Assembly (NCBI GenBank): GCA_027923505.1
Contig: BROI01000003.1
Span: 434,001 to 498,000 of the forward strand
From: Mayamaea pseudoterrestris
Taxonomy: Eukaryota; Bacillariophyta; Bacillariophyceae; Sellaphorales; Sellaphoraceae
Length of the DNA: 64,000 nucleotides
Direction of reading: 5' to 3'
Shown here piece by piece: positions 1-64,000 of this stretch (positions within the stretch are counted from its first letter, which is position 1; each line of letters opens with the position of its first letter). The notes beneath the pieces are model-generated. The model was given only the letters and a program-made list of their open reading frames with translations, did no database searches and was not told the DNA's origin. The position numbers and the translations under genes are program-made.

Positions 1-3000
1 GGTTATGGCGGCCAGCAACTGAGGACAAGCCTGGGGACATGAAATGCTGGCAGTCCCTGTGACAGAACTTTGAGACTGCATGGGTTATTGATGAATGCAT
101 TGCACTTTTGACATTATGAAACAATGCCTGTCAACTGCCAGCTATCTATTGATACCACTCTGGCTGTTGGAGTGGGTTATGGCAGCCAGCTACTGAGGAC
201 CAGCCTGGGGACATGAAATGATGGCAGTCCCTGTCCTGGAACTTGAAGACTGCATGGGCTAGTGATGAATGCATTGCACTTTTGACATCATGAAACAATG
301 CCTGTCAACTGCCAGCTATCAATTGACACCTCTCTGGCTGTTGGACTGGGTTATGGCGGCCAGCTACTGTGGACAAGCCTGGGGACATGAAATTCTGGCA
401 GTCCCTGTCATGGAACTTGGAGACTACATGGGCTAGTGATGAATGCATTGCACTTTTGACATCATGAAACAATGCCTGTCAACTGCCAGCTATCAATTGA
501 TACCACTCTGGCTGTTGGAGTGGGTTATGGCGGCCAGCAACTGAGGACAAGCCTGGGGACATGAAATGCTGGCAGTCCCTGTCACAGAATTTCGAGACTG
601 CATGGGTTATTGATGAATGCATTGCACTTTTTACATTATGAAAAAATGCTTGTCAACTGCCAGCTATCTATTGATACCACTCTGGCTGTTGGAGTGGGTT
701 ATGGCAGCCAGCTACTGAGGACCAGCCTGGGGACATGAAATGATGGCAGTCCCTGTCATGGAACTTGAAGACTGCATGGGCTAGTGATGAATGCATTGCA
801 TTTTTGACATCATGAAACAATGCCTGTCATCTGCCAGCTATCAATTGATACCACTCTGGCTGTTGGAGTGGGTTATGGTGGCCAGCTACTGAGGACAAGC
901 CTGGGGACATGAAATGCTGGCAGTCCCTGTCATGGAACATGAAGACTACATGGGCTAGTGATGAATGCTTTGCACTTTTGACATCATGAAACAATGCCTG
1001 ACAACTGCCAGCTATCAATTGATACCACTCTGGCTGTTGGAGTGGGTTATGGTGGCCAGCTACTGAGGACAAGCCTGGGGACATGAAATGCTGGCAGTCC
1101 CTGTCATGGAACTTGAAGACTCCATGGGCTAGTGATGAATGCATTGCAGTTTTGACATCATGAAACAATGCTTGTCAGCTGCCAGCTATCAGTTGACACC
1201 TCTCTGGCTGTTGGAGTGGGTTATGACAGCGAGCTACTGTGGGCAAGGCTGGGGACATGAAATTCCGGCAGTCCCTGTCACAGAACTTGGAGACTACATG
1301 GGCTATTGATGAATGCATTGCACTTTTGACATCATGAAACAATGCCTGTCAACTGCCAGCTATCAATTGATACCACTCTGGCTGTTGGAGTGGGTTATGG
1401 CAGCTAGCTATTGTGGACGAGCATGGGGAAATGAAATTCCGCCAGTCCCTGTCACAGAACTTGGAGACTGCATGGGCTAGTGATGAATGCATTGCACATT
1501 TGACATCATGAAACAATGCCTGTCAGCTGCCAGCTATCAATTGATACCACTCTGGCTGTTGGAGAGGGTTATGGCAGCGAGCTACTGTGGACAAGCCTGG
1601 GGACATGAAATTCTAGCAGTCCCTGTCACAGAACTTGGAGACCACATGGGCTAGTGATGAATGCATTGCACTTTTGACATCACGAATCAAAGCCCGTCAA
1701 CTGCCAGCTATCAATTGACACCTCTCTGGCTGTTGGAGTGGGTTATGGTGGCCAGCTACTGAGGACAAGCCTGGGGACATGAAATTCAGGCAGTCCTACT
1801 AGCAGAACTTGGAGACTACATGGGCTATTGATGAATGCATTGCACTTGTTACACCATTAAACAATCTTTGTCATCTGTCAGCAATCAATTTATACCTCTC
1901 TGGCCATTGGAGTGGGTCATGGCAGCCACCAACTGTGGACAAGCCTGGGGACACAAAACTCTGGCAGTCCCTGTTGCAGAACTTGGGGACTACATGGGCT
2001 AGTGATGAATGAATTGCACTTTTGACATCTTGAAGCAATGCCTGTTAACTGCCAGCTATCAATATATACCTCTCTGGCCAATGGAGTGGGTTATGGCAGC
2101 CAGCTACTGAGGACAAGCCTGGGGACATGAAATTCTGACAGTCCCTGTCACTGAACTTGGAGACTACATGGGCTAATGATGAATGCATTGCACTTTTGAC
2201 ATCATAAAACAATGCCTGGCAACTGCCAGCTATCAATTGACACCTCTCTGCCTGTTGGAGTGGTTCATGGCAGCCAGCTACTGGGGACAAGCCTTGGGAC
2301 ATGAAATGCTGGCAGTCCCTGTCACAGAACTTGGAGACTGCATGGGCTATTGATGAATGCATTGCACTTTTGACATCATGAAACAAAGCCTGTCAACTGC
2401 CAGCTATCAATTGATACCACTCTGGCTGTTGGAGTGGGTTATGGCAGCCAGCTACTGAGAACAAGCCTTGGGACATGAAATGCTGGCAGTCCCTGTCATG
2501 GAACTTGGAGACAACAAGGGCTAGTGATGAATGCATTGCACTTTTGCCATCATGAAACAATGCTTGTCAACTGCCAGCTATCAATTGACACATCTCTGGC
2601 TGTTGGAGTGGGTTATGGCGGCCAGCTACTGAGGACAAGCCTGGGGACATGAAATGCTGGCAGTCCCTGTCATGGAACATGGAGACTACATGGGCTAGTG
2701 ATGAATGCATTGCACTTTTGACATCATGAAACAATGCCTGTCAACTGCCAGCTATCAATTGACACATCTCTGGCTGTTGGAGTGGGTTATGGCGGCCAGC
2801 TACTGTGGACAAGCCTAGGGACATGAAATGCTGGCAGTCCCTGTCATGGAACTTGGAGACTACATGGGCTATTGACGAATGCATTGCACTTTTGACATCA
2901 TGAAACAATGCCTGTCAACTGCCAGCTATCAATTGACACCTCTCTGGCTGTTGGACTGGGTTATGGCGGCCAGCAACTGAGGACAAGCCTGGGGACATGA

Positions 3001-3258
3001 AATGCTGGCAGTCCCTGTCACAGAACTTCGAGACTGCATGGGTTATTGATGAATGCATTGCACTTTTGACATTATGAAACAATGCCTGTCAACTGCCAGC
3101 TATCTATTGATACCACTCTGGCTGTTGGAGTGGGTTATGGCAGCCAGCTACTGAGGACAAGCCTGGGGACATGAAATGATGGCAGTCCCTGTCATGGAAC
3201 TTGAAGATTGCATGGGCTAGTGATGAATGCATTGCACTTTTGACATCATGAAACAATG
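1..3258. repeat. 174-bp satellite array (about 19 units)
   Basis: Head-to-tail units start with GGTTATGGCGGCCAGC at positions 1, 175, 349 and 523, so the period is exactly 174 bp. The array continues with moderate divergence to about 3258, roughly 18.7 units, and is open at the left edge of the window. Many units contain the perfect palindrome TATCAATTGATA; others carry one-base variants of it. Because 174 is 58 codons, one minus-strand frame stays open through several units, which explains the 113-residue open frames here. I see no start context, domain or codon signature suggesting expression. The sharp right end joins non-repetitive DNA. Confidence 0.95.
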
Positions 3259-3588
3259 CACAGAGAAGAAGTGCACAAGTAGAGTAGTGATGTAACACAC
3301 ATTATTCTAGCAATTGAGTTGTTGTTGTTGCCTTGCTGTGATGGACAAGGAGGTTGATCACTCCTAGTCCATTGTTGCTGCTGGAATAAAGGTTGGTCTG
3401 ATATTATCATGTCAGGCTTCATTCTTGTTTTGTGGTGGACACCATACTGGTATTTTCTTTTACTTCTCTTTGTAAGTACTTGCCATATAAAAAACCTACA
3501 CAACGCACAAGCCAGCAAGATTAACTTTGATTGAAAATGTGCTGAGAAGTTGTGTTCAGAATTTATGAGGAAAACATCTGCATTGAAA
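3259..3588. other. Non-repetitive spacer between two arrays
   Basis: This stretch of about 330 bp separates the 174-bp satellite from the composite array. It is AT-rich, holds no convincing open frame, and has a short GTT run near 3317. Its right end already contains isolated GTGCTGAGAAG-like motifs (about 3539-3550), so the neighbouring minisatellite probably grew from here. Nothing else was recognised. Confidence 0.6.
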
Positions 3589-5860
3589 GATGTGCTGAGA
3601 AGATGTGCCAAGAAGATGTGCTGAGAAGATTTGCTGAGAAGATGTGCTGAGAAGATGTGCTGAAAAGATGTTGTTTGGAAATATATAATCTGTTCTGTTG
3701 CAGTCTTGGCAAAAACCAACTCGGATCTGTACGTTGCAGTCTCAACAGTATTTATGGTCTTGGAACCGCAAAAAAACCCGGGCTGCACCAGGGTGGAGCC
3801 GGAGGAGCTCTGGGACTTGGTATTGAGCTCGAGGAGATTGGCTTGGGGAACCCGCAAATCCGTGCGGTTGCGGGCAGGCTGCCACAATTTGCTTGGAGCA
3901 GAGGACATCATAATATGAGGCAGTGGCATCAGCAAACAGGTCTTTGGGCAGGCACCGCTGCTCCGCCATGAAGATTTGCCATTCACTTTCATGCATGAGA
4001 AAAACATCTGCATTGAAAGATGTGCTGAGAAGATGTGCTGAGAAGATGTGCTGAGAAGATGTGCTGAGAAGATGTGCTGAGAAGATGTGCTGAGAAGATG
4101 TGCTGAGAAGATGTGCTGAGAAAATGTGCTGAGAAGATGTGCTGAGAAGATGTGCTGAGAAGATGTTGTTTGGAAATCCATAATCTGTTCGTTGCAGTCT
4201 TGGCAACAACCAACTCGGATCCGTACGTTGCAGTCTCAACAGTAAAACTGTAAAAAAACACCCGGGCTGCACCAGGGTGGAGCCGGAGGAGCTCTGGGAC
4301 TTGGTGTTGAGCTGGAGGAGACTGGCTTGGGGAACCTGCAAATCCGTGCGGTTGCAGGCAGGCTGCCACAATTTGCTTGGAGCAGAGGACATTATAATAT
4401 GCGGCAGTGGCATGAGCAAACAGGTCTTTGGGCAGGCACCGCTGCTCCGCCAAGAAGATTTGTCGTTCACTTTCACGCATGAGAAAAACATCTGCATTGA
4501 AAGATGTGCTGAGAAGATGTGCTGAGAAGATGTGCTGAGAGATGTGCTGAGAAGATGTGCTGAGAAGATGTGCTGAGAAGATGTGCTGAGAAGATGTGCT
4601 GAGAAGATGTGCTGAGAAGATGTGCTGAGAAGATGTGCTGAGAAGATGTGCTGAGAAGATGTTGTTTGGAAATCCATAATCTGTTCCGTTGCAGTCTTGG
4701 CAACAACCAACTTGGATCCGTACATTGCAGTCTCAACAGTAGAACTGCAAAAAACACCCGGGCTGCACCAGGGTGGAGCCGGAGGAGCTCTGGGACTTGG
4801 TGTTGAGCTGGAGGAGATTGGCTTGGGGAACCTGCAAATCCGTGCGGTTGCAGGCAGGCTGCCACAATTTGCTTGGAGCAGAGGACATCTGCATTGAAAG
4901 ATGTGCTGAGAAGATGTGCTGAGAAGATGTGCTGAGAGATGTGCTGAGAAGATGTGCTGAGAAGATGTGCTGAGAAGATGTGCTGAGAAGATGTGCTGAG
5001 AAGATGTGCTGAGAAGATGTGCTGAGAAGATGTGCTGAGAAGATGTTGTTTGGAAATCCATAATCTGTTCCGTTGCAGTCTTGGCAACAACCAACTTGGA
5101 TCCGTACATTGCAGTCTCAACAGTAGAACTGCAAAAAACACCCGGGCTGCACCAGGGTGGAGCCGGAGGAGCTCTGGGACTTGGTGTTGAGCTGGAGGAG
5201 ATTGGCTTGGGGAACCTGCAAATCCGTGCGGTTGCAGGCAGGCTGCCACAATTTGCTTGGAGCAGAGGACATTATAATATGAGGCAGTGGCATCAGCAAA
5301 CAGGTCTTTGGGCAGGCACCGCTGCTCCGCCAAGAAGATTTGTCGTTCACTTTCACGCATGAGAAAAGCATCTGCATTGAAAGATGTGCTGAGAAGATGT
5401 GCTGAGAAGATGTGCTGAGAAGATTTGCTGAGAAGATGTGCTGAGAAGATGTGCTGAGAAGATGTGCTGAGAAGATGTTGTTTGGAAATCCATAAGCTGT
5501 TCCGTTGCAGTCTTGGCAACAACCAACTCGGATCCGTACATTGCAGTCTCAACAGTATTTATGGTCTTGGAACTGCAAAAAAAACACCCGGGCTGCACCA
5601 GGGTGGAGCGGGAGGAGCTCTGGGACTTGGTGTTGAGCTCGAGGAGATTGGCTTGGGGAACCTGCAAATCCGTGTGGTTGCGGGCAGGCTGCCACAATTT
5701 GCTTGGAGCAGAGGACATCATAAGATGAGGCAGTGGCATCAGCAAACAGGTCTTTGGGCAGGCACCGCTGCTCCGCCATGAAGATTTGCCGTTCACTTCC
5801 ACGCATGAGAAAAACATCTGCATTGAAAGATGTGCTGAGAAGATGTGCTGAGAAGATGTT
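3560..5860. repeat. Composite array: 13-bp minisatellite alternating with a ~340-bp block
   Basis: A 13-bp motif, GATGTGCTGAGAA, forms sub-arrays at about 3589-3670, 4019-4165, 4503-4661, 4899-5045, 5382-5478 and 5829-5859. Between them sits a conserved block running from TTGTTTGGAAATCCATAA through a CCCGGGCTGCACCAGGGTGG segment to AACATCTGCATTGAAA. There are five block copies; the one at 4662-4898 lacks its distal part. Read on the minus strand, the first ~80 bp of each block (for example 5478-5555) encodes a Copia-type RNase H signature (VETA-YGSE-V-AKTATEQ-MDF) closely matching the remnant at about 6705-6775 on the plus strand. The array has therefore amplified a captured retroelement scrap. 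The long open frames here, with a 13-residue Ser/His/Leu-rich period, follow from 3 x 13 = 39 bp and are not taken as proteins. Confidence 0.9.
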
Positions 5861-7100
5861 GTAAGACCTGAGAACCCCAAAGAATGGTCTTGCGTTGGTT
5901 CTCGTCAATGATGCCGTCTCGCATGACCTTGTTGAAAAACTCACGGTTTTCCTGTGACATGGGCAATGGATATGTAGTGAAGGCTGCTTGACGCATTATG
6001 AGTACGTCTGTGTCTTTATGGTGATTTGGCGATGGCTATGAAGAATCCTAAAGCCTTCATGGATGAGCTCAGGTCCAAGTACAACTACAAATTGAAAGGT
6101 GTTGGTCTGATTTCCTACTATTTGAGTGCAGACTTCTTCCGCAATCCTGATGGAACGCTGTGCATGGGCGCCAAGACTTATATCGGCGGGCTGCTCAAGA
6201 ACTATGAAATGATGTTTGGTAAGAAGGCCAAGCTGAGGATGTCACCCATGGACAATTTTGACTATTCTGAGCTTGATATTGATGAGTTGGATGTGAAGGG
6301 TATTTGGATGTACCAGTCTGTGATTAAGACACTTCAATGGGCAATAAGCTTGTTTCGTTACAACTTTCACTATGGGTCATTTTTTAGTTGCGCCGCTGTA
6401 TGGCCATCTTTAGCGTTTGAAATGGATTGATGGCTACCTTGCTCGGTATCCGGATGCTGATATTCATTTTGCTTTGGCATTCCTCATCATGATGCACCTG
6501 AGCCAGTGGAGTGGGTATAGACTGTCTATGGAGACAGCGCTGATGAGGAGCCATGGAACATGCCCATGCCAAGGGGCAAATTCATCCGTCTGACAACTTT
6601 TGAAAACGCCAACCTGTATCATGAATATACTACAGGCCGCACTGCCATGGGTGTCCTGCATTTCTTGAACCAGGCTCTGGTTGAGTGGTTGTCCAAGAGA
6701 CAGAACACGTTGAGACTGCCACGTATGGATCCAAGTTTGTCTCTGCCAAGACTGTGACAGAGCAGATTATGGATTTCCGGTACACTCTGTATGTGATGGG
6801 TGTTCCATTGGATGGACCTGCGTGGATGTTTGGAGACAATGAGAGCATTGTCACTTTGTCAACTATTTCTCACTCGTCACTTACCAAGCAACACCATGCA
6901 CTTGTGCACCACAGGGTTTGCAAAGCAATTGCCTTTGGAGTGCTGCATTTCAAGCACCTCTCGGGCAAGCAGAACACGAGTGACGTGCTTACCAAGTTAT
7001 TTCCCCATGCGGTGTTTGGGCCATTAATTTGGCCAGTGCTTTTCTGGAGAGGTGAGACGGTGATGGAGGATGGAGTAGCACAAGCTTGGACTCTGGGGAT
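5860..7100 (+). mobile_element. Copia-type LTR retrotransposon fossil, RT and RNase H part
   Basis: From about 5998 the plus strand shows the late part of a Copia pol gene: the end of the reverse transcriptase palm, the following connection region (with the AKTYI-GLLKNYE type motif), and RNase H (VETATYGSKF, then YGDNES-like and QNTSDVLTK motifs). The end of RNase H lies near 7050. The element is an old, broken copy with several breaks, and no gag, protease or integrase part is present on this side. The stretch 5860-5997 differs in character and could be retroelement sequence in the opposite orientation. The left edge abuts the composite array. The family is the same broad diatom-type Copia group as the other two elements nearby. 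Confidence 0.85.
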
Positions 7101-8310
7101 GATGCAATGTAGGCAAATGGAGAGCCTGAATCTTATGCGACATGGTTTGTTATTCTACATCCCAAGGGTGATCCAGTTATTTAACTCTCACACTCATCCT
7201 GTGTTGACCTCATGGTATGGAGGAGCTATGTCTTCTTCTTCTTGGACAGTAGCCATGGTGTAGAATCAATGGAGTGGGAGAAATCACTGACCCGTACGAA
7301 GTAGGGTCCAGTGAGTATAAATTTTCTCGCATCTGTCAGTCAAGGTGTCTGTGTGACTACCGGTAAATTAATGAAACTTTAACGTACAGAACCCATCGGA
7401 ATGCTAAATGTCACATTGACGCATTACTTCAGATAACTATAAGGACCGCACAAAGCTGTACAGTACCATAACATAGGAAATAGGTAACATCCATATACTA
7501 TTAATATTATTGACAGGCCCTAACCACAATAGCAGAGCTACCGTCACCCACCAGTGCACTACATGCAGAGGTGCACATGTATCTACTCAGCTATCTGATA
7601 CGAGCCATTGGGAAAGGCACCACTACACTGCAAAAGGCAGAGCTACAGTCAGGCCCCACACTACAAACCCCGCACTACAAGCAGCAAATGAAAGAGGTCT
7701 CAGGTGTCTATGGAGCTACCATCCAGCTACAAATATGACTATGGAGACAAGCCCTACACTCTAAATGGCAGAGCTACAGTCAGGCCCTATTGGTGCTCGA
7801 CAAGCAGCAGATCTACATCAAGATCTCAGGGAGCTACCATCCAGCTACCAATATGATACAGTCAAGCCCAACACTACAATTTGCGGTGCTATACAGTCGC
7901 ACAGGGAACACCTCCTTCCGCGCGCAAGTGCTGGGGCAGTGCCACAGACAGTGAGGTCCCCTTGTACATACCGCAAGAATATATACCCTAAGAATAATCA
8001 AGGGAGTTGATTTATCTGAGTGATGCTTGAAATACACCTTGGTCTTTAATCTCTCTGTCTGCCTGACTTGTGTAGATTGAAGCCTCAAACAGCAAAAGAA
8101 CGAGTTGTCTCAGCTGCCCTTGTAGTGTGCAATAAATCAATGGGAGTGGTCATCACCAGTGCCCGAGAGAGTGGTTTGTTGTAAAGACCAAAGTGTATGA
8201 TCTGACATGATGCAGTTCCAGTACAGAAGCGCCTGCAACGCGTCCTCACCCTCTGTAGTCTGAAAAGGATTAGCAATTCCTAAATAAAAATGCAGATGTC
8301 TGGAAACATC
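7101..8310. other. Non-coding stretch, possible old LTR and degenerate repeats
   Basis: No supported gene lies here. The first part, to about 7400, follows directly on a Copia RNase H end and precedes an older gag region, so it may hold LTR remnants; no second copy is present to define ends. At about 7520-7870 there are degenerate direct repeats: GGCAGAGCTACAGTCAGGCC at 7638 and 7770, and GAGCTACCATCCAGCTAC at 7713 and 7831. The open frames at 7510-8088 are short and lack any recognisable domain. Confidence 0.5.
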
Positions 8311-9373
8311 TATGTTGAGCAATGATGAGAACCCAAACCAAAGCGACACGGATGATGTCACAAAGACGGTCACGTTTAAGCAAGCGCGGTAAGCGGCAAA
8401 GAAGGAGTGGATCGAGGACGATCACTTCTTGGAGAAAATAAGTAAAGTGGTTTTATTGACTCTGATCTGCTTAATCATTTGTGTTGCTTCAATGGCGCGC
8501 AAGAAATATTCTAGATCCAACATTTTCTCCAAGAAGGGAGTGAAAAGACATGTCTTTGATGACGAGCAATACTCCGACGACAGGAGCGACATCGAGTGGT
8601 TGAGGTGCAACGCCTCCCGCTCCACCAGCAAGTGAAGGAAGCCGACGCAACCATTATTGTCATGGTAATCATGCTGGGAATTGTGCCGGGAATCAAGGCA
8701 ACAGCAATGGAAGCAGACTCAACGGACCGAGTTGTGCGCCTCGGAAATTTCCAAGGCAGCGAGCCCACACTGGCTGGTTACATTTACGATTACAACGGTT
8801 CATGCAATCCCGATGGATTCATCCGCACAACAAATGAAATTATCACTTACATTGGGTGCTTCTACAAGAAATATACCAAGGAGCTGCTCAAGGGAATGCG
8901 CAACGTGGAACTGAAGATTCTTGACGAGACTGCGCGTCCAGTCAATGATGCCAACATGATGGACTCGGACTGTTCCATAGTGCTCAAGGAATATAAGGCT
9001 GACAAAAAAAGAGCATGTTGAGCGTGTGCGCATGTACTCCGACTTCCTTGCTGGCCTCTACGCCGTGTTGTATGGACAATGCACGGAGCGTATGAAGGAT
9101 TGTGTCAAGTCGCATGCCAAGTTCCGAGATGCCGAGGAAGACACGGACGGAATGCAGTTGCTGGCAATCATCAAAGAGATCTCACATACGTACGAAGGGC
9201 ACTGCAAACTTGTGGATCAAGTCATGGACATTCAAGCTGATTTGTTCGGATGTACTCATGTTCGCGCAGCCGCCAAAGGTGAACATTTTGAAAAAGGCTG
9301 TACTTTTGGACAATCAGTCAACAGTGGATCTGTTCTGCAATGCCAAGATGCTGAAGAACATTTGCCCGGTTCC
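8310..9373 (+). mobile_element. Older Copia fossil, gag to protease part (left of insertion)
   Basis: The plus strand carries fragments typical of gag in diatom-like Copia elements, such as the stretch with TERMKDCVKSHAKF and SHTYEGHCKLVDQVMDIQAD at about 9070-9245. It ends in a protease-type motif (LLDNQSTVDLF) at about 9305-9335. The copy is old and broken at several points. The young Copia element inserted into its protease region: the same fossil resumes on the other side of the insertion at 16071, as the 5-bp target duplication confirms. Confidence 0.8.
9369..9373. repeat. Target-site duplication, left copy (GTTCC)
   Basis: GTTCC lies directly before the 5' LTR and again directly after the 3' LTR at 16071-16075. 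A 5-bp duplication is the size expected for Copia-type integrases and fixes the outer borders of the young element. Confidence 0.9.
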
Positions 9374-9768
9374 TGACAAGTCGCAGAGCGGCGAAGTCAA
9401 GAGCCCGAACCCTAATTAGCTTGTGTCGAGTCCGCAGCTGTCGTATGTGACATGTGACTGAAGAAAGTGCGCAACCGTCGTGTGGATGCGTTGTATGAAT
9501 GGAACGACCAGTTACGACTGATGTAATGTGATTGAAAGAAACGGATTGATCGGATGATCTTCCGAGTGGTCGATGTAGCGATGTAGCGATAAGCTCACAA
9601 TATAGAACTACTAGTTTGCGACGAGAGTGCAGTCGTATTCGTGTAGTGGCGAGCGCAAGACTATTCGATGAGCCATCTCCATCAAGAGCTGTACAGACCG
9701 TGGCCAAGGACCCTGTATCGGAGCTTTTTGGAGGTAAGACGTTGACTGCGAAATCGTCAACGGTGTTA
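9374..9768 (+). repeat. 5' LTR of the young Copia element
   Basis: The 395-bp repeat starts TGACAAGTCGCAGAGCGG and ends CGTCAACGGTGTTA. Its borders were set by comparison with the 3' LTR and by the flanking GTTCC duplication. The ends are TG...TA rather than the canonical TG...CA. A TATA-like stretch (CACAATATAGAAC) near 9596-9608 could serve its promoter. Confidence 0.93.
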
Positions 9769-9865
9769 GATTAACATTTCAGTGCTTCGAGAGCAAGAAC
9801 GAGCGAGGGAGCTATCGTGACACATTCGTCTGCAGCGAGTCCGATTCCTCTGATCAACCTCCAAC

Positions 9866-12800
9866 ATGGCGACGATTGATGTAACGACATACAAGCGTGT
9901 CGTCGGTAAAGTCTTCGATATTCCGTGGCTCGCAGCGTCCGCAGCTTGGGATCCAAACGACCCTACCGCAGTGTGTTTCGAGCAAGAGGAACTCACGACT
10001 GCGGAGGCGATGGCCGAACTGTCGGAACAAGACGTGACGAACATTAAGACCCAGTACCAGTGGTCGACGATACGAACAAGCCGATTGCGCAAGCTCATGA
10101 GTTGGATTCACGAGCAACGTCGGACGACTGCGCAATGGCAAGACTTGGAGAAAGACCAGATTACGAGCCGAGACCTCCCAGTAGCGCCGGGGTCACCGAC
10201 AGCAGGCAACCGCAGTTTCGGAGACTTTAGCGTTATCGGAGGCAACGACACCACGACGAAGCGACACGACATCAAGCTGGATCTGAAGACCATGCTGGAG
10301 CTCAAGAACGATCGCAAGTTCTGCTCCTACTGGCGGGCCTTCAAGAACCGCATGCGAAGCGAGCGACTTGGCTATTTTTGGGACGACGAGTTCAAGGCAC
10401 CAGCCGCACTCGACCCCGAATTCGCCAAGTATAAGTATCAGTGTTCGAAGCTTTTAGCGGCACTCGAGTATACCTGCAAGACACCGCAGAGCAAGCTCAT
10501 TGTCCGCAAGCACATCGACAGCGCGAATGCCTCAGCGTGCATTGCAGAGTTGGAGGCGACATTCCTCGACGGGATGGCGCGCAAGTTGGATCTACGTACG
10601 GCCGAAGACGAATGGCGCAATTACACCCTCGATGCGAGTTACGCCAAATCTCTCGTCAATTGGCTCATCCAGTGGTCCAGCAAGGAAGAGAACTACAATG
10701 ACTACGCCGAGGAAACCGAGCTACTTACAGCAAGCACGAAGCGTCAGATTTTGGAACGCGCGGTTTTCCGCCATGCGGATATGGCAGCGGCGGTGAACAT
10801 GGCGCTGATCGAAGAGTCCAAGACCGGCAACCCGATGGCGTACACCCAGTTTTGGAACCTCCTGAACGACGTCGCACGTCAATCTGACAATCGTCGTGGC
10901 ATCAAGGAGACCGAGAAGCGTCAGGCGAACCAATCTGAGCAGACCAAGAAAGAGAAGGAGAAGACGAAGAAGGCAAGCATGAACAATTCCCAGTCTACGC
11001 CAAGTAGCAGCAACAATCAGCAATCCAATCAGGGGGGCGGTGGTCGCGGCGACTTGAGCACGGGACGAGGCGGCGGCAGCGGCCGCGGTCGGGGAGATAC
11101 TCGTACGTATGTTCGCAGCTATGCCGACACGAAGACGATCGAAATCCCCAGCGACGTGAATGCGACGATTCCACCAAACACGTGGCGACTCCTTACCCGC
11201 GATCAGCAACATGAAGTGTTTGAACGCCGTGGTACGAGTCGTGCGGCTAGTGCTGCAGGTGGTTCGACATCAGCAACACAGGCAGGCACCATGCAGACGA
11301 CGAGTACAACACGCAACGCAAACGTCGCAGCCACTTCATCAGCGGCAACGACGGCGAGTGCGGCGACCGAGCGTGTGAACAACACCAGCCGTGGCTCAGC
11401 GATGCAAAGTTTCTTAGGTCCAGACCAGCCCACGACTACGACTCGGGGAGCGAATATCGCTCAGAGTCGCAAGTACAAAGTCGCGAGCATTGACTTGGAT
11501 AAGCATTCAGCGTCGACTGTCGATCGCGGCGCGAGTGGCGGAGTATGGGGAGCGGACGGCCGCATCCTTACCGAGGACAAGTTCCACAAGATTGAAGTCA
11601 CTGGAGTCGGTGGTCTCAAACTTCCGGACCTGTCTACCGTCACAGCAGTCGCCAAGCTTAAGAGCACCAAGGGTTGGGTCGTCGGTGAGTTCCATAACTA
11701 TGCATATTCTGGAACCGGCAAGACGATTCATTCGAGTATGCAGATGGAAGCCTTCGGACTTCATGTCAACGACAAGCATTACAACTTTGGTGGCAAGTTA
11801 CGAATCGAAACGCCAGACGGATACAAGTTTATGCTCGGAATGGAAAGTGGCATGGCGACCTTGCCAATGTTTCCAGTGTCGGCGCATGAGCTTCACACCT
11901 TACCTCGGGTCATGATGACCTTCGATGGACCGTGGGATCCGAATGAGTTTGACGTCGAGCCGACCGAGGACGACGACTATGACTCTTCGGATGACGATGA
12001 CGACGAGGACGACGTACCGGACTTGTTGTCGCGCGACGAAGACGACGAAGACAGTGACGACGAAGAGGGCTTCACGCGCGTGACACGTTCGCGTACGCGG
12101 AATCGAACCCATCGTCAAAGCAACGTGACTTATACGAATCTCGGACACGACAATCAACCTGTTTACACCAAGAAGGAGCTGAATGTTTGTGCCGTCGTAC
12201 AGAAGTACAATGCGGATCTCGTCTATCAGCCCTACAAGTCTATCCTGCCAAAGAAACCTGATATCGACGCATTGCTGCCGAACTTTGCATGGTACCCGGC
12301 GCAGACGATCAAGGATACTTTGCGCCACAGCACGCAGTTCAACATGCACGAGCGCCGATACCCCCCACGAATGCATCGAAAGAGCCGATTCCTGAACGTC
12401 TACCGTCTAGATGATCGAGTGGCCCATGACACCATGTTCTTCGACGAACCAGCCATGGATGATCACATCGACGGACATGCAGGGTGCACATGCGTGCAGC
12501 TATTCTATGGTTGTCGCAGTCAGATCATTGTCGTGTATCCCATGCGGACGAAAGGCGACGTACCGAAACGATTCCGTGATTTCATCCGCGAGTTTGCAGC
12601 TCCGTTGGAAGTCTTCTCGGATAATGCGAAAGAAGCGATGAGTGCCGAGTTTGACGAAGTAATGCGCGAGTTCATGATTCGCCGTCGTCATACATCGGAG
12701 CCGTACTATCAGAATCAGAATCCAGCCGAGCGCATCATCGGGCACGTAAAGGAAAGTCATGAACGACTTATGGACCGAACGGGCACTCCGGCATGTTTCT

Positions 12801-15721
12801 GGCTACGCGCTTTACTCTTTCAGACCGAGATGTACCGTCATTTGTCGCATCCTGCCTTGGACGGCAAGTCTCCTATCGAGTTTATCACTGGGCAAGTCCC
12901 CGACGTGTCGAAGTATTTGCACTTCCGTTGGTTTGAAATTGTCAACTACTTTGTCAAGGATGTCGAGGCCCCGGGTACCCGCCAGCGCGCGGCGTACTGG
13001 CTTGGTCCCAACACGACGTGCGGAGACGACCTGACGTACTTCATCTGCGATTGCGAGACCCACGAGATCATGACGCATTCGGTTTGCTTACCACGAAACG
13101 ACCCCAAATTTTTGAACCTTCGCGTACCGGCACCTGCTTCCCCAGTCATGAAAGAAGGGGAGCCGCGTCTCTATACCGTACCTGGTCTAGGTGGCGAGAT
13201 CCTTATGCCGGAAATGATCAAGAAGATTACCGACGCCGACAGCAGAGACGATGATTCTTTCATTCCTGACGAAGACGATACCCCTTTGGTCGAGACGGTG
13301 GAATACCCGGAAGACAACGATATGACCGACGGGGAGGAAGATCCGAATCCTGCCGATGACGACGACGACAAGCCGAAGAAGAAGAACATCAATCCGTGGC
13401 GCAAACTCCCGAAGTATGCACCCGATGAACTTATCGGCAAGTCGTTTCTCATGAAGACGGACGACGGGCAAGAAGTTCGAGCGACCGTCATGAGCAAGCT
13501 GAACAACCGCGACGCCCAGAACCATCAGAACATTAAAATGATGCTGAAGCTTGGTAACGGCGAGGCGGACGAAGTCATGTCCTATGTCGAGGTCTCCGAT
13601 CTCTACGAGGCCGAAGTGAACCAAGACATGGCGAATCCTGAGCGTAAATGGTTCTTCAAGGAGATCCTAGACCATCAGGGTCCGCTGACGAGCAAGTCGA
13701 AGAACTGGAAGCACTCCAAGTGGAACGTCCTTGTACAATGGGACGATGGATCCAAGACTTGGGAGCCTCTCAACGCGATGATCGAAAGCGACAAAGTATC
13801 AGTGGCAGCCTACGCGCAAAAGCATAATCTTCTCGACAAGGACGGATGGGCATCGTTGAATCGATGGGCCCGGAACGCCAAGAAGGTTGCGCGCAAGGTG
13901 GCGACCGCCCGAATGGAGCAGCAGAAGAACGGACCGCGCTACAAGTTTGGAGTCCAAGTACCCAGAGACTGGAAGGAAGCGCGTCGTCTACAAGAAGCTG
14001 CAGGGCACACGAAGTGGACGGATGCGGAAGGCGTGGAGCTAGCGAACCTGGACGAGTACGAGACGTTTCAAGATCTCGGTCCGAGTTCCACCACAACACC
14101 ACTAACTGGTTACCAAAAGATCCGAGTCCATTTTGTGTACGATGCGGTACAAGATCGGTACGCCGGCGGGCGTCTCGCAGGTGGCAACACGAGAGACGAC
14201 GATGCCTACTCCAGTGTTATCTCATTGAAGGCAATGCGTCTGGCTCTCGTCATTGGAGAAGCGAACGGCAAGAAGTGCATGGTCGGTGACATTGGGAATG
14301 CTTATCTCGAAGCGTTCACCAAGGAGAAGGTATACTTCGTTGGAGGCCCCGAGTTTGGGGAGCGCGAAGGACACATCCTGGTCATCGTCAAGGCTTTGTA
14401 CGGATTGCGAACGAGCGGAGCACGATTTCACGAACGCTTAGCCGACGCCCTACTTGCGGAAGGGTGGAAGCCGTCCTATTGCGATTCCGATCTGTGGATC
14501 AAGGATGCCGGCGACAGCTACGACTACCTCTGTGTATGGGTCGACGATCTGTTGAATATTTCAGACGATCCAGCAGCGTTCTTCAAGATGCTAGAGGAAA
14601 AGTACAAGTTTAAGCTGAAAGGTGTTGGACATCCCGAGTATCATCTCGGCGGTGACTTTGGACGAGACCCTGACGGAACCCTTTACTGGTCGGCCAAGAC
14701 CTACGTTGCGAAACTCTTGGCGCAGTACGAGCGTTTGTTTGAAGGTCCTCCGAAGAAGTATTCATCACCAATCGACAAAGACGATCATCCAGAACTTGAC
14801 CAAAGCGAGCTACTGAACAACCAAGAGAAGAAGATTTACCAATCTCTAGTCGGAGCACTTCAGTGGGCGATTACTTTGGGACGATTTGACATTGCCGTAG
14901 CAGTTGTGAGTCTGTCGCGATTCCGTGTGGAGCCGCGCAAGGGACACCTGCAGCGGATGAAGCGAGTCTGTGGATATTTACGAGAGTTACCGGACGCAGC
15001 AATCCATTTCCGCACGAAGTGGCCAGCCAACGAGGAGCACTTCGGCACCATGGAGGAACAAGATTGGGAGCGCAGCGTTTACGGGAAGGACGGAGTTGAT
15101 GAGATGTTGGACGTCTACCCACCGCCAAAGGGTGTGACCGTACGAACATCAACTTTCGAGGATGCGTGTCTCATGCATTGCATGGTGACAGGCAAGTCAT
15201 TGGAAGGAGTTTTGTCATTTGTCAACCAGACGCCTGTCGACTGGCATTGCAAACTCCAGGCTACAGTCGAGACTGCGACCTTCGGATCGGAATTCGGAGT
15301 AGCAAAGAGTGGAACGGATATCAGCATTTCTCTACGCGCGTCGCTCATGGCTATGGGCGTACCATTGGAGAAGTCTGCCTGGATGTACGGAGACAACCAA
15401 GCAGTGATTACGCAATCTACAATCCCGAGTTCGACATTGTCCAAGCGACACAATGCGTTGGCCTACCATCGTGTTCGTTGGGCAGTTGCTGCGGGGATTA
15501 TCAAGTTTGTGAAGATTGACGGAAAGGAGAACATTGCGGACGTACTGACGAAGTACCTGCCGTACTGTGATGCAATGCCATTGCTCAAGCCAGTATTGTT
15601 TTGGCGCGGCGATACATCGTATGCGATTGTGAAGGACAAGAATGCGGCTACGACGAGCAGCGTACCCGAGGGGAGTGACAAGTCGCAGAGCGGCGAAGTC
15701 AAGAGCCCGAACCCTAATTAG
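9866..15721 (+). CDS. Copia gag-pol polyprotein
   Basis: The single frame of 1,951 residues starts at ATG 9866, 97 bp after the 5' LTR. Seen in order: a gag-like helical region (about residues 120-330); a Gly/Arg-rich basic stretch with a GRGGGSGRGRG run (about 390-420) in place of an obvious CCHC knuckle; an aspartic-protease-type region (about 540-660); a strongly acidic linker (about 690-740); the integrase core (about 850-1050); a chromodomain-like segment with WNVLVQWDDGSKTWEPL (about 1272-1320); reverse transcriptase with a VWVDD core (about 1419-1650); and RNase H (about 1780-1910). The polyprotein acts in reverse transcription and integration of its own RNA. The last ~14 codons and the stop lie inside the 3' LTR. 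It looks whole. As in Copia generally, gag and pol share one frame; how gag is made in excess is not evident. Confidence 0.93.
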   Translation: MATIDVTTYKRVVGKVFDIPWLAASAAWDPNDPTAVCFEQEELTTAEAMAELSEQDVTNIKTQYQWSTIRTSRLRKLMSWIHEQRRTTAQWQDLEKDQITSRDLPVAPGSPTAGNRSFGDFSVIGGNDTTTKRHDIKLDLKTMLELKNDRKFCSYWRAFKNRMRSERLGYFWDDEFKAPAALDPEFAKYKYQCSKLLAALEYTCKTPQSKLIVRKHIDSANASACIAELEATFLDGMARKLDLRTAEDEWRNYTLDASYAKSLVNWLIQWSSKEENYNDYAEETELLTASTKRQILERAVFRHADMAAAVNMALIEESKTGNPMAYTQFWNLLNDVARQSDNRRGIKETEKRQANQSEQTKKEKEKTKKASMNNSQSTPSSSNNQQSNQGGGGRGDLSTGRGGGSGRGRGDTRTYVRSYADTKTIEIPSDVNATIPPNTWRLLTRDQQHEVFERRGTSRAASAAGGSTSATQAGTMQTTSTTRNANVAATSSAATTASAATERVNNTSRGSAMQSFLGPDQPTTTTRGANIAQSRKYKVASIDLDKHSASTVDRGASGGVWGADGRILTEDKFHKIEVTGVGGLKLPDLSTVTAVAKLKSTKGWVVGEFHNYAYSGTGKTIHSSMQMEAFGLHVNDKHYNFGGKLRIETPDGYKFMLGMESGMATLPMFPVSAHELHTLPRVMMTFDGPWDPNEFDVEPTEDDDYDSSDDDDDEDDVPDLLSRDEDDEDSDDEEGFTRVTRSRTRNRTHRQSNVTYTNLGHDNQPVYTKKELNVCAVVQKYNADLVYQPYKSILPKKPDIDALLPNFAWYPAQTIKDTLRHSTQFNMHERRYPPRMHRKSRFLNVYRLDDRVAHDTMFFDEPAMDDHIDGHAGCTCVQLFYGCRSQIIVVYPMRTKGDVPKRFRDFIREFAAPLEVFSDNAKEAMSAEFDEVMREFMIRRRHTSEPYYQNQNPAERIIGHVKESHERLMDRTGTPACFWLRALLFQTEMYRHLSHPALDGKSPIEFITGQVPDVSKYLHFRWFEIVNYFVKDVEAPGTRQRAAYWLGPNTTCGDDLTYFICDCETHEIMTHSVCLPRNDPKFLNLRVPAPASPVMKEGEPRLYTVPGLGGEILMPEMIKKITDADSRDDDSFIPDEDDTPLVETVEYPEDNDMTDGEEDPNPADDDDDKPKKKNINPWRKLPKYAPDELIGKSFLMKTDDGQEVRATVMSKLNNRDAQNHQNIKMMLKLGNGEADEVMSYVEVSDLYEAEVNQDMANPERKWFFKEILDHQGPLTSKSKNWKHSKWNVLVQWDDGSKTWEPLNAMIESDKVSVAAYAQKHNLLDKDGWASLNRWARNAKKVARKVATARMEQQKNGPRYKFGVQVPRDWKEARRLQEAAGHTKWTDAEGVELANLDEYETFQDLGPSSTTTPLTGYQKIRVHFVYDAVQDRYAGGRLAGGNTRDDDAYSSVISLKAMRLALVIGEANGKKCMVGDIGNAYLEAFTKEKVYFVGGPEFGEREGHILVIVKALYGLRTSGARFHERLADALLAEGWKPSYCDSDLWIKDAGDSYDYLCVWVDDLLNISDDPAAFFKMLEEKYKFKLKGVGHPEYHLGGDFGRDPDGTLYWSAKTYVAKLLAQYERLFEGPPKKYSSPIDKDDHPELDQSELLNNQEKKIYQSLVGALQWAITLGRFDIAVAVVSLSRFRVEPRKGHLQRMKRVCGYLRELPDAAIHFRTKWPANEEHFGTMEEQDWERSVYGKDGVDEMLDVYPPPKGVTVRTSTFEDACLMHCMVTGKSLEGVLSFVNQTPVDWHCKLQATVETATFGSEFGVAKSGTDISISLRASLMAMGVPLEKSAWMYGDNQAVITQSTIPSSTLSKRHNALAYHRVRWAVAAGIIKFVKIDGKENIADVLTKYLPYCDAMPLLKPVLFWRGDTSYAIVKDKNAATTSSVPEGSDKSQSGEVKSPNPN
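15668..15675 (+). other. Polypurine tract of the young Copia element
   Basis: GAGGGGAG lies immediately before the TG that opens the 3' LTR. This is the position and composition expected of the plus-strand primer site in LTR retrotransposons. It overlaps the end of the gag-pol frame. Confidence 0.75.
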
Positions 15722-16070
15722 CTTGTGTTGAGTCCGCAGCTGTCGTATGTGACATGTGACTGAAGAAAGTGCGCAACCGTCGTGTGGATGCGTTGTATGA
15801 ATGGAACGACCAGTTACGACTGATGTAATGTGATTGAAAGAAATGGATTGATCGGATGATCTTCCGAGTGGTCGATGTAGCGATGTAGCGATAAGCTCAC
15901 AATATAGAACTACTAGTTTGCGACGAGAGTGCAGTCGTATTCGTGTAGTGGCGAGCGCAAGACTATTCGACGAGCCATCTCCATCAAGAGCTGTACAGAC
16001 CGTGGCCAAGGACCCTGTATCGGAGCTTTTTGGAGGTAAGACGTTGACTGCGAAATCGTCAACGGTGTTA
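15676..16070 (+). repeat. 3' LTR of the young Copia element
   Basis: This 395-bp repeat is nearly identical to 9374-9768, with about three substitutions seen by eye and no length difference. It is followed directly by the right copy of GTTCC at 16071-16075. The gag-pol stop codon lies about 45 bp inside it. Confidence 0.93.
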
Positions 16071-16738
16071 GTTCCAACTTGGAGGGTCATCAAGTGCAAC
16101 GCTGGAACAGTGAGGACGAACATGATGGGCGACCTGGAGGGCTACGGGCCAGTGTGGTGGTATCCGCAGGGACTGGCAAACATTTTGAGTTTGGCGCAAG
16201 TCTGGAAGAAGTTCATGGTGGAGTATTTCAAGCTGGGCGTGGAGCGTCCAAAGTTTGTGGTGGTGAAGCCGAGTAGGCTAAGTACGCCAGAGTCGGACTG
16301 ACTCTGGGCTGTATGTTGACAATCTTTTCAAAAGGCAAGCGCGACATCAAGGATGCCATGGTGATGGTGACTACGGTAGACAATAACCTCAACTACACCA
16401 ATAATGACATTTACGCTGCTTAACGCTAGGGAATTGCAAATTAAAATTGGACGGCCGAGCCTCAAGGATTACCTGCGCACATGTCGTTGCCAAACTGTCC
16501 CGTGATGAAGGCTGACATCATGGCTGCTGACACATCTTCGGGCCAGATGTTGGTTCATTGCAAGGAAAGTTGACGCGTCGCGCCCGCACCTGGTGAACCC
16601 TGCGATCCCTGTGAGCAGCTTCCAACTCAATCATGAGTCCGCTACAACATTTATGCTGGCATTATGTGTATCACAAGGTCCCTATGTTGGTGACACTGTC
16701 TCCCACAGTATTCATTTTGCTACAGATGAGGCTGATTC
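16071..16738 (+). mobile_element. Older Copia fossil, protease to early integrase part (right of insertion)
   Basis: The host fossil resumes directly after the young element. Recognisable pieces are a late protease stretch (YGPVWWYPQGLANILSL type, about 16140-16200), a pre-integrase stretch (around 16440-16560), and further integrase-side sequence up to about 16735. The copy is old with several breaks. It stops abruptly where the 169-bp satellite begins, so the rest of pol and the right LTR are missing from this site. Confidence 0.8.
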
Positions 16739-19700
16739 AAAATTCAAACCACCCCAACAGCAGGCCATGTATACACCCAAATGACACCAGAATGGTGCCA
16801 ACATCCTTATTTAGGCTGCGCTACAAGATGGTATGCCTGGCTGGTGTCTCAGGGGATGGCAATGTATTTGGTGACAACTTGTCACCAGTCTCAGCCCGCA
16901 GATGCCTTGACATTCAAATGCCCCTACAGCAGGCCATGTATACACCCAAATAACACCAGAATGGTGTCAACATCATTATTTAGGCTGTGCTACAAGATGG
17001 TATGCCTGTCTGGTGTCTCAGGGAACGGCAATGTATTTGGTGACAACTTGTCACCAGTCTCAGCCCACAGATGCCTTGACATTCAAATGCCCCTACAGCA
17101 GGCCATGCATACACCCAAATGACACCAGAATGGTGCCAACCTCATTATTAAGGCAGCGCTACAAGATGGTATGCCTGGCTGGTGTCTCAGGGGACTGCAA
17201 TGTATTTGGTGACAACTTGTCACCAATCTCAGCCCGCAGATGCCATGACATTCAAATGCCCCTACAGCAGGCCATGTATACACCCAAATGACACCAGAAT
17301 GGTGCCAACATCATTATTCAGGCCGCGCTACAAGATGGTATGCCTGGCTTGTGTCTCAGGGGACTGCAATGTATTTGGTGACAACTTGTCACCAGTCTCA
17401 TCCCGCAGATGCCTTGACATTCAAACGCCCCTGCAGCAGGCCATGTATACACCCAAATGACACCAGAATGGCGCCAACATCATTATTTAGGCTGCGCTAC
17501 AAGATGGTATGCCTGGCTGGTGTCTCAGGGGACTGCAATGTATTTGGTGACAACTTGTCACCAGTCTCATCCCGCAGATGCCTTGACATTCAAACGCCCC
17601 TGCAGCAGGCCATGTATACACCCAAATGACACCAGAATGGCGCCAACATCATTATTTAGGCTGCGCTACAAGATGGTATGCCTGGCTGGTGTCTCAGAGG
17701 ACTGCAATGTATTTGGTGACAACTTGTCACCAGTCTCCGCCTACAGATTCCTTAACATTCAAACGCCCCAACAGCAGGCCATGTATACACCCAAATGACA
17801 CCAGAATGGAGCCAACATCATTATTCCGGCTGCACTACAAGATGGTATGCCTGGCTGGTGTCTCAGGGGATGGCAATGTATTTGGTGACAACTTGTCACC
17901 AGTCTCCGCCTGCAGATTCCTTGACATTCAAATGCCCCTACAGCAGGCCATGTATGCCACCAAATGACACCAGAATGGTGCCAACATCATTATTGAGGCT
18001 GCGCTAGAAGATGATATGCCTGGCTGGTGTCTCAGGGGATGGCAATGTATTTGGTGACAACTTGTCACCAGTCTCAGCCGGCAGATGCCTTGACATTCAA
18101 ACGCCCCTACAGCAGGCCATGTATACACCCAAATGACACCAGAATGGCGCCAACATCATTATTGAGGCTGCGCTACAAGATGGTATGCCTGGCTGGTGTC
18201 TCAGGGGATGGCAATGTATTTGGTGACAACTTGTCACCAGTCTCAGCCCGCAGATGCCTTGACATTCAAATGCCCCTACAGCAGGCCATGTATACACCCA
18301 AATGACACCAGAATGGCGCCAACATCATTTTTTAGGCTGCGCTACAAGATGGTATGCCTGGCTGGTGTCTCAGGGGACGGCAATGTATTTAGTGACAACT
18401 TGTCACCAGTCTCTGCCCGCAGATTCCTTGACATTCAAATGCCCCTTCAGCAGGCCATGTATACACCCAAATGACACCAGAATGGTGCCAACATCATTAT
18501 TGAGGCTGCGCTACAAGACGCTACAGTGGCATGTTTTGGTGACAACTTGTCACCAGTCTCAGCCGGCAGATGCCTTGACATTCAAATGCCCCTACAGCAG
18601 GCCATGGATACACCCAAATGACACCAGAATGGCGCCAACATCATTATTTAGGCTGTGCTACAAGATGGTATGCCTGGCTGGTGTCTCAGGGGATGGCAAT
18701 GTATTTGGTGACAACTTGTCACCAGTCTCAGCCCGCAGATGCCTTGACATTCAAATGCCCCTACAGCAGGCCATGTATACACCCAAATAACACCAGAATG
18801 GTGTCAACATCATTATTTAGGCTGTGCTACAAGATGGTATGCCTGGCTGGTGTCTCAGGGAACGGCAATGTATTTGGTGACAACTTGTCACCAGTCTCAG
18901 CCCACAGATGCCATGACATTCAAATGCCCCTACAGCAGGCCATGTATACACCCAAATGACACCAGAATGGTGCCAACCTCATTATTCAGGCTGCGCTACA
19001 AGATGGTATGCCTGGCTGGTGTCTCAGGGGATGGCAATGTATTTGGTGACAACTTGTCACCAATCTCAGCCCGCAGATGCCATGACATTCAAATGCCCCC
19101 ACAGCAGGCCATGTATACACCCAAATGACACCGGAATGGTGCCAACATCATTATTCAGGCCGCGCTACAAGATGGTATGCCTGGCTTGTGTCTCAAGGGA
19201 CTGCAATGTATTTGGTGACAACTTGTCACCAGTCTCATCCCGCAGATGCCTTGACATTCAAACGCCCCTGCAGCAGGCCATGTATACACCCAAATGACAC
19301 CAGAATGGTGTCAACATCATTATTTAGGCTGCGCTACAAGATGGTATGCCTGGCTGGTGTCTCAGGGGACTGCAATGTATTTGGTGACAACTTGTCACCA
19401 GTCTCATCCCGCAGATGCCTTGACATTCAAACGCCCCTGCAGCAGGCCATGTATACACCCAAATGACACCAGAATGGCGCCAACATCATTTTTTAGGCTG
19501 CGCTACAAGATGGTATGCCTGGCTTGTGTCTCAGGGGACTGCAATGTATTTGGTGACAACTTGTCATCAGTCTCAGCCCGCAGATGCCTTGACATTCAAA
19601 TGCCCCTACAGCAGGCCATGTATGCACCCAAATGACACCGGAATGGTGCCAACATCATTATATAGGCTGTGCTACAAGATGGTATGCCTGGCTGGTGTCT

Positions 19701-22700
19701 CAGGGGACTGCAATGTATTTGGTGACAACTTGTCACCAGTCTCAGCCCGCAGATGCCTTGACATTCAAATGCCCCTACAGCAGGCCATGTATGCACCCAA
19801 ATGACACCGGAATGGCGCCAACATCATTTTTTAGGCTGCGCTACAAGATGGTATGCCTGGCTGGTGTCTCAGGGGACGGCAATGTATTTGGTGACAACTT
19901 GTCACCAGTCTCATCCCGCAGATGCCTTGACATTCAAACGCCCCTTCAGCAGGCCATGTATACACCCAAATGACACCAGAATGGCGCCAACATCATTATT
20001 GAGGCTGCGCTACAAGATGGTATGCCTGGCTGGGGTCTCAGGGGATGGCAATGTATTTGGTGACAACTTGTCACCAGTCTCAGCCGGCAGATGCCTTGAC
20101 ATTCAAATGCCCCTACAGCAGGCCATGGATACACCCAAATGACACCAGAATGGCGCCAACATCATTATTTAGGCTGCGCTACAAGATGGTATGCCTGGCT
20201 GGTGTCTCAGGGGATGGCAATGTATTTGGTGACAACTTGTCACCAGTCTCAGCCCGCAGATGCCTTGACATTCAAATGCCCCTACAGCAGGCCATGTATG
20301 CACCCAAATGACACCGGAATGGTGCCAACATCATTATATAGGCTGTGCTACAAGATGGTATGCCTGGCTGGTGTCTCAGGGGACTGCAATGTATTTGGTG
20401 ACAACTTGTCACCAGTCTCAGCCCGCAGATGCCTTGACATTCAAATGCCCCTACAGCAGGCCATGTATACACCCAAATGACACCAGAATGGTGCCAACAT
20501 CATTATTCAGGCTGCGCTACAAGATGGTATGCCTGGCTGGTGTCTCAGGGGACTGCAATGTATTTGGTGACAACTTGTTACCAATCTCAGCCCGCAGATG
20601 GCAGGACATTCAAATGCCCCTACAGCAGGCCATGTATACACCCAAATGACATCAGAATGGCGCCAACATCATTATTCAGGCCGCGATACAAGATGGTATG
20701 CCTGGCTTGTGTCTCAGGGGACTGCAATGTATTTGGTGACAACTTGTCACCAGGCTCATCCCGCAGATGCCTTGACATTCAAACGCCCCTGCAGCAGGCC
20801 ATGTATACACCCAAATGACACCAGAATGGCGCCAACATCATTATTTAGGCTGCGCTACAAGATGGTATGCCTGGCTGGTGTCTCAGGGGACTGCAATGTA
20901 TTTGGTGACAACTTGTCACCAGTCTCATCCCGCAGATGCCTTGACATTCAAACACCCCTGCAGCAGGCCATGTATACACCCAAATGACACCAGAATGGCG
21001 CCAACATCATTTTTTAGGCTGCGCTACAAGATGGTATGCCTGGCTTGTGTCTCAGGGGACTGCAATGTATTTGGTGACAACTTGTCATCAGTCTCAGCCC
21101 GCAGACGCCTTGACATTCAAATGCCCCTACAGCAGGCCATGTATACACCCAAATGACACCAGAATGGCGCCAACATCATTATTTAGGCTGTGCTACAAGA
21201 TGGTATGCCTGGCTGGTGTCTCAGGGAGCGGCAATGTATTTGGTGACAACTTGTCACCAATCTCAGCCCGCAGATGCCTTGACATTCAAATGCCCCTACA
21301 GCAGGCCATGTATACACCCAAATGACACCAGAATGGTGCCAACATCATTATTGGGGCTGCGCGACAAGATGGTATGCCTGGCTGGTGTCTCAGGGGATGG
21401 CAATGTATTTGGTGACAACTTGTCACCAGTCTCAGCCCACAGATGCCTTAATATCAAATGCCCCTACAGCAGGCCATGTATACACTCAAATGACACCAGA
21501 ATGGTGCCAACATCATAATTTAGGCTGCGCTACAAGATGGTATGCCTGGCTGGTGTCTCAGGGGATGGCAATGTATTTGGTGACAACTTGTCACCAGTCT
21601 CAGCCCGCAGATGCCTTGACATTCAAATGCCCCTACAGCAGGCCATGTATACACCCAAATGACACCAGAATGGCGCCAACATCATTATTTAGGCTGCGCT
21701 ACAAGATGGTATGCCTGGCTGGTGTCTCAGGGGACGGCAATGTATTTAGTGACAACTTGTCACCAGTCTCTGCCCGCAGATTCCTTGACATTCAAATGCC
21801 CCTTCAGCAGGCCATGTATACACCCAAATGACACCAGAATGGTGCCAACATCATTATTGAGGCTGCGCTACAAGATGGTATGCCTGGCTGGGGTCTCAGG
21901 GGATGGCAATGTATTTGGTGACAACTTGTCACCAGTCTCAGCCGGCAGATGCCTTGACATTCAAATGCCCCTACAGCAGGCCATGTATACACCCAAATGA
22001 CACCAGAATGGCGCCAACATCATTATTTAGGCTGCGCTACAAGATGGTATGCCTGGCTGGTGTCTCAGGGGACGGCTGTTTGGTGACAACTTTCTCAGCC
22101 CTTCTGACCCCCAGCTCAGTGGGTGCCCCGCAGATGCCGGACATTCAAACGGCCCTACAGCATGGCCATGTATACACCATTCACCAGAATGGAACACATG
22201 TACACCCCGAAGGGCCCTCTTTTGCTGCGCTACAGATGGTATGCCTGGCTGGTGTCTCAGGGAACTGCAATGTATTTGGTGACAACTTGTCACCAGTCTC
22301 AGCCTCCAGATGCTTGACATTCAAACGCCCCTTCAGCAGGCCATGTATACACCCAAATGACACCAGATGCCAATCATTATACAGTCTGCACTACAAGATG
22401 GTATGCCTGGCTGGTGTCTCAGGGGATGGCAATGTATTTGGTGACAACTTATCACCATCTCAGCCCGCAGACCTCATCAAATGCCCCAAGAGACAGTCCA
22501 TACACCCCAATGACACCAGAATGGCGCCAACATCATTATGGAGGCTGCGCTACAAGATGGTATGCCTGGCTGGTGTCTCAGGGAGCGGCAATGTATTTGG
22601 TGACAACTTGTCACCAGTCTCAGCCCGCAGATGCCTTGACATTCAAATGCCCCTACAGCAGGCCATGTATACACCCAAATGACACCAGAATGGTGCCAAC

Positions 22701-25700
22701 ATCATTATTCAGGCTGCGCTACAAGATGGTATGCCTGGCTGGTGTCTCAGGGGATGGCAATGTATTTGGTGACAACTTGTCACCAGTCTCAGCCCGCAGA
22801 TGCCTTGACATTCAAATGCCCTGCAGCAGGCCATGTATACACCCAAATGACACCAGAATGGTGCACACATCATTATTTAAACTGCGCTACAAGATGTTTT
22901 GCCTGGCTGGTGTCTCAGGAGGCTCCAATGTGAATGGTGAGAAGTTCTCACCAGTCTCAGCCTGCAGGTGCCTTGACATTCAAATGCCCCTACAGCAAGC
23001 CATGTGTACACCCAAATGACACCAGAATGGCGCCAACATCATTATGGAGGCTGCGCTACAAGATGGTATGCCTGGCTTGTGTCTCAGGGGACTGCAATGT
23101 ATTTGGTGACACCGTCACCAGTCTCAGCCGCAGATGCCTTGACATTCAAATGCCCCTACAGCAGGCCAGTGTATACACCCAAATGACACCAGATGGTGGG
23201 CCAACATCATTATTTGGCTGCGCTACAAGATGGTATGCCTGGCTGGTGTCTCAGGGGTACTGCGGTGTATTTGGTGACAACTTGTCACCAGTCTCAGCCG
23301 CAGATGCCTTGACATTCAAATGCCCTACAGCAGGCCAGTATACCCAAATGACACCAGAATGGCGCCAACATCATTATTCGGGCTGCGCTACAAGATGGTA
23401 TGCCTGGCTGGTGTCTCAGGGGATGGCAATGTATTTGGTGACAACTTGTCACCAGTCTCAGCCCACAGATGCCTTGACATTCAAATGCCCCTACAGCAGG
23501 CCATGTATACACCCAAATGACACCAGAATGGTGCCAACATCATAATTTAGGCTGCGCTACAAGATGGTAGGCTTGGCTGGTGTCTCAGGGGTTGGCAATG
23601 TATTTGGTGACAACTTGTCACCAATCTCAGCCCGCAGATGCCTTGACATTCAAACGCCCCTGCAGCAGGCCATGTATACACCCAAATTACACCAGAATGG
23701 TGTTAACATCATTATGGAGACTGCGCTACAAGATGGTATGACTGGCTGATGTCTCAGGGGATGACAACGTTTTTGGTGACAACTTGTCACCAGTCTTAGC
23801 CCGCAGATGCCGCGACATTCAAACGCCCCTACAGCAAGCCCTATACACCCAAAATACACCAGAATGGTGCCAACATCATTATTCAGGCTGCGCTACAAGA
23901 TGGTATGCCTGGCTTGTGTCTCAGGGGACTGCAATGTATTTGGTGACAACTTGTCACCAGTCTCATCCCGCAGATGCCTTGACATTCAAACGCCCCTGAG
24001 CAGGCCATGTATACACCCAAATGACACCAGAATGGTGCCAACATCGTTATTTAGGCTGCGCTACAAGATGGTATGCCTGGCTGGTGTCTCAGGGGACTCA
24101 GCAGTGTATTTGGTGACAACTTGTCACCAGTCTCACCCGCAGATGCCTTGATATTCAAATGCCCTGCAGCAGGCCATGTATACACCCAAATGACACCAGA
24201 ATGGCGCCAACATCATTATTTAGGCTGCGCTACAAGATGGTATGCCTGGCTTGTGTCTCAGGGGACTGCAATGTATTTGGTGACAACTTGTCATCAGTCT
24301 CAGCCCGCAGATGCCTCGTGACATTCAAATGCCCCTACAGCAGGCCATGTACACCCAAATGACACCGGAATGGTGGCCAACATCATTATTTAGGCTGCGC
24401 TACAAGATGGTATGCCTGGCTGAGGTCTCAGGGGACGGCAATGTGTTTGGTGACAACTTGTCACCAGTCTCAGTCCAGATCTTGACATTCAAATGCCCCT
24501 ACAGCAGGGCCATGTATGCACCCAAATGACACCAGAATGGCGCCAACATCAATTTTAGGCTGCGCTCAAGATGGTAATGCCTGGCTGGTGTCTCAGGGAT
24601 GGCAATGTATTTGGTGACAACTTGTCACCAGTCTCCATCCTCGCAGATGCCTTGACATTCAAACACCCTACAGCAGGCCATGTATACACCCAAATGACAC
24701 CAGAATGGTGCCAACATCATTATTCAGGCTGCGCTACAAGATGGTAGGCTTGGTTGGTGTCTCAGGGGATGGCAATGTATTTGGTGACAACTTGTCACCA
24801 GTCTCAGTCCACAGATGCCGTGACATTTAAATGCCCCTACAGCAAGCCATGTATACACCCAAATTACACCAGAATGATGCCAACATCATTATTTTGACTG
24901 CGCTACAAGATGGTACGCTTGGCTGGTGTTTCAGGGGATGGCAACGTATTTGGGGACAACTTGTCACCAGTCTCAGCCCCCAGAGGCCGTGATTTTCAAA
25001 TGCCCCTACAGCAGGCCATGTATACACCCAAATGACACCAGAATGGTGCCAACATCAATATTTAGGCTGCGCTACAAGATGGTTTGCCTGGCTTGTGTGT
25101 CTCAGGGACTGCAATGTATTTGGTGACAACTTGTCCAGTCTCAGCCCACAGATGCCTTGTTGAGCCATGCACAATTGCCCCTACAGCAGGCCATGTATAC
25201 ACCCAAATGACACCAGAATGGTGCCAACCTCATTATTCAGGCTGCGCTACAAGATGGTATGCCTGGCTGGTGTCTCAGGGGACTGCAATGTATTTGGTGA
25301 CAACTTGTCACCAATCTCAGCCGGCAGATGCCTTGACATTTAAACATCCCAACAGCAGGCCATGTATACACCCAAATGACACCAGAATGGCGCCAACATC
25401 ATTATTTAGGCTGCGCTACAAGATGGTATGCCTGGCTGGTGTCTCAGGGGACTGCAATGTATTTGGTGACAACTTGTCACCAGTCTCATCCCGCAGATGC
25501 CTTGACATTCAAATGCCCCTACAGCAGGCCATGTATACACCCAAATGACACCAGAATGGTGCCAACATCATTTTTCAGGCTGCGCTACAAGATGGTATGC
25601 CTGGCTGGTGTCTCAGGGGATGGCAATGTATTTGGTGATAACTTGTCACCAGTCTCAGCTCCACAGATGCCGTGACATTCAAAGGCCCCTACAGCAGGCC

Positions 25701-27799
25701 ATGTATACACCCAAATGACACCAGAATGGTGCCAACATCATTTTTTTAGGCTGCGCTACAAGATGGTATGCCTGGCTTGTGTCTCAGGGGACTGCAATGT
25801 ATTTGGTGACACCTTGTCACCAGTCTCAGCCCGCAGATGCCTTGACATTCAAATGCCCCTACAGCAGGCCATGTATACACCCAAATGACACCAGAATGGT
25901 GCCAACATCATAATTGAGGCTACACTACAAGATGGTATGCCTGGCTGGTGTCTCAGGGGACTGCAATGTATTTGGTGACAACTTGTCACCACTCTCAGCC
26001 CGCAGATGCCTCGACATTCAAATGCCCCTACAGCAGGCCATGTATACACCCAAATGACACCAGAATGGTGCCAACATCATTATTCAGGCTGCGCTACAAG
26101 ATGGTATGCCTGGCTGGTGTCTCAGGGGACGGCAATGTATTTGGTGACAACTTGTCACCAGTCTCAGCCCACAGATGCCTTGACGTTCAAACACCTCTAC
26201 AGCAGGCCATGTATACACCCAAATGACACCAGAATGGTGCCAACATCATTATATAGGCTGTGCTACAAGATGGTATGCTTGGCTGGTGTCTCATGGGATT
26301 GCAATGTATTTGGTGACAACTTGTCACCAGTCTCAGCCCGCAGATGCCTTGACATTCAAATGCCCCTACAGCAGGCCATGTATACACCCAAATGACACCA
26401 GAATGGTGCCAACATCATTATTTAGGCTGCGCTACAAGATGGTATGCCTGGCTGGTGTCTCAGGGGATGGCAATGTATTTGGTGACAACTTGTCACCAGT
26501 CTCAGCCCGCAGATGCCTTGACATTCAAAGGCCCCTACAGCAGGCCATGTATACACTCAAATGACACCAGAATGGTGCCAACATCATAATTTAGGCTGCG
26601 CTACAAGATGGTATGCCTGGCTGGTGTCTCAGGGGACTGCAATGTATTTGGTGACACCTTGTCACCAGTCTCATCCCGCAGATGCCTTGACATTCAAATG
26701 CCCCTACAGCAGACCATGTATACACCCAAATGACACCAGATTGGCGCCAACATCATTATTCAGGCTGCGCTACAAGATGGTAAACCTGGTTGGTGTCTCA
26801 GGGGACTGCAATGTATTTGGTGACAACTTGTCACCAATCTCAGCCCGCAGATGCCTTGACATTCAAATGCCCCTACAGCAGGCCATGTATACACCCAAAT
26901 GACACCAGAATGGTGCCAACATCATTATTCAGGCTGCGCTACAAGATGGTATGCCTGGCTGGTGTCTCAGGGGATGGCAATGTATTTGGTGACAACTTGT
27001 CACCAGTCTCAGCCGGCAGATGCCTTGACATTCAAATGCCCCTACAGCAGGCCATGTATACACCCAAATGACACCAGAATCGTGCCAACATCATTATTCA
27101 GGCTGCGCTACAAGATGGTATGCCTGGCTGGTGTCTCAGGGGACTGCAATGTATTTGGTGACAACTTGTCACCAGTCTCAGCCCGCAGATGCCTTGACAT
27201 TCAAATGCCCCTACAGCAGGCCATGTATACACCCAAATGACACCAGAATCGTGCCAACATCATTTTTTAGGCTGTGCTACAAGATGGTAAGCCTAGCTGG
27301 TGTCTCATGGGATTGCAATGTATTTGGTGACAACTTGTCACCAGTCTCAGCCCGCAGATGCCTTGACATTCAAATGCCCCTACAGCAGGCCATGTATACA
27401 CCCAAATGACACCAGAATGGTGCCAACATCATTATTCAGGCTGCGCTACAAGATGGTATGCCTGGCTGGTGTCTCAGGGGACTGCAATGTGTTTGGTGAC
27501 AACTTGTCACCAATCTCAGCCCGCAGATGCCTTGACATTCAAATGCCCCTACAGCAGGCCATGTATACACCCAAATGACACCAGAATGGTGCCAACATCA
27601 TTATTTAGGCTGCGCTACAAGATGGTATGCCTGGCTTGTGTCTCAGGGGACTGCAATGTATTTGGTGACAACTTGTCACCAGTCTCAGCCCGCAGATGCC
27701 TTGACATTCAAATGCCCCTACAGCAGGCCATATACACCCAAATGACACCAGAATGGTGCCAACATCATTATATGGGCTGCGCTACAAGATGGTATGCCT

Positions 27800-30700
27800 G
27801 GCTGGTGTCTCAGGGGACTGCCATGTATTTGGTGACAACTTGTCTACTAGTCTCAGCCCGCAGACTTTGACATTTCAACAGGCCCCTACAGCAGGCCATG
27901 TATACACCCAAATGACACCAGAATCGTGCCAACATCATTTTTTAGGCTGTGCTACAAGATGGTAAGCCTAGCTGGTGTCTCATGGGATTGCAATGTATTT
28001 GGTGACAACTTGTCACCAGTCTCAGCCCGAGGATGCCTTGGCATTCAAATGCCCAGCAGGCCGTGATAAGGACTCAAATGACAAGAATGGTGCCAACATC
28101 TTTAGGCGGTACAGATGGTATGCCTGGCTTGTGTCTCAGGGGACTGCAATGTATTTGGTGACACCTTGTCACCTCTCTCATCCCGCAGATGCCTTGACAT
28201 TCAAACGCCCCTACAGCAGGCCATGTATACACCCAATTGACACCAGAATGGTGCCATCATCATTATTTAGGCTGCGCTAGTCAACAGATGGTATGCCTGG
28301 CTGGTGTCTCAGGAACGGCAAGCAGGAGTGGCATATAAGTGTTATGTGGTGACAACTTGTCACTAGTCTCTAGCTTCTCAGATGCCTTGACATTCAAATG
28401 CTCCTACAGCAGGCCATGTATACACTAAAATGACACCAGAATGGTGCCAACATCATTATTTATGCTCTGCTACAAGATGGGTATGCCTGGCTGGTGTCTC
28501 GAGGGAATAGCAATGTATTTGGTGACAACTTGTGTCACCAGTCTCAGCCCGCAGATGCCTTGGCATTCAAATGCCCCTACACAGGCAGGCCCTGTATATG
28601 ACACAAATGACACCAGAATGGTGCTAACATCGTACTTAGCTACAAGATGGTTTTTTTTGACTCAGGGACTGCAATGTATTTGGTGAAATGTCACCAGCCT
28701 CAGCCCGCAGATGCCTTGACATTCAAACGCCCCTACAGCAGGCCATGAGTTAAGACCAAATGACACCAGAATGGTGCCAACATCAATATTCAGGCTGCGC
28801 TACAAATGCGCTGGCTGTCTCAGTTTGTATATTTGGTGACAATTGTCACCACCCCAGCCCGCAGATGCGCCTTGACATTCAAATGCCCCTACAGCATGCC
28901 ATGCATACACCCAAATGACACCAGAATGGTGCCAACATCGTTATTCAGGCTGCGCTACAAGCTGGTATCTTGGATGGTGTCTCAGGGACTACAATGCAAT
29001 TGGTGACAACTTGTCACCAGTCTCAACTCGCAGATGCCTTGACATTCAAAATTCCTCTACAGCAGGCCATGTATACACTTAAATTACACCAGAATAGGTG
29101 CCAACATCATTATTCGGGCTGCCCAACAAGATGGTATGCCTGGCTGGTGTCTCAGGGGACTGCAATGATATTTTGGTGACAACTTGTCACCAGTCTCAGC
29201 CCGCAGATGCGTGCCGACATTCAAATCCCCTACAGCAGGCCATGTATACACCCAAATCACACCAGAATGGTGCCAACATCTCATTATTCAGGCTGCGCTA
29301 CAAGATGGTATGCTTGGCTGGGGTCTCAGGGGACTGAAATGATTTTGGTGACAACTCTGTCACCAATCTCAGCCTTCGCAGATGATTCTAAATGCCCCAC
29401 CAGCATGCCATGTATACACCCAATGACACCAGAATGGTGCCAACATCATTATTTCAGGCTGCGCAACACAGAATGGTATGCTTGGCTGGTGTCTCAGGGG
29501 ACTGCATATGATATTGGTGACAACTTGTCACCAATCTCAGCTTGCAGATGCCTTGACATTCAAATGCCCCCTACAATGAGGCCATTAGAGGTTCCCCGAA
29601 ATCCGACACCAGAATGGTGCCAACATCATTATTCAGGCTGCGAAACAAGATGGTATGCTTGGCTGGTGTCTCCAGGGGACTGCAATGGTTTTGGTGACAA
29701 CTTGTCACCGATCTCAGCCCGCAGATGCCTTGCAGACATTCAAATGCCCCACAGCAAGGCCATGTATTACACCCAATGACACCAGACTGCGTCGCCACTG
29801 ATTTGGGGGCTGCGCTACAAGCTGGTATGCTTGGATGGTGTCTCCGTGAACTGCAATCGTATTTGGTGACAGCTTGTCTGTCTCGTACCATGACATTCAA
29901 ACCCCTACAACGAAGCCATGTATGCGCCGTCGCACCATTGATGCAACATCATTATTAGGCTGCTCTTACAGTCTGGTACGCTTGGATGGTGTCTCCAGGA
30001 ACTACCGTGTGGTGATAAGGTTGTCGCCAGTCTCGATAATGTGCCTTCGACATTCAAGCGCCCTGCAGCGGCAGGCCGTATGCCCCAAATCACGCCCCGG
30101 CGTTTTTCCGGCTCGCTACAAGCTGGTTAGCTTGGATGGTGTCAGAGGGCTGCAATGATATTAGAGGCGACATTCGAGTCTCGGCTTGCAGATGCCTTAA
30201 CTGATCAACCCTACAGCAATGGCGCGTCCAAATCACGCCAGAATGATGCGATAACCAGGCTGCGCTACAATCTGGTACGCTTGGGTGGTGTCTCAGTGAA
30301 CTACTGTGTATTGGTGACAATTTGTCACCAGTCTCAGCTTCGCAGATTTGTGACATTCAAACCCCTACAGCCGACCATGTATCCCAAATCACACCGGAAT
30401 GATGCACCAACGCGTCGTTGACAATCGTTCTTAAGCAAGATGGTATGCATGGATGGCGTGTCTCGGTGGCTGCAATGTGACAACTCGGTCTCCCGCCGGG
30501 ACTGCGCTGCCCCTAGCAAGCCATGCCATGCGCCCGATGAAATGCCAGCATCATTATTCAGGCTGCGCAATAAGATGGTATAGTTGGCTGCAGGGTCTCA
30601 GAAGACTGAGTCATTGGTGACAACTTGTCCACCAGTCTCAGCTTCGCCAGGTGCCTTCGGCATTCAAATCACCCCTACGGCATGCCATGTACACCCAAAT

Positions 30701-32222
30701 CACACCAAAATGATGCCAACATCATTATTCAGGCTCAACAAGATGGTATGCTTGGATAATGTCTCAGTAGACTGCAATGATATACAAGTTGTCACCAGTC
30801 TCACCGCAGATGCCTTGACATTCAAGCGGCCTACGAGCGAGCCGTTCCCAAATACCAGAATTGCCAGCATCGTTGTTCAGGCTGCACCAACAGATTGGTA
30901 TGTGGCTGGGGTCCTCCCAGAGGACAACTTGTAGTCTCAGCCTGCAGGTGCGCCGCATTGTATTACGCCTTACTGCGATCACCAGGGCTAATCAACGTCG
31001 TTATTCCGGGCTGCTCTACAATCTGGTACGCTTGGATTTGTCTGCAATGTTTGGTGACAACTTGTCACCGGTCTCAGCCACAGATGCCTTGACATTGCCC
31101 TACAGCAAGCCATGTATACACCCCGTCCACGCAGAATGATGAGCATCATTATTCGGGCTGCTCTACAAATGGTATGCCCGGATGGTGTCTCTCAGTGGAC
31201 TGCAATCATATTGGTGACAACTTGTCAATGCCGGCATCGCAGATGCTTGGACATTCAGAGCACTCTACCACAGCAAGCCGTATGCAATAAATTGATGCCC
31301 GGCATCATTGTTGGGCTGCGCAACAGGATGGTATGCGGCTGGGGTCTCGGCTGCAATCATGTTGTTGAGCAACTTGTCACCGGTCTCATCCGCCAGATGC
31401 GCGACATTCAAGCGCCCCTGCAGCAGGCCCCCTCCAGTGCGGTTTTGGGCTGTCTCTGTGGTATGGCGGATGGTGTCTCACTGCATTGATGTGGTGACAA
31501 CATCACGCAGTCTCAGCTTCGCAGATGCCTTGACATTCAAACACCCTGCAGCAAGCCCGTGTATACGCAAATCACCGGAATGATGCAGCATCATTATTCA
31601 GGCTGCGCAACAGAGATGAGTAATAGCGCTGGGGTCTCGCTGCAATCATATTGGTGACAACATCGGTCTCGGGTTCGTTGACATTCCAAACCCCTGCAGA
31701 AGCCGTATCTACCCAAATCACCAGAATGATGCCAGCATCGTTATTCCCGGGCTGTACCAACAAGATGGTATGCTTGGCTGGGGTCTCAGAAGACTGCAAT
31801 CATATTGGTGACAGCTTGTCACCAGTCAGCCTGCAGATGCAGCCTTGACTTCGCGCCCTACAGCAACCCCTTCATTATTCAGCTGCGCTACAAGCTGGTT
31901 TTGCCCAGATGGTATCTCAGTAGACTGCAATGTGATTGGTGACAACTTGTCTCACCACGTCTCAGCCTGCGAATGCATTTATACATTCGCGCATTCATAC
32001 ATTCACACATTCTTCACGCATTCACTCATTCATTCCCCGCATTGCATTCCATATTCACGCATTCACGCATTTTCATGCATTCACACATTCACGCATTCAC
32101 GCCATTCCGCGTCACGCATTCACATTCGTGCATTGCGCATTCACGCATTCACGCATTCACGCATTCCCCCATTCACATTGGCATTCATGCGTCCATTCAT
32201 GCATTCACGCTTACGCATTCCG
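27800..32222. repeat. Decayed part of the 169-bp array, with a CATTCACG island
   Basis: Here monomer borders become hard to follow. Units at about 28000-31970 have frequent indels, and several are recognisable mainly by the dyad and by the CAACATCATTATTCAGGCTG segment. At about 31973-32222 the satellite gives way to a simple-sequence island built on the 8-mer CATTCACG with many variants, after which the satellite resumes. No gene was recognised. Confidence 0.8.
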
Positions 32223-34850
32223 CAGCAAGATGGTAGGCAACTGGTGTGTCTCAGGGATGGCAATGTATTTGGTGACGCTTGTCACCAGTCTCAGCCACCC
32301 AGATGCTGTGACTTTCGACGCCTACAGCAAGCCCTGTAGGTGCCCAAAATACACCAGAATGGTGCCAACATCATTATTCGAGCTGCGCTACAAGATGTGA
32401 AGCAGCGATATCTCTGGGGATGGCAATGTAGTTGGTGACAACTTCGCCAGTTTCAGCCTCAGATGCCGGGACATTCAACCCCTAAGCATGCCCTGTGCCC
32501 AATTCACACCGGAAGGTGCCAGCATCTCATTTTTCAGGCTGCGCTACAAGATGGTAGGCTTGGCTGGTGTCTCGGTGGCCTAATGTGTTTTGGTGACAAC
32601 TTGTCACCGGTCTCGCTCCCCAGGTGCCTGTGACATTCAAACGCCCCTACAGCAGGCCCTGTAGGTTCAAATTTCACCAGAATGGTCCCAACGTCATTTT
32701 AGCTGCCCTACAAGATGGTAGGCTTGGCTGGTGTCTCAGGGGATGGCAATGTATTTGGTGACAACTTGTCAATCTCAGCCTCCAGTGCCGCGACCTTCAA
32801 ACGCCACCCTACAGCCGGGCCCTGTAGGTGCCCCAGATCCCGAGGCGTTGCCAACATCATTTCCGCTACAAGATGGTGGCTTGGCTGGTGTGTCTCGGGG
32901 ATAGCAATGTATTTGGGGACAACTTGTCACCAGTCTCACCTTCCGGATGCCGTGACGTGCAAACCCCCTACGGCGGCCCGTAGGTGCCCAACTTACTCCA
33001 GATTGGTGCCAGCATCATTATTCAGGCTGCGCTACAAGATGGTGCGTTTTGGCTGGTTTCTCGGGTGGCAATGTTGAACTTGTCGCCAGTCTCAGCTTCG
33101 CGCGGATCCGTGACGTTCAAAACGCCTCTACAGCAAGCCCTGTAGTTGCCCCAGAATGCACCTGGTTGGTGCCAACATATGTTTGTCAGGCTGCGCTTCT
33201 GGTGGTAGGCTTGGCTGGTGTCTCGGGGATGGCGTATTTGGTGACAACTTGTCCTGCCAGTCTCACTTCGCAATGCCGTGACATTCAAAAACGCCCCTAC
33301 AGCAAGCCCTGTAGGTGCCCAAATACGAATGGTGCCAGCATCGTTCAATGGTGGCTTGCTGTTGGTGTCTCAGGGGATGGCTTGTGTATTTGGTGACAAA
33401 CGCGTGTCCAGTGTCAGTCTCCGGATGCCGTGACATTCAAAGCGCCCCTACAGCAAGCCCTGTAGGTGCCCAAAGACACACCAAGAATGTGCCAACATCT
33501 CGGCCGCTGCGCTACAGGATGAGTAGGCTTGGCTGGTGTGGGGATGGCGTATGTATTTGGCAACTTGTACCCAGATGCCGTGCCTTCAAACGCCCCTAGC
33601 AAGCCCTAGTAGGTGCCCAGAAAACCTGAAGTAGTTGCCAACATCATTATTCAGGCTGTGCTACAAGATGGTAGGCTTGGCTGGTGTCTCTGGGATGGCT
33701 GATGTATTTACGGTGACAACTTGTCACCAGTCTCGGCTTTCAGAGCCGTGACATTCAAACGCCCCTACAGCAAGCCGGACAGGTGCCCAAATTACACAGA
33801 GGCCACCATCTGTGGCTGCGCTTGCTCACAAGTGTGAGCTGGTGGTCTCGGGGATGGCAATGTATTTGGTGACAACTTGTCACCAGTCTCAGCCCGCAGG
33901 TGATGCCTATATCAAACGCCCCTACAGCAAGCCCTGTAGGTGCCCAAAATACACCAAGAATGGTTGCCAACATCATTATTCAGAGGCGCTCACAGATGGT
34001 AAACGGCTGGTGTCTCAGGGGATGGCAATGTGCATTTTGGTGACAACTTGTCACCAGTCTCAGCCTGCAGATGCCGTGACATTCAAAGGCCCCTACAGCA
34101 AGCCCCTGTAGGTGCCCAAATACACACCAGAATGGTGCCAACATCATTATTCAGGCTGCGCTACAAGATGGCACAAGCTGTGGCTGGTGTCTCAGGGGAT
34201 GGCAATGTATTTGGTGACAACTTGTCACCAGTCTCAGCCCGCAGATGCCGGAAATCAAACGCCCTACAGCAAGCCCTGTAGGTGCCAAAATACACCAGCA
34301 TGGTGCCAACATCATTTTTCTGGCCACACTACAAGATGGCAGGCTTGGCTGGTGTCTCAGGGGGGATGAGCAATGTATTTGGTGACAACTTGTCACCAGT
34401 CTCGGTCCCGCAGATGCCCTGACACATTCAAACGCCCCTACAGCAAGCCGTAGGTGCCCAAAATACACCAGATGGATGCCAACGTCATTATTCAGGACTG
34501 CGCTACAAGGTGGTAGGCTTGGCTGGTGTCTCAGGGGATGGCAATATATTTGGTGACAATCTTGTCACCAGTCCTTCAGCTCCGGCAGATAGTGTGTGGA
34601 CATTCAAACGCCTACAGCAAGCCCTTGTAGGTGCCCAAATCACACCAGGTTCCTACACTTGCATGCAACTTGTCACCAGTCTCAGCCCGCAGATGCCATG
34701 ACATTTTAACGCCCCTACAGCAAGCCCTGTAGGTGCCCAAAATACACCATAATGGTGCCAACATCATTAAGCAGTCTGCGCTACATGATGGCATGCCTGG
34801 CTGGTGTCTCAGTAGACTGCAATGTGACTGGTGAGAAGTTCTCACCACTC
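32223..34850. repeat. Diverged subfamily of the 169-bp satellite
   Basis: Units in this stretch share diagnostic variants rare further left: CAGCAAGCCCTGTAGGTGCCCAAA in place of CAGCAGGCCATGTATACACCCAAA, and ATGGTAGGCTTGGCTGG in place of ATGGTATGCCTGGCTGG. They form a distinct right-hand subfamily rather than random decay of the main one. The last recognisable unit ends near 34850, about 160 bp before the next start codon. Confidence 0.8.
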
Positions 34851-35010
34851 ACAGTCAGCCAGCAGCTGCATCGTAGCGGTTATGAGTGTCGTATTGGTAC
34901 TCGGAGGACCTGCGCGATCATCGACAACCACCATGGGAGAAGGAGTTTGAGCGCCGACGTTAATCTCATACTTCTTAAACAGACATTCATACTTGATCTC
35001 ATCATCTGGC

Positions 35011-38000
35011 ATGTCTCTTGTTTCGATCCATGCCGACTCGGCGCATCCTGGCAATCAATGTGACAATGACGATGACGATGATTCTCCATTTCCGATTCAA
35101 CCCATCAAGCGAAAGGCAAGAAACGCGCCTGCGATAGGAGCCGGGAAGAAGATCAAAATTAATATCTTTTCGAAAGCAGCAGTATCAGATGACTCGTCTG
35201 CGAGCCATGATCTAAATACGGGTGCATTCAATAGTGCCGATGAATTGACGATTCAATCAGCTTCATTACCGATCTCAAATTCGGATAATTCTCAATCATC
35301 AGCGCGTGCATTTGCTAATAATGTCAACAAACAAGCTACGCAGTCGACTTATATAGATGAAACGGCGCTGATTCCGTCGGATGAACTTGATGATACGCTT
35401 GCATTCTTTGCCGAAACGCACGAGGACCAAGACCCTGCCTTTCAACGATTGGAACAACTGGCGCGTCGACAAGCTCTACAGGAAAAGCTTGCTTCACTCA
35501 AGACGCAGGATACAGTCGCTCGTCAAGAGATTGACAAGTTTATTAACGATCAGCTACAAGCCAAGCTCGCCAACGCAGAACTTTCATTGGAAAAGTACAA
35601 GCTCCGAGCGTCGCAGGACGAAAAGAAGGACTCGCAGAAACTCTATGAAGTATTCACGGAAAAGTCATCACACAATCTGCAAAAAATCAATCAAAGCATG
35701 AAGCTGTTACGGAACCGCCACACCGCCGAGCTACAAAACGCCATGCAGGCGCATCAGCAGCATCAACAGCAACGAAGCAGTAGTATCAATCCGAATGAGC
35801 AGCAACAGTTCGCAGCCGCCGGGCAGCAAGAGTGGCACAACATTGCTCAGCAGATTCAAATCAAGCATCAGCGCCAGGTAGCAGAATTTGCGCAAAAGTC
35901 GGACGAATTGAAGAATCGCATGGCGACGGAGTACAAGCGCGAGCAGGAAAAAATAAAGGCGCACTTGGATCATCGGCTTGGACAAATTCAAGTGAATCGG
36001 CGAAAAATGACGGAGAAATTGACTGTGTCTTTTCAGCAAATACGACAACGGTATATCAAGCGGCACTTGCAAAAATTGTTGGAGCAAGAGCAAGCAATCG
36101 TGGCCGAAATTCGAGCCTTGGATATAGGGACTGGTTCTGGCAGTGCTGATGGAGCAGAGACGACTATTGATCATAATATTACCAGCTTGATGGAGACGCA
36201 GTCGTCCGAACATCATCACCATGATGCGCGCTCCGTTGCCAAGCCGGACAGGATTGAATTCCGACAGCCTGCGCCAATCACCTCGAAACCAATCTGGGCA
36301 CGAGGAAAGTGGTCGGGCGCGGCTGCCAGGCACAAGCACCGCAAGACAGTCATGAGTCACTCATCGAGGCAATTGTCGCTAGAGATTCATAACGAAGGAC
36401 TTTGGATCTCCCTCATTGTGCACAAAGACAGTCACGGCGAAAGCAATCCCAAGTCGACGAGTGACGACAAGAAGAACAGCTCGGGCAATGAGCAGTTCAT
36501 TCCTTGGGGGATTCGCGCACATGATATTCTCTGCAGCGTTACTTGTGGCGAAATCCCCGCTGCTTTCGAGCAGTTTAACTTTGGGGAAGCGGCTGAACTG
36601 CAGAGTGGACAAGTGCGATGCGTCTTGGTGGATCTACGAACGAGCGAGGAGTCTGCCGCAACATTGAGAGCAACCTCCATGAGTGAACATGAGCATGAAC
36701 ATTTGGCGGAGCTCAAAAAGCGAGCCGACATGCTGATAACTATGGCGGCTGAAACCGAGAAGCAATCTGCTGCTGTGACGCAGGAGGAAAAGGAATATAT
36801 TACTGCCGCAGATGCCGCAAGGAAGGATATTGACAAGTACAAGCGGGCGCAGGACGAGTTTTTACACAAATTTCGGCAGTACTTTGGACCTGGTACGTCA
36901 GTAATGTTTCTAATCTCGAATTTGTTCTCTACCATGTCTCTCACCGCCGTGCATACTAGACGGATCGATTATCGCTCCGAATCCTAGCGACCGACAAAAG
37001 CTGGAGGTACACGTTGCTGACATTAAGTCAAAGCTGGCTCGCGCGGAGGAGAGGGAGATGCTCGCCAAGCAAAAGACGAATGAAATAAAGTCGAAAGGAG
37101 AGCAACTCGCACAGACTTTAAAAGTTGCGCAGCGAAACGTGGTTTTGATAACTAATGCAGTCAAGCAGCGGCAAGTCATTCTCTCAGGGCGAGCGACGCA
37201 GAAGCAAATGGAAGCGTTTGCGGCGGAGCGTTCGGGATCACGTATCAGAGATTTTATTGGTTCATTGAAAAAAGTTGCAGCCCACCGACGCGAGCTTTTA
37301 AATGAAAAGAAGAATAGCAATGTCAGCATGGCATGGCTGCAGTCGTTTCCCGGACTCACTTCGGCTCTAAAAAAGAGTCTTTGGCATAAGATGCACCGGC
37401 GGAAACAACAGATTGTTTTAAGACCTACTCACGCCTCGTTTTTAAAAGAGTTGCGGTCCAGTGCATTAGAAAATCTAAATTGTGGAAGCCATAAACCTTT
37501 GAATGTCGAAGACCAGTTGGTGAAAGTGGAGCAACTTTTTCTTTTAGCAACGCATCCTGTTGCCGAAAACAGCGTGTCGACTGTCCCTAGTGCACGGGGT
37601 GATCTACCCTGGGCAGAGCCAGGTTGTCTGTTAGATTTGTCTGTGGAGCCTACCATCTCGCGTGACCGGATTCTTCCTTGCCGACCGTCCTACTCGGTCC
37701 TTGAGGACAATTTGTCAGAGATCGCTTCTGCACCTGGATGTCAAGCCGCTTCTCTTCTTCGTTCGTCACACTTCAAATGTTTGGCCGCTCCTTTATCAGC
37801 CGTTGCCGTCGCTTCGAGTCCAGCAGAAGCAGGGATTGTACCCAGTTCCCCGACGAACAGTAAGTGGTTTGATTCGAGCCAGTCTTTTCTTTCAAATGCA
37901 CGTACTTTGCTAACATGTCCGTATCTTCGTTTATACAGAATCTCAGTCGAAAGACCCACTTCACTTACCAGATAACGCTATCATCGACGGTTATACGTTT

Positions 38001-39107
38001 GTGACGAAGCTACCGTCGACTGCTAAGCAGTTACCAGCAACTCAAGCACAACCCAGACAGCCGCAAGCAAGGCGAAAGTCCGGCTCATCCATAGAGCCTC
38101 CACCTGCCAGCGTAAAACCTGCCCCGGCTATTCGACAGCAGTCAACGTCATCAGTGCAAAGCATGAATGCCGCCCACACTGTCGCCGCATCGCAGAAGGC
38201 AGACTCTGATTCCAAGATCCCAAGACGCAGGAACTCTTCTTCCAAAGTAACCACTCCTCCAAACCTGAGACCGTCAGATCTAGGTGTCAGTCAGCGGTCT
38301 GTCGCACCTCCATCTGAATCGCCACGCAACATTAAGAATGTTCTCAATGCTAACTTTGCATCTGCTGTCAGCAGTCAAGGATTATTACCAGCTCAATCAC
38401 CAACCACCCCTGGAAAAATACCTTTAGCGTCCCCGTATGGCCAATTTGTTGGACAGCTCCCGGTTCAACAAAAGCAGAACATGTCGCAAACGCAAAACAT
38501 GCACCAGCAACCATTTTTTCCACAACCGCCGCAGCTACAGCAGCAACAACAACAACAACCACAATCAGGCCCCCAGGCCAGTCCTAACTTTATGACACAA
38601 CAGCAGAGGCAACTCGCCTTGCAGCAAATGATGCAGCAACAGCAACAGCGACAGATAGCTGGTTCGTCGCCACGTCGCACCCAGCAGATGTATTCGCCAC
38701 CACAAGCCATGCAGATGCAGCAGTTTTATGCGCCTCTCAACCATCAAAATTTGAATATTCGAGGACAACAGTATCCGCAGCAACCTCCGATGCCGCCATT
38801 GGGACACGCCATGCAGCAGCGACCAATGCAACCCATGCCGCAGCATGCCATGGGCATGGATCGTGGGCAGCAGCAGCAGCAGGTACCTCCGCAAGGACCA
38901 ATACATTCACCACCAGCAACGCAGCAGCAGCAGCAGCAGCAGCAGCAAGGTCAATCTGGACTCTCTTCTCCGCAGGCGCAACGCCCTCTCGTCCAAGCGG
39001 CGCCGTCGCAAAACCAAGTTCATTCGCCGCAGCAGCCACAAGGACCATCGCATCCACTGCTGCCGCCGCGACAGTCTCCGCAGCAAGAACCACAACCGCC
39101 ACCGTAG
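35011..39107 (+). CDS. Coiled-coil, Gln-rich protein of unknown function (3 exons)
   Basis: Exons are 35011-36892, 36960-37859 and 37939-39107, joined by GT-AG introns of 67 and 79 bp whose phases match; the product is 1,316 residues. The start is the first in-frame ATG. Seen in order: a basic, NLS-like stretch PIKRKARNAP...KKIKI (about residues 31-50); long Lys/Glu/Gln-rich coiled coils (about 140-235 and 280-367); a more globular segment with SLEIHNEGLWISLIVH and FIPWGIRAHDI (about 455-540); more coiled coil (about 560-700); and a Pro/Gln/Met-rich low-complexity tail (about 1100-1316) with a CAG-encoded Gln run. I do not recognise the family. A nuclear scaffold or transcription-related role is a guess from composition only. 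The gene starts about 160 bp after the 169-bp satellite and converges with the plastid-type gene downstream. Confidence 0.85.
38921..38947 (+). repeat. CAG trinucleotide run inside the Gln-rich exon
   Basis: Nine nearly uninterrupted CAG codons encode a polyglutamine tract in the tail of the preceding gene. A shorter run lies at about 38868-38880. Such runs commonly vary in length between alleles. Confidence 0.9.
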
Positions 39108-39520
39108 ATGTAACTCATTTATCTAATTTCTACTTGTTACTCTATTGTATAAGTGGTTGGTATAAATACGCTGATTGGAACTGGTTCTCACCTGGCGTTA
39201 CTCTTGCATACTGAAGATTTTGCTCCGTGCCGTTGCTTCGTTCGAGACTGCAGCTAGCGGTAGTTCGTTGGGAGTTTACAATAGCATGTACCGGTACAGA
39301 GTCTGCGATGGATGAGTAGCTGTCTAATAATGTATTGGTGTGTTTATGTTTATAAGAGTTACCCTTTCGAGTCATATTCTTCGACCGAGACGCTTGATAA
39401 ATTCTTGCTCTGCCTGTCGCCGGTCGTTATGTTTTTACAGCTGCCTTTCGGACTCGCTTGCAATCATGTATAGATAGGAGCAAGCCGCTAGCTGCTAATC
39501 ATAGATTCGTCGCTCATGTT
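39108..39520. other. Convergent intergenic region
   Basis: These 413 bp lie between two converging genes and should hold both 3' ends. No open frame with a recognisable domain was seen, and no clear terminator signal could be assigned. Confidence 0.6.
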
Positions 39521-40025
39521 TTACTTGTTGTGCGGCAAAAAGTGAAAGGCATCGTCGAGGAGCAAGACGAACGGAAAGAGCGTCAATGGGTATGCCCACC
39601 AGTTCATTTCCCACGGTCTGTCCGAAATAAAACGAATAAATAATGTGAGCAAGTGAATAATTAGCAAGGCAAATGTCGTTTGATTCACTCATTCACCCTA
39701 TTCATTCATTCATCACTTCATTCACATATACTCACCGAGTATTCGCTTCCATGGCTGGATCAACCCACTTGACCTCCTTGATTTCGCCAGTGTTCATGTC
39801 CTTGACGACATTGCGAGGCGTCTGCGTCGTGGAAAGATTACTCAGGGCATCGGCATCCGAGCTAGACTCTACCGTTTCAAGTCCCTTGTTTTCGTTATTG
39901 TCAGTGGCGAACATGGAGCGAGCAAACGACGAGGAAGCGACTGCTCGGGATGATGGAGGAATGACGGAGAAGCCCGAGACGGATGCGACAGCAACGACCA
40001 GTAGGAGACTAAAGAGCTTCATCAC
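39521..40025 (-). CDS. Small plastid-targeted membrane protein (2 exons)
   Basis: Exon 1 runs from ATG 40025 to 39736 and exon 2 from 39617 to the stop at 39521-39523. The 118-bp intron has a GTGAGT donor and a pyrimidine-rich CAG acceptor, and splicing gives 128 residues. The N-terminus (MKLFSLLLVVAVASVSG) is a clean signal peptide followed by Phe (ASVSG-FSVIPP). That is the bipartite signal-plus-transit motif with Phe at +1 known for diatom plastid import. A Ser/Thr-rich linker follows, then a conserved-looking block (KDMNTGEIKEVKWVDP) and, from exon 2, a hydrophobic helix (YPLTLFPFVLLL) preceded by WEMNWW and ending FHFLPHNK. One thylakoid-membrane span is inferred. An accessory photosystem subunit is possible but I cannot name the family. 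Without the intron the second, membrane-spanning half would be missed. Confidence 0.82.
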
Positions 40026-40329
40026 GATTGTTCAGGTAAAAAGATGGAAGAAATGCGTAGAAAAAGACTTGAATGTGAGCGAGAAGCTGGTTTATAAGGA
40101 TGGTGGAGCGTAGCGTGACAGCAAGATCTCGCTGCGGAACGAAAGGCGACTTCAACTTGCTTGAATACCGATCCGACTCACATGCAAGACGGAGTCATGG
40201 TGCGATAGGTCCTGATCAATTGGATATCCGCCTCCCTTCTACCAGTACAGACTATGGTGCATGCAGTAGCCTACACTACCTCAACACAAGCTTCATTTAC
40301 ATATTGAAATAAAGAAAAAAAAGCAAAAT
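40026..40329. other. Upstream region between plastid-type gene and 355-bp satellite
   Basis: About 300 bp of apparently unique DNA, probably holding the whole promoter of the minus-strand gene. It ends in an A-rich stretch (about 40305-40328) right at the satellite border. No gene was recognised. Confidence 0.5.
40091..40099 (-). promoter_or_regulatory. TATA-like element upstream of the plastid-type gene
   Basis: On the minus strand CCTTATAAA lies about 65-75 bp before the start codon at 40025, a plausible distance for a short 5' UTR. No other promoter motif was assigned, and the call rests on sequence and position only. Confidence 0.35.
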
Positions 40330-43300
40330 TCACTAGTCATGGCAAGCAAACACTTATGTATGCATTAGTGAGACTCAGCTTGCAGATCTAACAACTTGTT
40401 GGATCTGCTAGCAGTGCACCTCAAGTGGCACTTCAGACTGCCTGAACGGCCTGCCAATACTGGAATACAATGCGCATTGTGTTTCCATTTGATTCGGACT
40501 CAAAGACTTGTCACCTTGGGTGTGGAACCCATCCCTTTGCCATGAGACTCTGCACATTCAACCAATGGTTGAATGTGCCAGCGGTGCACCCTTTTTGGCT
40601 ACAGGAATCATCAGCGCTGCCTTCTGAGCCCTGAGATCCTTTCCAATTCATGTTTGGTGTCATGATGGGCCAATGATTTGGTCAGTTGCGCCCATTCCAC
40701 TCTCCACCACCATGTATGCCATGGTGAGAATCAGCTTGCAGATCCAACAACTTGTTGGATCTGCTAGCAGTGCACCTCAAGTGGCACTTCAGACTGCCAG
40801 AATGGCCTGCCAATAAAGGACTACAATGAGCATTGTGTTTCAATCTGATTTGGACTCAAAGGCTTGTCACCTTGGGTGTGGAACCCATCCCTTGGCCATG
40901 AGACTCCGCACATTCATTCAATGGTTGAATGTGCCAGCGGTGCACCCTTTTTGGCTACAGGGATCATCAGCGCTGCCTTCTGAGTCTGAAATCCTTTCCA
41001 ATTCATGTTTGGTGTCATGATAGGCCAATGATTTGGTCAGTTGCACCCATTCCAGTCTCCACCACCATGTATGCCATGGTGAGACTCAGCTTGCAGATTA
41101 AACAACTTGTTGGATTTGCTAGCAGTGCACCTCAAGTGGCACTTCAGACTGCCATTATGGCCTGCCTATAAAGGAATACAATGAGCATTGTGTTTCCTTT
41201 TGATTAGGACTCAAAGACTTGTCACCTTGGGTGTGGAACCCATCCTTTTGCCATGAGACTCCGCACATTCAACTAATGGTTGAATGTGCCAGCGGTGCAC
41301 CCTTTTTGGCTACAGGGATCATCAGCGCTGCCTTCTGAGCCCTGAAATCCTTTTTCATTCATGTTTGAGGTCATGATGGGCCAATGATTTGGTCAGTTGC
41401 GCCCATTCCAGTCTCCAACACCAGGTATGCCATGGTGAGACTCAGCTTGCAGATCCGACAACTTGTTGGATCTGCTAGCAGTGCACCTCAAGTGGCACTA
41501 TAGACTGCCAGAATGGCCTGCTAATAAAGGAATACAATGAGAGTGTTTCATTCTGATTAGGACTCAAAGACTTGGCACCTTGGGTGTGGAACCCATCCCT
41601 TTGCCATGAGACTCCGCACATTCAACCAATGGTCGAATGTGCCAGCAGTGCACCCTTTTTGGCTACAGGGATCATCAGCGCTGCCTTCTGAGCCCTGAAA
41701 TCCTTTTTAATTCATGTTTGAGGTCATGATGGGCCAATGATTTGGTCAGTTGCGCCCATTCCAGTCTCCACCACCATGTATGCCATGGTGAGACTCAGCT
41801 TGCAGATCCAACAAATTGTTGGATCTGCTAGCAGTGCACCTCAAGTGGCACTTCAGACTGCCAGAATGCCTGCCAATACAGGAATACAATGAGAGTGTTT
41901 CATTCTGATTAGGACTCAAAGACTTGTCACCTTGGGTGTGGAACCCATCCCTTTGCCATGAGACTCCGCACATTCAACCAATGGTCGAATGTGCCAGCAG
42001 TGCACCCTTTTTGGCTACAGAGATCATCAGCGCTGCCTTCTGAGCCCTGAAACCCTTTTAAATTCATGTTTGGTGTCATGATGGGCCAATGATTTGGTCA
42101 GTTGCGCCCATTCCAGTCTCCAACACCAGGTATGCCATGGTGAGACTCAGCTTGCAGATCCGACAACTTGTTGGATCTGCTAGCAGTGCACCTCAAGTGG
42201 CACTATAGACTGCCAGAATGGCCTGCTAATAAAGGAATACAATGAGCATTGTGTTTCAATCTGATTTGGACTCAAAGGCTTGTCATCTTGGGTGTGGAAC
42301 CCATCCCATTGCCACGAGACTCCGCACATTCAATCAATGGTTGAATGTACCAGTGGTGCACCCTTTTTGGCTACAGGGATCATCAGCGCTGCCTTCTGAG
42401 CCCTGAAATCCTTTCCAATTCATGTTTGGTGTCATGATGGGCCAATGATTTGGTCAGTTGCGCCCATTCCAGTCTCCACCACCGTGTATGCCATGGTGAG
42501 ACTCAGCTTGCAGATCCAACAACTTGTTGGATCTGCTAGCAGTGCACCTCAAGTGGCACTTCAGACTGCCAGAATGGCCTGCCAATAAAGGAATACAATG
42601 AGCATTGTGTTTCAATCTGATTTGGACTCAAAGACTTGTCACCTTGGGTGTGGAACCCATCCCTTGGCCATGAGAACCCGCACATTCAACCAATGGTTGA
42701 ATGTGCCAGCGAAGCACCCTTTTTGGCTACAGGGATCATCAGGGCTGCCTTCTGAGCCCTGAAATCCTTTCCAATTCATGTTTGGTGTCATGATGGGCCA
42801 ATGATTTGGTCAGTTGCGCCCATTCCAGTCTCCAACACCAGGTATGCCATGGTGAGACTCAGCTTGCAGATCCAACAACTTGATGGATCTGCTAGCAGTG
42901 CACCTCAAGTGGCACTTCAGACTGCCAGAATGCCTGCCAATAAAGGAATACAATGAGCATTGTGTTTCAATCTGATTTGGACTCAAAGACTTGTCACCTT
43001 GGGTTTGGAACCCATCACTTGGCCATGAGAACCCGCACATTCAACCAATGGTTGAATGTGCCAGCGGTGCACCCTTTTTGGCTACAGGGATCATCAGCGC
43101 TGCCTTCTGAGCCCTGAAATCCTTTCTAAGTCATGTTTGAGGTCATGATGGGCCAATGATTTGGTCAGTTGCGCCCACCCATTCCAGTCTCCACCACCAT
43201 GTATGCCATGGTGAGACTCAGCTTGCAGATCCAACAAATTGTTGGATCTGCTAGCAGTGCACCTCAAGTGGCACTTCAGACTGCCAGAATGGCCTGCCTA

Positions 43301-46300
43301 TAAAGGACTACAATGAGCATTGTGTTTCCATTTAATTTGGACTCAAAGACTTGTCACCTTGGGTGTGGAACCCATCCCTTTGCCATGAGACTCCGCACAT
43401 TCAATCAATGGTTGAATGTGCCAGCAGTGCACCCTTTTTGGCTACAGGGGTCATCAGCGCTGCCTTCTGAGCCCTGAAATCCTTTCTAAGTCATGTTTGG
43501 TGTCATGATGGGCCAATAATTTGGTCAGTTGCGCCCACCCATTCCAGTCTCCACCACCATGTATGCCATGGTGAAACTCAGCTTGCAGATCCAACAACTT
43601 GTTGGATTTGCTAGCAGTGCACCTCAAGTGGCACTTCAGACTGCCAGAATGGCCTGCCAATAAAGGAATACAATGAGCATTGTGTTTCCGTATGATTAGG
43701 ACTCAAAGACTTGTCACCTTGGGTGTGGAACCCATCCTTTTGCCATGAGACTCCGCACATTCAACCAATGGTTGAATGTGCCAGCGGTGCACCCTTTTTG
43801 GCTACAGGGATCATCAGCGCTGCCTTCTGAGCCCTGAAATCCTTTCCAATTCATGTTTGGTGTCATGATGGGCCAATGATTTGGTCAGTTGCGCCCATTC
43901 CAGTCTCCACCACCATGTATGCCATGGTGAGACTCAGCTTGCAGATCCAACAACTTGTTGGATCTGCTAGCAGTGCACCTCAAGTGGCACTTCAGACTGC
44001 CAGAATGGCCTGCCTAGAAATACACCAAGTTTCTGATTTGGACTCAAAGGCTTGTCACCTTGGGTGTGGAATCCATCCCTCTGCCATGAGACTCCGCACA
44101 CTTGTCAACCATGTTGGGTGTGCCATGCACCCTTTTGCTACATGAGCATCATCACGCAGCCTTCTGAGCACTGAAAATCCTTTTAATTCATGTTTGGTGT
44201 CATGATGGGCCAATGATTTGGTCAGTTGCGCCCACCCATTCCAGTCTCCACCACCATGTATGCCATGGTGAGACTCAGCTTGCAGATCCAACAACTTGTT
44301 GGATCTGCTAGCAGTGCACCTCAAGTGGCACTTCAGACTGCCAGAATGGCCTGCCAATAAAGGAATACAATGAGCATTGTGTTTCCATTTAATTTGGACT
44401 CAAAGGCTTGTCACCTTGGGTGTGGAACCCATCCCTTTGCCATGAGAACCCGCACATTCAACCAATGGTTGAATGTGCCAGCGGTGCACCCTTTTTGGCT
44501 ACAGGGATCATCAGCGCAGCCTTCTGAGCACTGAAATCCTTTCCAATTCATGTTTGGTGTCATGATGGGCCAATGATTTGGTCAGTTGCACCCATTCCAG
44601 TCTCCACCACCATGTATGCCATGGTGAGACTCAGCTTGCAGATCCAACAACTTGTTGGATCTGCTAGCAGTGCACCTCAAGTGGCACTTCAGACTGCCAG
44701 AATGGCCTGCCAATAGAGGGATACAATGAGCATTGTGTTTCCATATGATTAGGACTCAAAGGCTTGTCGCCTTGGGTGTGGAACCCATCCCTTTGCCATG
44801 AGACTCCGCACATTCAACCAATGGTTGAATGTGCCAGCGGTGCACCCTATTTGGCTACAGGGATCATCAGCGCTGCTTTCTGAGCCCTGAAATCCTTTCC
44901 AATTCATGTTTGGTGTCATGATGGGCCAATGATTTGGTCAGTTGCGCCCATTCCAGTCTCCAACACCAGGTATGCCATGGTGAGGCTCAGCTTGCAGATC
45001 CAACAACTTGTAGAATATGCTAGCAGTGCACCTCAAGTGGCACTTCAGACTGCCAGAATGGCCTGCCTATAAAGGAATACAATGAGCATTGTGTTTCCAT
45101 TTAATTCGGACTCAAAGGCTTGTCACCTTGGGTGTGGAACCCATCCCTTTGCCATGAGACTCCGCACATTCAATCAATGGTTGAATGTGCCATTGGTGCA
45201 CCCTTTTTGGCTACAGGGATCATCAGCGCTGCCTTCTGAGCCCTGAAATCCTTTCCAATTCATGTTTGGTGTCATGATGGGCCAATGATTTGGTCAGTTG
45301 CGCCCACCCATTCCAGTCTCCACCACCGTGTATGCCATGGTGAGACTCAGCTTGCAGATCCAACAACTTGTTGGATCTGCTAGCAGTGCACCTCAAGTGG
45401 CACTTCAGACTGACAGAATGGCCTGGCAATTAAGGAATACAATTAGCATTGTGTTTCAATCTGATTTGGTCTCAAAGGCTTGTCACCTTGGGTGTGGAAC
45501 CCATCCCTTGGCCATGAGACTCCGCACATTTGACCAATGGTTGAATGTGCCAGTGGTGCACCCTTTTTGGCTACAGGGATCATCAGCGCTGCCTTCTGAG
45601 CCCTGAAATCCTTTCTAAGTCATGTTTGGTGTCATGATGGGCCAATGATTTGGTCAGTTGCGCCCATTCCAGTCTCCACCACCATGTATGCCACGGTGAG
45701 ACTCAGCTTGCAGATCCAACAACTTGTTGGATCTGCTAGCAGTGCACCTCAAGTGGCACTTCAGACTGCCAGATTGGCCTGCCAATAACGGAATACAATG
45801 AGAATTGTGTTTCCATTTGATTTGGACTCAAAGGCTTGTCACCTTGGGTGTGGAATCCATCCCTCTGCCATGAGACTCCGCACATTCAATCAATGGTTGA
45901 ATGTGCCATTGGTGCACCCTTTTTGGCTACAGGAATCATCAGCGCAGCCTTCTGAGCCCTGAAATCCTTTTTTATTCATGTTTGGTGTCATGATGGGCCA
46001 ATGATTAAGTCAGTTGCGCCCGTTCCAGTCTCCACCACCATGTATGCCATGGTGAGACTCAGCTTGCAGATCCAACAACTTGTTGGATCTGCTAGCAGTG
46101 CACCTCAAGTGGCACTTCAGACTGCCAGAATGCCTGCCAATAAAGGAATACAATGAGCATTGTGTTTCAATCTGATTTGGACTCAAAGACTTGTCACCTT
46201 GGGTTTGGAACCCATCACTTGGCCATGAGAACCCGCACATTCAACCAATGGTTGAATGTGCCAGCGGTGCACCCTTTTTGGCTACAGGGATCATCAGCGC

Positions 46301-49300
46301 AGCCTTCTGAGCACTGAAATCCTTTCCAATTCATGTTTGGTGTCATGATGGGCCAATGATTTGGTCAGTTGCACCCATTCCAGTCTCCACCACCATGTAT
46401 GCCATGGTGAGACTCAGCTTGTATATCCGACAACTTATTGGATCTGCTAGCAGTGCACCTCAAGTGGCACTTCAGACTGCCAGAATGGCCTGCCAATAGA
46501 GGGATACAATGAGCATTGTGTTTCCATATGATTAGGACTCAAAGACTTGTCACCTTGGGTGTGGAACCCATCCCTTTGCCAGGAGACTCCGCACATTCAT
46601 TCAATGGTTGAATGTGCCAGCGGTGCACCCTTTTTGGCTACAGGGATCATCAGCGCTGCCTTCTGAGCCCTGAAATCCTTTCCAATTCATGTTTGGTGTC
46701 ATGATGGGCCAATGATTTAGTCAATTGCGCCCATTCCAGTCTCCAACACCAGGTATGCCATGGTGAGACTCAGCTTGCAGATCCAACAACTTGTAGGATA
46801 TGCTAGCAGTGCACCTCAAGTGGCACTTCAGACTGCCAGAATGGCCTGCCAATAAAGGAATACAATGAGCATTGTGTTTCAATCTGATTTGGACTCAAAG
46901 ACTTGTCACCTTGGGTGTGGAACCCATCCCTTGGCCATGAGACTCCGCACATTCAACCATTGTGCCAGCGGTGCACCCTTTTTGGCTACAGGGATCATCA
47001 GCGCTGCCTTCTGAGCCATGAAATCCTTTCCAATTCATGTTTGGTGTCATGATGGGCCAATTGTTTAGTCAGTTGCGCCCATTCCAGTCTCTACCACCAT
47101 GTATGCCATGGTGAGACTCAGCTTGCAGATCCGACAACTTGTAGGATCTGCTAGCAGTGCACCTCAAGTGGCACTTCAGACTGCCAGATTGGCCTGCCAA
47201 TAACGGAATACAATTGCACCTCAAGTGGCACTTCAGACTGCCAGAATGGCCTGCCAATAAAGGAATACAATGAGCATTGTGTTTCCGTATGATTAGGACT
47301 CAAAGACTTGTCACCTTGGGTGTGGAACCCATCCTTTTGCCATGAGACTCCGCACATTCAACCAATGGTTGAATGTGCCAGCGGTGCACCCTTTTTGGCT
47401 ACAGGGATCATCAGCGCTGCCTTCTGAGCCCTGAAATCCTTTCCAATTCATGTTTGGTGTCATGATGGGCCAATGATTTGGTCAGTTGCGCCCATTCCAG
47501 TCTCCACCACCATGTATGCCATGGTGAGACTCAGCTTGCAGATCCAACAACTTGTTGGATCTGCTAGCAGTGCACCTCAAGTGGCACTTCAGACTGCCAG
47601 AATGGCCTGCCTAGAAATACACCAAGTTTCTGATTTGGACTCAAAGGCTTGTCACCTTGGGTGTGGAATCCATCCCTCTGCCATGAGACTCCGCACACTT
47701 GTCAACCATGTTGGGTGTGCCATGCACCCTTTTGCTACATGAGCATCATCACGCAGCCTTCTGAGCACTGAAAATCCTTTTAATTCATGTTTGGTGTCAT
47801 GATGGGCCAATGATTTGGTCAGTTGCGCCCACCCATTCCAGTCTCCACCACCATGTATGCCATGGTGAGACTCAGCTTGCAGATCCAACAACTTGTTGGA
47901 TCTGCTAGCAGTGCACCTCAAGTGGCACTTCAGACTGCCAGAATGGCCTGCCAATAAAGGAATACAATGAGCATTGTGTTTCCATTTAATTTGGACTCAA
48001 AGGCTTGTCACCTTGGGTGTGGAACCCATCCCTTTGCCATGAGAACCCGCACATTCAACCAATGGTTGAATGTGCCAGCGGTGCACCCTTTTTGGCTACA
48101 GGGATCATCAGCGCAGCCTTCTGAGCACTGAAATCCTTTCCAATTCATGTTTGGTGTCATGATGGGCCAATGATTTGGTCAGTTGCACCCATTCCAGTCT
48201 CCACCACCATGTATGCCATGGTGAGACTCAGCTTGCAGATCCAACAACTTGTTGGATCTGCTAGCAGTGCACCTCAAGTGGCACTTCAGACTGCCAGAAT
48301 GGCCTGCCAATAGAGGGATACAATGAGCATTGTGTTTCCATATGATTAGGACTCAAAGGCTTGTCGCCTTGGGTGTGGAACCCATCCCTTTGCCATGAGA
48401 CTCCGCACATTCAACCAATGGTTGAATGTGCCAGCGGTGCACCCTATTTGGCTACAGGGATCATCAGCGCTGCTTTCTGAGCCCTGAAATCCTTTCCAAT
48501 TCATGTTTGGTGTCATGATGGGCCAATGATTTGGTCAGTTGCGCCCATTCCAGTCTCCAACACCAGGTATGCCATGGTGAGGCTCAGCTTGCAGATCCAA
48601 CAACTTGTAGAATATGCTAGCAGTGCACCTCAAGTGGCACTTCAGACTGCCAGAATGGCCTGCCTATAAAGGAATACAATGAGCATTGTGTTTCCATTTA
48701 ATTCGGACTCAAAGGCTTGTCACCTTGGGTGTGGAACCCATCCCTTTGCCATGAGACTCCGCACATTCAATCAATGGTTGAATGTGCCATTGGTGCACCC
48801 TTTTTGGCTACAGGGATCATCAGCGCTGCCTTCTGAGCCCTGAAATCCTTTCCAATTCATGTTTGGTGTCATGATGGGCCAATGATTTGGTCAGTTGCGC
48901 CCACCCATTCCAGTCTCCACCACCGTGTATGCCATGGTGAGACTCAGCTTGCAGATCCAACAACTTGTTGGATCTGCTAGCAGTGCACCTCAAGTGGCAC
49001 TTCAGACTGACAGAATGGCCTGGCAATTAAGGAATACAATTAGCATTGTGTTTCAATCTGATTTGGTCTCAAAGGCTTGTCACCTTGGGTGTGGAACCCA
49101 TCCCTTGGCCATGAGACTCCGCACATTTGACCAATGGTTGAATGTGCCAGTGGTGCACCCTTTTTGGCTACAGGGATCATCAGCGCTGCCTTCTGAGCCC
49201 TGAAATCCTTTCTAAGTCATGTTTGGTGTCATGATGGGCCAATGATTTGGTCAGTTGCGCCCATTCCAGTCTCCACCACCATGTATGCCACGGTGAGACT

Positions 49301-51115
49301 CAGCTTGCAGATCCAACAACTTGTTGGATCTGCTAGCAGTGCACCTCAAGTGGCACTTCAGACTGCCAGATTGGCCTGCCAATAACGGAATACAATGAGA
49401 ATTGTGTTTCCATTTGATTTGGACTCAAAGGCTTGTCACCTTGGGTGTGGAATCCATCCCTCTGCCATGAGACTCCGCACATTCAATCAATGGTTGAATG
49501 TGCCATTGGTGCACCCTTTTTGGCTACAGGAATCATCAGCGCAGCCTTCTGAGCCCTGAAATCCTTTTTTATTCATGTTTGGTGTCATGATGGGCCAATG
49601 ATTAAGTCAGTTGCGCCCGTTCCAGTCTCCACCACCATGTATGCCATGGTGAGACTCAGCTTGCAGATCCAACAACTTGTTGGATCTGCTAGCAGTGCAC
49701 CTCAAGTGGCACTTCAGACTGCCAGAATGCCTGCCAATAAAGGAATACAATGAGCATTGTGTTTCAATCTGATTTGGACTCAAAGACTTGTCACCTTGGG
49801 TTTGGAACCCATCACTTGGCCATGAGAACCCGCACATTCAACCAATGGTTGAATGTGCCAGCGGTGCACCCTTTTTGGCTACAGGGATCATCAGCGCAGC
49901 CTTCTGAGCACTGAAATCCTTTCCAATTCATGTTTGGTGTCATGATGGGCCAATGATTTGGTCAGTTGCACCCATTCCAGTCTCCACCACCATGTATGCC
50001 ATGGTGAGACTCAGCTTGTATATCCGACAACTTATTGGATCTGCTAGCAGTGCACCTCAAGTGGCACTTCAGACTGCCAGAATGGCCTGCCAATAGAGGG
50101 ATACAATGAGCATTGTGTTTCCATATGATTAGGACTCAAAGACTTGTCACCTTGGGTGTGGAACCCATCCCTTTGCCAGGAGACTCCGCACATTCATTCA
50201 ATGGTTGAATGTGCCAGCGGTGCACCCTTTTTGGCTACAGGGATCATCAGCGCTGCCTTCTGAGCCCTGAAATCCTTTCCAATTCATGTTTGGTGTCATG
50301 ATGGGCCAATGATTTAGTCAATTGCGCCCATTCCAGTCTCCAACACCAGGTATGCCATGGTGAGACTCAGCTTGCAGATCCAACAACTTGTAGGATATGC
50401 TAGCAGTGCACCTCAAGTGGCACTTCAGACTGCCAGAATGGCCTGCCAATAAAGGAATACAATGAGCATTGTGTTTCAATCTGATTTGGACTCAAAGACT
50501 TGTCACCTTGGGTGTGGAACCCATCCCTTGGCCATGAGACTCCGCACATTCAACCATTGTGCCAGCGGTGCACCCTTTTTGGCTACAGGGATCATCAGCG
50601 CTGCCTTCTGAGCCATGAAATCCTTTCCAATTCATGTTTGGTGTCATGATGGGCCAATTGTTTAGTCAGTTGCGCCCATTCCAGTCTCTACCACCATGTA
50701 TGCCATGGTGAGACTCAGCTTGCAGATCCAACAACTTGTAGGATATGCTAGCAGTGCACCTCAAGTGGCACTTCAGACTGCCAGATTGGCCTGCCAATAA
50801 CGGAATACAATGAGAATTGTGTTTCCATTTGATTTGGACTCAAAGGCTTGTCACCTTGGGTGTGGAATCCATCCCTCTGCCATGAGAACCCGCACATTCA
50901 ACCAATGGTTCAATGTGCCAGCAGTGCACCCTTTTTGGCTACAGGGATCATCAGCGCAGCCTTCTGAGCCCTGAAACCCTTTTAATTCATGATGTGGCAC
51001 TTCAGACTGCCAGAATGGCCTGCCAATAAAGGAATACAATGAGCATTGTGTTTCAATCTGATTTGGACTCAAAGACTTGTCACCTTGGGTGTGGAACCCA
51101 TCCCTAAATGGGATT
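40330..51115. repeat. 355-bp satellite array (about 30 units)
   Basis: The anchor GAGACTCAGCTTGCAGATC and its variants occur at 40370, 40726 and 41081, giving a 355-bp period that holds to about 51100. Each unit carries two near-perfect dyads with a one-base centre: GATCCAACAA / TTGTTGGATC and CATTCAACCA / TGGTTGAATG. Units are generally very similar, with a few shortened or rearranged ones (about 44030-44160, 47210-47220, 50990). Short frames of 60-100 residues recur unit by unit and are not genes. The array lies between the plastid-type gene and the P5A ATPase. Confidence 0.96.
43619..50812. repeat. Tandem 3,597-bp duplication inside the 355-bp array
   Basis: Segment 43619-47215 is repeated at 47216-50812 with an offset of exactly 3,597 bp. 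Private variants are shared between copies, such as the rearranged unit at 44020-44160 and 47617-47757. Only a few differences were seen, near the distal ends. The internal junction at 47216 cuts a monomer (GGAATACAATTGCACC), showing that the duplication is not a whole number of 355-bp units. Confidence 0.9.
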
Positions 51116-51503
51116 CGCAGAGTCTCATTCAGCAATGCCATGAAGCTCATTAAGTTGGTTTAAATAAGATCGCATTGGAAGGAATGTTCAAACCAGTAAT
51201 CATAGTGAAATGCAGCTCCAAGTAATGAAGATATTATGGTGTGTTGGATGTCGTTTGCCTAGTTTGCTGCCATTGGATGTGTGCCACTGGATGATCCTTG
51301 ATGGTCTAAATATATAGTATATACAAGTTGACAATTGCGTTATAGCATTTTTAATTACACCTTAAACTTTGAGTCCGGCCATTTGGTGCGTGAAAACAAT
51401 GTAGCAAATTGTGTTCAAGAGCTCACGGCATGCAACCTTCTAAGTCCTTTTTATACATCACACAGGATCGATATTGGCGGCAGCTTTCAAAGTTAGTTAC
51501 CTC
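51116..51503. other. Spacer between satellite and P5A ATPase 3' end
   Basis: Nearly 390 bp of AT-rich unique DNA that should contain the 3' UTR of the minus-strand ATPase gene. No gene, RNA or repeat was recognised. Confidence 0.55.
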
Positions 51504-54500
51504 TCATCGCAGCATGCGCTCAGCCCCATACACCAACACAGTATCCACCATCATCAGACCACCAATAAAGGTGGGAAAGCCAACGGATAGGACAAGCCCA
51601 TCCAAGACTCCGCTAACTTTGCTGCCTCCCATGTCAACGACGACAGCCGGCAGCTGACTGAGCTGAAACAAGTCGTTCAGCGGCGGGAAGCATTCTGTCA
51701 CCAATATGAAAAGCGTTGCGTAACAAACTTGAAGACTGCGGTAAAAAAGTTTATTCTCTGTCAAGTCAGCCATAAATGGGCGACCTCTGTAGTTGACTGC
51801 GAAAGTATTAACCGTGGCAAGGCAGGTGATCAAAAACGCTGTTGTATTTAGCGAGTTGGCGTTAAATGCCCCGTCAGGGACAAGGCTAGGATCAAATGGA
51901 TCGACAAAAGAAATGGAAACGTCCGTCACAAGCGCAATGGTGAAGCAATGTACTGCGCACTGGATACCAATCGACAGTAGTGCCCGGAGACACATGACCG
52001 ACGATGGCGGCCGCTCGGATGAGAGAATCGGCAAAGGATCCGCCCGTGTGATGAAGTAGAACAATGCGGTAATAACTATACCAAGAATTGTCATCTGACG
52101 ATCACCCTGCTTGACTCCATTTAGAAAGAGCTTGCTCAAAACCATTGCATTGACTAAACAATTGATGCCCAGAATTTTGTAGATACTTAACATCGTCACC
52201 AACGTACATCGTCCCTGCAAGAGAGGCAGATATTGGCAGCTTAGATAAGAAATTTCACAGCTCAAAATTTTTTTAATGTGTCAACTCACCTGTTGAATGA
52301 CATCCTTGCAGCACTTAATGGACACAGCCCTGGAAGTAAAGGGTGCTGCCACGGAGGCATCGCCTAATTCTAATTCATCTAACTGCTTCTCCGCTTCGCG
52401 GAGCTGGTGCAGCGGATTTTCCCCTGATCCATGCTTCCGTGCAATTTTGCATTTCTTTGCATGCGTCGACTTGGCAATGGCTTCCGAAGCATGCCTCTGC
52501 TTCGATTCGACCTCTGGTGCGGAAAGTATTGAGATACCAACTCTTGCTCGCTTCAAAGCGCCAACGTCGTTTGTGCCATCACCGCACATGAGCGTACAGT
52601 GCCCACCACAGTTGAATGCAGCAATCAGGGCTTCTTTTTGATGCGGTGCATGTCGTGCAAAGACCGAAATCAGAGGAACAAGTCGAGCCAATGCAGATTG
52701 CGCATCGGGATGTAGCAAAACATGCTTCTCATCCAAATGCTGGACATTATTGCGGTTGAGCGAAACTGCTGCTGCGGCCAAGTCGACCAATACGTCGCCA
52801 GTGATGCAGAACGACGCCTCTCCCCGCATGTCTTTAAGTTGCTTTATAGCATTGCTTGACAATTCGACCGATGGAGCATCTACCGACTTTTCGTCCAGGG
52901 AGACACATTCAAAGCTCGTCAAAGGGTCCGATAGATGCAACGCCTTTGACCTGCGCTTTTGTATATTGTAAACTATGTGCTTTCTCTTGACTATTGATAC
53001 TTGCTTGGCGACTTCTACAGCTGTCAGGAGCGCATCCCCGGTGCACATCAACACAGAGTGGCCACTTTTTCGCAGCTCCGTGACAACCGTTTTAGAATCT
53101 AATTTCAATGGACAATCCAAAACGAGGAATCCAGCAAACACAAGATTTTTCTCGAAGCTTTCTCTCCCGTTCGCCTTTAAATTTCGCAAATCTTTAAGCT
53201 TCCCAGCGTCGCCATAAGCCATGGCAAGCACGCGTCGTCCTTTGCTCATATGAAAACGTGCTGTCTCATCGTATTGGCTGGGCACTACCTTTAACATGTC
53301 TCTGACCGTCTCTGGTGCTCCTTTGCTCAGCGTATAAACCATTCCTTGACCTTCATTTTCCGTCACTAGCGTCGTCATGCGTTTCAGTTTGGACAAAAAT
53401 GTGTACCGATGCAGTACATGGTAAGCGTGCGACACTCGACCACCGGCCTCGTCCACCATAGCCACCGTATCGTTGCCGATGAGTCGATAACCAGTTTCCT
53501 GCAAGACTACTCGTTCCAGCGGATCACCAACGATGGAGCTCCGACCGCCATCTCCGACGAGTGCTAGTGAATGGCATGCTGCCATGACCATGAGTGAATG
53601 AACAGGTAGTGTCTTGTCATCTGCATTTGGCTGAATCATGTCGGTGGATACCAACATGCCTCCCTCGTCCAGGTAGCAGACACCCTTGAGCTGCATTTCG
53701 TCGCTTGTCAATGTACCGGTCTTGTCGAAACAAACGACATCCACGGCGCCCGCCCACGGAATGCGATGGATTTCCGTACAGTAGACTTGACATTTTTGCA
53801 TCAACGCCGCCACGCTATTCGTCACGGCCAAGCTCAGTTCCATGGGCAGCTCGGGCGGAACGACGGACGTTATGATCATGACAACGTGAAGTAGCAGTCG
53901 AAACCGGTTGCGTCGATCGTCATGCCAACCAGTCTTAAGAACAGTTGCGGCGGCAAAAATTGCGCAACAAAGAAGAATAAAAATGAAAATGTAGGTATCC
54001 ATGTTGGCATTCCCGTGCGCACCGGACTTTGACGACGAGTACGCCATGGTCCGCAGCAAGGAACCTTGGGTCGTTTCAAAGCCAGTCCGTAGTACGATGG
54101 CCACGACGCCACCATCAGGTGGTGAATATAAAGAGTTTTCGTGAGAGTTCGACGAGCCCTTTGCAATGACTTCCTTCGCAGCATCCGTATTCGTAGCCGC
54201 AATGAGACCGGTTCCAGCAAACAGAATTGACTCCTTGTGTTCCTTGTCCGTCAAATCGAGCAACGTTTCGTCGTCGTGCGGCGACTGTGATTCCTCCAGC
54301 GCATGCTTGAGCTGGGGCACCGACTCGCCCGTCAGGAGAGACTCGTCACAAACGGCCGTGCCAGCAATGAGCAAAACGTCGGCTGGAACAACCATTGTTG
54401 TATGTTCCGCAAAGTATTTTTGATTGCAGGATAGACTCATCAAGTCGCCCGGAAGAAGCTCGTGCGCGTAGACCTGCATCCATTGCGTTTGCCGTCTCAC

Positions 54501-55463
54501 GTAAACCTTTTGCCTTGCGCGCGTTCCGTTACTTCCAGCCTTTTGTAGCTTGGCTAGACTAACATGTCGCTGATAGGCAACGGTGCTTTCAAACAGCAGT
54601 AAGGCTAGTAGCGTGTAAATGGCGTAGTACCAGTACTCATCGAGGCACCATAGTCCGACGCAAAAGACTTGAAACAAGAACAATGGCGCAATCAATTGCT
54701 GACATAGTAGTTGCAAGTAGGTTGGTGGTTGGAGTGCACACCTATTGGGGCCGTAAATGGAGTGAGCCGTGGCAAGGGACGCCAAGGAGGCATGACCCTT
54801 CCAAGTAGACGTGTAAAACGATAGCGGCAAGTGAATTGGATAGAAGCGAGGTCGAAATATACGTGATGATGTACTGCGAGAGTTTGATGCAACTGTCTTC
54901 TTTTTCATTTCCTCGCTACTGCTTGCATTTTCCGATGCATGCCACAGCGCTTGATCCAAACGCTGCTCGCGAGAATCGCAAATGAAGACAGACTCGTGAA
55001 AGTTGCACCTCACTAAACCGTTTCTATGGTCATGCTCTAACGACACAATTCCAATCTCGCCGTCTTGAGAATTCCGTACCAATGCGTGCGTCCAAATGCT
55101 CAATGATTCATGTTTGCTGACAGTCCGAAAACCAACCATGGCACGCACGCCTACGTTCCATGTCGACGCTAGGACGAGCGACAAGTGCAGTAGCAGCGTC
55201 AATGAGAGTCCAAGACTAATGAATAGGCGATATTCTTGTAGTTGCTGTGAATGATCCAGACTGATCCAAGTCATGTACGCAATGCTAAAGGGAAATACGT
55301 CGAGTCGCATCAACGAGTGGCGAATTCGAAGCGGCGTGACGCTCGTTGGCGACGATGACTCATTATTCAAATTGTTGATTGCTGTCTCCTCAAGCGATTC
55401 GTCAAGAGTCGTCTCCTCCTTCTCCGCCTTGGCCGGTTGCTTGCGGTTTCGGAGGGACGCCAT
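51504..55463 (-). CDS. P5A-type P-type ATPase (ER transmembrane-helix dislocase)
   Basis: Exon 1 runs 55463-52290 and exon 2 52214-51504, split by a 75-bp GT-AG intron in phase 0; the product is about 1,294 residues (yeast Spf1 and human ATP13A1 are about 1,200). Visible landmarks: N-terminal membrane hairpin (about residues 45-110), actuator motif LLTGES (about 373), the P5A hallmark PPELPMELSLAV (about 533), phosphorylation motif CFDKTGTLTSDE (about 577), nucleotide-domain KGAPE (about 713), hinge MCGDGTNDVGALK (about 959), and several C-terminal membrane spans from exon 2. Known for this family: an ER enzyme that removes mistargeted or misoriented membrane helices, powered by ATP. The start has a good ACCATGG context. 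The gene is divergent from dymeclin with a short shared upstream region. Confidence 0.95.
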
Positions 55464-55689
55464 GGTGGAAGAAATTGTGCGACCATGGATGAAGCGTTTG
55501 CGGTCGGCAATTTCGTGTCGTATGCGATGCGATCAGTACCGCTTGATTGCAAAACGTCTTAACGTCTAACTGGTACTCGCCTCGAATCGACGGCCTCGAT
55601 GGACTCGGTTGATAGATTTACACCTCTCCTGCTGCTTCTCGCTTCTCGCATCTTGTCCTATCTAATTCTGACTCGCCCGCTATACAATC
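55464..55689. promoter_or_regulatory. Shared divergent promoter region, P5A ATPase / dymeclin
   Basis: Only 226 bp separate the ATPase start codon (minus, 55463) from the proposed dymeclin start (plus, 55690). Both promoters and both 5' UTRs must lie here or overlap neighbouring exons. No TATA box or named factor site was assigned. Confidence 0.55.
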
Positions 55690-58687
55690 ATGTGGGGAGA
55701 TCCAGAGAAGGTATGTTGATACAATGTCGTGTAAAGGGAAAGCGATGGTTTCTTTCTCTCGTTACGGTGCAGTCCGTTTTCATGCGACTCATTCCATCAC
55801 TTTTTCATATTTTGTTACAGGCCCTTGCCTTGAATGAATCAGATGCATTGGCCGCAATACTGCAACAAATATGTGGACCTGCTCATGTGTCGTGGCAGGA
55901 TTCTCGATGGCACGAGTTGCTGCACGCCTATGGAGTTTGGATGCATGTGGAATCGCGACTATCGGTGGTGCAGCAAGCGACGAGTCAGTTGATCTTGCAC
56001 TCACCGCAGTCGTCCAATCTAGCGGCTCTCTGTATTCATGTTACACGGCTAGTGAACGACTTGCTTCCTGTCAAAACATCATCCTTGATGGTTTCTGCTA
56101 ATGTCACGAATGGATCCTTCTCTGCGTCGAGCGTCGACAACTTTTCGAATCGCATCGCCATGGTAGCCAAGGCGCGCACGACGGCAGGAAGCTTGAACTT
56201 GCTGCGCCTTTTAATACATGCGGTAATGGTTCATTCCTGCTCGCTACAAGATCCATGCGACTATTTGAAACAAGTTTTTACCTACAGGAGTCGAGACTCG
56301 AATGGAGAACATGCAGTTGCTAGCGACTTGGTGGAAGCCCTAGTCAAGTACTTGATTCAACTGCACCTATTACTCGAGACGCAGCAGTCAATTTCAATGT
56401 CATCGCCGCCGGAACTATACGACGCGACAACCTGCGTTCTTCAGTTGCTGCTCGTCTTGTTTTCGTCGCAACTGTACTCGCCTTTGCAATCAAGCCTTTC
56501 GCGGCCGGCGTCAATGACAATTAGTGGCTACTACTTTTGGGACATGTTTATGCAGCAAGCTCGAGATGCAACATTATGGACGCCTCGACAATTGCTTGCA
56601 GCCTTGCTAAATTGGACCATTCAACGACCGGTGGCTCCGGAACGATCCGTTCAGTTGCACTTGCAGGAGCTTGTTCGCTCGGTGGCAGCATCCACGCATC
56701 ATCACGTTGGAGTGGATGGCATGTATGAAACGCACGTTGTCGTCTTGGCGGAAGCGCCGCAGAGTAAAGAAGAGGGCAATGCACAACAGGAGGAAGGACA
56801 TTTGCGTTACAGCAGCAATTCACGCCAACAGCAGCTGCTAGATCCACACCGCCAGCACAATTTCCTATTGGACGCCACCAAGGGCGTCGTAAGGACGTTG
56901 TCGAGCACTATTCTCCTGCTTCCATTGCGACTACTTTCATTAGCCTTGAATTTGTTTCATTCAAACAGCACTAAAGAAGACTACGACAAGCACTATTTGC
57001 GACATCAGTTGAAGCAGCAACGCGACGAGCATTTGACGCGCGATGTACTATGGATTACCAGCAGTCCAATTGCTGATTTGGCAACTTGTTTGCTCTTGCT
57101 CGTAAGCAACAATGAAAGGAGAATGCAGCAATTATCAAGTGAAGGAAACGTAACGACTATGCTAACAGTGCAGAATCCGTTTCGCGATGAGCTCGCCCAA
57201 TTGACGGACAATCGGTGGCATGCCGACGGAAATAGCTTGCCGGATTTGCCAAACTTGACAAGTAACTTGCAAATGCCGAGTGAAGATGTTTCACTGGCAG
57301 CGGCACCTTTGCTTGCCGGTGACGATGCGAACGAACGAGCATATCTTTGTTCGTCAATGAATGTTTCGTCCAAAGTTCTTTCAGTCAATTTTGAAGCACT
57401 TTTCAAATCGGTTGGTTTGACGGCACATACAGAGGTTGGAGCTTTGCTGCTGTATACTCTGCTGCAAGCCTCGCAAACTTTTGCCGACTCACTGGCGGTC
57501 CGCAGTGATTTGGATACGCTCGTCTTGCCGCTGTTGCGGACGCTGTACATATCAACTTCCTTGAAGAATTATGCTGCACTGGACTTTGCAGCGAGCCATG
57601 GACCAAATGGATTGAATGCCAGCAATGAACCAGACGAGCCGCATGCAATGTCGATACGTTCCTGCCCGTTTCGATCACTCTCGCACCTGTACGTCATTAT
57701 CATTTTGCTGTTACTTTTTTCTCAAGACTTGTCCTTTGGAAGCGATGCCTTTCGTCGAGTCATGGTGGCAAATGTAAACTGGTACAAAGAGAGAAACATC
57801 AAGGACATTAATTTGGGTTCAGTGTTAGTGCTTTGCTTGCTCCGGTCACTGACCTTCAACTTGAATCGACTACACGACGGCTTTTTGTTAAGCAATGCGT
57901 GCGCCATATTGATGAATTTGTCGTCGTCCATTTCCGACCTGCATGAGTACGCTGCAATGCGACTCGCGTCAGTGACACTCTCGTCAATGAAGCGATATGC
58001 ACTTTTGAAGCAAGATCATCCTGACGTTGACGAGGAGGACCTTTCTCATCCGATTGCCATGCACGGGGAAGCATGCCGAACACTGCTGCAAGTTGTGAAA
58101 CAATGTTTCGCGACAAAGAGCATTGATCGCAATTTACACTTGGTCTACGCAATGGTCTACCACCAAGTGGAGTTTAAAAAGCTAGTGACGGCGCAAGGTA
58201 TGTTTTTATTATAGTGCGAGACGCGGAAAAGCATGCATCTTTGTGTCGCTTGCCTCACACCAACTCCTTTTCAGCTACGCCTTTTACCAAAACTGAAGTC
58301 GGTCGCATTCAAAAACTTATCACCGCAGCATCCAGTTTGTTGGAAGTGGGCAATGCTCGAACAGCGACCAAAGCACTCAAGTATTTGTCGGAAAATATTG
58401 AGCAACTTCGTAGTGCCGTAGTCGAACGCAAGCAGCAAAATGACAGCGAGGCATTTACGTTCACGTATGAGGAAGAGGCTGATCCTGAAACATTCTTTGT
58501 GCCATATGTGTGGGAGATTATCGTTTGCTGTGCCACGGCAAGTGCCATTGAATGGACCAAACCGGCGATCAAAGTATTTCCCTTACTGGAAGATCCAATA
58601 GCTGATGAGTCAATTTTCCAGGATAGCCAACCTCGTCAGTTGCAATCAATAAGTGATTATGCAAAAGACCTGACAGAGGTTGCGTAA
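55690..58687 (+). CDS. DYM: Dymeclin (Golgi-associated trafficking protein)
   Basis: Exons are 55690-55710, 55821-58197 and 58275-58687, with GT-AG introns of 110 and 77 bp in matching phase; the product is 936 residues (human about 670). The first exon encodes only MWGDPEK. An ATG at 55599 in an unspliced frame was rejected because its phase does not fit the donor at 55711. Family-typical stretches are GALLLYTLLQASQ, LVLPLLRTLYIS, VNWYKERNIKDINLGSVLVL, the NLSSSISDLHEYAAMRL region, and the C-terminal FFVPYVWEIIV block. The extra length lies mainly in Ser/His/Gln-rich loops (about residues 330-420 and 480-560). Dymeclin is a helical, peripheral Golgi protein needed for Golgi organisation and secretion. 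The animal protein begins Met-Gly (a myristoylation site), and this start does not. Confidence 0.9.
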
Positions 58688-59110
58688 ATACATCCCTGTC
58701 ATCACTGCAAATAGGTGCACCAGCACTTGCCGAGCAAAACTGGCCAAGCCATGCACAAGTTCCTTGCCATCATGTAAAATGACGCTGCTTTGCTACAAGC
58801 GCACCTGTCAAGTGCCCCGGCATTTCTGCCATCGTATGGCCGTTCCACAGTTTCTCACCAAAAAACCCTTGCTTGGAATGATTTTATTCGCCTGAAGACT
58901 ACGCTACAGCCCAGACAAAGAGTTTCAAATGCGCAGCAAATCGAGGAGCGTGTTGGAGTCGGAGTCCGATTTTGTCAGCGTGTACATTCGCATTGTTCCC
59001 CTTGTGTGTCGGTGGTACGAAGGAAGTGTGCAACATCCTTCTTGCGACTCATCTTTGAGCGGACTTTGCCAAAGTTCCGGCGCAAGCAGCTTGTACGTTG
59101 ATCCTCACGC
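58688..59110 (+). other. Unresolved coding-like scraps downstream of dymeclin
   Basis: Two plus-strand stretches look protein-like. One, at about 58790-58950, contains LAWNDFIRLKTTLQP; the other, at about 58930-59110, contains ESDFVSVYIRIVPLVCRWYEG. They lie in different frames, with no convincing start or splice sites between them. They could be remnants of a gene, a gene with introns I cannot place, or chance. No family was recognised. Confidence 0.35.
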
Positions 59111-59114
59111 TTGA

Positions 59115-59420
59115 CTGCTTGTTGTTGTTTCCTCCGCGTCTGTCGCCATCTCGATTGCCACGATTGTTGTTACCATTTCAATTTTCGCCACGCTGCTCTT
59201 CGCGACGACGTCTAAGGACTCGACACTGACTGGTATCGTCCGCGCAATCACCTTGTACGTCGCAATACTTGGTTGGTCGCGTGTTGTTTCTGTTGCGCTG
59301 GATGGTGTTATAATTGTTACTGTTGCCATTGCGTCGCTGTTGCGGATTGTTTTGTTCCTGCGCCTCCTGTTAGTCTGCATGCATCGGGTCCGATCGTGCC
59401 AAGTTTTGTCTGAGTACAAT
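59115..59420 (-). mobile_element. Possible retroelement gag fossil with a Cys/His-rich motif
   Basis: On the minus strand one frame has an Asn/Gln/Arg-rich stretch followed by a CDVQGDCADDTSQC segment and then RRRREEQRG. That spacing recalls the Cys/His-rich region at the end of gag in some LTR elements. If so, this is a short, old, broken fragment with no other element part nearby. The evidence is composition and one motif only. Confidence 0.3.
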
Positions 59421-59429
59421 TTAACCGAT

Positions 59430-59890
59430 AGTGCCAATAACTTTGATTTTCAACGCTCCACTCTGAACCAGTGTGCCAAAAACGTTGATTTTCAACGGCT
59501 ATCAATAATACATTCCGGAGCACATTGCCAAAAACTTTGATTTTCAACGGCTATCGATAGTACACTTTTGAGCACAGTGCCAAAAACTTTGATTTTCAAC
59601 GGATGTCACTGACTTTCAACGGCTATCGATAGTACACTACGGAGAACAGTGCCAAAAACTTTGATTTTCAACGGCTGTCAATACTACACTCTGAACCAGT
59701 GTGCCAAAAACTTTGATTTTCAACGGCCATCAATAGCACATTCCGGAGCACAGTGCCAATAACTTTGATTTTCAACAGCTGTCAATGCTACACTCTGAAC
59801 CAGTGTGGCAAAAACTTTGATTTTCAACGGCCATCATAGTACATTCCGGAGCACAGTGCCAATAACTTTGATTTTCAACGGCTATCAATG
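59430..59890. repeat. ~52-bp minisatellite (about 9 units)
   Basis: The core ACTTTGATTTTCAACGGCTATC recurs about every 52 bp (near 59440, 59535, 59587, 59656, 59710, 59763, 59815 and 59867). Two linker types, CACTCTGAACCAGTGTG and CATTCCGGAGCACAGTG, alternate in the right half, giving a ~105-bp dimer. Several units contain the palindrome CTATCGATAG. The array lies in the convergent spacer between dymeclin and the tail-anchored protein gene. Confidence 0.88.
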
Positions 59891-60119
59891 AAAGTCTCAC
59901 CATGGAATAAAGCTTGCCTTTGAGGCCATATCGTTCGACGATACCCTCACCTTTGACACTACCACGCCAGTAGCTTGGTAAAGGAAGGTAGCATTGAGTA
60001 ACGTGCTGTCATGACTTTTCATGTGGCGTGGCGGCGAACGGCAATGACCGTGATATAAACTTGAGGCTTCGCTCATGAGAACCTTTTGTTTCGAGGCCCT
60101 CTTGGAGTGGAAAACTGAG

Positions 60120-60690
60120 CGGCATTATTCTTGACAGTAACGCTTCAGCAATCACGCTGTACGCGTCACGGATCACGGAATTACTTCTCGATGTTGGGAT
60201 TGCCGACTTGCTGGATCACATATTGCTTTAGTTGCGGCTCGGGACGCCTACGCCGACCAGGACGACAAATTTCTATGCCACTACTTGTACTACAATTCCA
60301 ATTTCCGGTCGTCAGCAGCAGCAGCCACCACTGCCTTGGATCGGTATGTTTCTCCTCGCTCGAGCACCACATTACCATATTCGCGAGCTGGAGAAGTTGC
60401 AGGATTATACCATTTTGATTCGTCGAAGCATTCGAGAGTGTCTAGCAGCCGCAAACAACGAAGCTAATGGCTTGATGGACAACGCTGGTCGAGAAGCGTG
60501 AAAAGAACAGACGAAGAGATCTACCATTGTCGAGGAGACTGGCACAGCAAGTCAAGTGCAAGGTCATATCGCTGGAGTATAATACAACTTCGCATGCATT
60601 GCCATGGCTACCCAAATGGTTGCGGCGACGGCATTTCGTGGACAATGCGAGCTATGTACGATTGGAACAAGGATTGTACTAGATAGTCAC
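60120..60690 (+). other. Unresolved coding-like scraps before the tail-anchored gene
   Basis: Several plus-strand stretches look protein-like in different frames: ITELLLDVGIADLLDHIL (about 60175-60230), DKFLCHYLYYNSNFRSS (about 60264-60315), RELEKLQDYTILIRRSIREC (about 60380-60440) and CKVISLEYNTTSHALPWLPK (about 60560-60620). No start, clear intron set or family was found. This may be the 3' end of an intron-rich gene or a pseudogene. Confidence 0.35.
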
Positions 60691-60802
60691 AGACCGCATA
60701 ATAGTATTTTTATTATCGGGTATCTTGTTTAAAATGTTGCCGCGACAAGGATTAGTCTAATTATGCTTTCAACAAGCGAAAGAGCAAATATCCGACTGCC
60801 TT

Positions 60803-63800
60803 TTACTCGATGAATCCAAGGAACCGAAACCATGAGAAACCAAGCAATAAAGTAACAAGAATGACCGAGACTAACCAGCTTGTGACTGAGTTTTGATGTC
60901 CGTCATCTGTTTCCGCTACCATATTGCCAAAGAATACATCGTGGAAGGCGTAATCGCTGTCTGCCTCATCCGTGACATTCGCTTGAGCGCGACGGCCACT
61001 CTCGTCGGTTATGGCAGCCTTATTGTCATTGTCCGCCTCAAGATTGCCGTCATTGGCCGTCGGGAGTGATGAAGTCACCGAAACTGAGTCGTCAACGCGA
61101 CTTGATTTCGCAGCTGGACTTCCGCCGTGGGCACTCATATATTCGTCGATGTCGGAATAAAAGGTCGCATCATCCGAGCATGGCGCATGTGCGTTGTGAT
61201 GAGGGCGACTAGGCGACGACAACGGTGAAAGTCCGAACCGTGTAGCCCAGCGCGTGGCCTGGAAAGCAATACCGCTAGTATCATTTGCAACTTCTCCAGA
61301 AATCGACCCAAGATCAGAGGAGTCATCAACCATTGACGCGAAAGCACGTTCCAACTCGAGATTGAATTCCTCTACGCGAATTCCAGGCTCATGATTAGGT
61401 TGGGTCACTGGACGAGCAGGACCCGCAGACATCGACACGCGATTCGTCGTCAGGCTGGTTTGGTGAGGGGTTAAACTTGCGAGCACAGTACATGGTAGCT
61501 TTCGGTTGCCAGGAAGGGTTTCGTCACTGACGCTTCGACTCTTTCGCGATGCCACACGGAGCGTCAATTCACGGCCGCTATCATCATTGTTCATATGCAA
61601 TGCATTCAGAGCGGTAGATGTCTTGACTGGAGCAACCGCGGAAGCAAGAGTTTGCTTTAGAGTAAGCACTGCAACACCGTTGTCCTTGCGGGATGCAGCC
61701 TGTTTGTATGTGCCAGTCATGCGGGCATCCAGAACACTTTTACGATTAGCTGGGACTATCGTGGGCGCTGGCAGCGCGTTTACAGTTGGCATTGCAAGGT
61801 CTAACATGCGTTCGTCCGAGACCGTCATCAAGTCTGTTGGTCGTGATTCCAGAGAATCAGCCTGGGGTACGAGGCGCTTCAAGCTTTTGCCGGCGGCTAT
61901 ATTCAAGGGTCGCTGTCCATTCCGACTGAAACCAATGAAAGAGCCAGCTGCATTGTCAAACTGATCAATTTGAAGCTGCGGCTCCTGCGTTTGCTTTAAG
62001 GTATGACAAGAGACATTCGCATCGGTCAAAGTCTGGTCGAAAAGGGATGCATTTCGTTTGCCACGCTTGGACGGGCGCGGCGTTGCAAATACCGATGATA
62101 CCTTGCTCGAGTCACTCGAGTCATTCGAGTCGGTGCTTCCGTCACAAGTCAATTCAAAGAGCGAATGTGCAGTCGACGTTGTCACGCTGGTGACCAGCAT
62201 TTGCGAATCCGCCACTCCTGCATCCGGCAAGATGTTTTCAATTCCTGACATTGCCTCGGTCGCAAGCTTTGGTTGATCCATTGGACCGTGTTCCTTGGTG
62301 TATATGTCGTCTGGTGCACTCGTCGCTGTACAGATGGATTCCGGAGCAGTCAGCATGCTGCTGGAGGCATTTTTTAAATCCGTCGCGTTCACCGTCATCG
62401 TCAATGATAGGCTTGAATGTTTCGCAGACGGCTGTTCTAATGCCGAACGTTGCTTCTTCTGTCCGACGGGCGATTCATCCTTGGCCTCGGACATGCTTTT
62501 TGTAGAAGCAGCCTTTCGATTCAGTTTGGACTTTGTCTTCTGCTTGATGGCATTGAACAAGGCACCAGCGAGACTGTTAGGTCTGTGTTTCGTCTGAACA
62601 TCCGTAGGCTTGAGTGGAAGACTCTTTTTGCGGCTGCCGTAATACTCATCCATTTTGCGAGGCTTGATGAGCTCCTTGACGCGGGCTAATTGCATATCCA
62701 AGTCAACAGAAGGATGAGCATTCTCGTCCGATGCGTCGACTGACTTAGTGACAAATGGCTTGCCCGCTTGGCTTTCGCTGGAGCCTACGATTTCCGTCAA
62801 ATTCGCAGCCGTCTCCATGTTTGCCGTTTGCTCCAAAGTTGTCAATGCCGCCAATTGATCACCCGCATGACGTCGCATGAGAATCGACGTTCCGCGAGCA
62901 TTCGCCTTGACTACATCCTCGTCATTGCCGCTATTTGCAGTAGTATCTTCAGCCGACTCGAATGACAAGGTGTGGAAATCAAGCGCGTTCTGCGTCAACG
63001 GCTGGGAAGATGCGGTGGAATCCAAACTTTCGCGACTAGGCTTGGCATCATGGACGATCCCAAAGACCAAATCCAGTCCAACCACAAGCTGCGACGTCGC
63101 TGCATTCATACCAGTCGATGCTGGTGTCGGACAAACCTGTCGCTGACGAGCAATCATGATGCGATAGTCGTACTCGTGCGTAGTTGCGGCAAGCATGCTG
63201 GCAAAGCCAAGAGGAGGTTGCTCGCATGCATCAACAACGGCTGCATCAGATTCTGGACTTGTATCGGCAGTTGAGTTTCGACTCTTGCAAGCAGAGTTGT
63301 TCTTGTCGTTCGCATCATCGTCATCAACAATTTTCGTCAAGGGAACTATGGCAGGAACGACATACTCATCGCTGGAAGCAGCGGCATGCGCCAGTTGATG
63401 CTGCTCGAGTGCGACAAACGACTGCAGCAAAACGTCGTGAGCACAAGGTGCTGCAAGCTCGTCGACAGCCACCAATGCCAATGATCCAACTAGAAACGAG
63501 AAATCATCATCGTCTTTGGCATGCTCGACTCCTTGGAGCTTTAAATCGAGCGCCCGGTGCCACCATGGCGCCAAGACGGAAATGTCAAGGTCCGTCGATG
63601 CATCATTTGTTTTGCCGCGCTCCAACATACCAAGCTTTTGATGGCTAACATGACGCAGCAAGAGTCGAACATTTCGCAAATCTTTGGAACTTTCGCGGAG
63701 CTGTTCGAATGAAGAAAGCGTCAATGGTTTCATGGTCGTTGCATTCGTCCGCTTGCTGGCATCACCAGCTCCTGGCTGCTCCTGCATGAATGATGCAATC

Positions 63801-64000
63801 CAAACGCCTTGCGTCATTTCAAAGGGAATCTCCAAGCAGCGTCCTCGACGCGGCAGTGCATCATAGCAATTGTTGTGAAAAACTTGGCGCGCGTAGTCGG
63901 ATAGAGCGGCTCCAGCACTGTTCTCATTGCCATTGACTTCCACCAAGCCTTCCACGATAGCCAAACAAGGTTTGTTGACAAGAAACTTTTGCTCCAGTCG
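60803..64000 (-). CDS. Large tail-anchored protein of unknown function, 5'-partial
   Basis: The frame is open from the stop at 60803-60805 to the window edge, so the start lies beyond 64000; 1,065 residues are visible. The apparent start at 63964 is only a TTG codon within the open frame. The first ~250 visible residues look folded (for example SSFEQLRESSKDLRNVRLLLRH and VLAPWWHRALDLKLQGVE). The middle is long, Ser/Thr/Asp-rich and probably disordered, with basic patches (KQKTKSKLNRK). The last ~25 residues are one hydrophobic span, SWLVSVILVTLLLGFSWF, ending six residues from the C-terminus. This suggests a tail-anchored protein facing the cytosol. I do not recognise the family. Confidence 0.85.
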   Translation of the reverse strand, partial: RLEQKFLVNKPCLAIVEGLVEVNGNENSAGAALSDYARQVFHNNCYDALPRRGRCLEIPFEMTQGVWIASFMQEQPGAGDASKRTNATTMKPLTLSSFEQLRESSKDLRNVRLLLRHVSHQKLGMLERGKTNDASTDLDISVLAPWWHRALDLKLQGVEHAKDDDDFSFLVGSLALVAVDELAAPCAHDVLLQSFVALEQHQLAHAAASSDEYVVPAIVPLTKIVDDDDANDKNNSACKSRNSTADTSPESDAAVVDACEQPPLGFASMLAATTHEYDYRIMIARQRQVCPTPASTGMNAATSQLVVGLDLVFGIVHDAKPSRESLDSTASSQPLTQNALDFHTLSFESAEDTTANSGNDEDVVKANARGTSILMRRHAGDQLAALTTLEQTANMETAANLTEIVGSSESQAGKPFVTKSVDASDENAHPSVDLDMQLARVKELIKPRKMDEYYGSRKKSLPLKPTDVQTKHRPNSLAGALFNAIKQKTKSKLNRKAASTKSMSEAKDESPVGQKKQRSALEQPSAKHSSLSLTMTVNATDLKNASSSMLTAPESICTATSAPDDIYTKEHGPMDQPKLATEAMSGIENILPDAGVADSQMLVTSVTTSTAHSLFELTCDGSTDSNDSSDSSKVSSVFATPRPSKRGKRNASLFDQTLTDANVSCHTLKQTQEPQLQIDQFDNAAGSFIGFSRNGQRPLNIAAGKSLKRLVPQADSLESRPTDLMTVSDERMLDLAMPTVNALPAPTIVPANRKSVLDARMTGTYKQAASRKDNGVAVLTLKQTLASAVAPVKTSTALNALHMNNDDSGRELTLRVASRKSRSVSDETLPGNRKLPCTVLASLTPHQTSLTTNRVSMSAGPARPVTQPNHEPGIRVEEFNLELERAFASMVDDSSDLGSISGEVANDTSGIAFQATRWATRFGLSPLSSPSRPHHNAHAPCSDDATFYSDIDEYMSAHGGSPAAKSSRVDDSVSVTSSLPTANDGNLEADNDNKAAITDESGRRAQANVTDEADSDYAFHDVFFGNMVAETDDGHQNSVTSWLVSVILVTLLLGFSWFRFLGFIE

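Follow-up and report, generated by a model that had tools for sequence, protein, structure and literature searches.

The unit of human alpha satellite, about 170 bp long, carries the CENP-B box, a short site read by a protein; the box is not a dyad, and its core is TTCGNNNNANNCGGG. The sequence of the human box in alpha satellite is printed in PMC9673304, and the available text of that paper and of PMC3694981 describes a 17-bp motif resembling it in 11 satellites of Meloidogyne, where it was proposed to be a protein-binding site. Centromeric DNA was described by Kasinathan and Henikoff as rich in dyad symmetries of less than 10 bp that are able to form cruciforms (accessible portion of PMC9070824), and Tribolium has abundant macro-dyad satellites with arrays inverted over tens of kilobases (available part of PMC13081366). 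In the diatom Phaeodactylum, centromeres are short, AT-rich, and non-repetitive, according to the sections available of PMC7082073. Among the matches listed in literature searches, we found no paper devoted to diatom satellites and, judged from titles and the beginnings of abstracts, none on satellites of Mayamaea pseudoterrestris.

Here we describe inverted repeats in two satellites of this pennate diatom. The window, the whole stretch of DNA analyzed, comprises 64,000 nucleotides (positions 434001 to 498000 of contig C3) of a genome assembly of 30.6 Mb in 41 contigs. TRF detected a 169-bp satellite array on the plus strand, whose mapped ends lie at 16637 (5′) and 34870 (3′) and which consists of a clean part (16752 to 28000) and a decayed part (28000 to 34870), and a 356-bp satellite array, also on the plus strand, of about 30 units (29.8 copies; mapped ends at 40354 and 51105). 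An ATPase gene lies on the minus strand at 52281 to 55463; its product matches a hypothetical M. pseudoterrestris protein at 100% identity. A scan of the window against Rfam gave no match at the gathering threshold, a tRNA search of the window found none, and a retrotransposon frame had no match among solved structures.

Each unit of the 169-bp satellite normally contains one dyad, whose first copy was located by exact-match search at 16869 to 16887 (TGGTGACAACTTGTCACCA). The 17-mer GGTGACAACTTGTCACC occurs 62 times in the window (exact 17-mer search; starts 16870 to 34381) and 7671 times genome-wide (3924 + 3747, versus 0 + 0 for the control), which corresponds to about 4% of the 30.6-Mb genome if each copy represents one 169-bp unit. 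Its centre is C/G in these 7671 copies and A/T in 54. In the decayed stretch, one intact dyad lies at 29002 to 29018 (exact match), and 11 more exact copies start at 28001, 29175, 29516, 29693, 31053, 32592, 33712, 33868, 34039, 34213, and 34381. A preliminary description of this DNA had named six dyads in this stretch; all six are real, although the positions given deviate by as much as 5 bp from the actual starts (29002, 29175, 31053, 33712, 34213, and 34381). A variant dyad in which both arms are changed at ±3 relative to the main form, GGTGAGAAGTTCTCACC, is present at 22936 to 22952 and again near the end of the array at 34830 to 34846, and a scattered subfamily of the satellite has a 25-bp dyad, GACTGGTGAGAASTTCTCACCAGTC, with the core AGAASTTCT.

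The 356-bp unit contains two dyads, each of 27 bp. The first exact copy of dyad 1, GCAGATCCAACAACTTGTTGGATCTGC, lies at 40738 to 40764, and there are 14 exact copies, as there are of GATCCAACAACTTGTTGGATC in the window (starts 40741 to 49666). That of dyad 2, GCACATTCAACCAATGGTTGAATGTGC, which has the core ACCAWTGGT and 11 exact copies, lies at 40552 to 40578. The dyads previously reported in both satellites are thus real; for the second satellite, the period is 356 rather than 355 bp, and the dyad is longer than described. Dyad 2 had been missed. The two dyads are spaced 170 and 186 bp apart and resemble each other (71% over 52 bp); three arm pairs differ between them, each complementary by inspection. 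Genome-wide, AACAANTTGTT was counted at 803 sites versus 66 for the control. Like the Tribolium satellites as described in the available part of that paper, those of Mayamaea are abundant and have inverted symmetry; unlike them, the symmetry ends with the dyad. A macro-dyad reading of the 356-bp unit was rejected, as the unit with its dyads masked gave 0 minus-strand matches and shuffles agreed.

The dyads of the two satellites are both perfect, with a one-base centre, and have in common the nonamer core ACAACTTGT, which is found 105 times in the window and 5492 + 4966 times genome-wide versus 173 + 165 for the reversed control. As the preliminary description had stated, the satellites show no other similarity: profile searches between them in both directions detected no homology (best E value 0.53, at positions 17 to 70 of the 169-bp profile), and comparisons of their flanks were null in three of four cases (p = 0.38, 0.04, 0.39, and 0.35). 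Common ancestry of the satellites as the origin of the core was rejected on these grounds. The ACAASTTGT core is shared and the outer arms are not. This nonamer had been taken as the core of both satellites, and common to both it is; it is not the sole core, since subfamilies of both satellites differ and carry AGAASTTCT or ACCAWTGGT, so that it represents one core state among ACAASTTGT, AGAASTTCT, and ACCAWTGGT. The four central arm pairs would agree by chance in about 1 of 256 cases, and this comparison was selected after the sequences had been inspected, so that the shared core taken alone is no more than suggestive. Two observations add weight to it, namely that the centre class (C/G) is likewise common to both satellites and that the core has switched to dyad 2 in one clade of the 356-bp satellite.

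This switch was apparent in the placement of ACAANTTGT across 235 units of the 356-bp satellite: it is confined to dyad 1 in 139 units and to dyad 2 in 32, no unit has it in both, and 64 have it in neither dyad. The 32 units with dyad 2 only constitute a single clade (L014, L015, and L033; support 1.000; 65 to 73% identity to other loci outside the dyads) and not many events; in this clade dyad 1 is broken and dyad 2 carries the ACAASTTGT core instead. In several loci, dyad 1 has been lost or is cut short. Other satellites, which the preliminary description had suggested searching, differed in the small sample available: ACAANTTGT was absent from nine stretches with units of 163 to 183 bp (six families by BLAST), and the longest arm of any perfect dyad in the unit consensi of eight such stretches was 6. 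The even dyad of a 174-bp unit in the window is 8 bp long but imperfect. Long palindromes of odd length are characteristic of the 169-bp and 356-bp satellites: across 232,834 bases of the window and fetched loci (partly picked for dyads, with L003 to L008 left out), odd palindromes with arms of at least 7 numbered 532 versus 7 even ones; outside satellites, 92,594 bases held 4 odd and 6 even palindromes, with about 5.7 of each expected.

The 169-bp dyad is better kept than the unit around it. By edge-free mapping, the dyad lay above the rest of the unit in all four sets, and all bootstrap intervals were above zero. The dyad scored 0.983 versus a unit mean of 0.952 in the clean array (rank 2 of 169 windows), 0.969 versus 0.894 in seven fetched stretches of other 169-bp arrays (rank 1), and 0.797 versus 0.741 in 29 diverged loci (rank 20, owing to subfamily differences at ±3 and the centre). 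In the decayed stretch (28000 to 34870), where the preliminary description had already noted the better preservation of the dyad, values were 0.844 versus 0.750 (rank 2 of 169; bootstrap interval for the dyad minus the rest of the unit, 0.055 to 0.158). Alignment-free counting of exact 17-mers placed the dyad first of 169 phases there, with 12 copies against a median of 3 and at most 9 for any other phase; its rank was 2 of 169 in the 29 diverged loci but only 19 of 169 in the clean array, with other patches of the unit nearly as well kept. Among 10 monomers less than 80% alike, chosen as representatives of 409, the arms were nearly invariant within ±9, with a C/G split confined to ±3 and the centre. 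These figures come from array copies that are not independent of each other, and most locus analyses covered the window and fetched loci without L004 to L008, which overlap L003.

In the 356-bp family, we compared 10 clade representatives (of 22 locus consensi, hand-picked from the tree). Identity in dyad 2 was 0.930 versus 0.728 outside the dyads, the highest of 356 windows, and 23 of its 27 columns were invariant. For dyad 1, the same representatives gave 0.785 and rank 126 of 356, so conservation in this family rests on dyad 2. The preliminary description had named per-position conservation as the test of its proposal; by this measure, the 169-bp dyad and dyad 2 of the 356-bp unit are confirmed to be kept above background, with dyad 1 between clades as the exception.

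Taking conservation together with the patterns of change described below, we consider it somewhat more likely than not that each dyad is the two-fold-symmetric site of a homodimer, and that both satellites offer such a site with the same core roughly once in every nucleosome length. A sequence-specific protein would sit on the duplex DNA of the dyad as a homodimer, at a spacing near nucleosome length (169 bp, or 170 and 186 bp between the dyads of the 356-bp unit). The two half-sites, separated by a single base pair, would be read by one subunit apiece; each would span about 9 to 13 bp and terminate in A(C/G)AA or AC(A/C)A. We infer three steps here: a protein that reads the dyad, one protein for both satellites, and a role in organizing satellite chromatin. 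Variation within the 169-bp dyad and dyad 2 is confined mainly to the centre and to a single half-site position in each family. Half-sites of the ACAA or AGAA type go with a C:G pair at the centre, which may face either way, and ACCA half-sites go with an A:T pair: in the window and all fetched loci but L004 to L008, the counts of C/G versus A/T were 448 to 7 for ACAA, 0 to 106 for ACCA, and 38 to 0 for AGAA (44:5 versus 0:14 when counted by family-locus).

Changes of the centre also keep its class. In loci with at least 4 units, the centre of the 169-bp dyad changed mostly by C↔G, with 12 of 16 alleles being complement changes versus 395 of 1604 elsewhere (p = 3.6 × 10−5); per locus, the corresponding numbers were 2 of 7 for dyad 1 and 3 of 5 for dyad 2 (p = 0.12), which are few and not significant. 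Since C:G and G:C are equivalent for a symmetric dimer, complement changes fit selection on duplex DNA. They would be explained equally well if the centre were inverted now and then by way of a hairpin.

The dyads could instead be kept for a structure that they form, such as a cruciform or a hairpin of single-stranded DNA or RNA, with pairing and not letters under constraint; we regard this as unlikely. The dyads are able to fold: all five tested gave DNA hairpins of 8 to 12 bp, with loops of 3 bases and energies of −7 to −12.3 kcal/mol, and no shuffle was as good. Arms of the 169-bp dyad also changed together at ±3, in 36 copies at 22 loci versus 14 one-sided copies (395 of 446 monomers, ungapped 25-mers), and genome-wide the ±3 variant 17-mers comprised 56 exact double-arm copies (read on the other strand) versus 9 and 15 single-arm copies. 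At ±10 of the same dyad, however, 13 copies were compensated and 344 one-sided. Covariation would also be expected in dyad 2 if structure alone were kept, yet its pairs from ±3 to ±12 showed no change at all among clades, although the units differ by 27% elsewhere; only ±2 and the centre varied. Because these pairs never change, pairing alone is not the property that is kept.

Position ±2 of dyad 2 likewise speaks against a structural requirement. AA, CC, and a mismatched ACAA/ACCA hybrid were each found as the state of a whole array (the first analysis of this position used units of the window and L009 to L025 only), which suggests a half-site position that tolerates A or C; in the hybrid, A faces G across the dyad. 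The hybrid was seen in one orientation only (A left, G right) in the consensi of L018, L024, L034, and L042, and this counts against the protein-site reading. The hairpin loop would include ±1, which had A/T at 58 of 60 sites listed from 647 and was invariant among the clade representatives of dyad 2 while the centre varied, unlike a 3-base loop. Compensatory change of the arms, which the preliminary description had proposed looking for, was found at ±3 and ±10 of the 169-bp dyad, at ±7 of dyad 1 (two copies), and at ±2 of dyad 2, and the outer arms mostly keep their letters. The keeping of these letters and the tie between the centre pair and the core point to a protein site with two-fold symmetry more than to a required hairpin. 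The satellites of Mayamaea have in common with the dyad-rich centromeric DNA in the accessible portion of PMC9070824 that their dyad symmetries could form cruciforms. Their dyads, which are 19 to 27 bp long and conserved in their letters, differ from the symmetries described there, which are shorter than 10 bp and not of one letter sequence. The earlier observation of these dyads is therefore confirmed and its interpretation partly supported: a constrained site in two unrelated satellites stands, and of the two options offered for it, a protein site fits better than a hairpin.

Two results count against a protein that reads the shared core, namely that dyad 1 of the 356-bp unit, which carries it, is unconserved between clades, and that the 64 units mentioned above have ACAANTTGT in neither dyad. 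A search for CENP-B or pogo-like proteins through the DDE_1 family gave 0 matches in the genome, but also 0 in all 14 control genomes, and identified no binding protein.

Selfish amplification, in which the dyad would be needed for the copying or spread of arrays (by rolling circle or template switching) and would serve no host function, appears to us distinctly unlikely. It would account for the dispersal of both satellites over many loci and for the intact dyad of nearly all near-consensus 169-bp monomers (identity 0.997 where flanks are at least 95% identical), and some 169/356 junctions are close to a 356-bp dyad. The close junctions, however, number 8, too few to judge position relative to dyads, and array ends are scattered over the unit with no clustering at the dyad. 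Insertion or array-end points at the dyads were rejected for the same reason. Moreover, the dyad is above background even in the decayed stretch, and L017, L018, and L023 are fairly homogeneous 356-bp arrays without the core in either dyad. Neutral upkeep of palindromes, whereby arms correct one another by template switching and the shared core is coincidental, is very improbable: it predicts the compensated arm pairs and the switching of the centre to its complement, and the four central pairs could agree by the chance given above, but arm copying preserves symmetry and should not, we argue, slow the change of letters, whereas dyad 2 is much less variable than the DNA around it. It also leaves unexplained why the class of the centre goes with the core.

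Returning to a homodimer on the dyads, the nearest precedent is the motif kept among divergent Meloidogyne satellites, as far as the available text of those papers describes it. Both cases have a short motif conserved across otherwise dissimilar satellites, a putative protein site in the diatom as well; unlike the 17-bp Meloidogyne box, the diatom motif is a perfect inverted repeat with a one-base centre, is not CENP-B-like, and occurs in two satellites. Better keeping of the motif than of its unit, the mark of a Meloidogyne-type motif, was found for the 169-bp dyad and dyad 2 of the 356-bp unit and was not found for dyad 1 between clades.

A CENP-B-like centromere role, suggested earlier, is not supported, and the comparison with CENP-B serves as an analogy only. 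The diatom site resembles the human box as a short, putatively protein-read site in a satellite unit of about 170 bp; it differs in being a dyad and in lacking the CENP-B core, as TTCGNNNNANNCGGG was absent from the window and from three unit consensi (the best unit match had 2 of 9 positions wrong and lay away from the dyad). On contig C1, 356-bp arrays lie near 679 to 683, 709 to 711, 2207 to 2210, and 2357 to 2376 kb, and several separate arrays on one contig speak against one centromeric array. The same contig has 169-type dyads at five places (near 610, 951, 1242, 1310, and 2712 kb), with a long array shown for 610 kb only. The non-repetitive Phaeodactylum centromeres, as described in the available sections of PMC7082073, also argue against this role.

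A bolder and less likely reading is that this diatom has a satellite reader of its own: one homodimer that would bind the same palindrome in two independently arisen satellites, with roughly one site for each nucleosome, the palindrome having swapped places between dyads 1 and 2 of the 356-bp family. There are at least 7671 exact copies of a symmetric site whose letters are better kept than its unit even in decayed and diverged copies, and an unrelated second satellite has the same core. What reads satellite DNA in a diatom would thereby become a simple pull-down question.

Further patches of both units are well kept. In the 169-bp unit, a second such patch, situated roughly half a unit away from the dyad, consists of two adjoining TGGTGNCA half-sites placed back to back, as would suit a protein that reads such half-sites; its identity was 0.884 versus 0.792 in 86 diverged monomers, and base shuffles gave p = 0.007 for a half-site picked after looking. 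In the 356-bp unit, the patch TGCCATGGTGAGACT is well kept, with weak significance. The 7-mer TGAGACT lies 5′ of the first dyad 1, with its first copy in the 356-bp array at 40369 to 40375 on the plus strand, and it recurs 5′ of dyad 2, at 40543, in the next half unit.

The 356-bp satellite array of the window belongs to a duplicated locus, the two copies of which differ in array length. Both flanks of the array (39436-40354 and 51120-52388) are present again at locus L009 on contig C9, with 93% and 97% identity, respectively, and between these flank copies lies an array of the same satellite that is shorter than the array in the window.

Elsewhere in the genome, the 169-bp and 356-bp satellite arrays adjoin each other directly, in L020 (about 802-815), L042 (about 814-828), and L012 (about 975-981). 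Some of these junctions are located at or near a dyad, the short inverted repeat carried by the units of both satellites. Close junctions between the two arrays number eight in all, which is too small a number for a test of association with the dyad. An unrelated 180-bp satellite also adjoins 169-bp arrays, in L026 (1851-4195) and L030 (3867-4875). These two loci are on different contigs, and their junctions are identical, in the same unit phase, and near the 169-bp dyad. A further stretch of the 180-bp family occupies L003 1-512.

The motif TGAGACT lies 5' of each dyad in the 356-bp unit (for example, 40369-40375 and 40543-40549), and its complement adjoins the dyad in the 169-bp consensus; this shared occurrence may be due to chance. 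The third satellite of the window (1-3259; 18.7 copies of a 174-bp unit) has a sole dyad, which is imperfect, 16 bp long, and even (GCTATCAATTGATACC). Relatives of this satellite were found in L021, L023, L025, L049, and L055. A 13-bp repeat, AAGATGTGCTGAG, forms six listed blocks inside longer repeats at 3587-5859.

Beside the 169-bp array is a copia-type retrotransposon, with an uninterrupted reading frame of 1951 codons (9866-15721) that encodes an RVT_2 domain. Among the few clear genes located between the window repeats is a Dymeclin-family gene (55599-58214).
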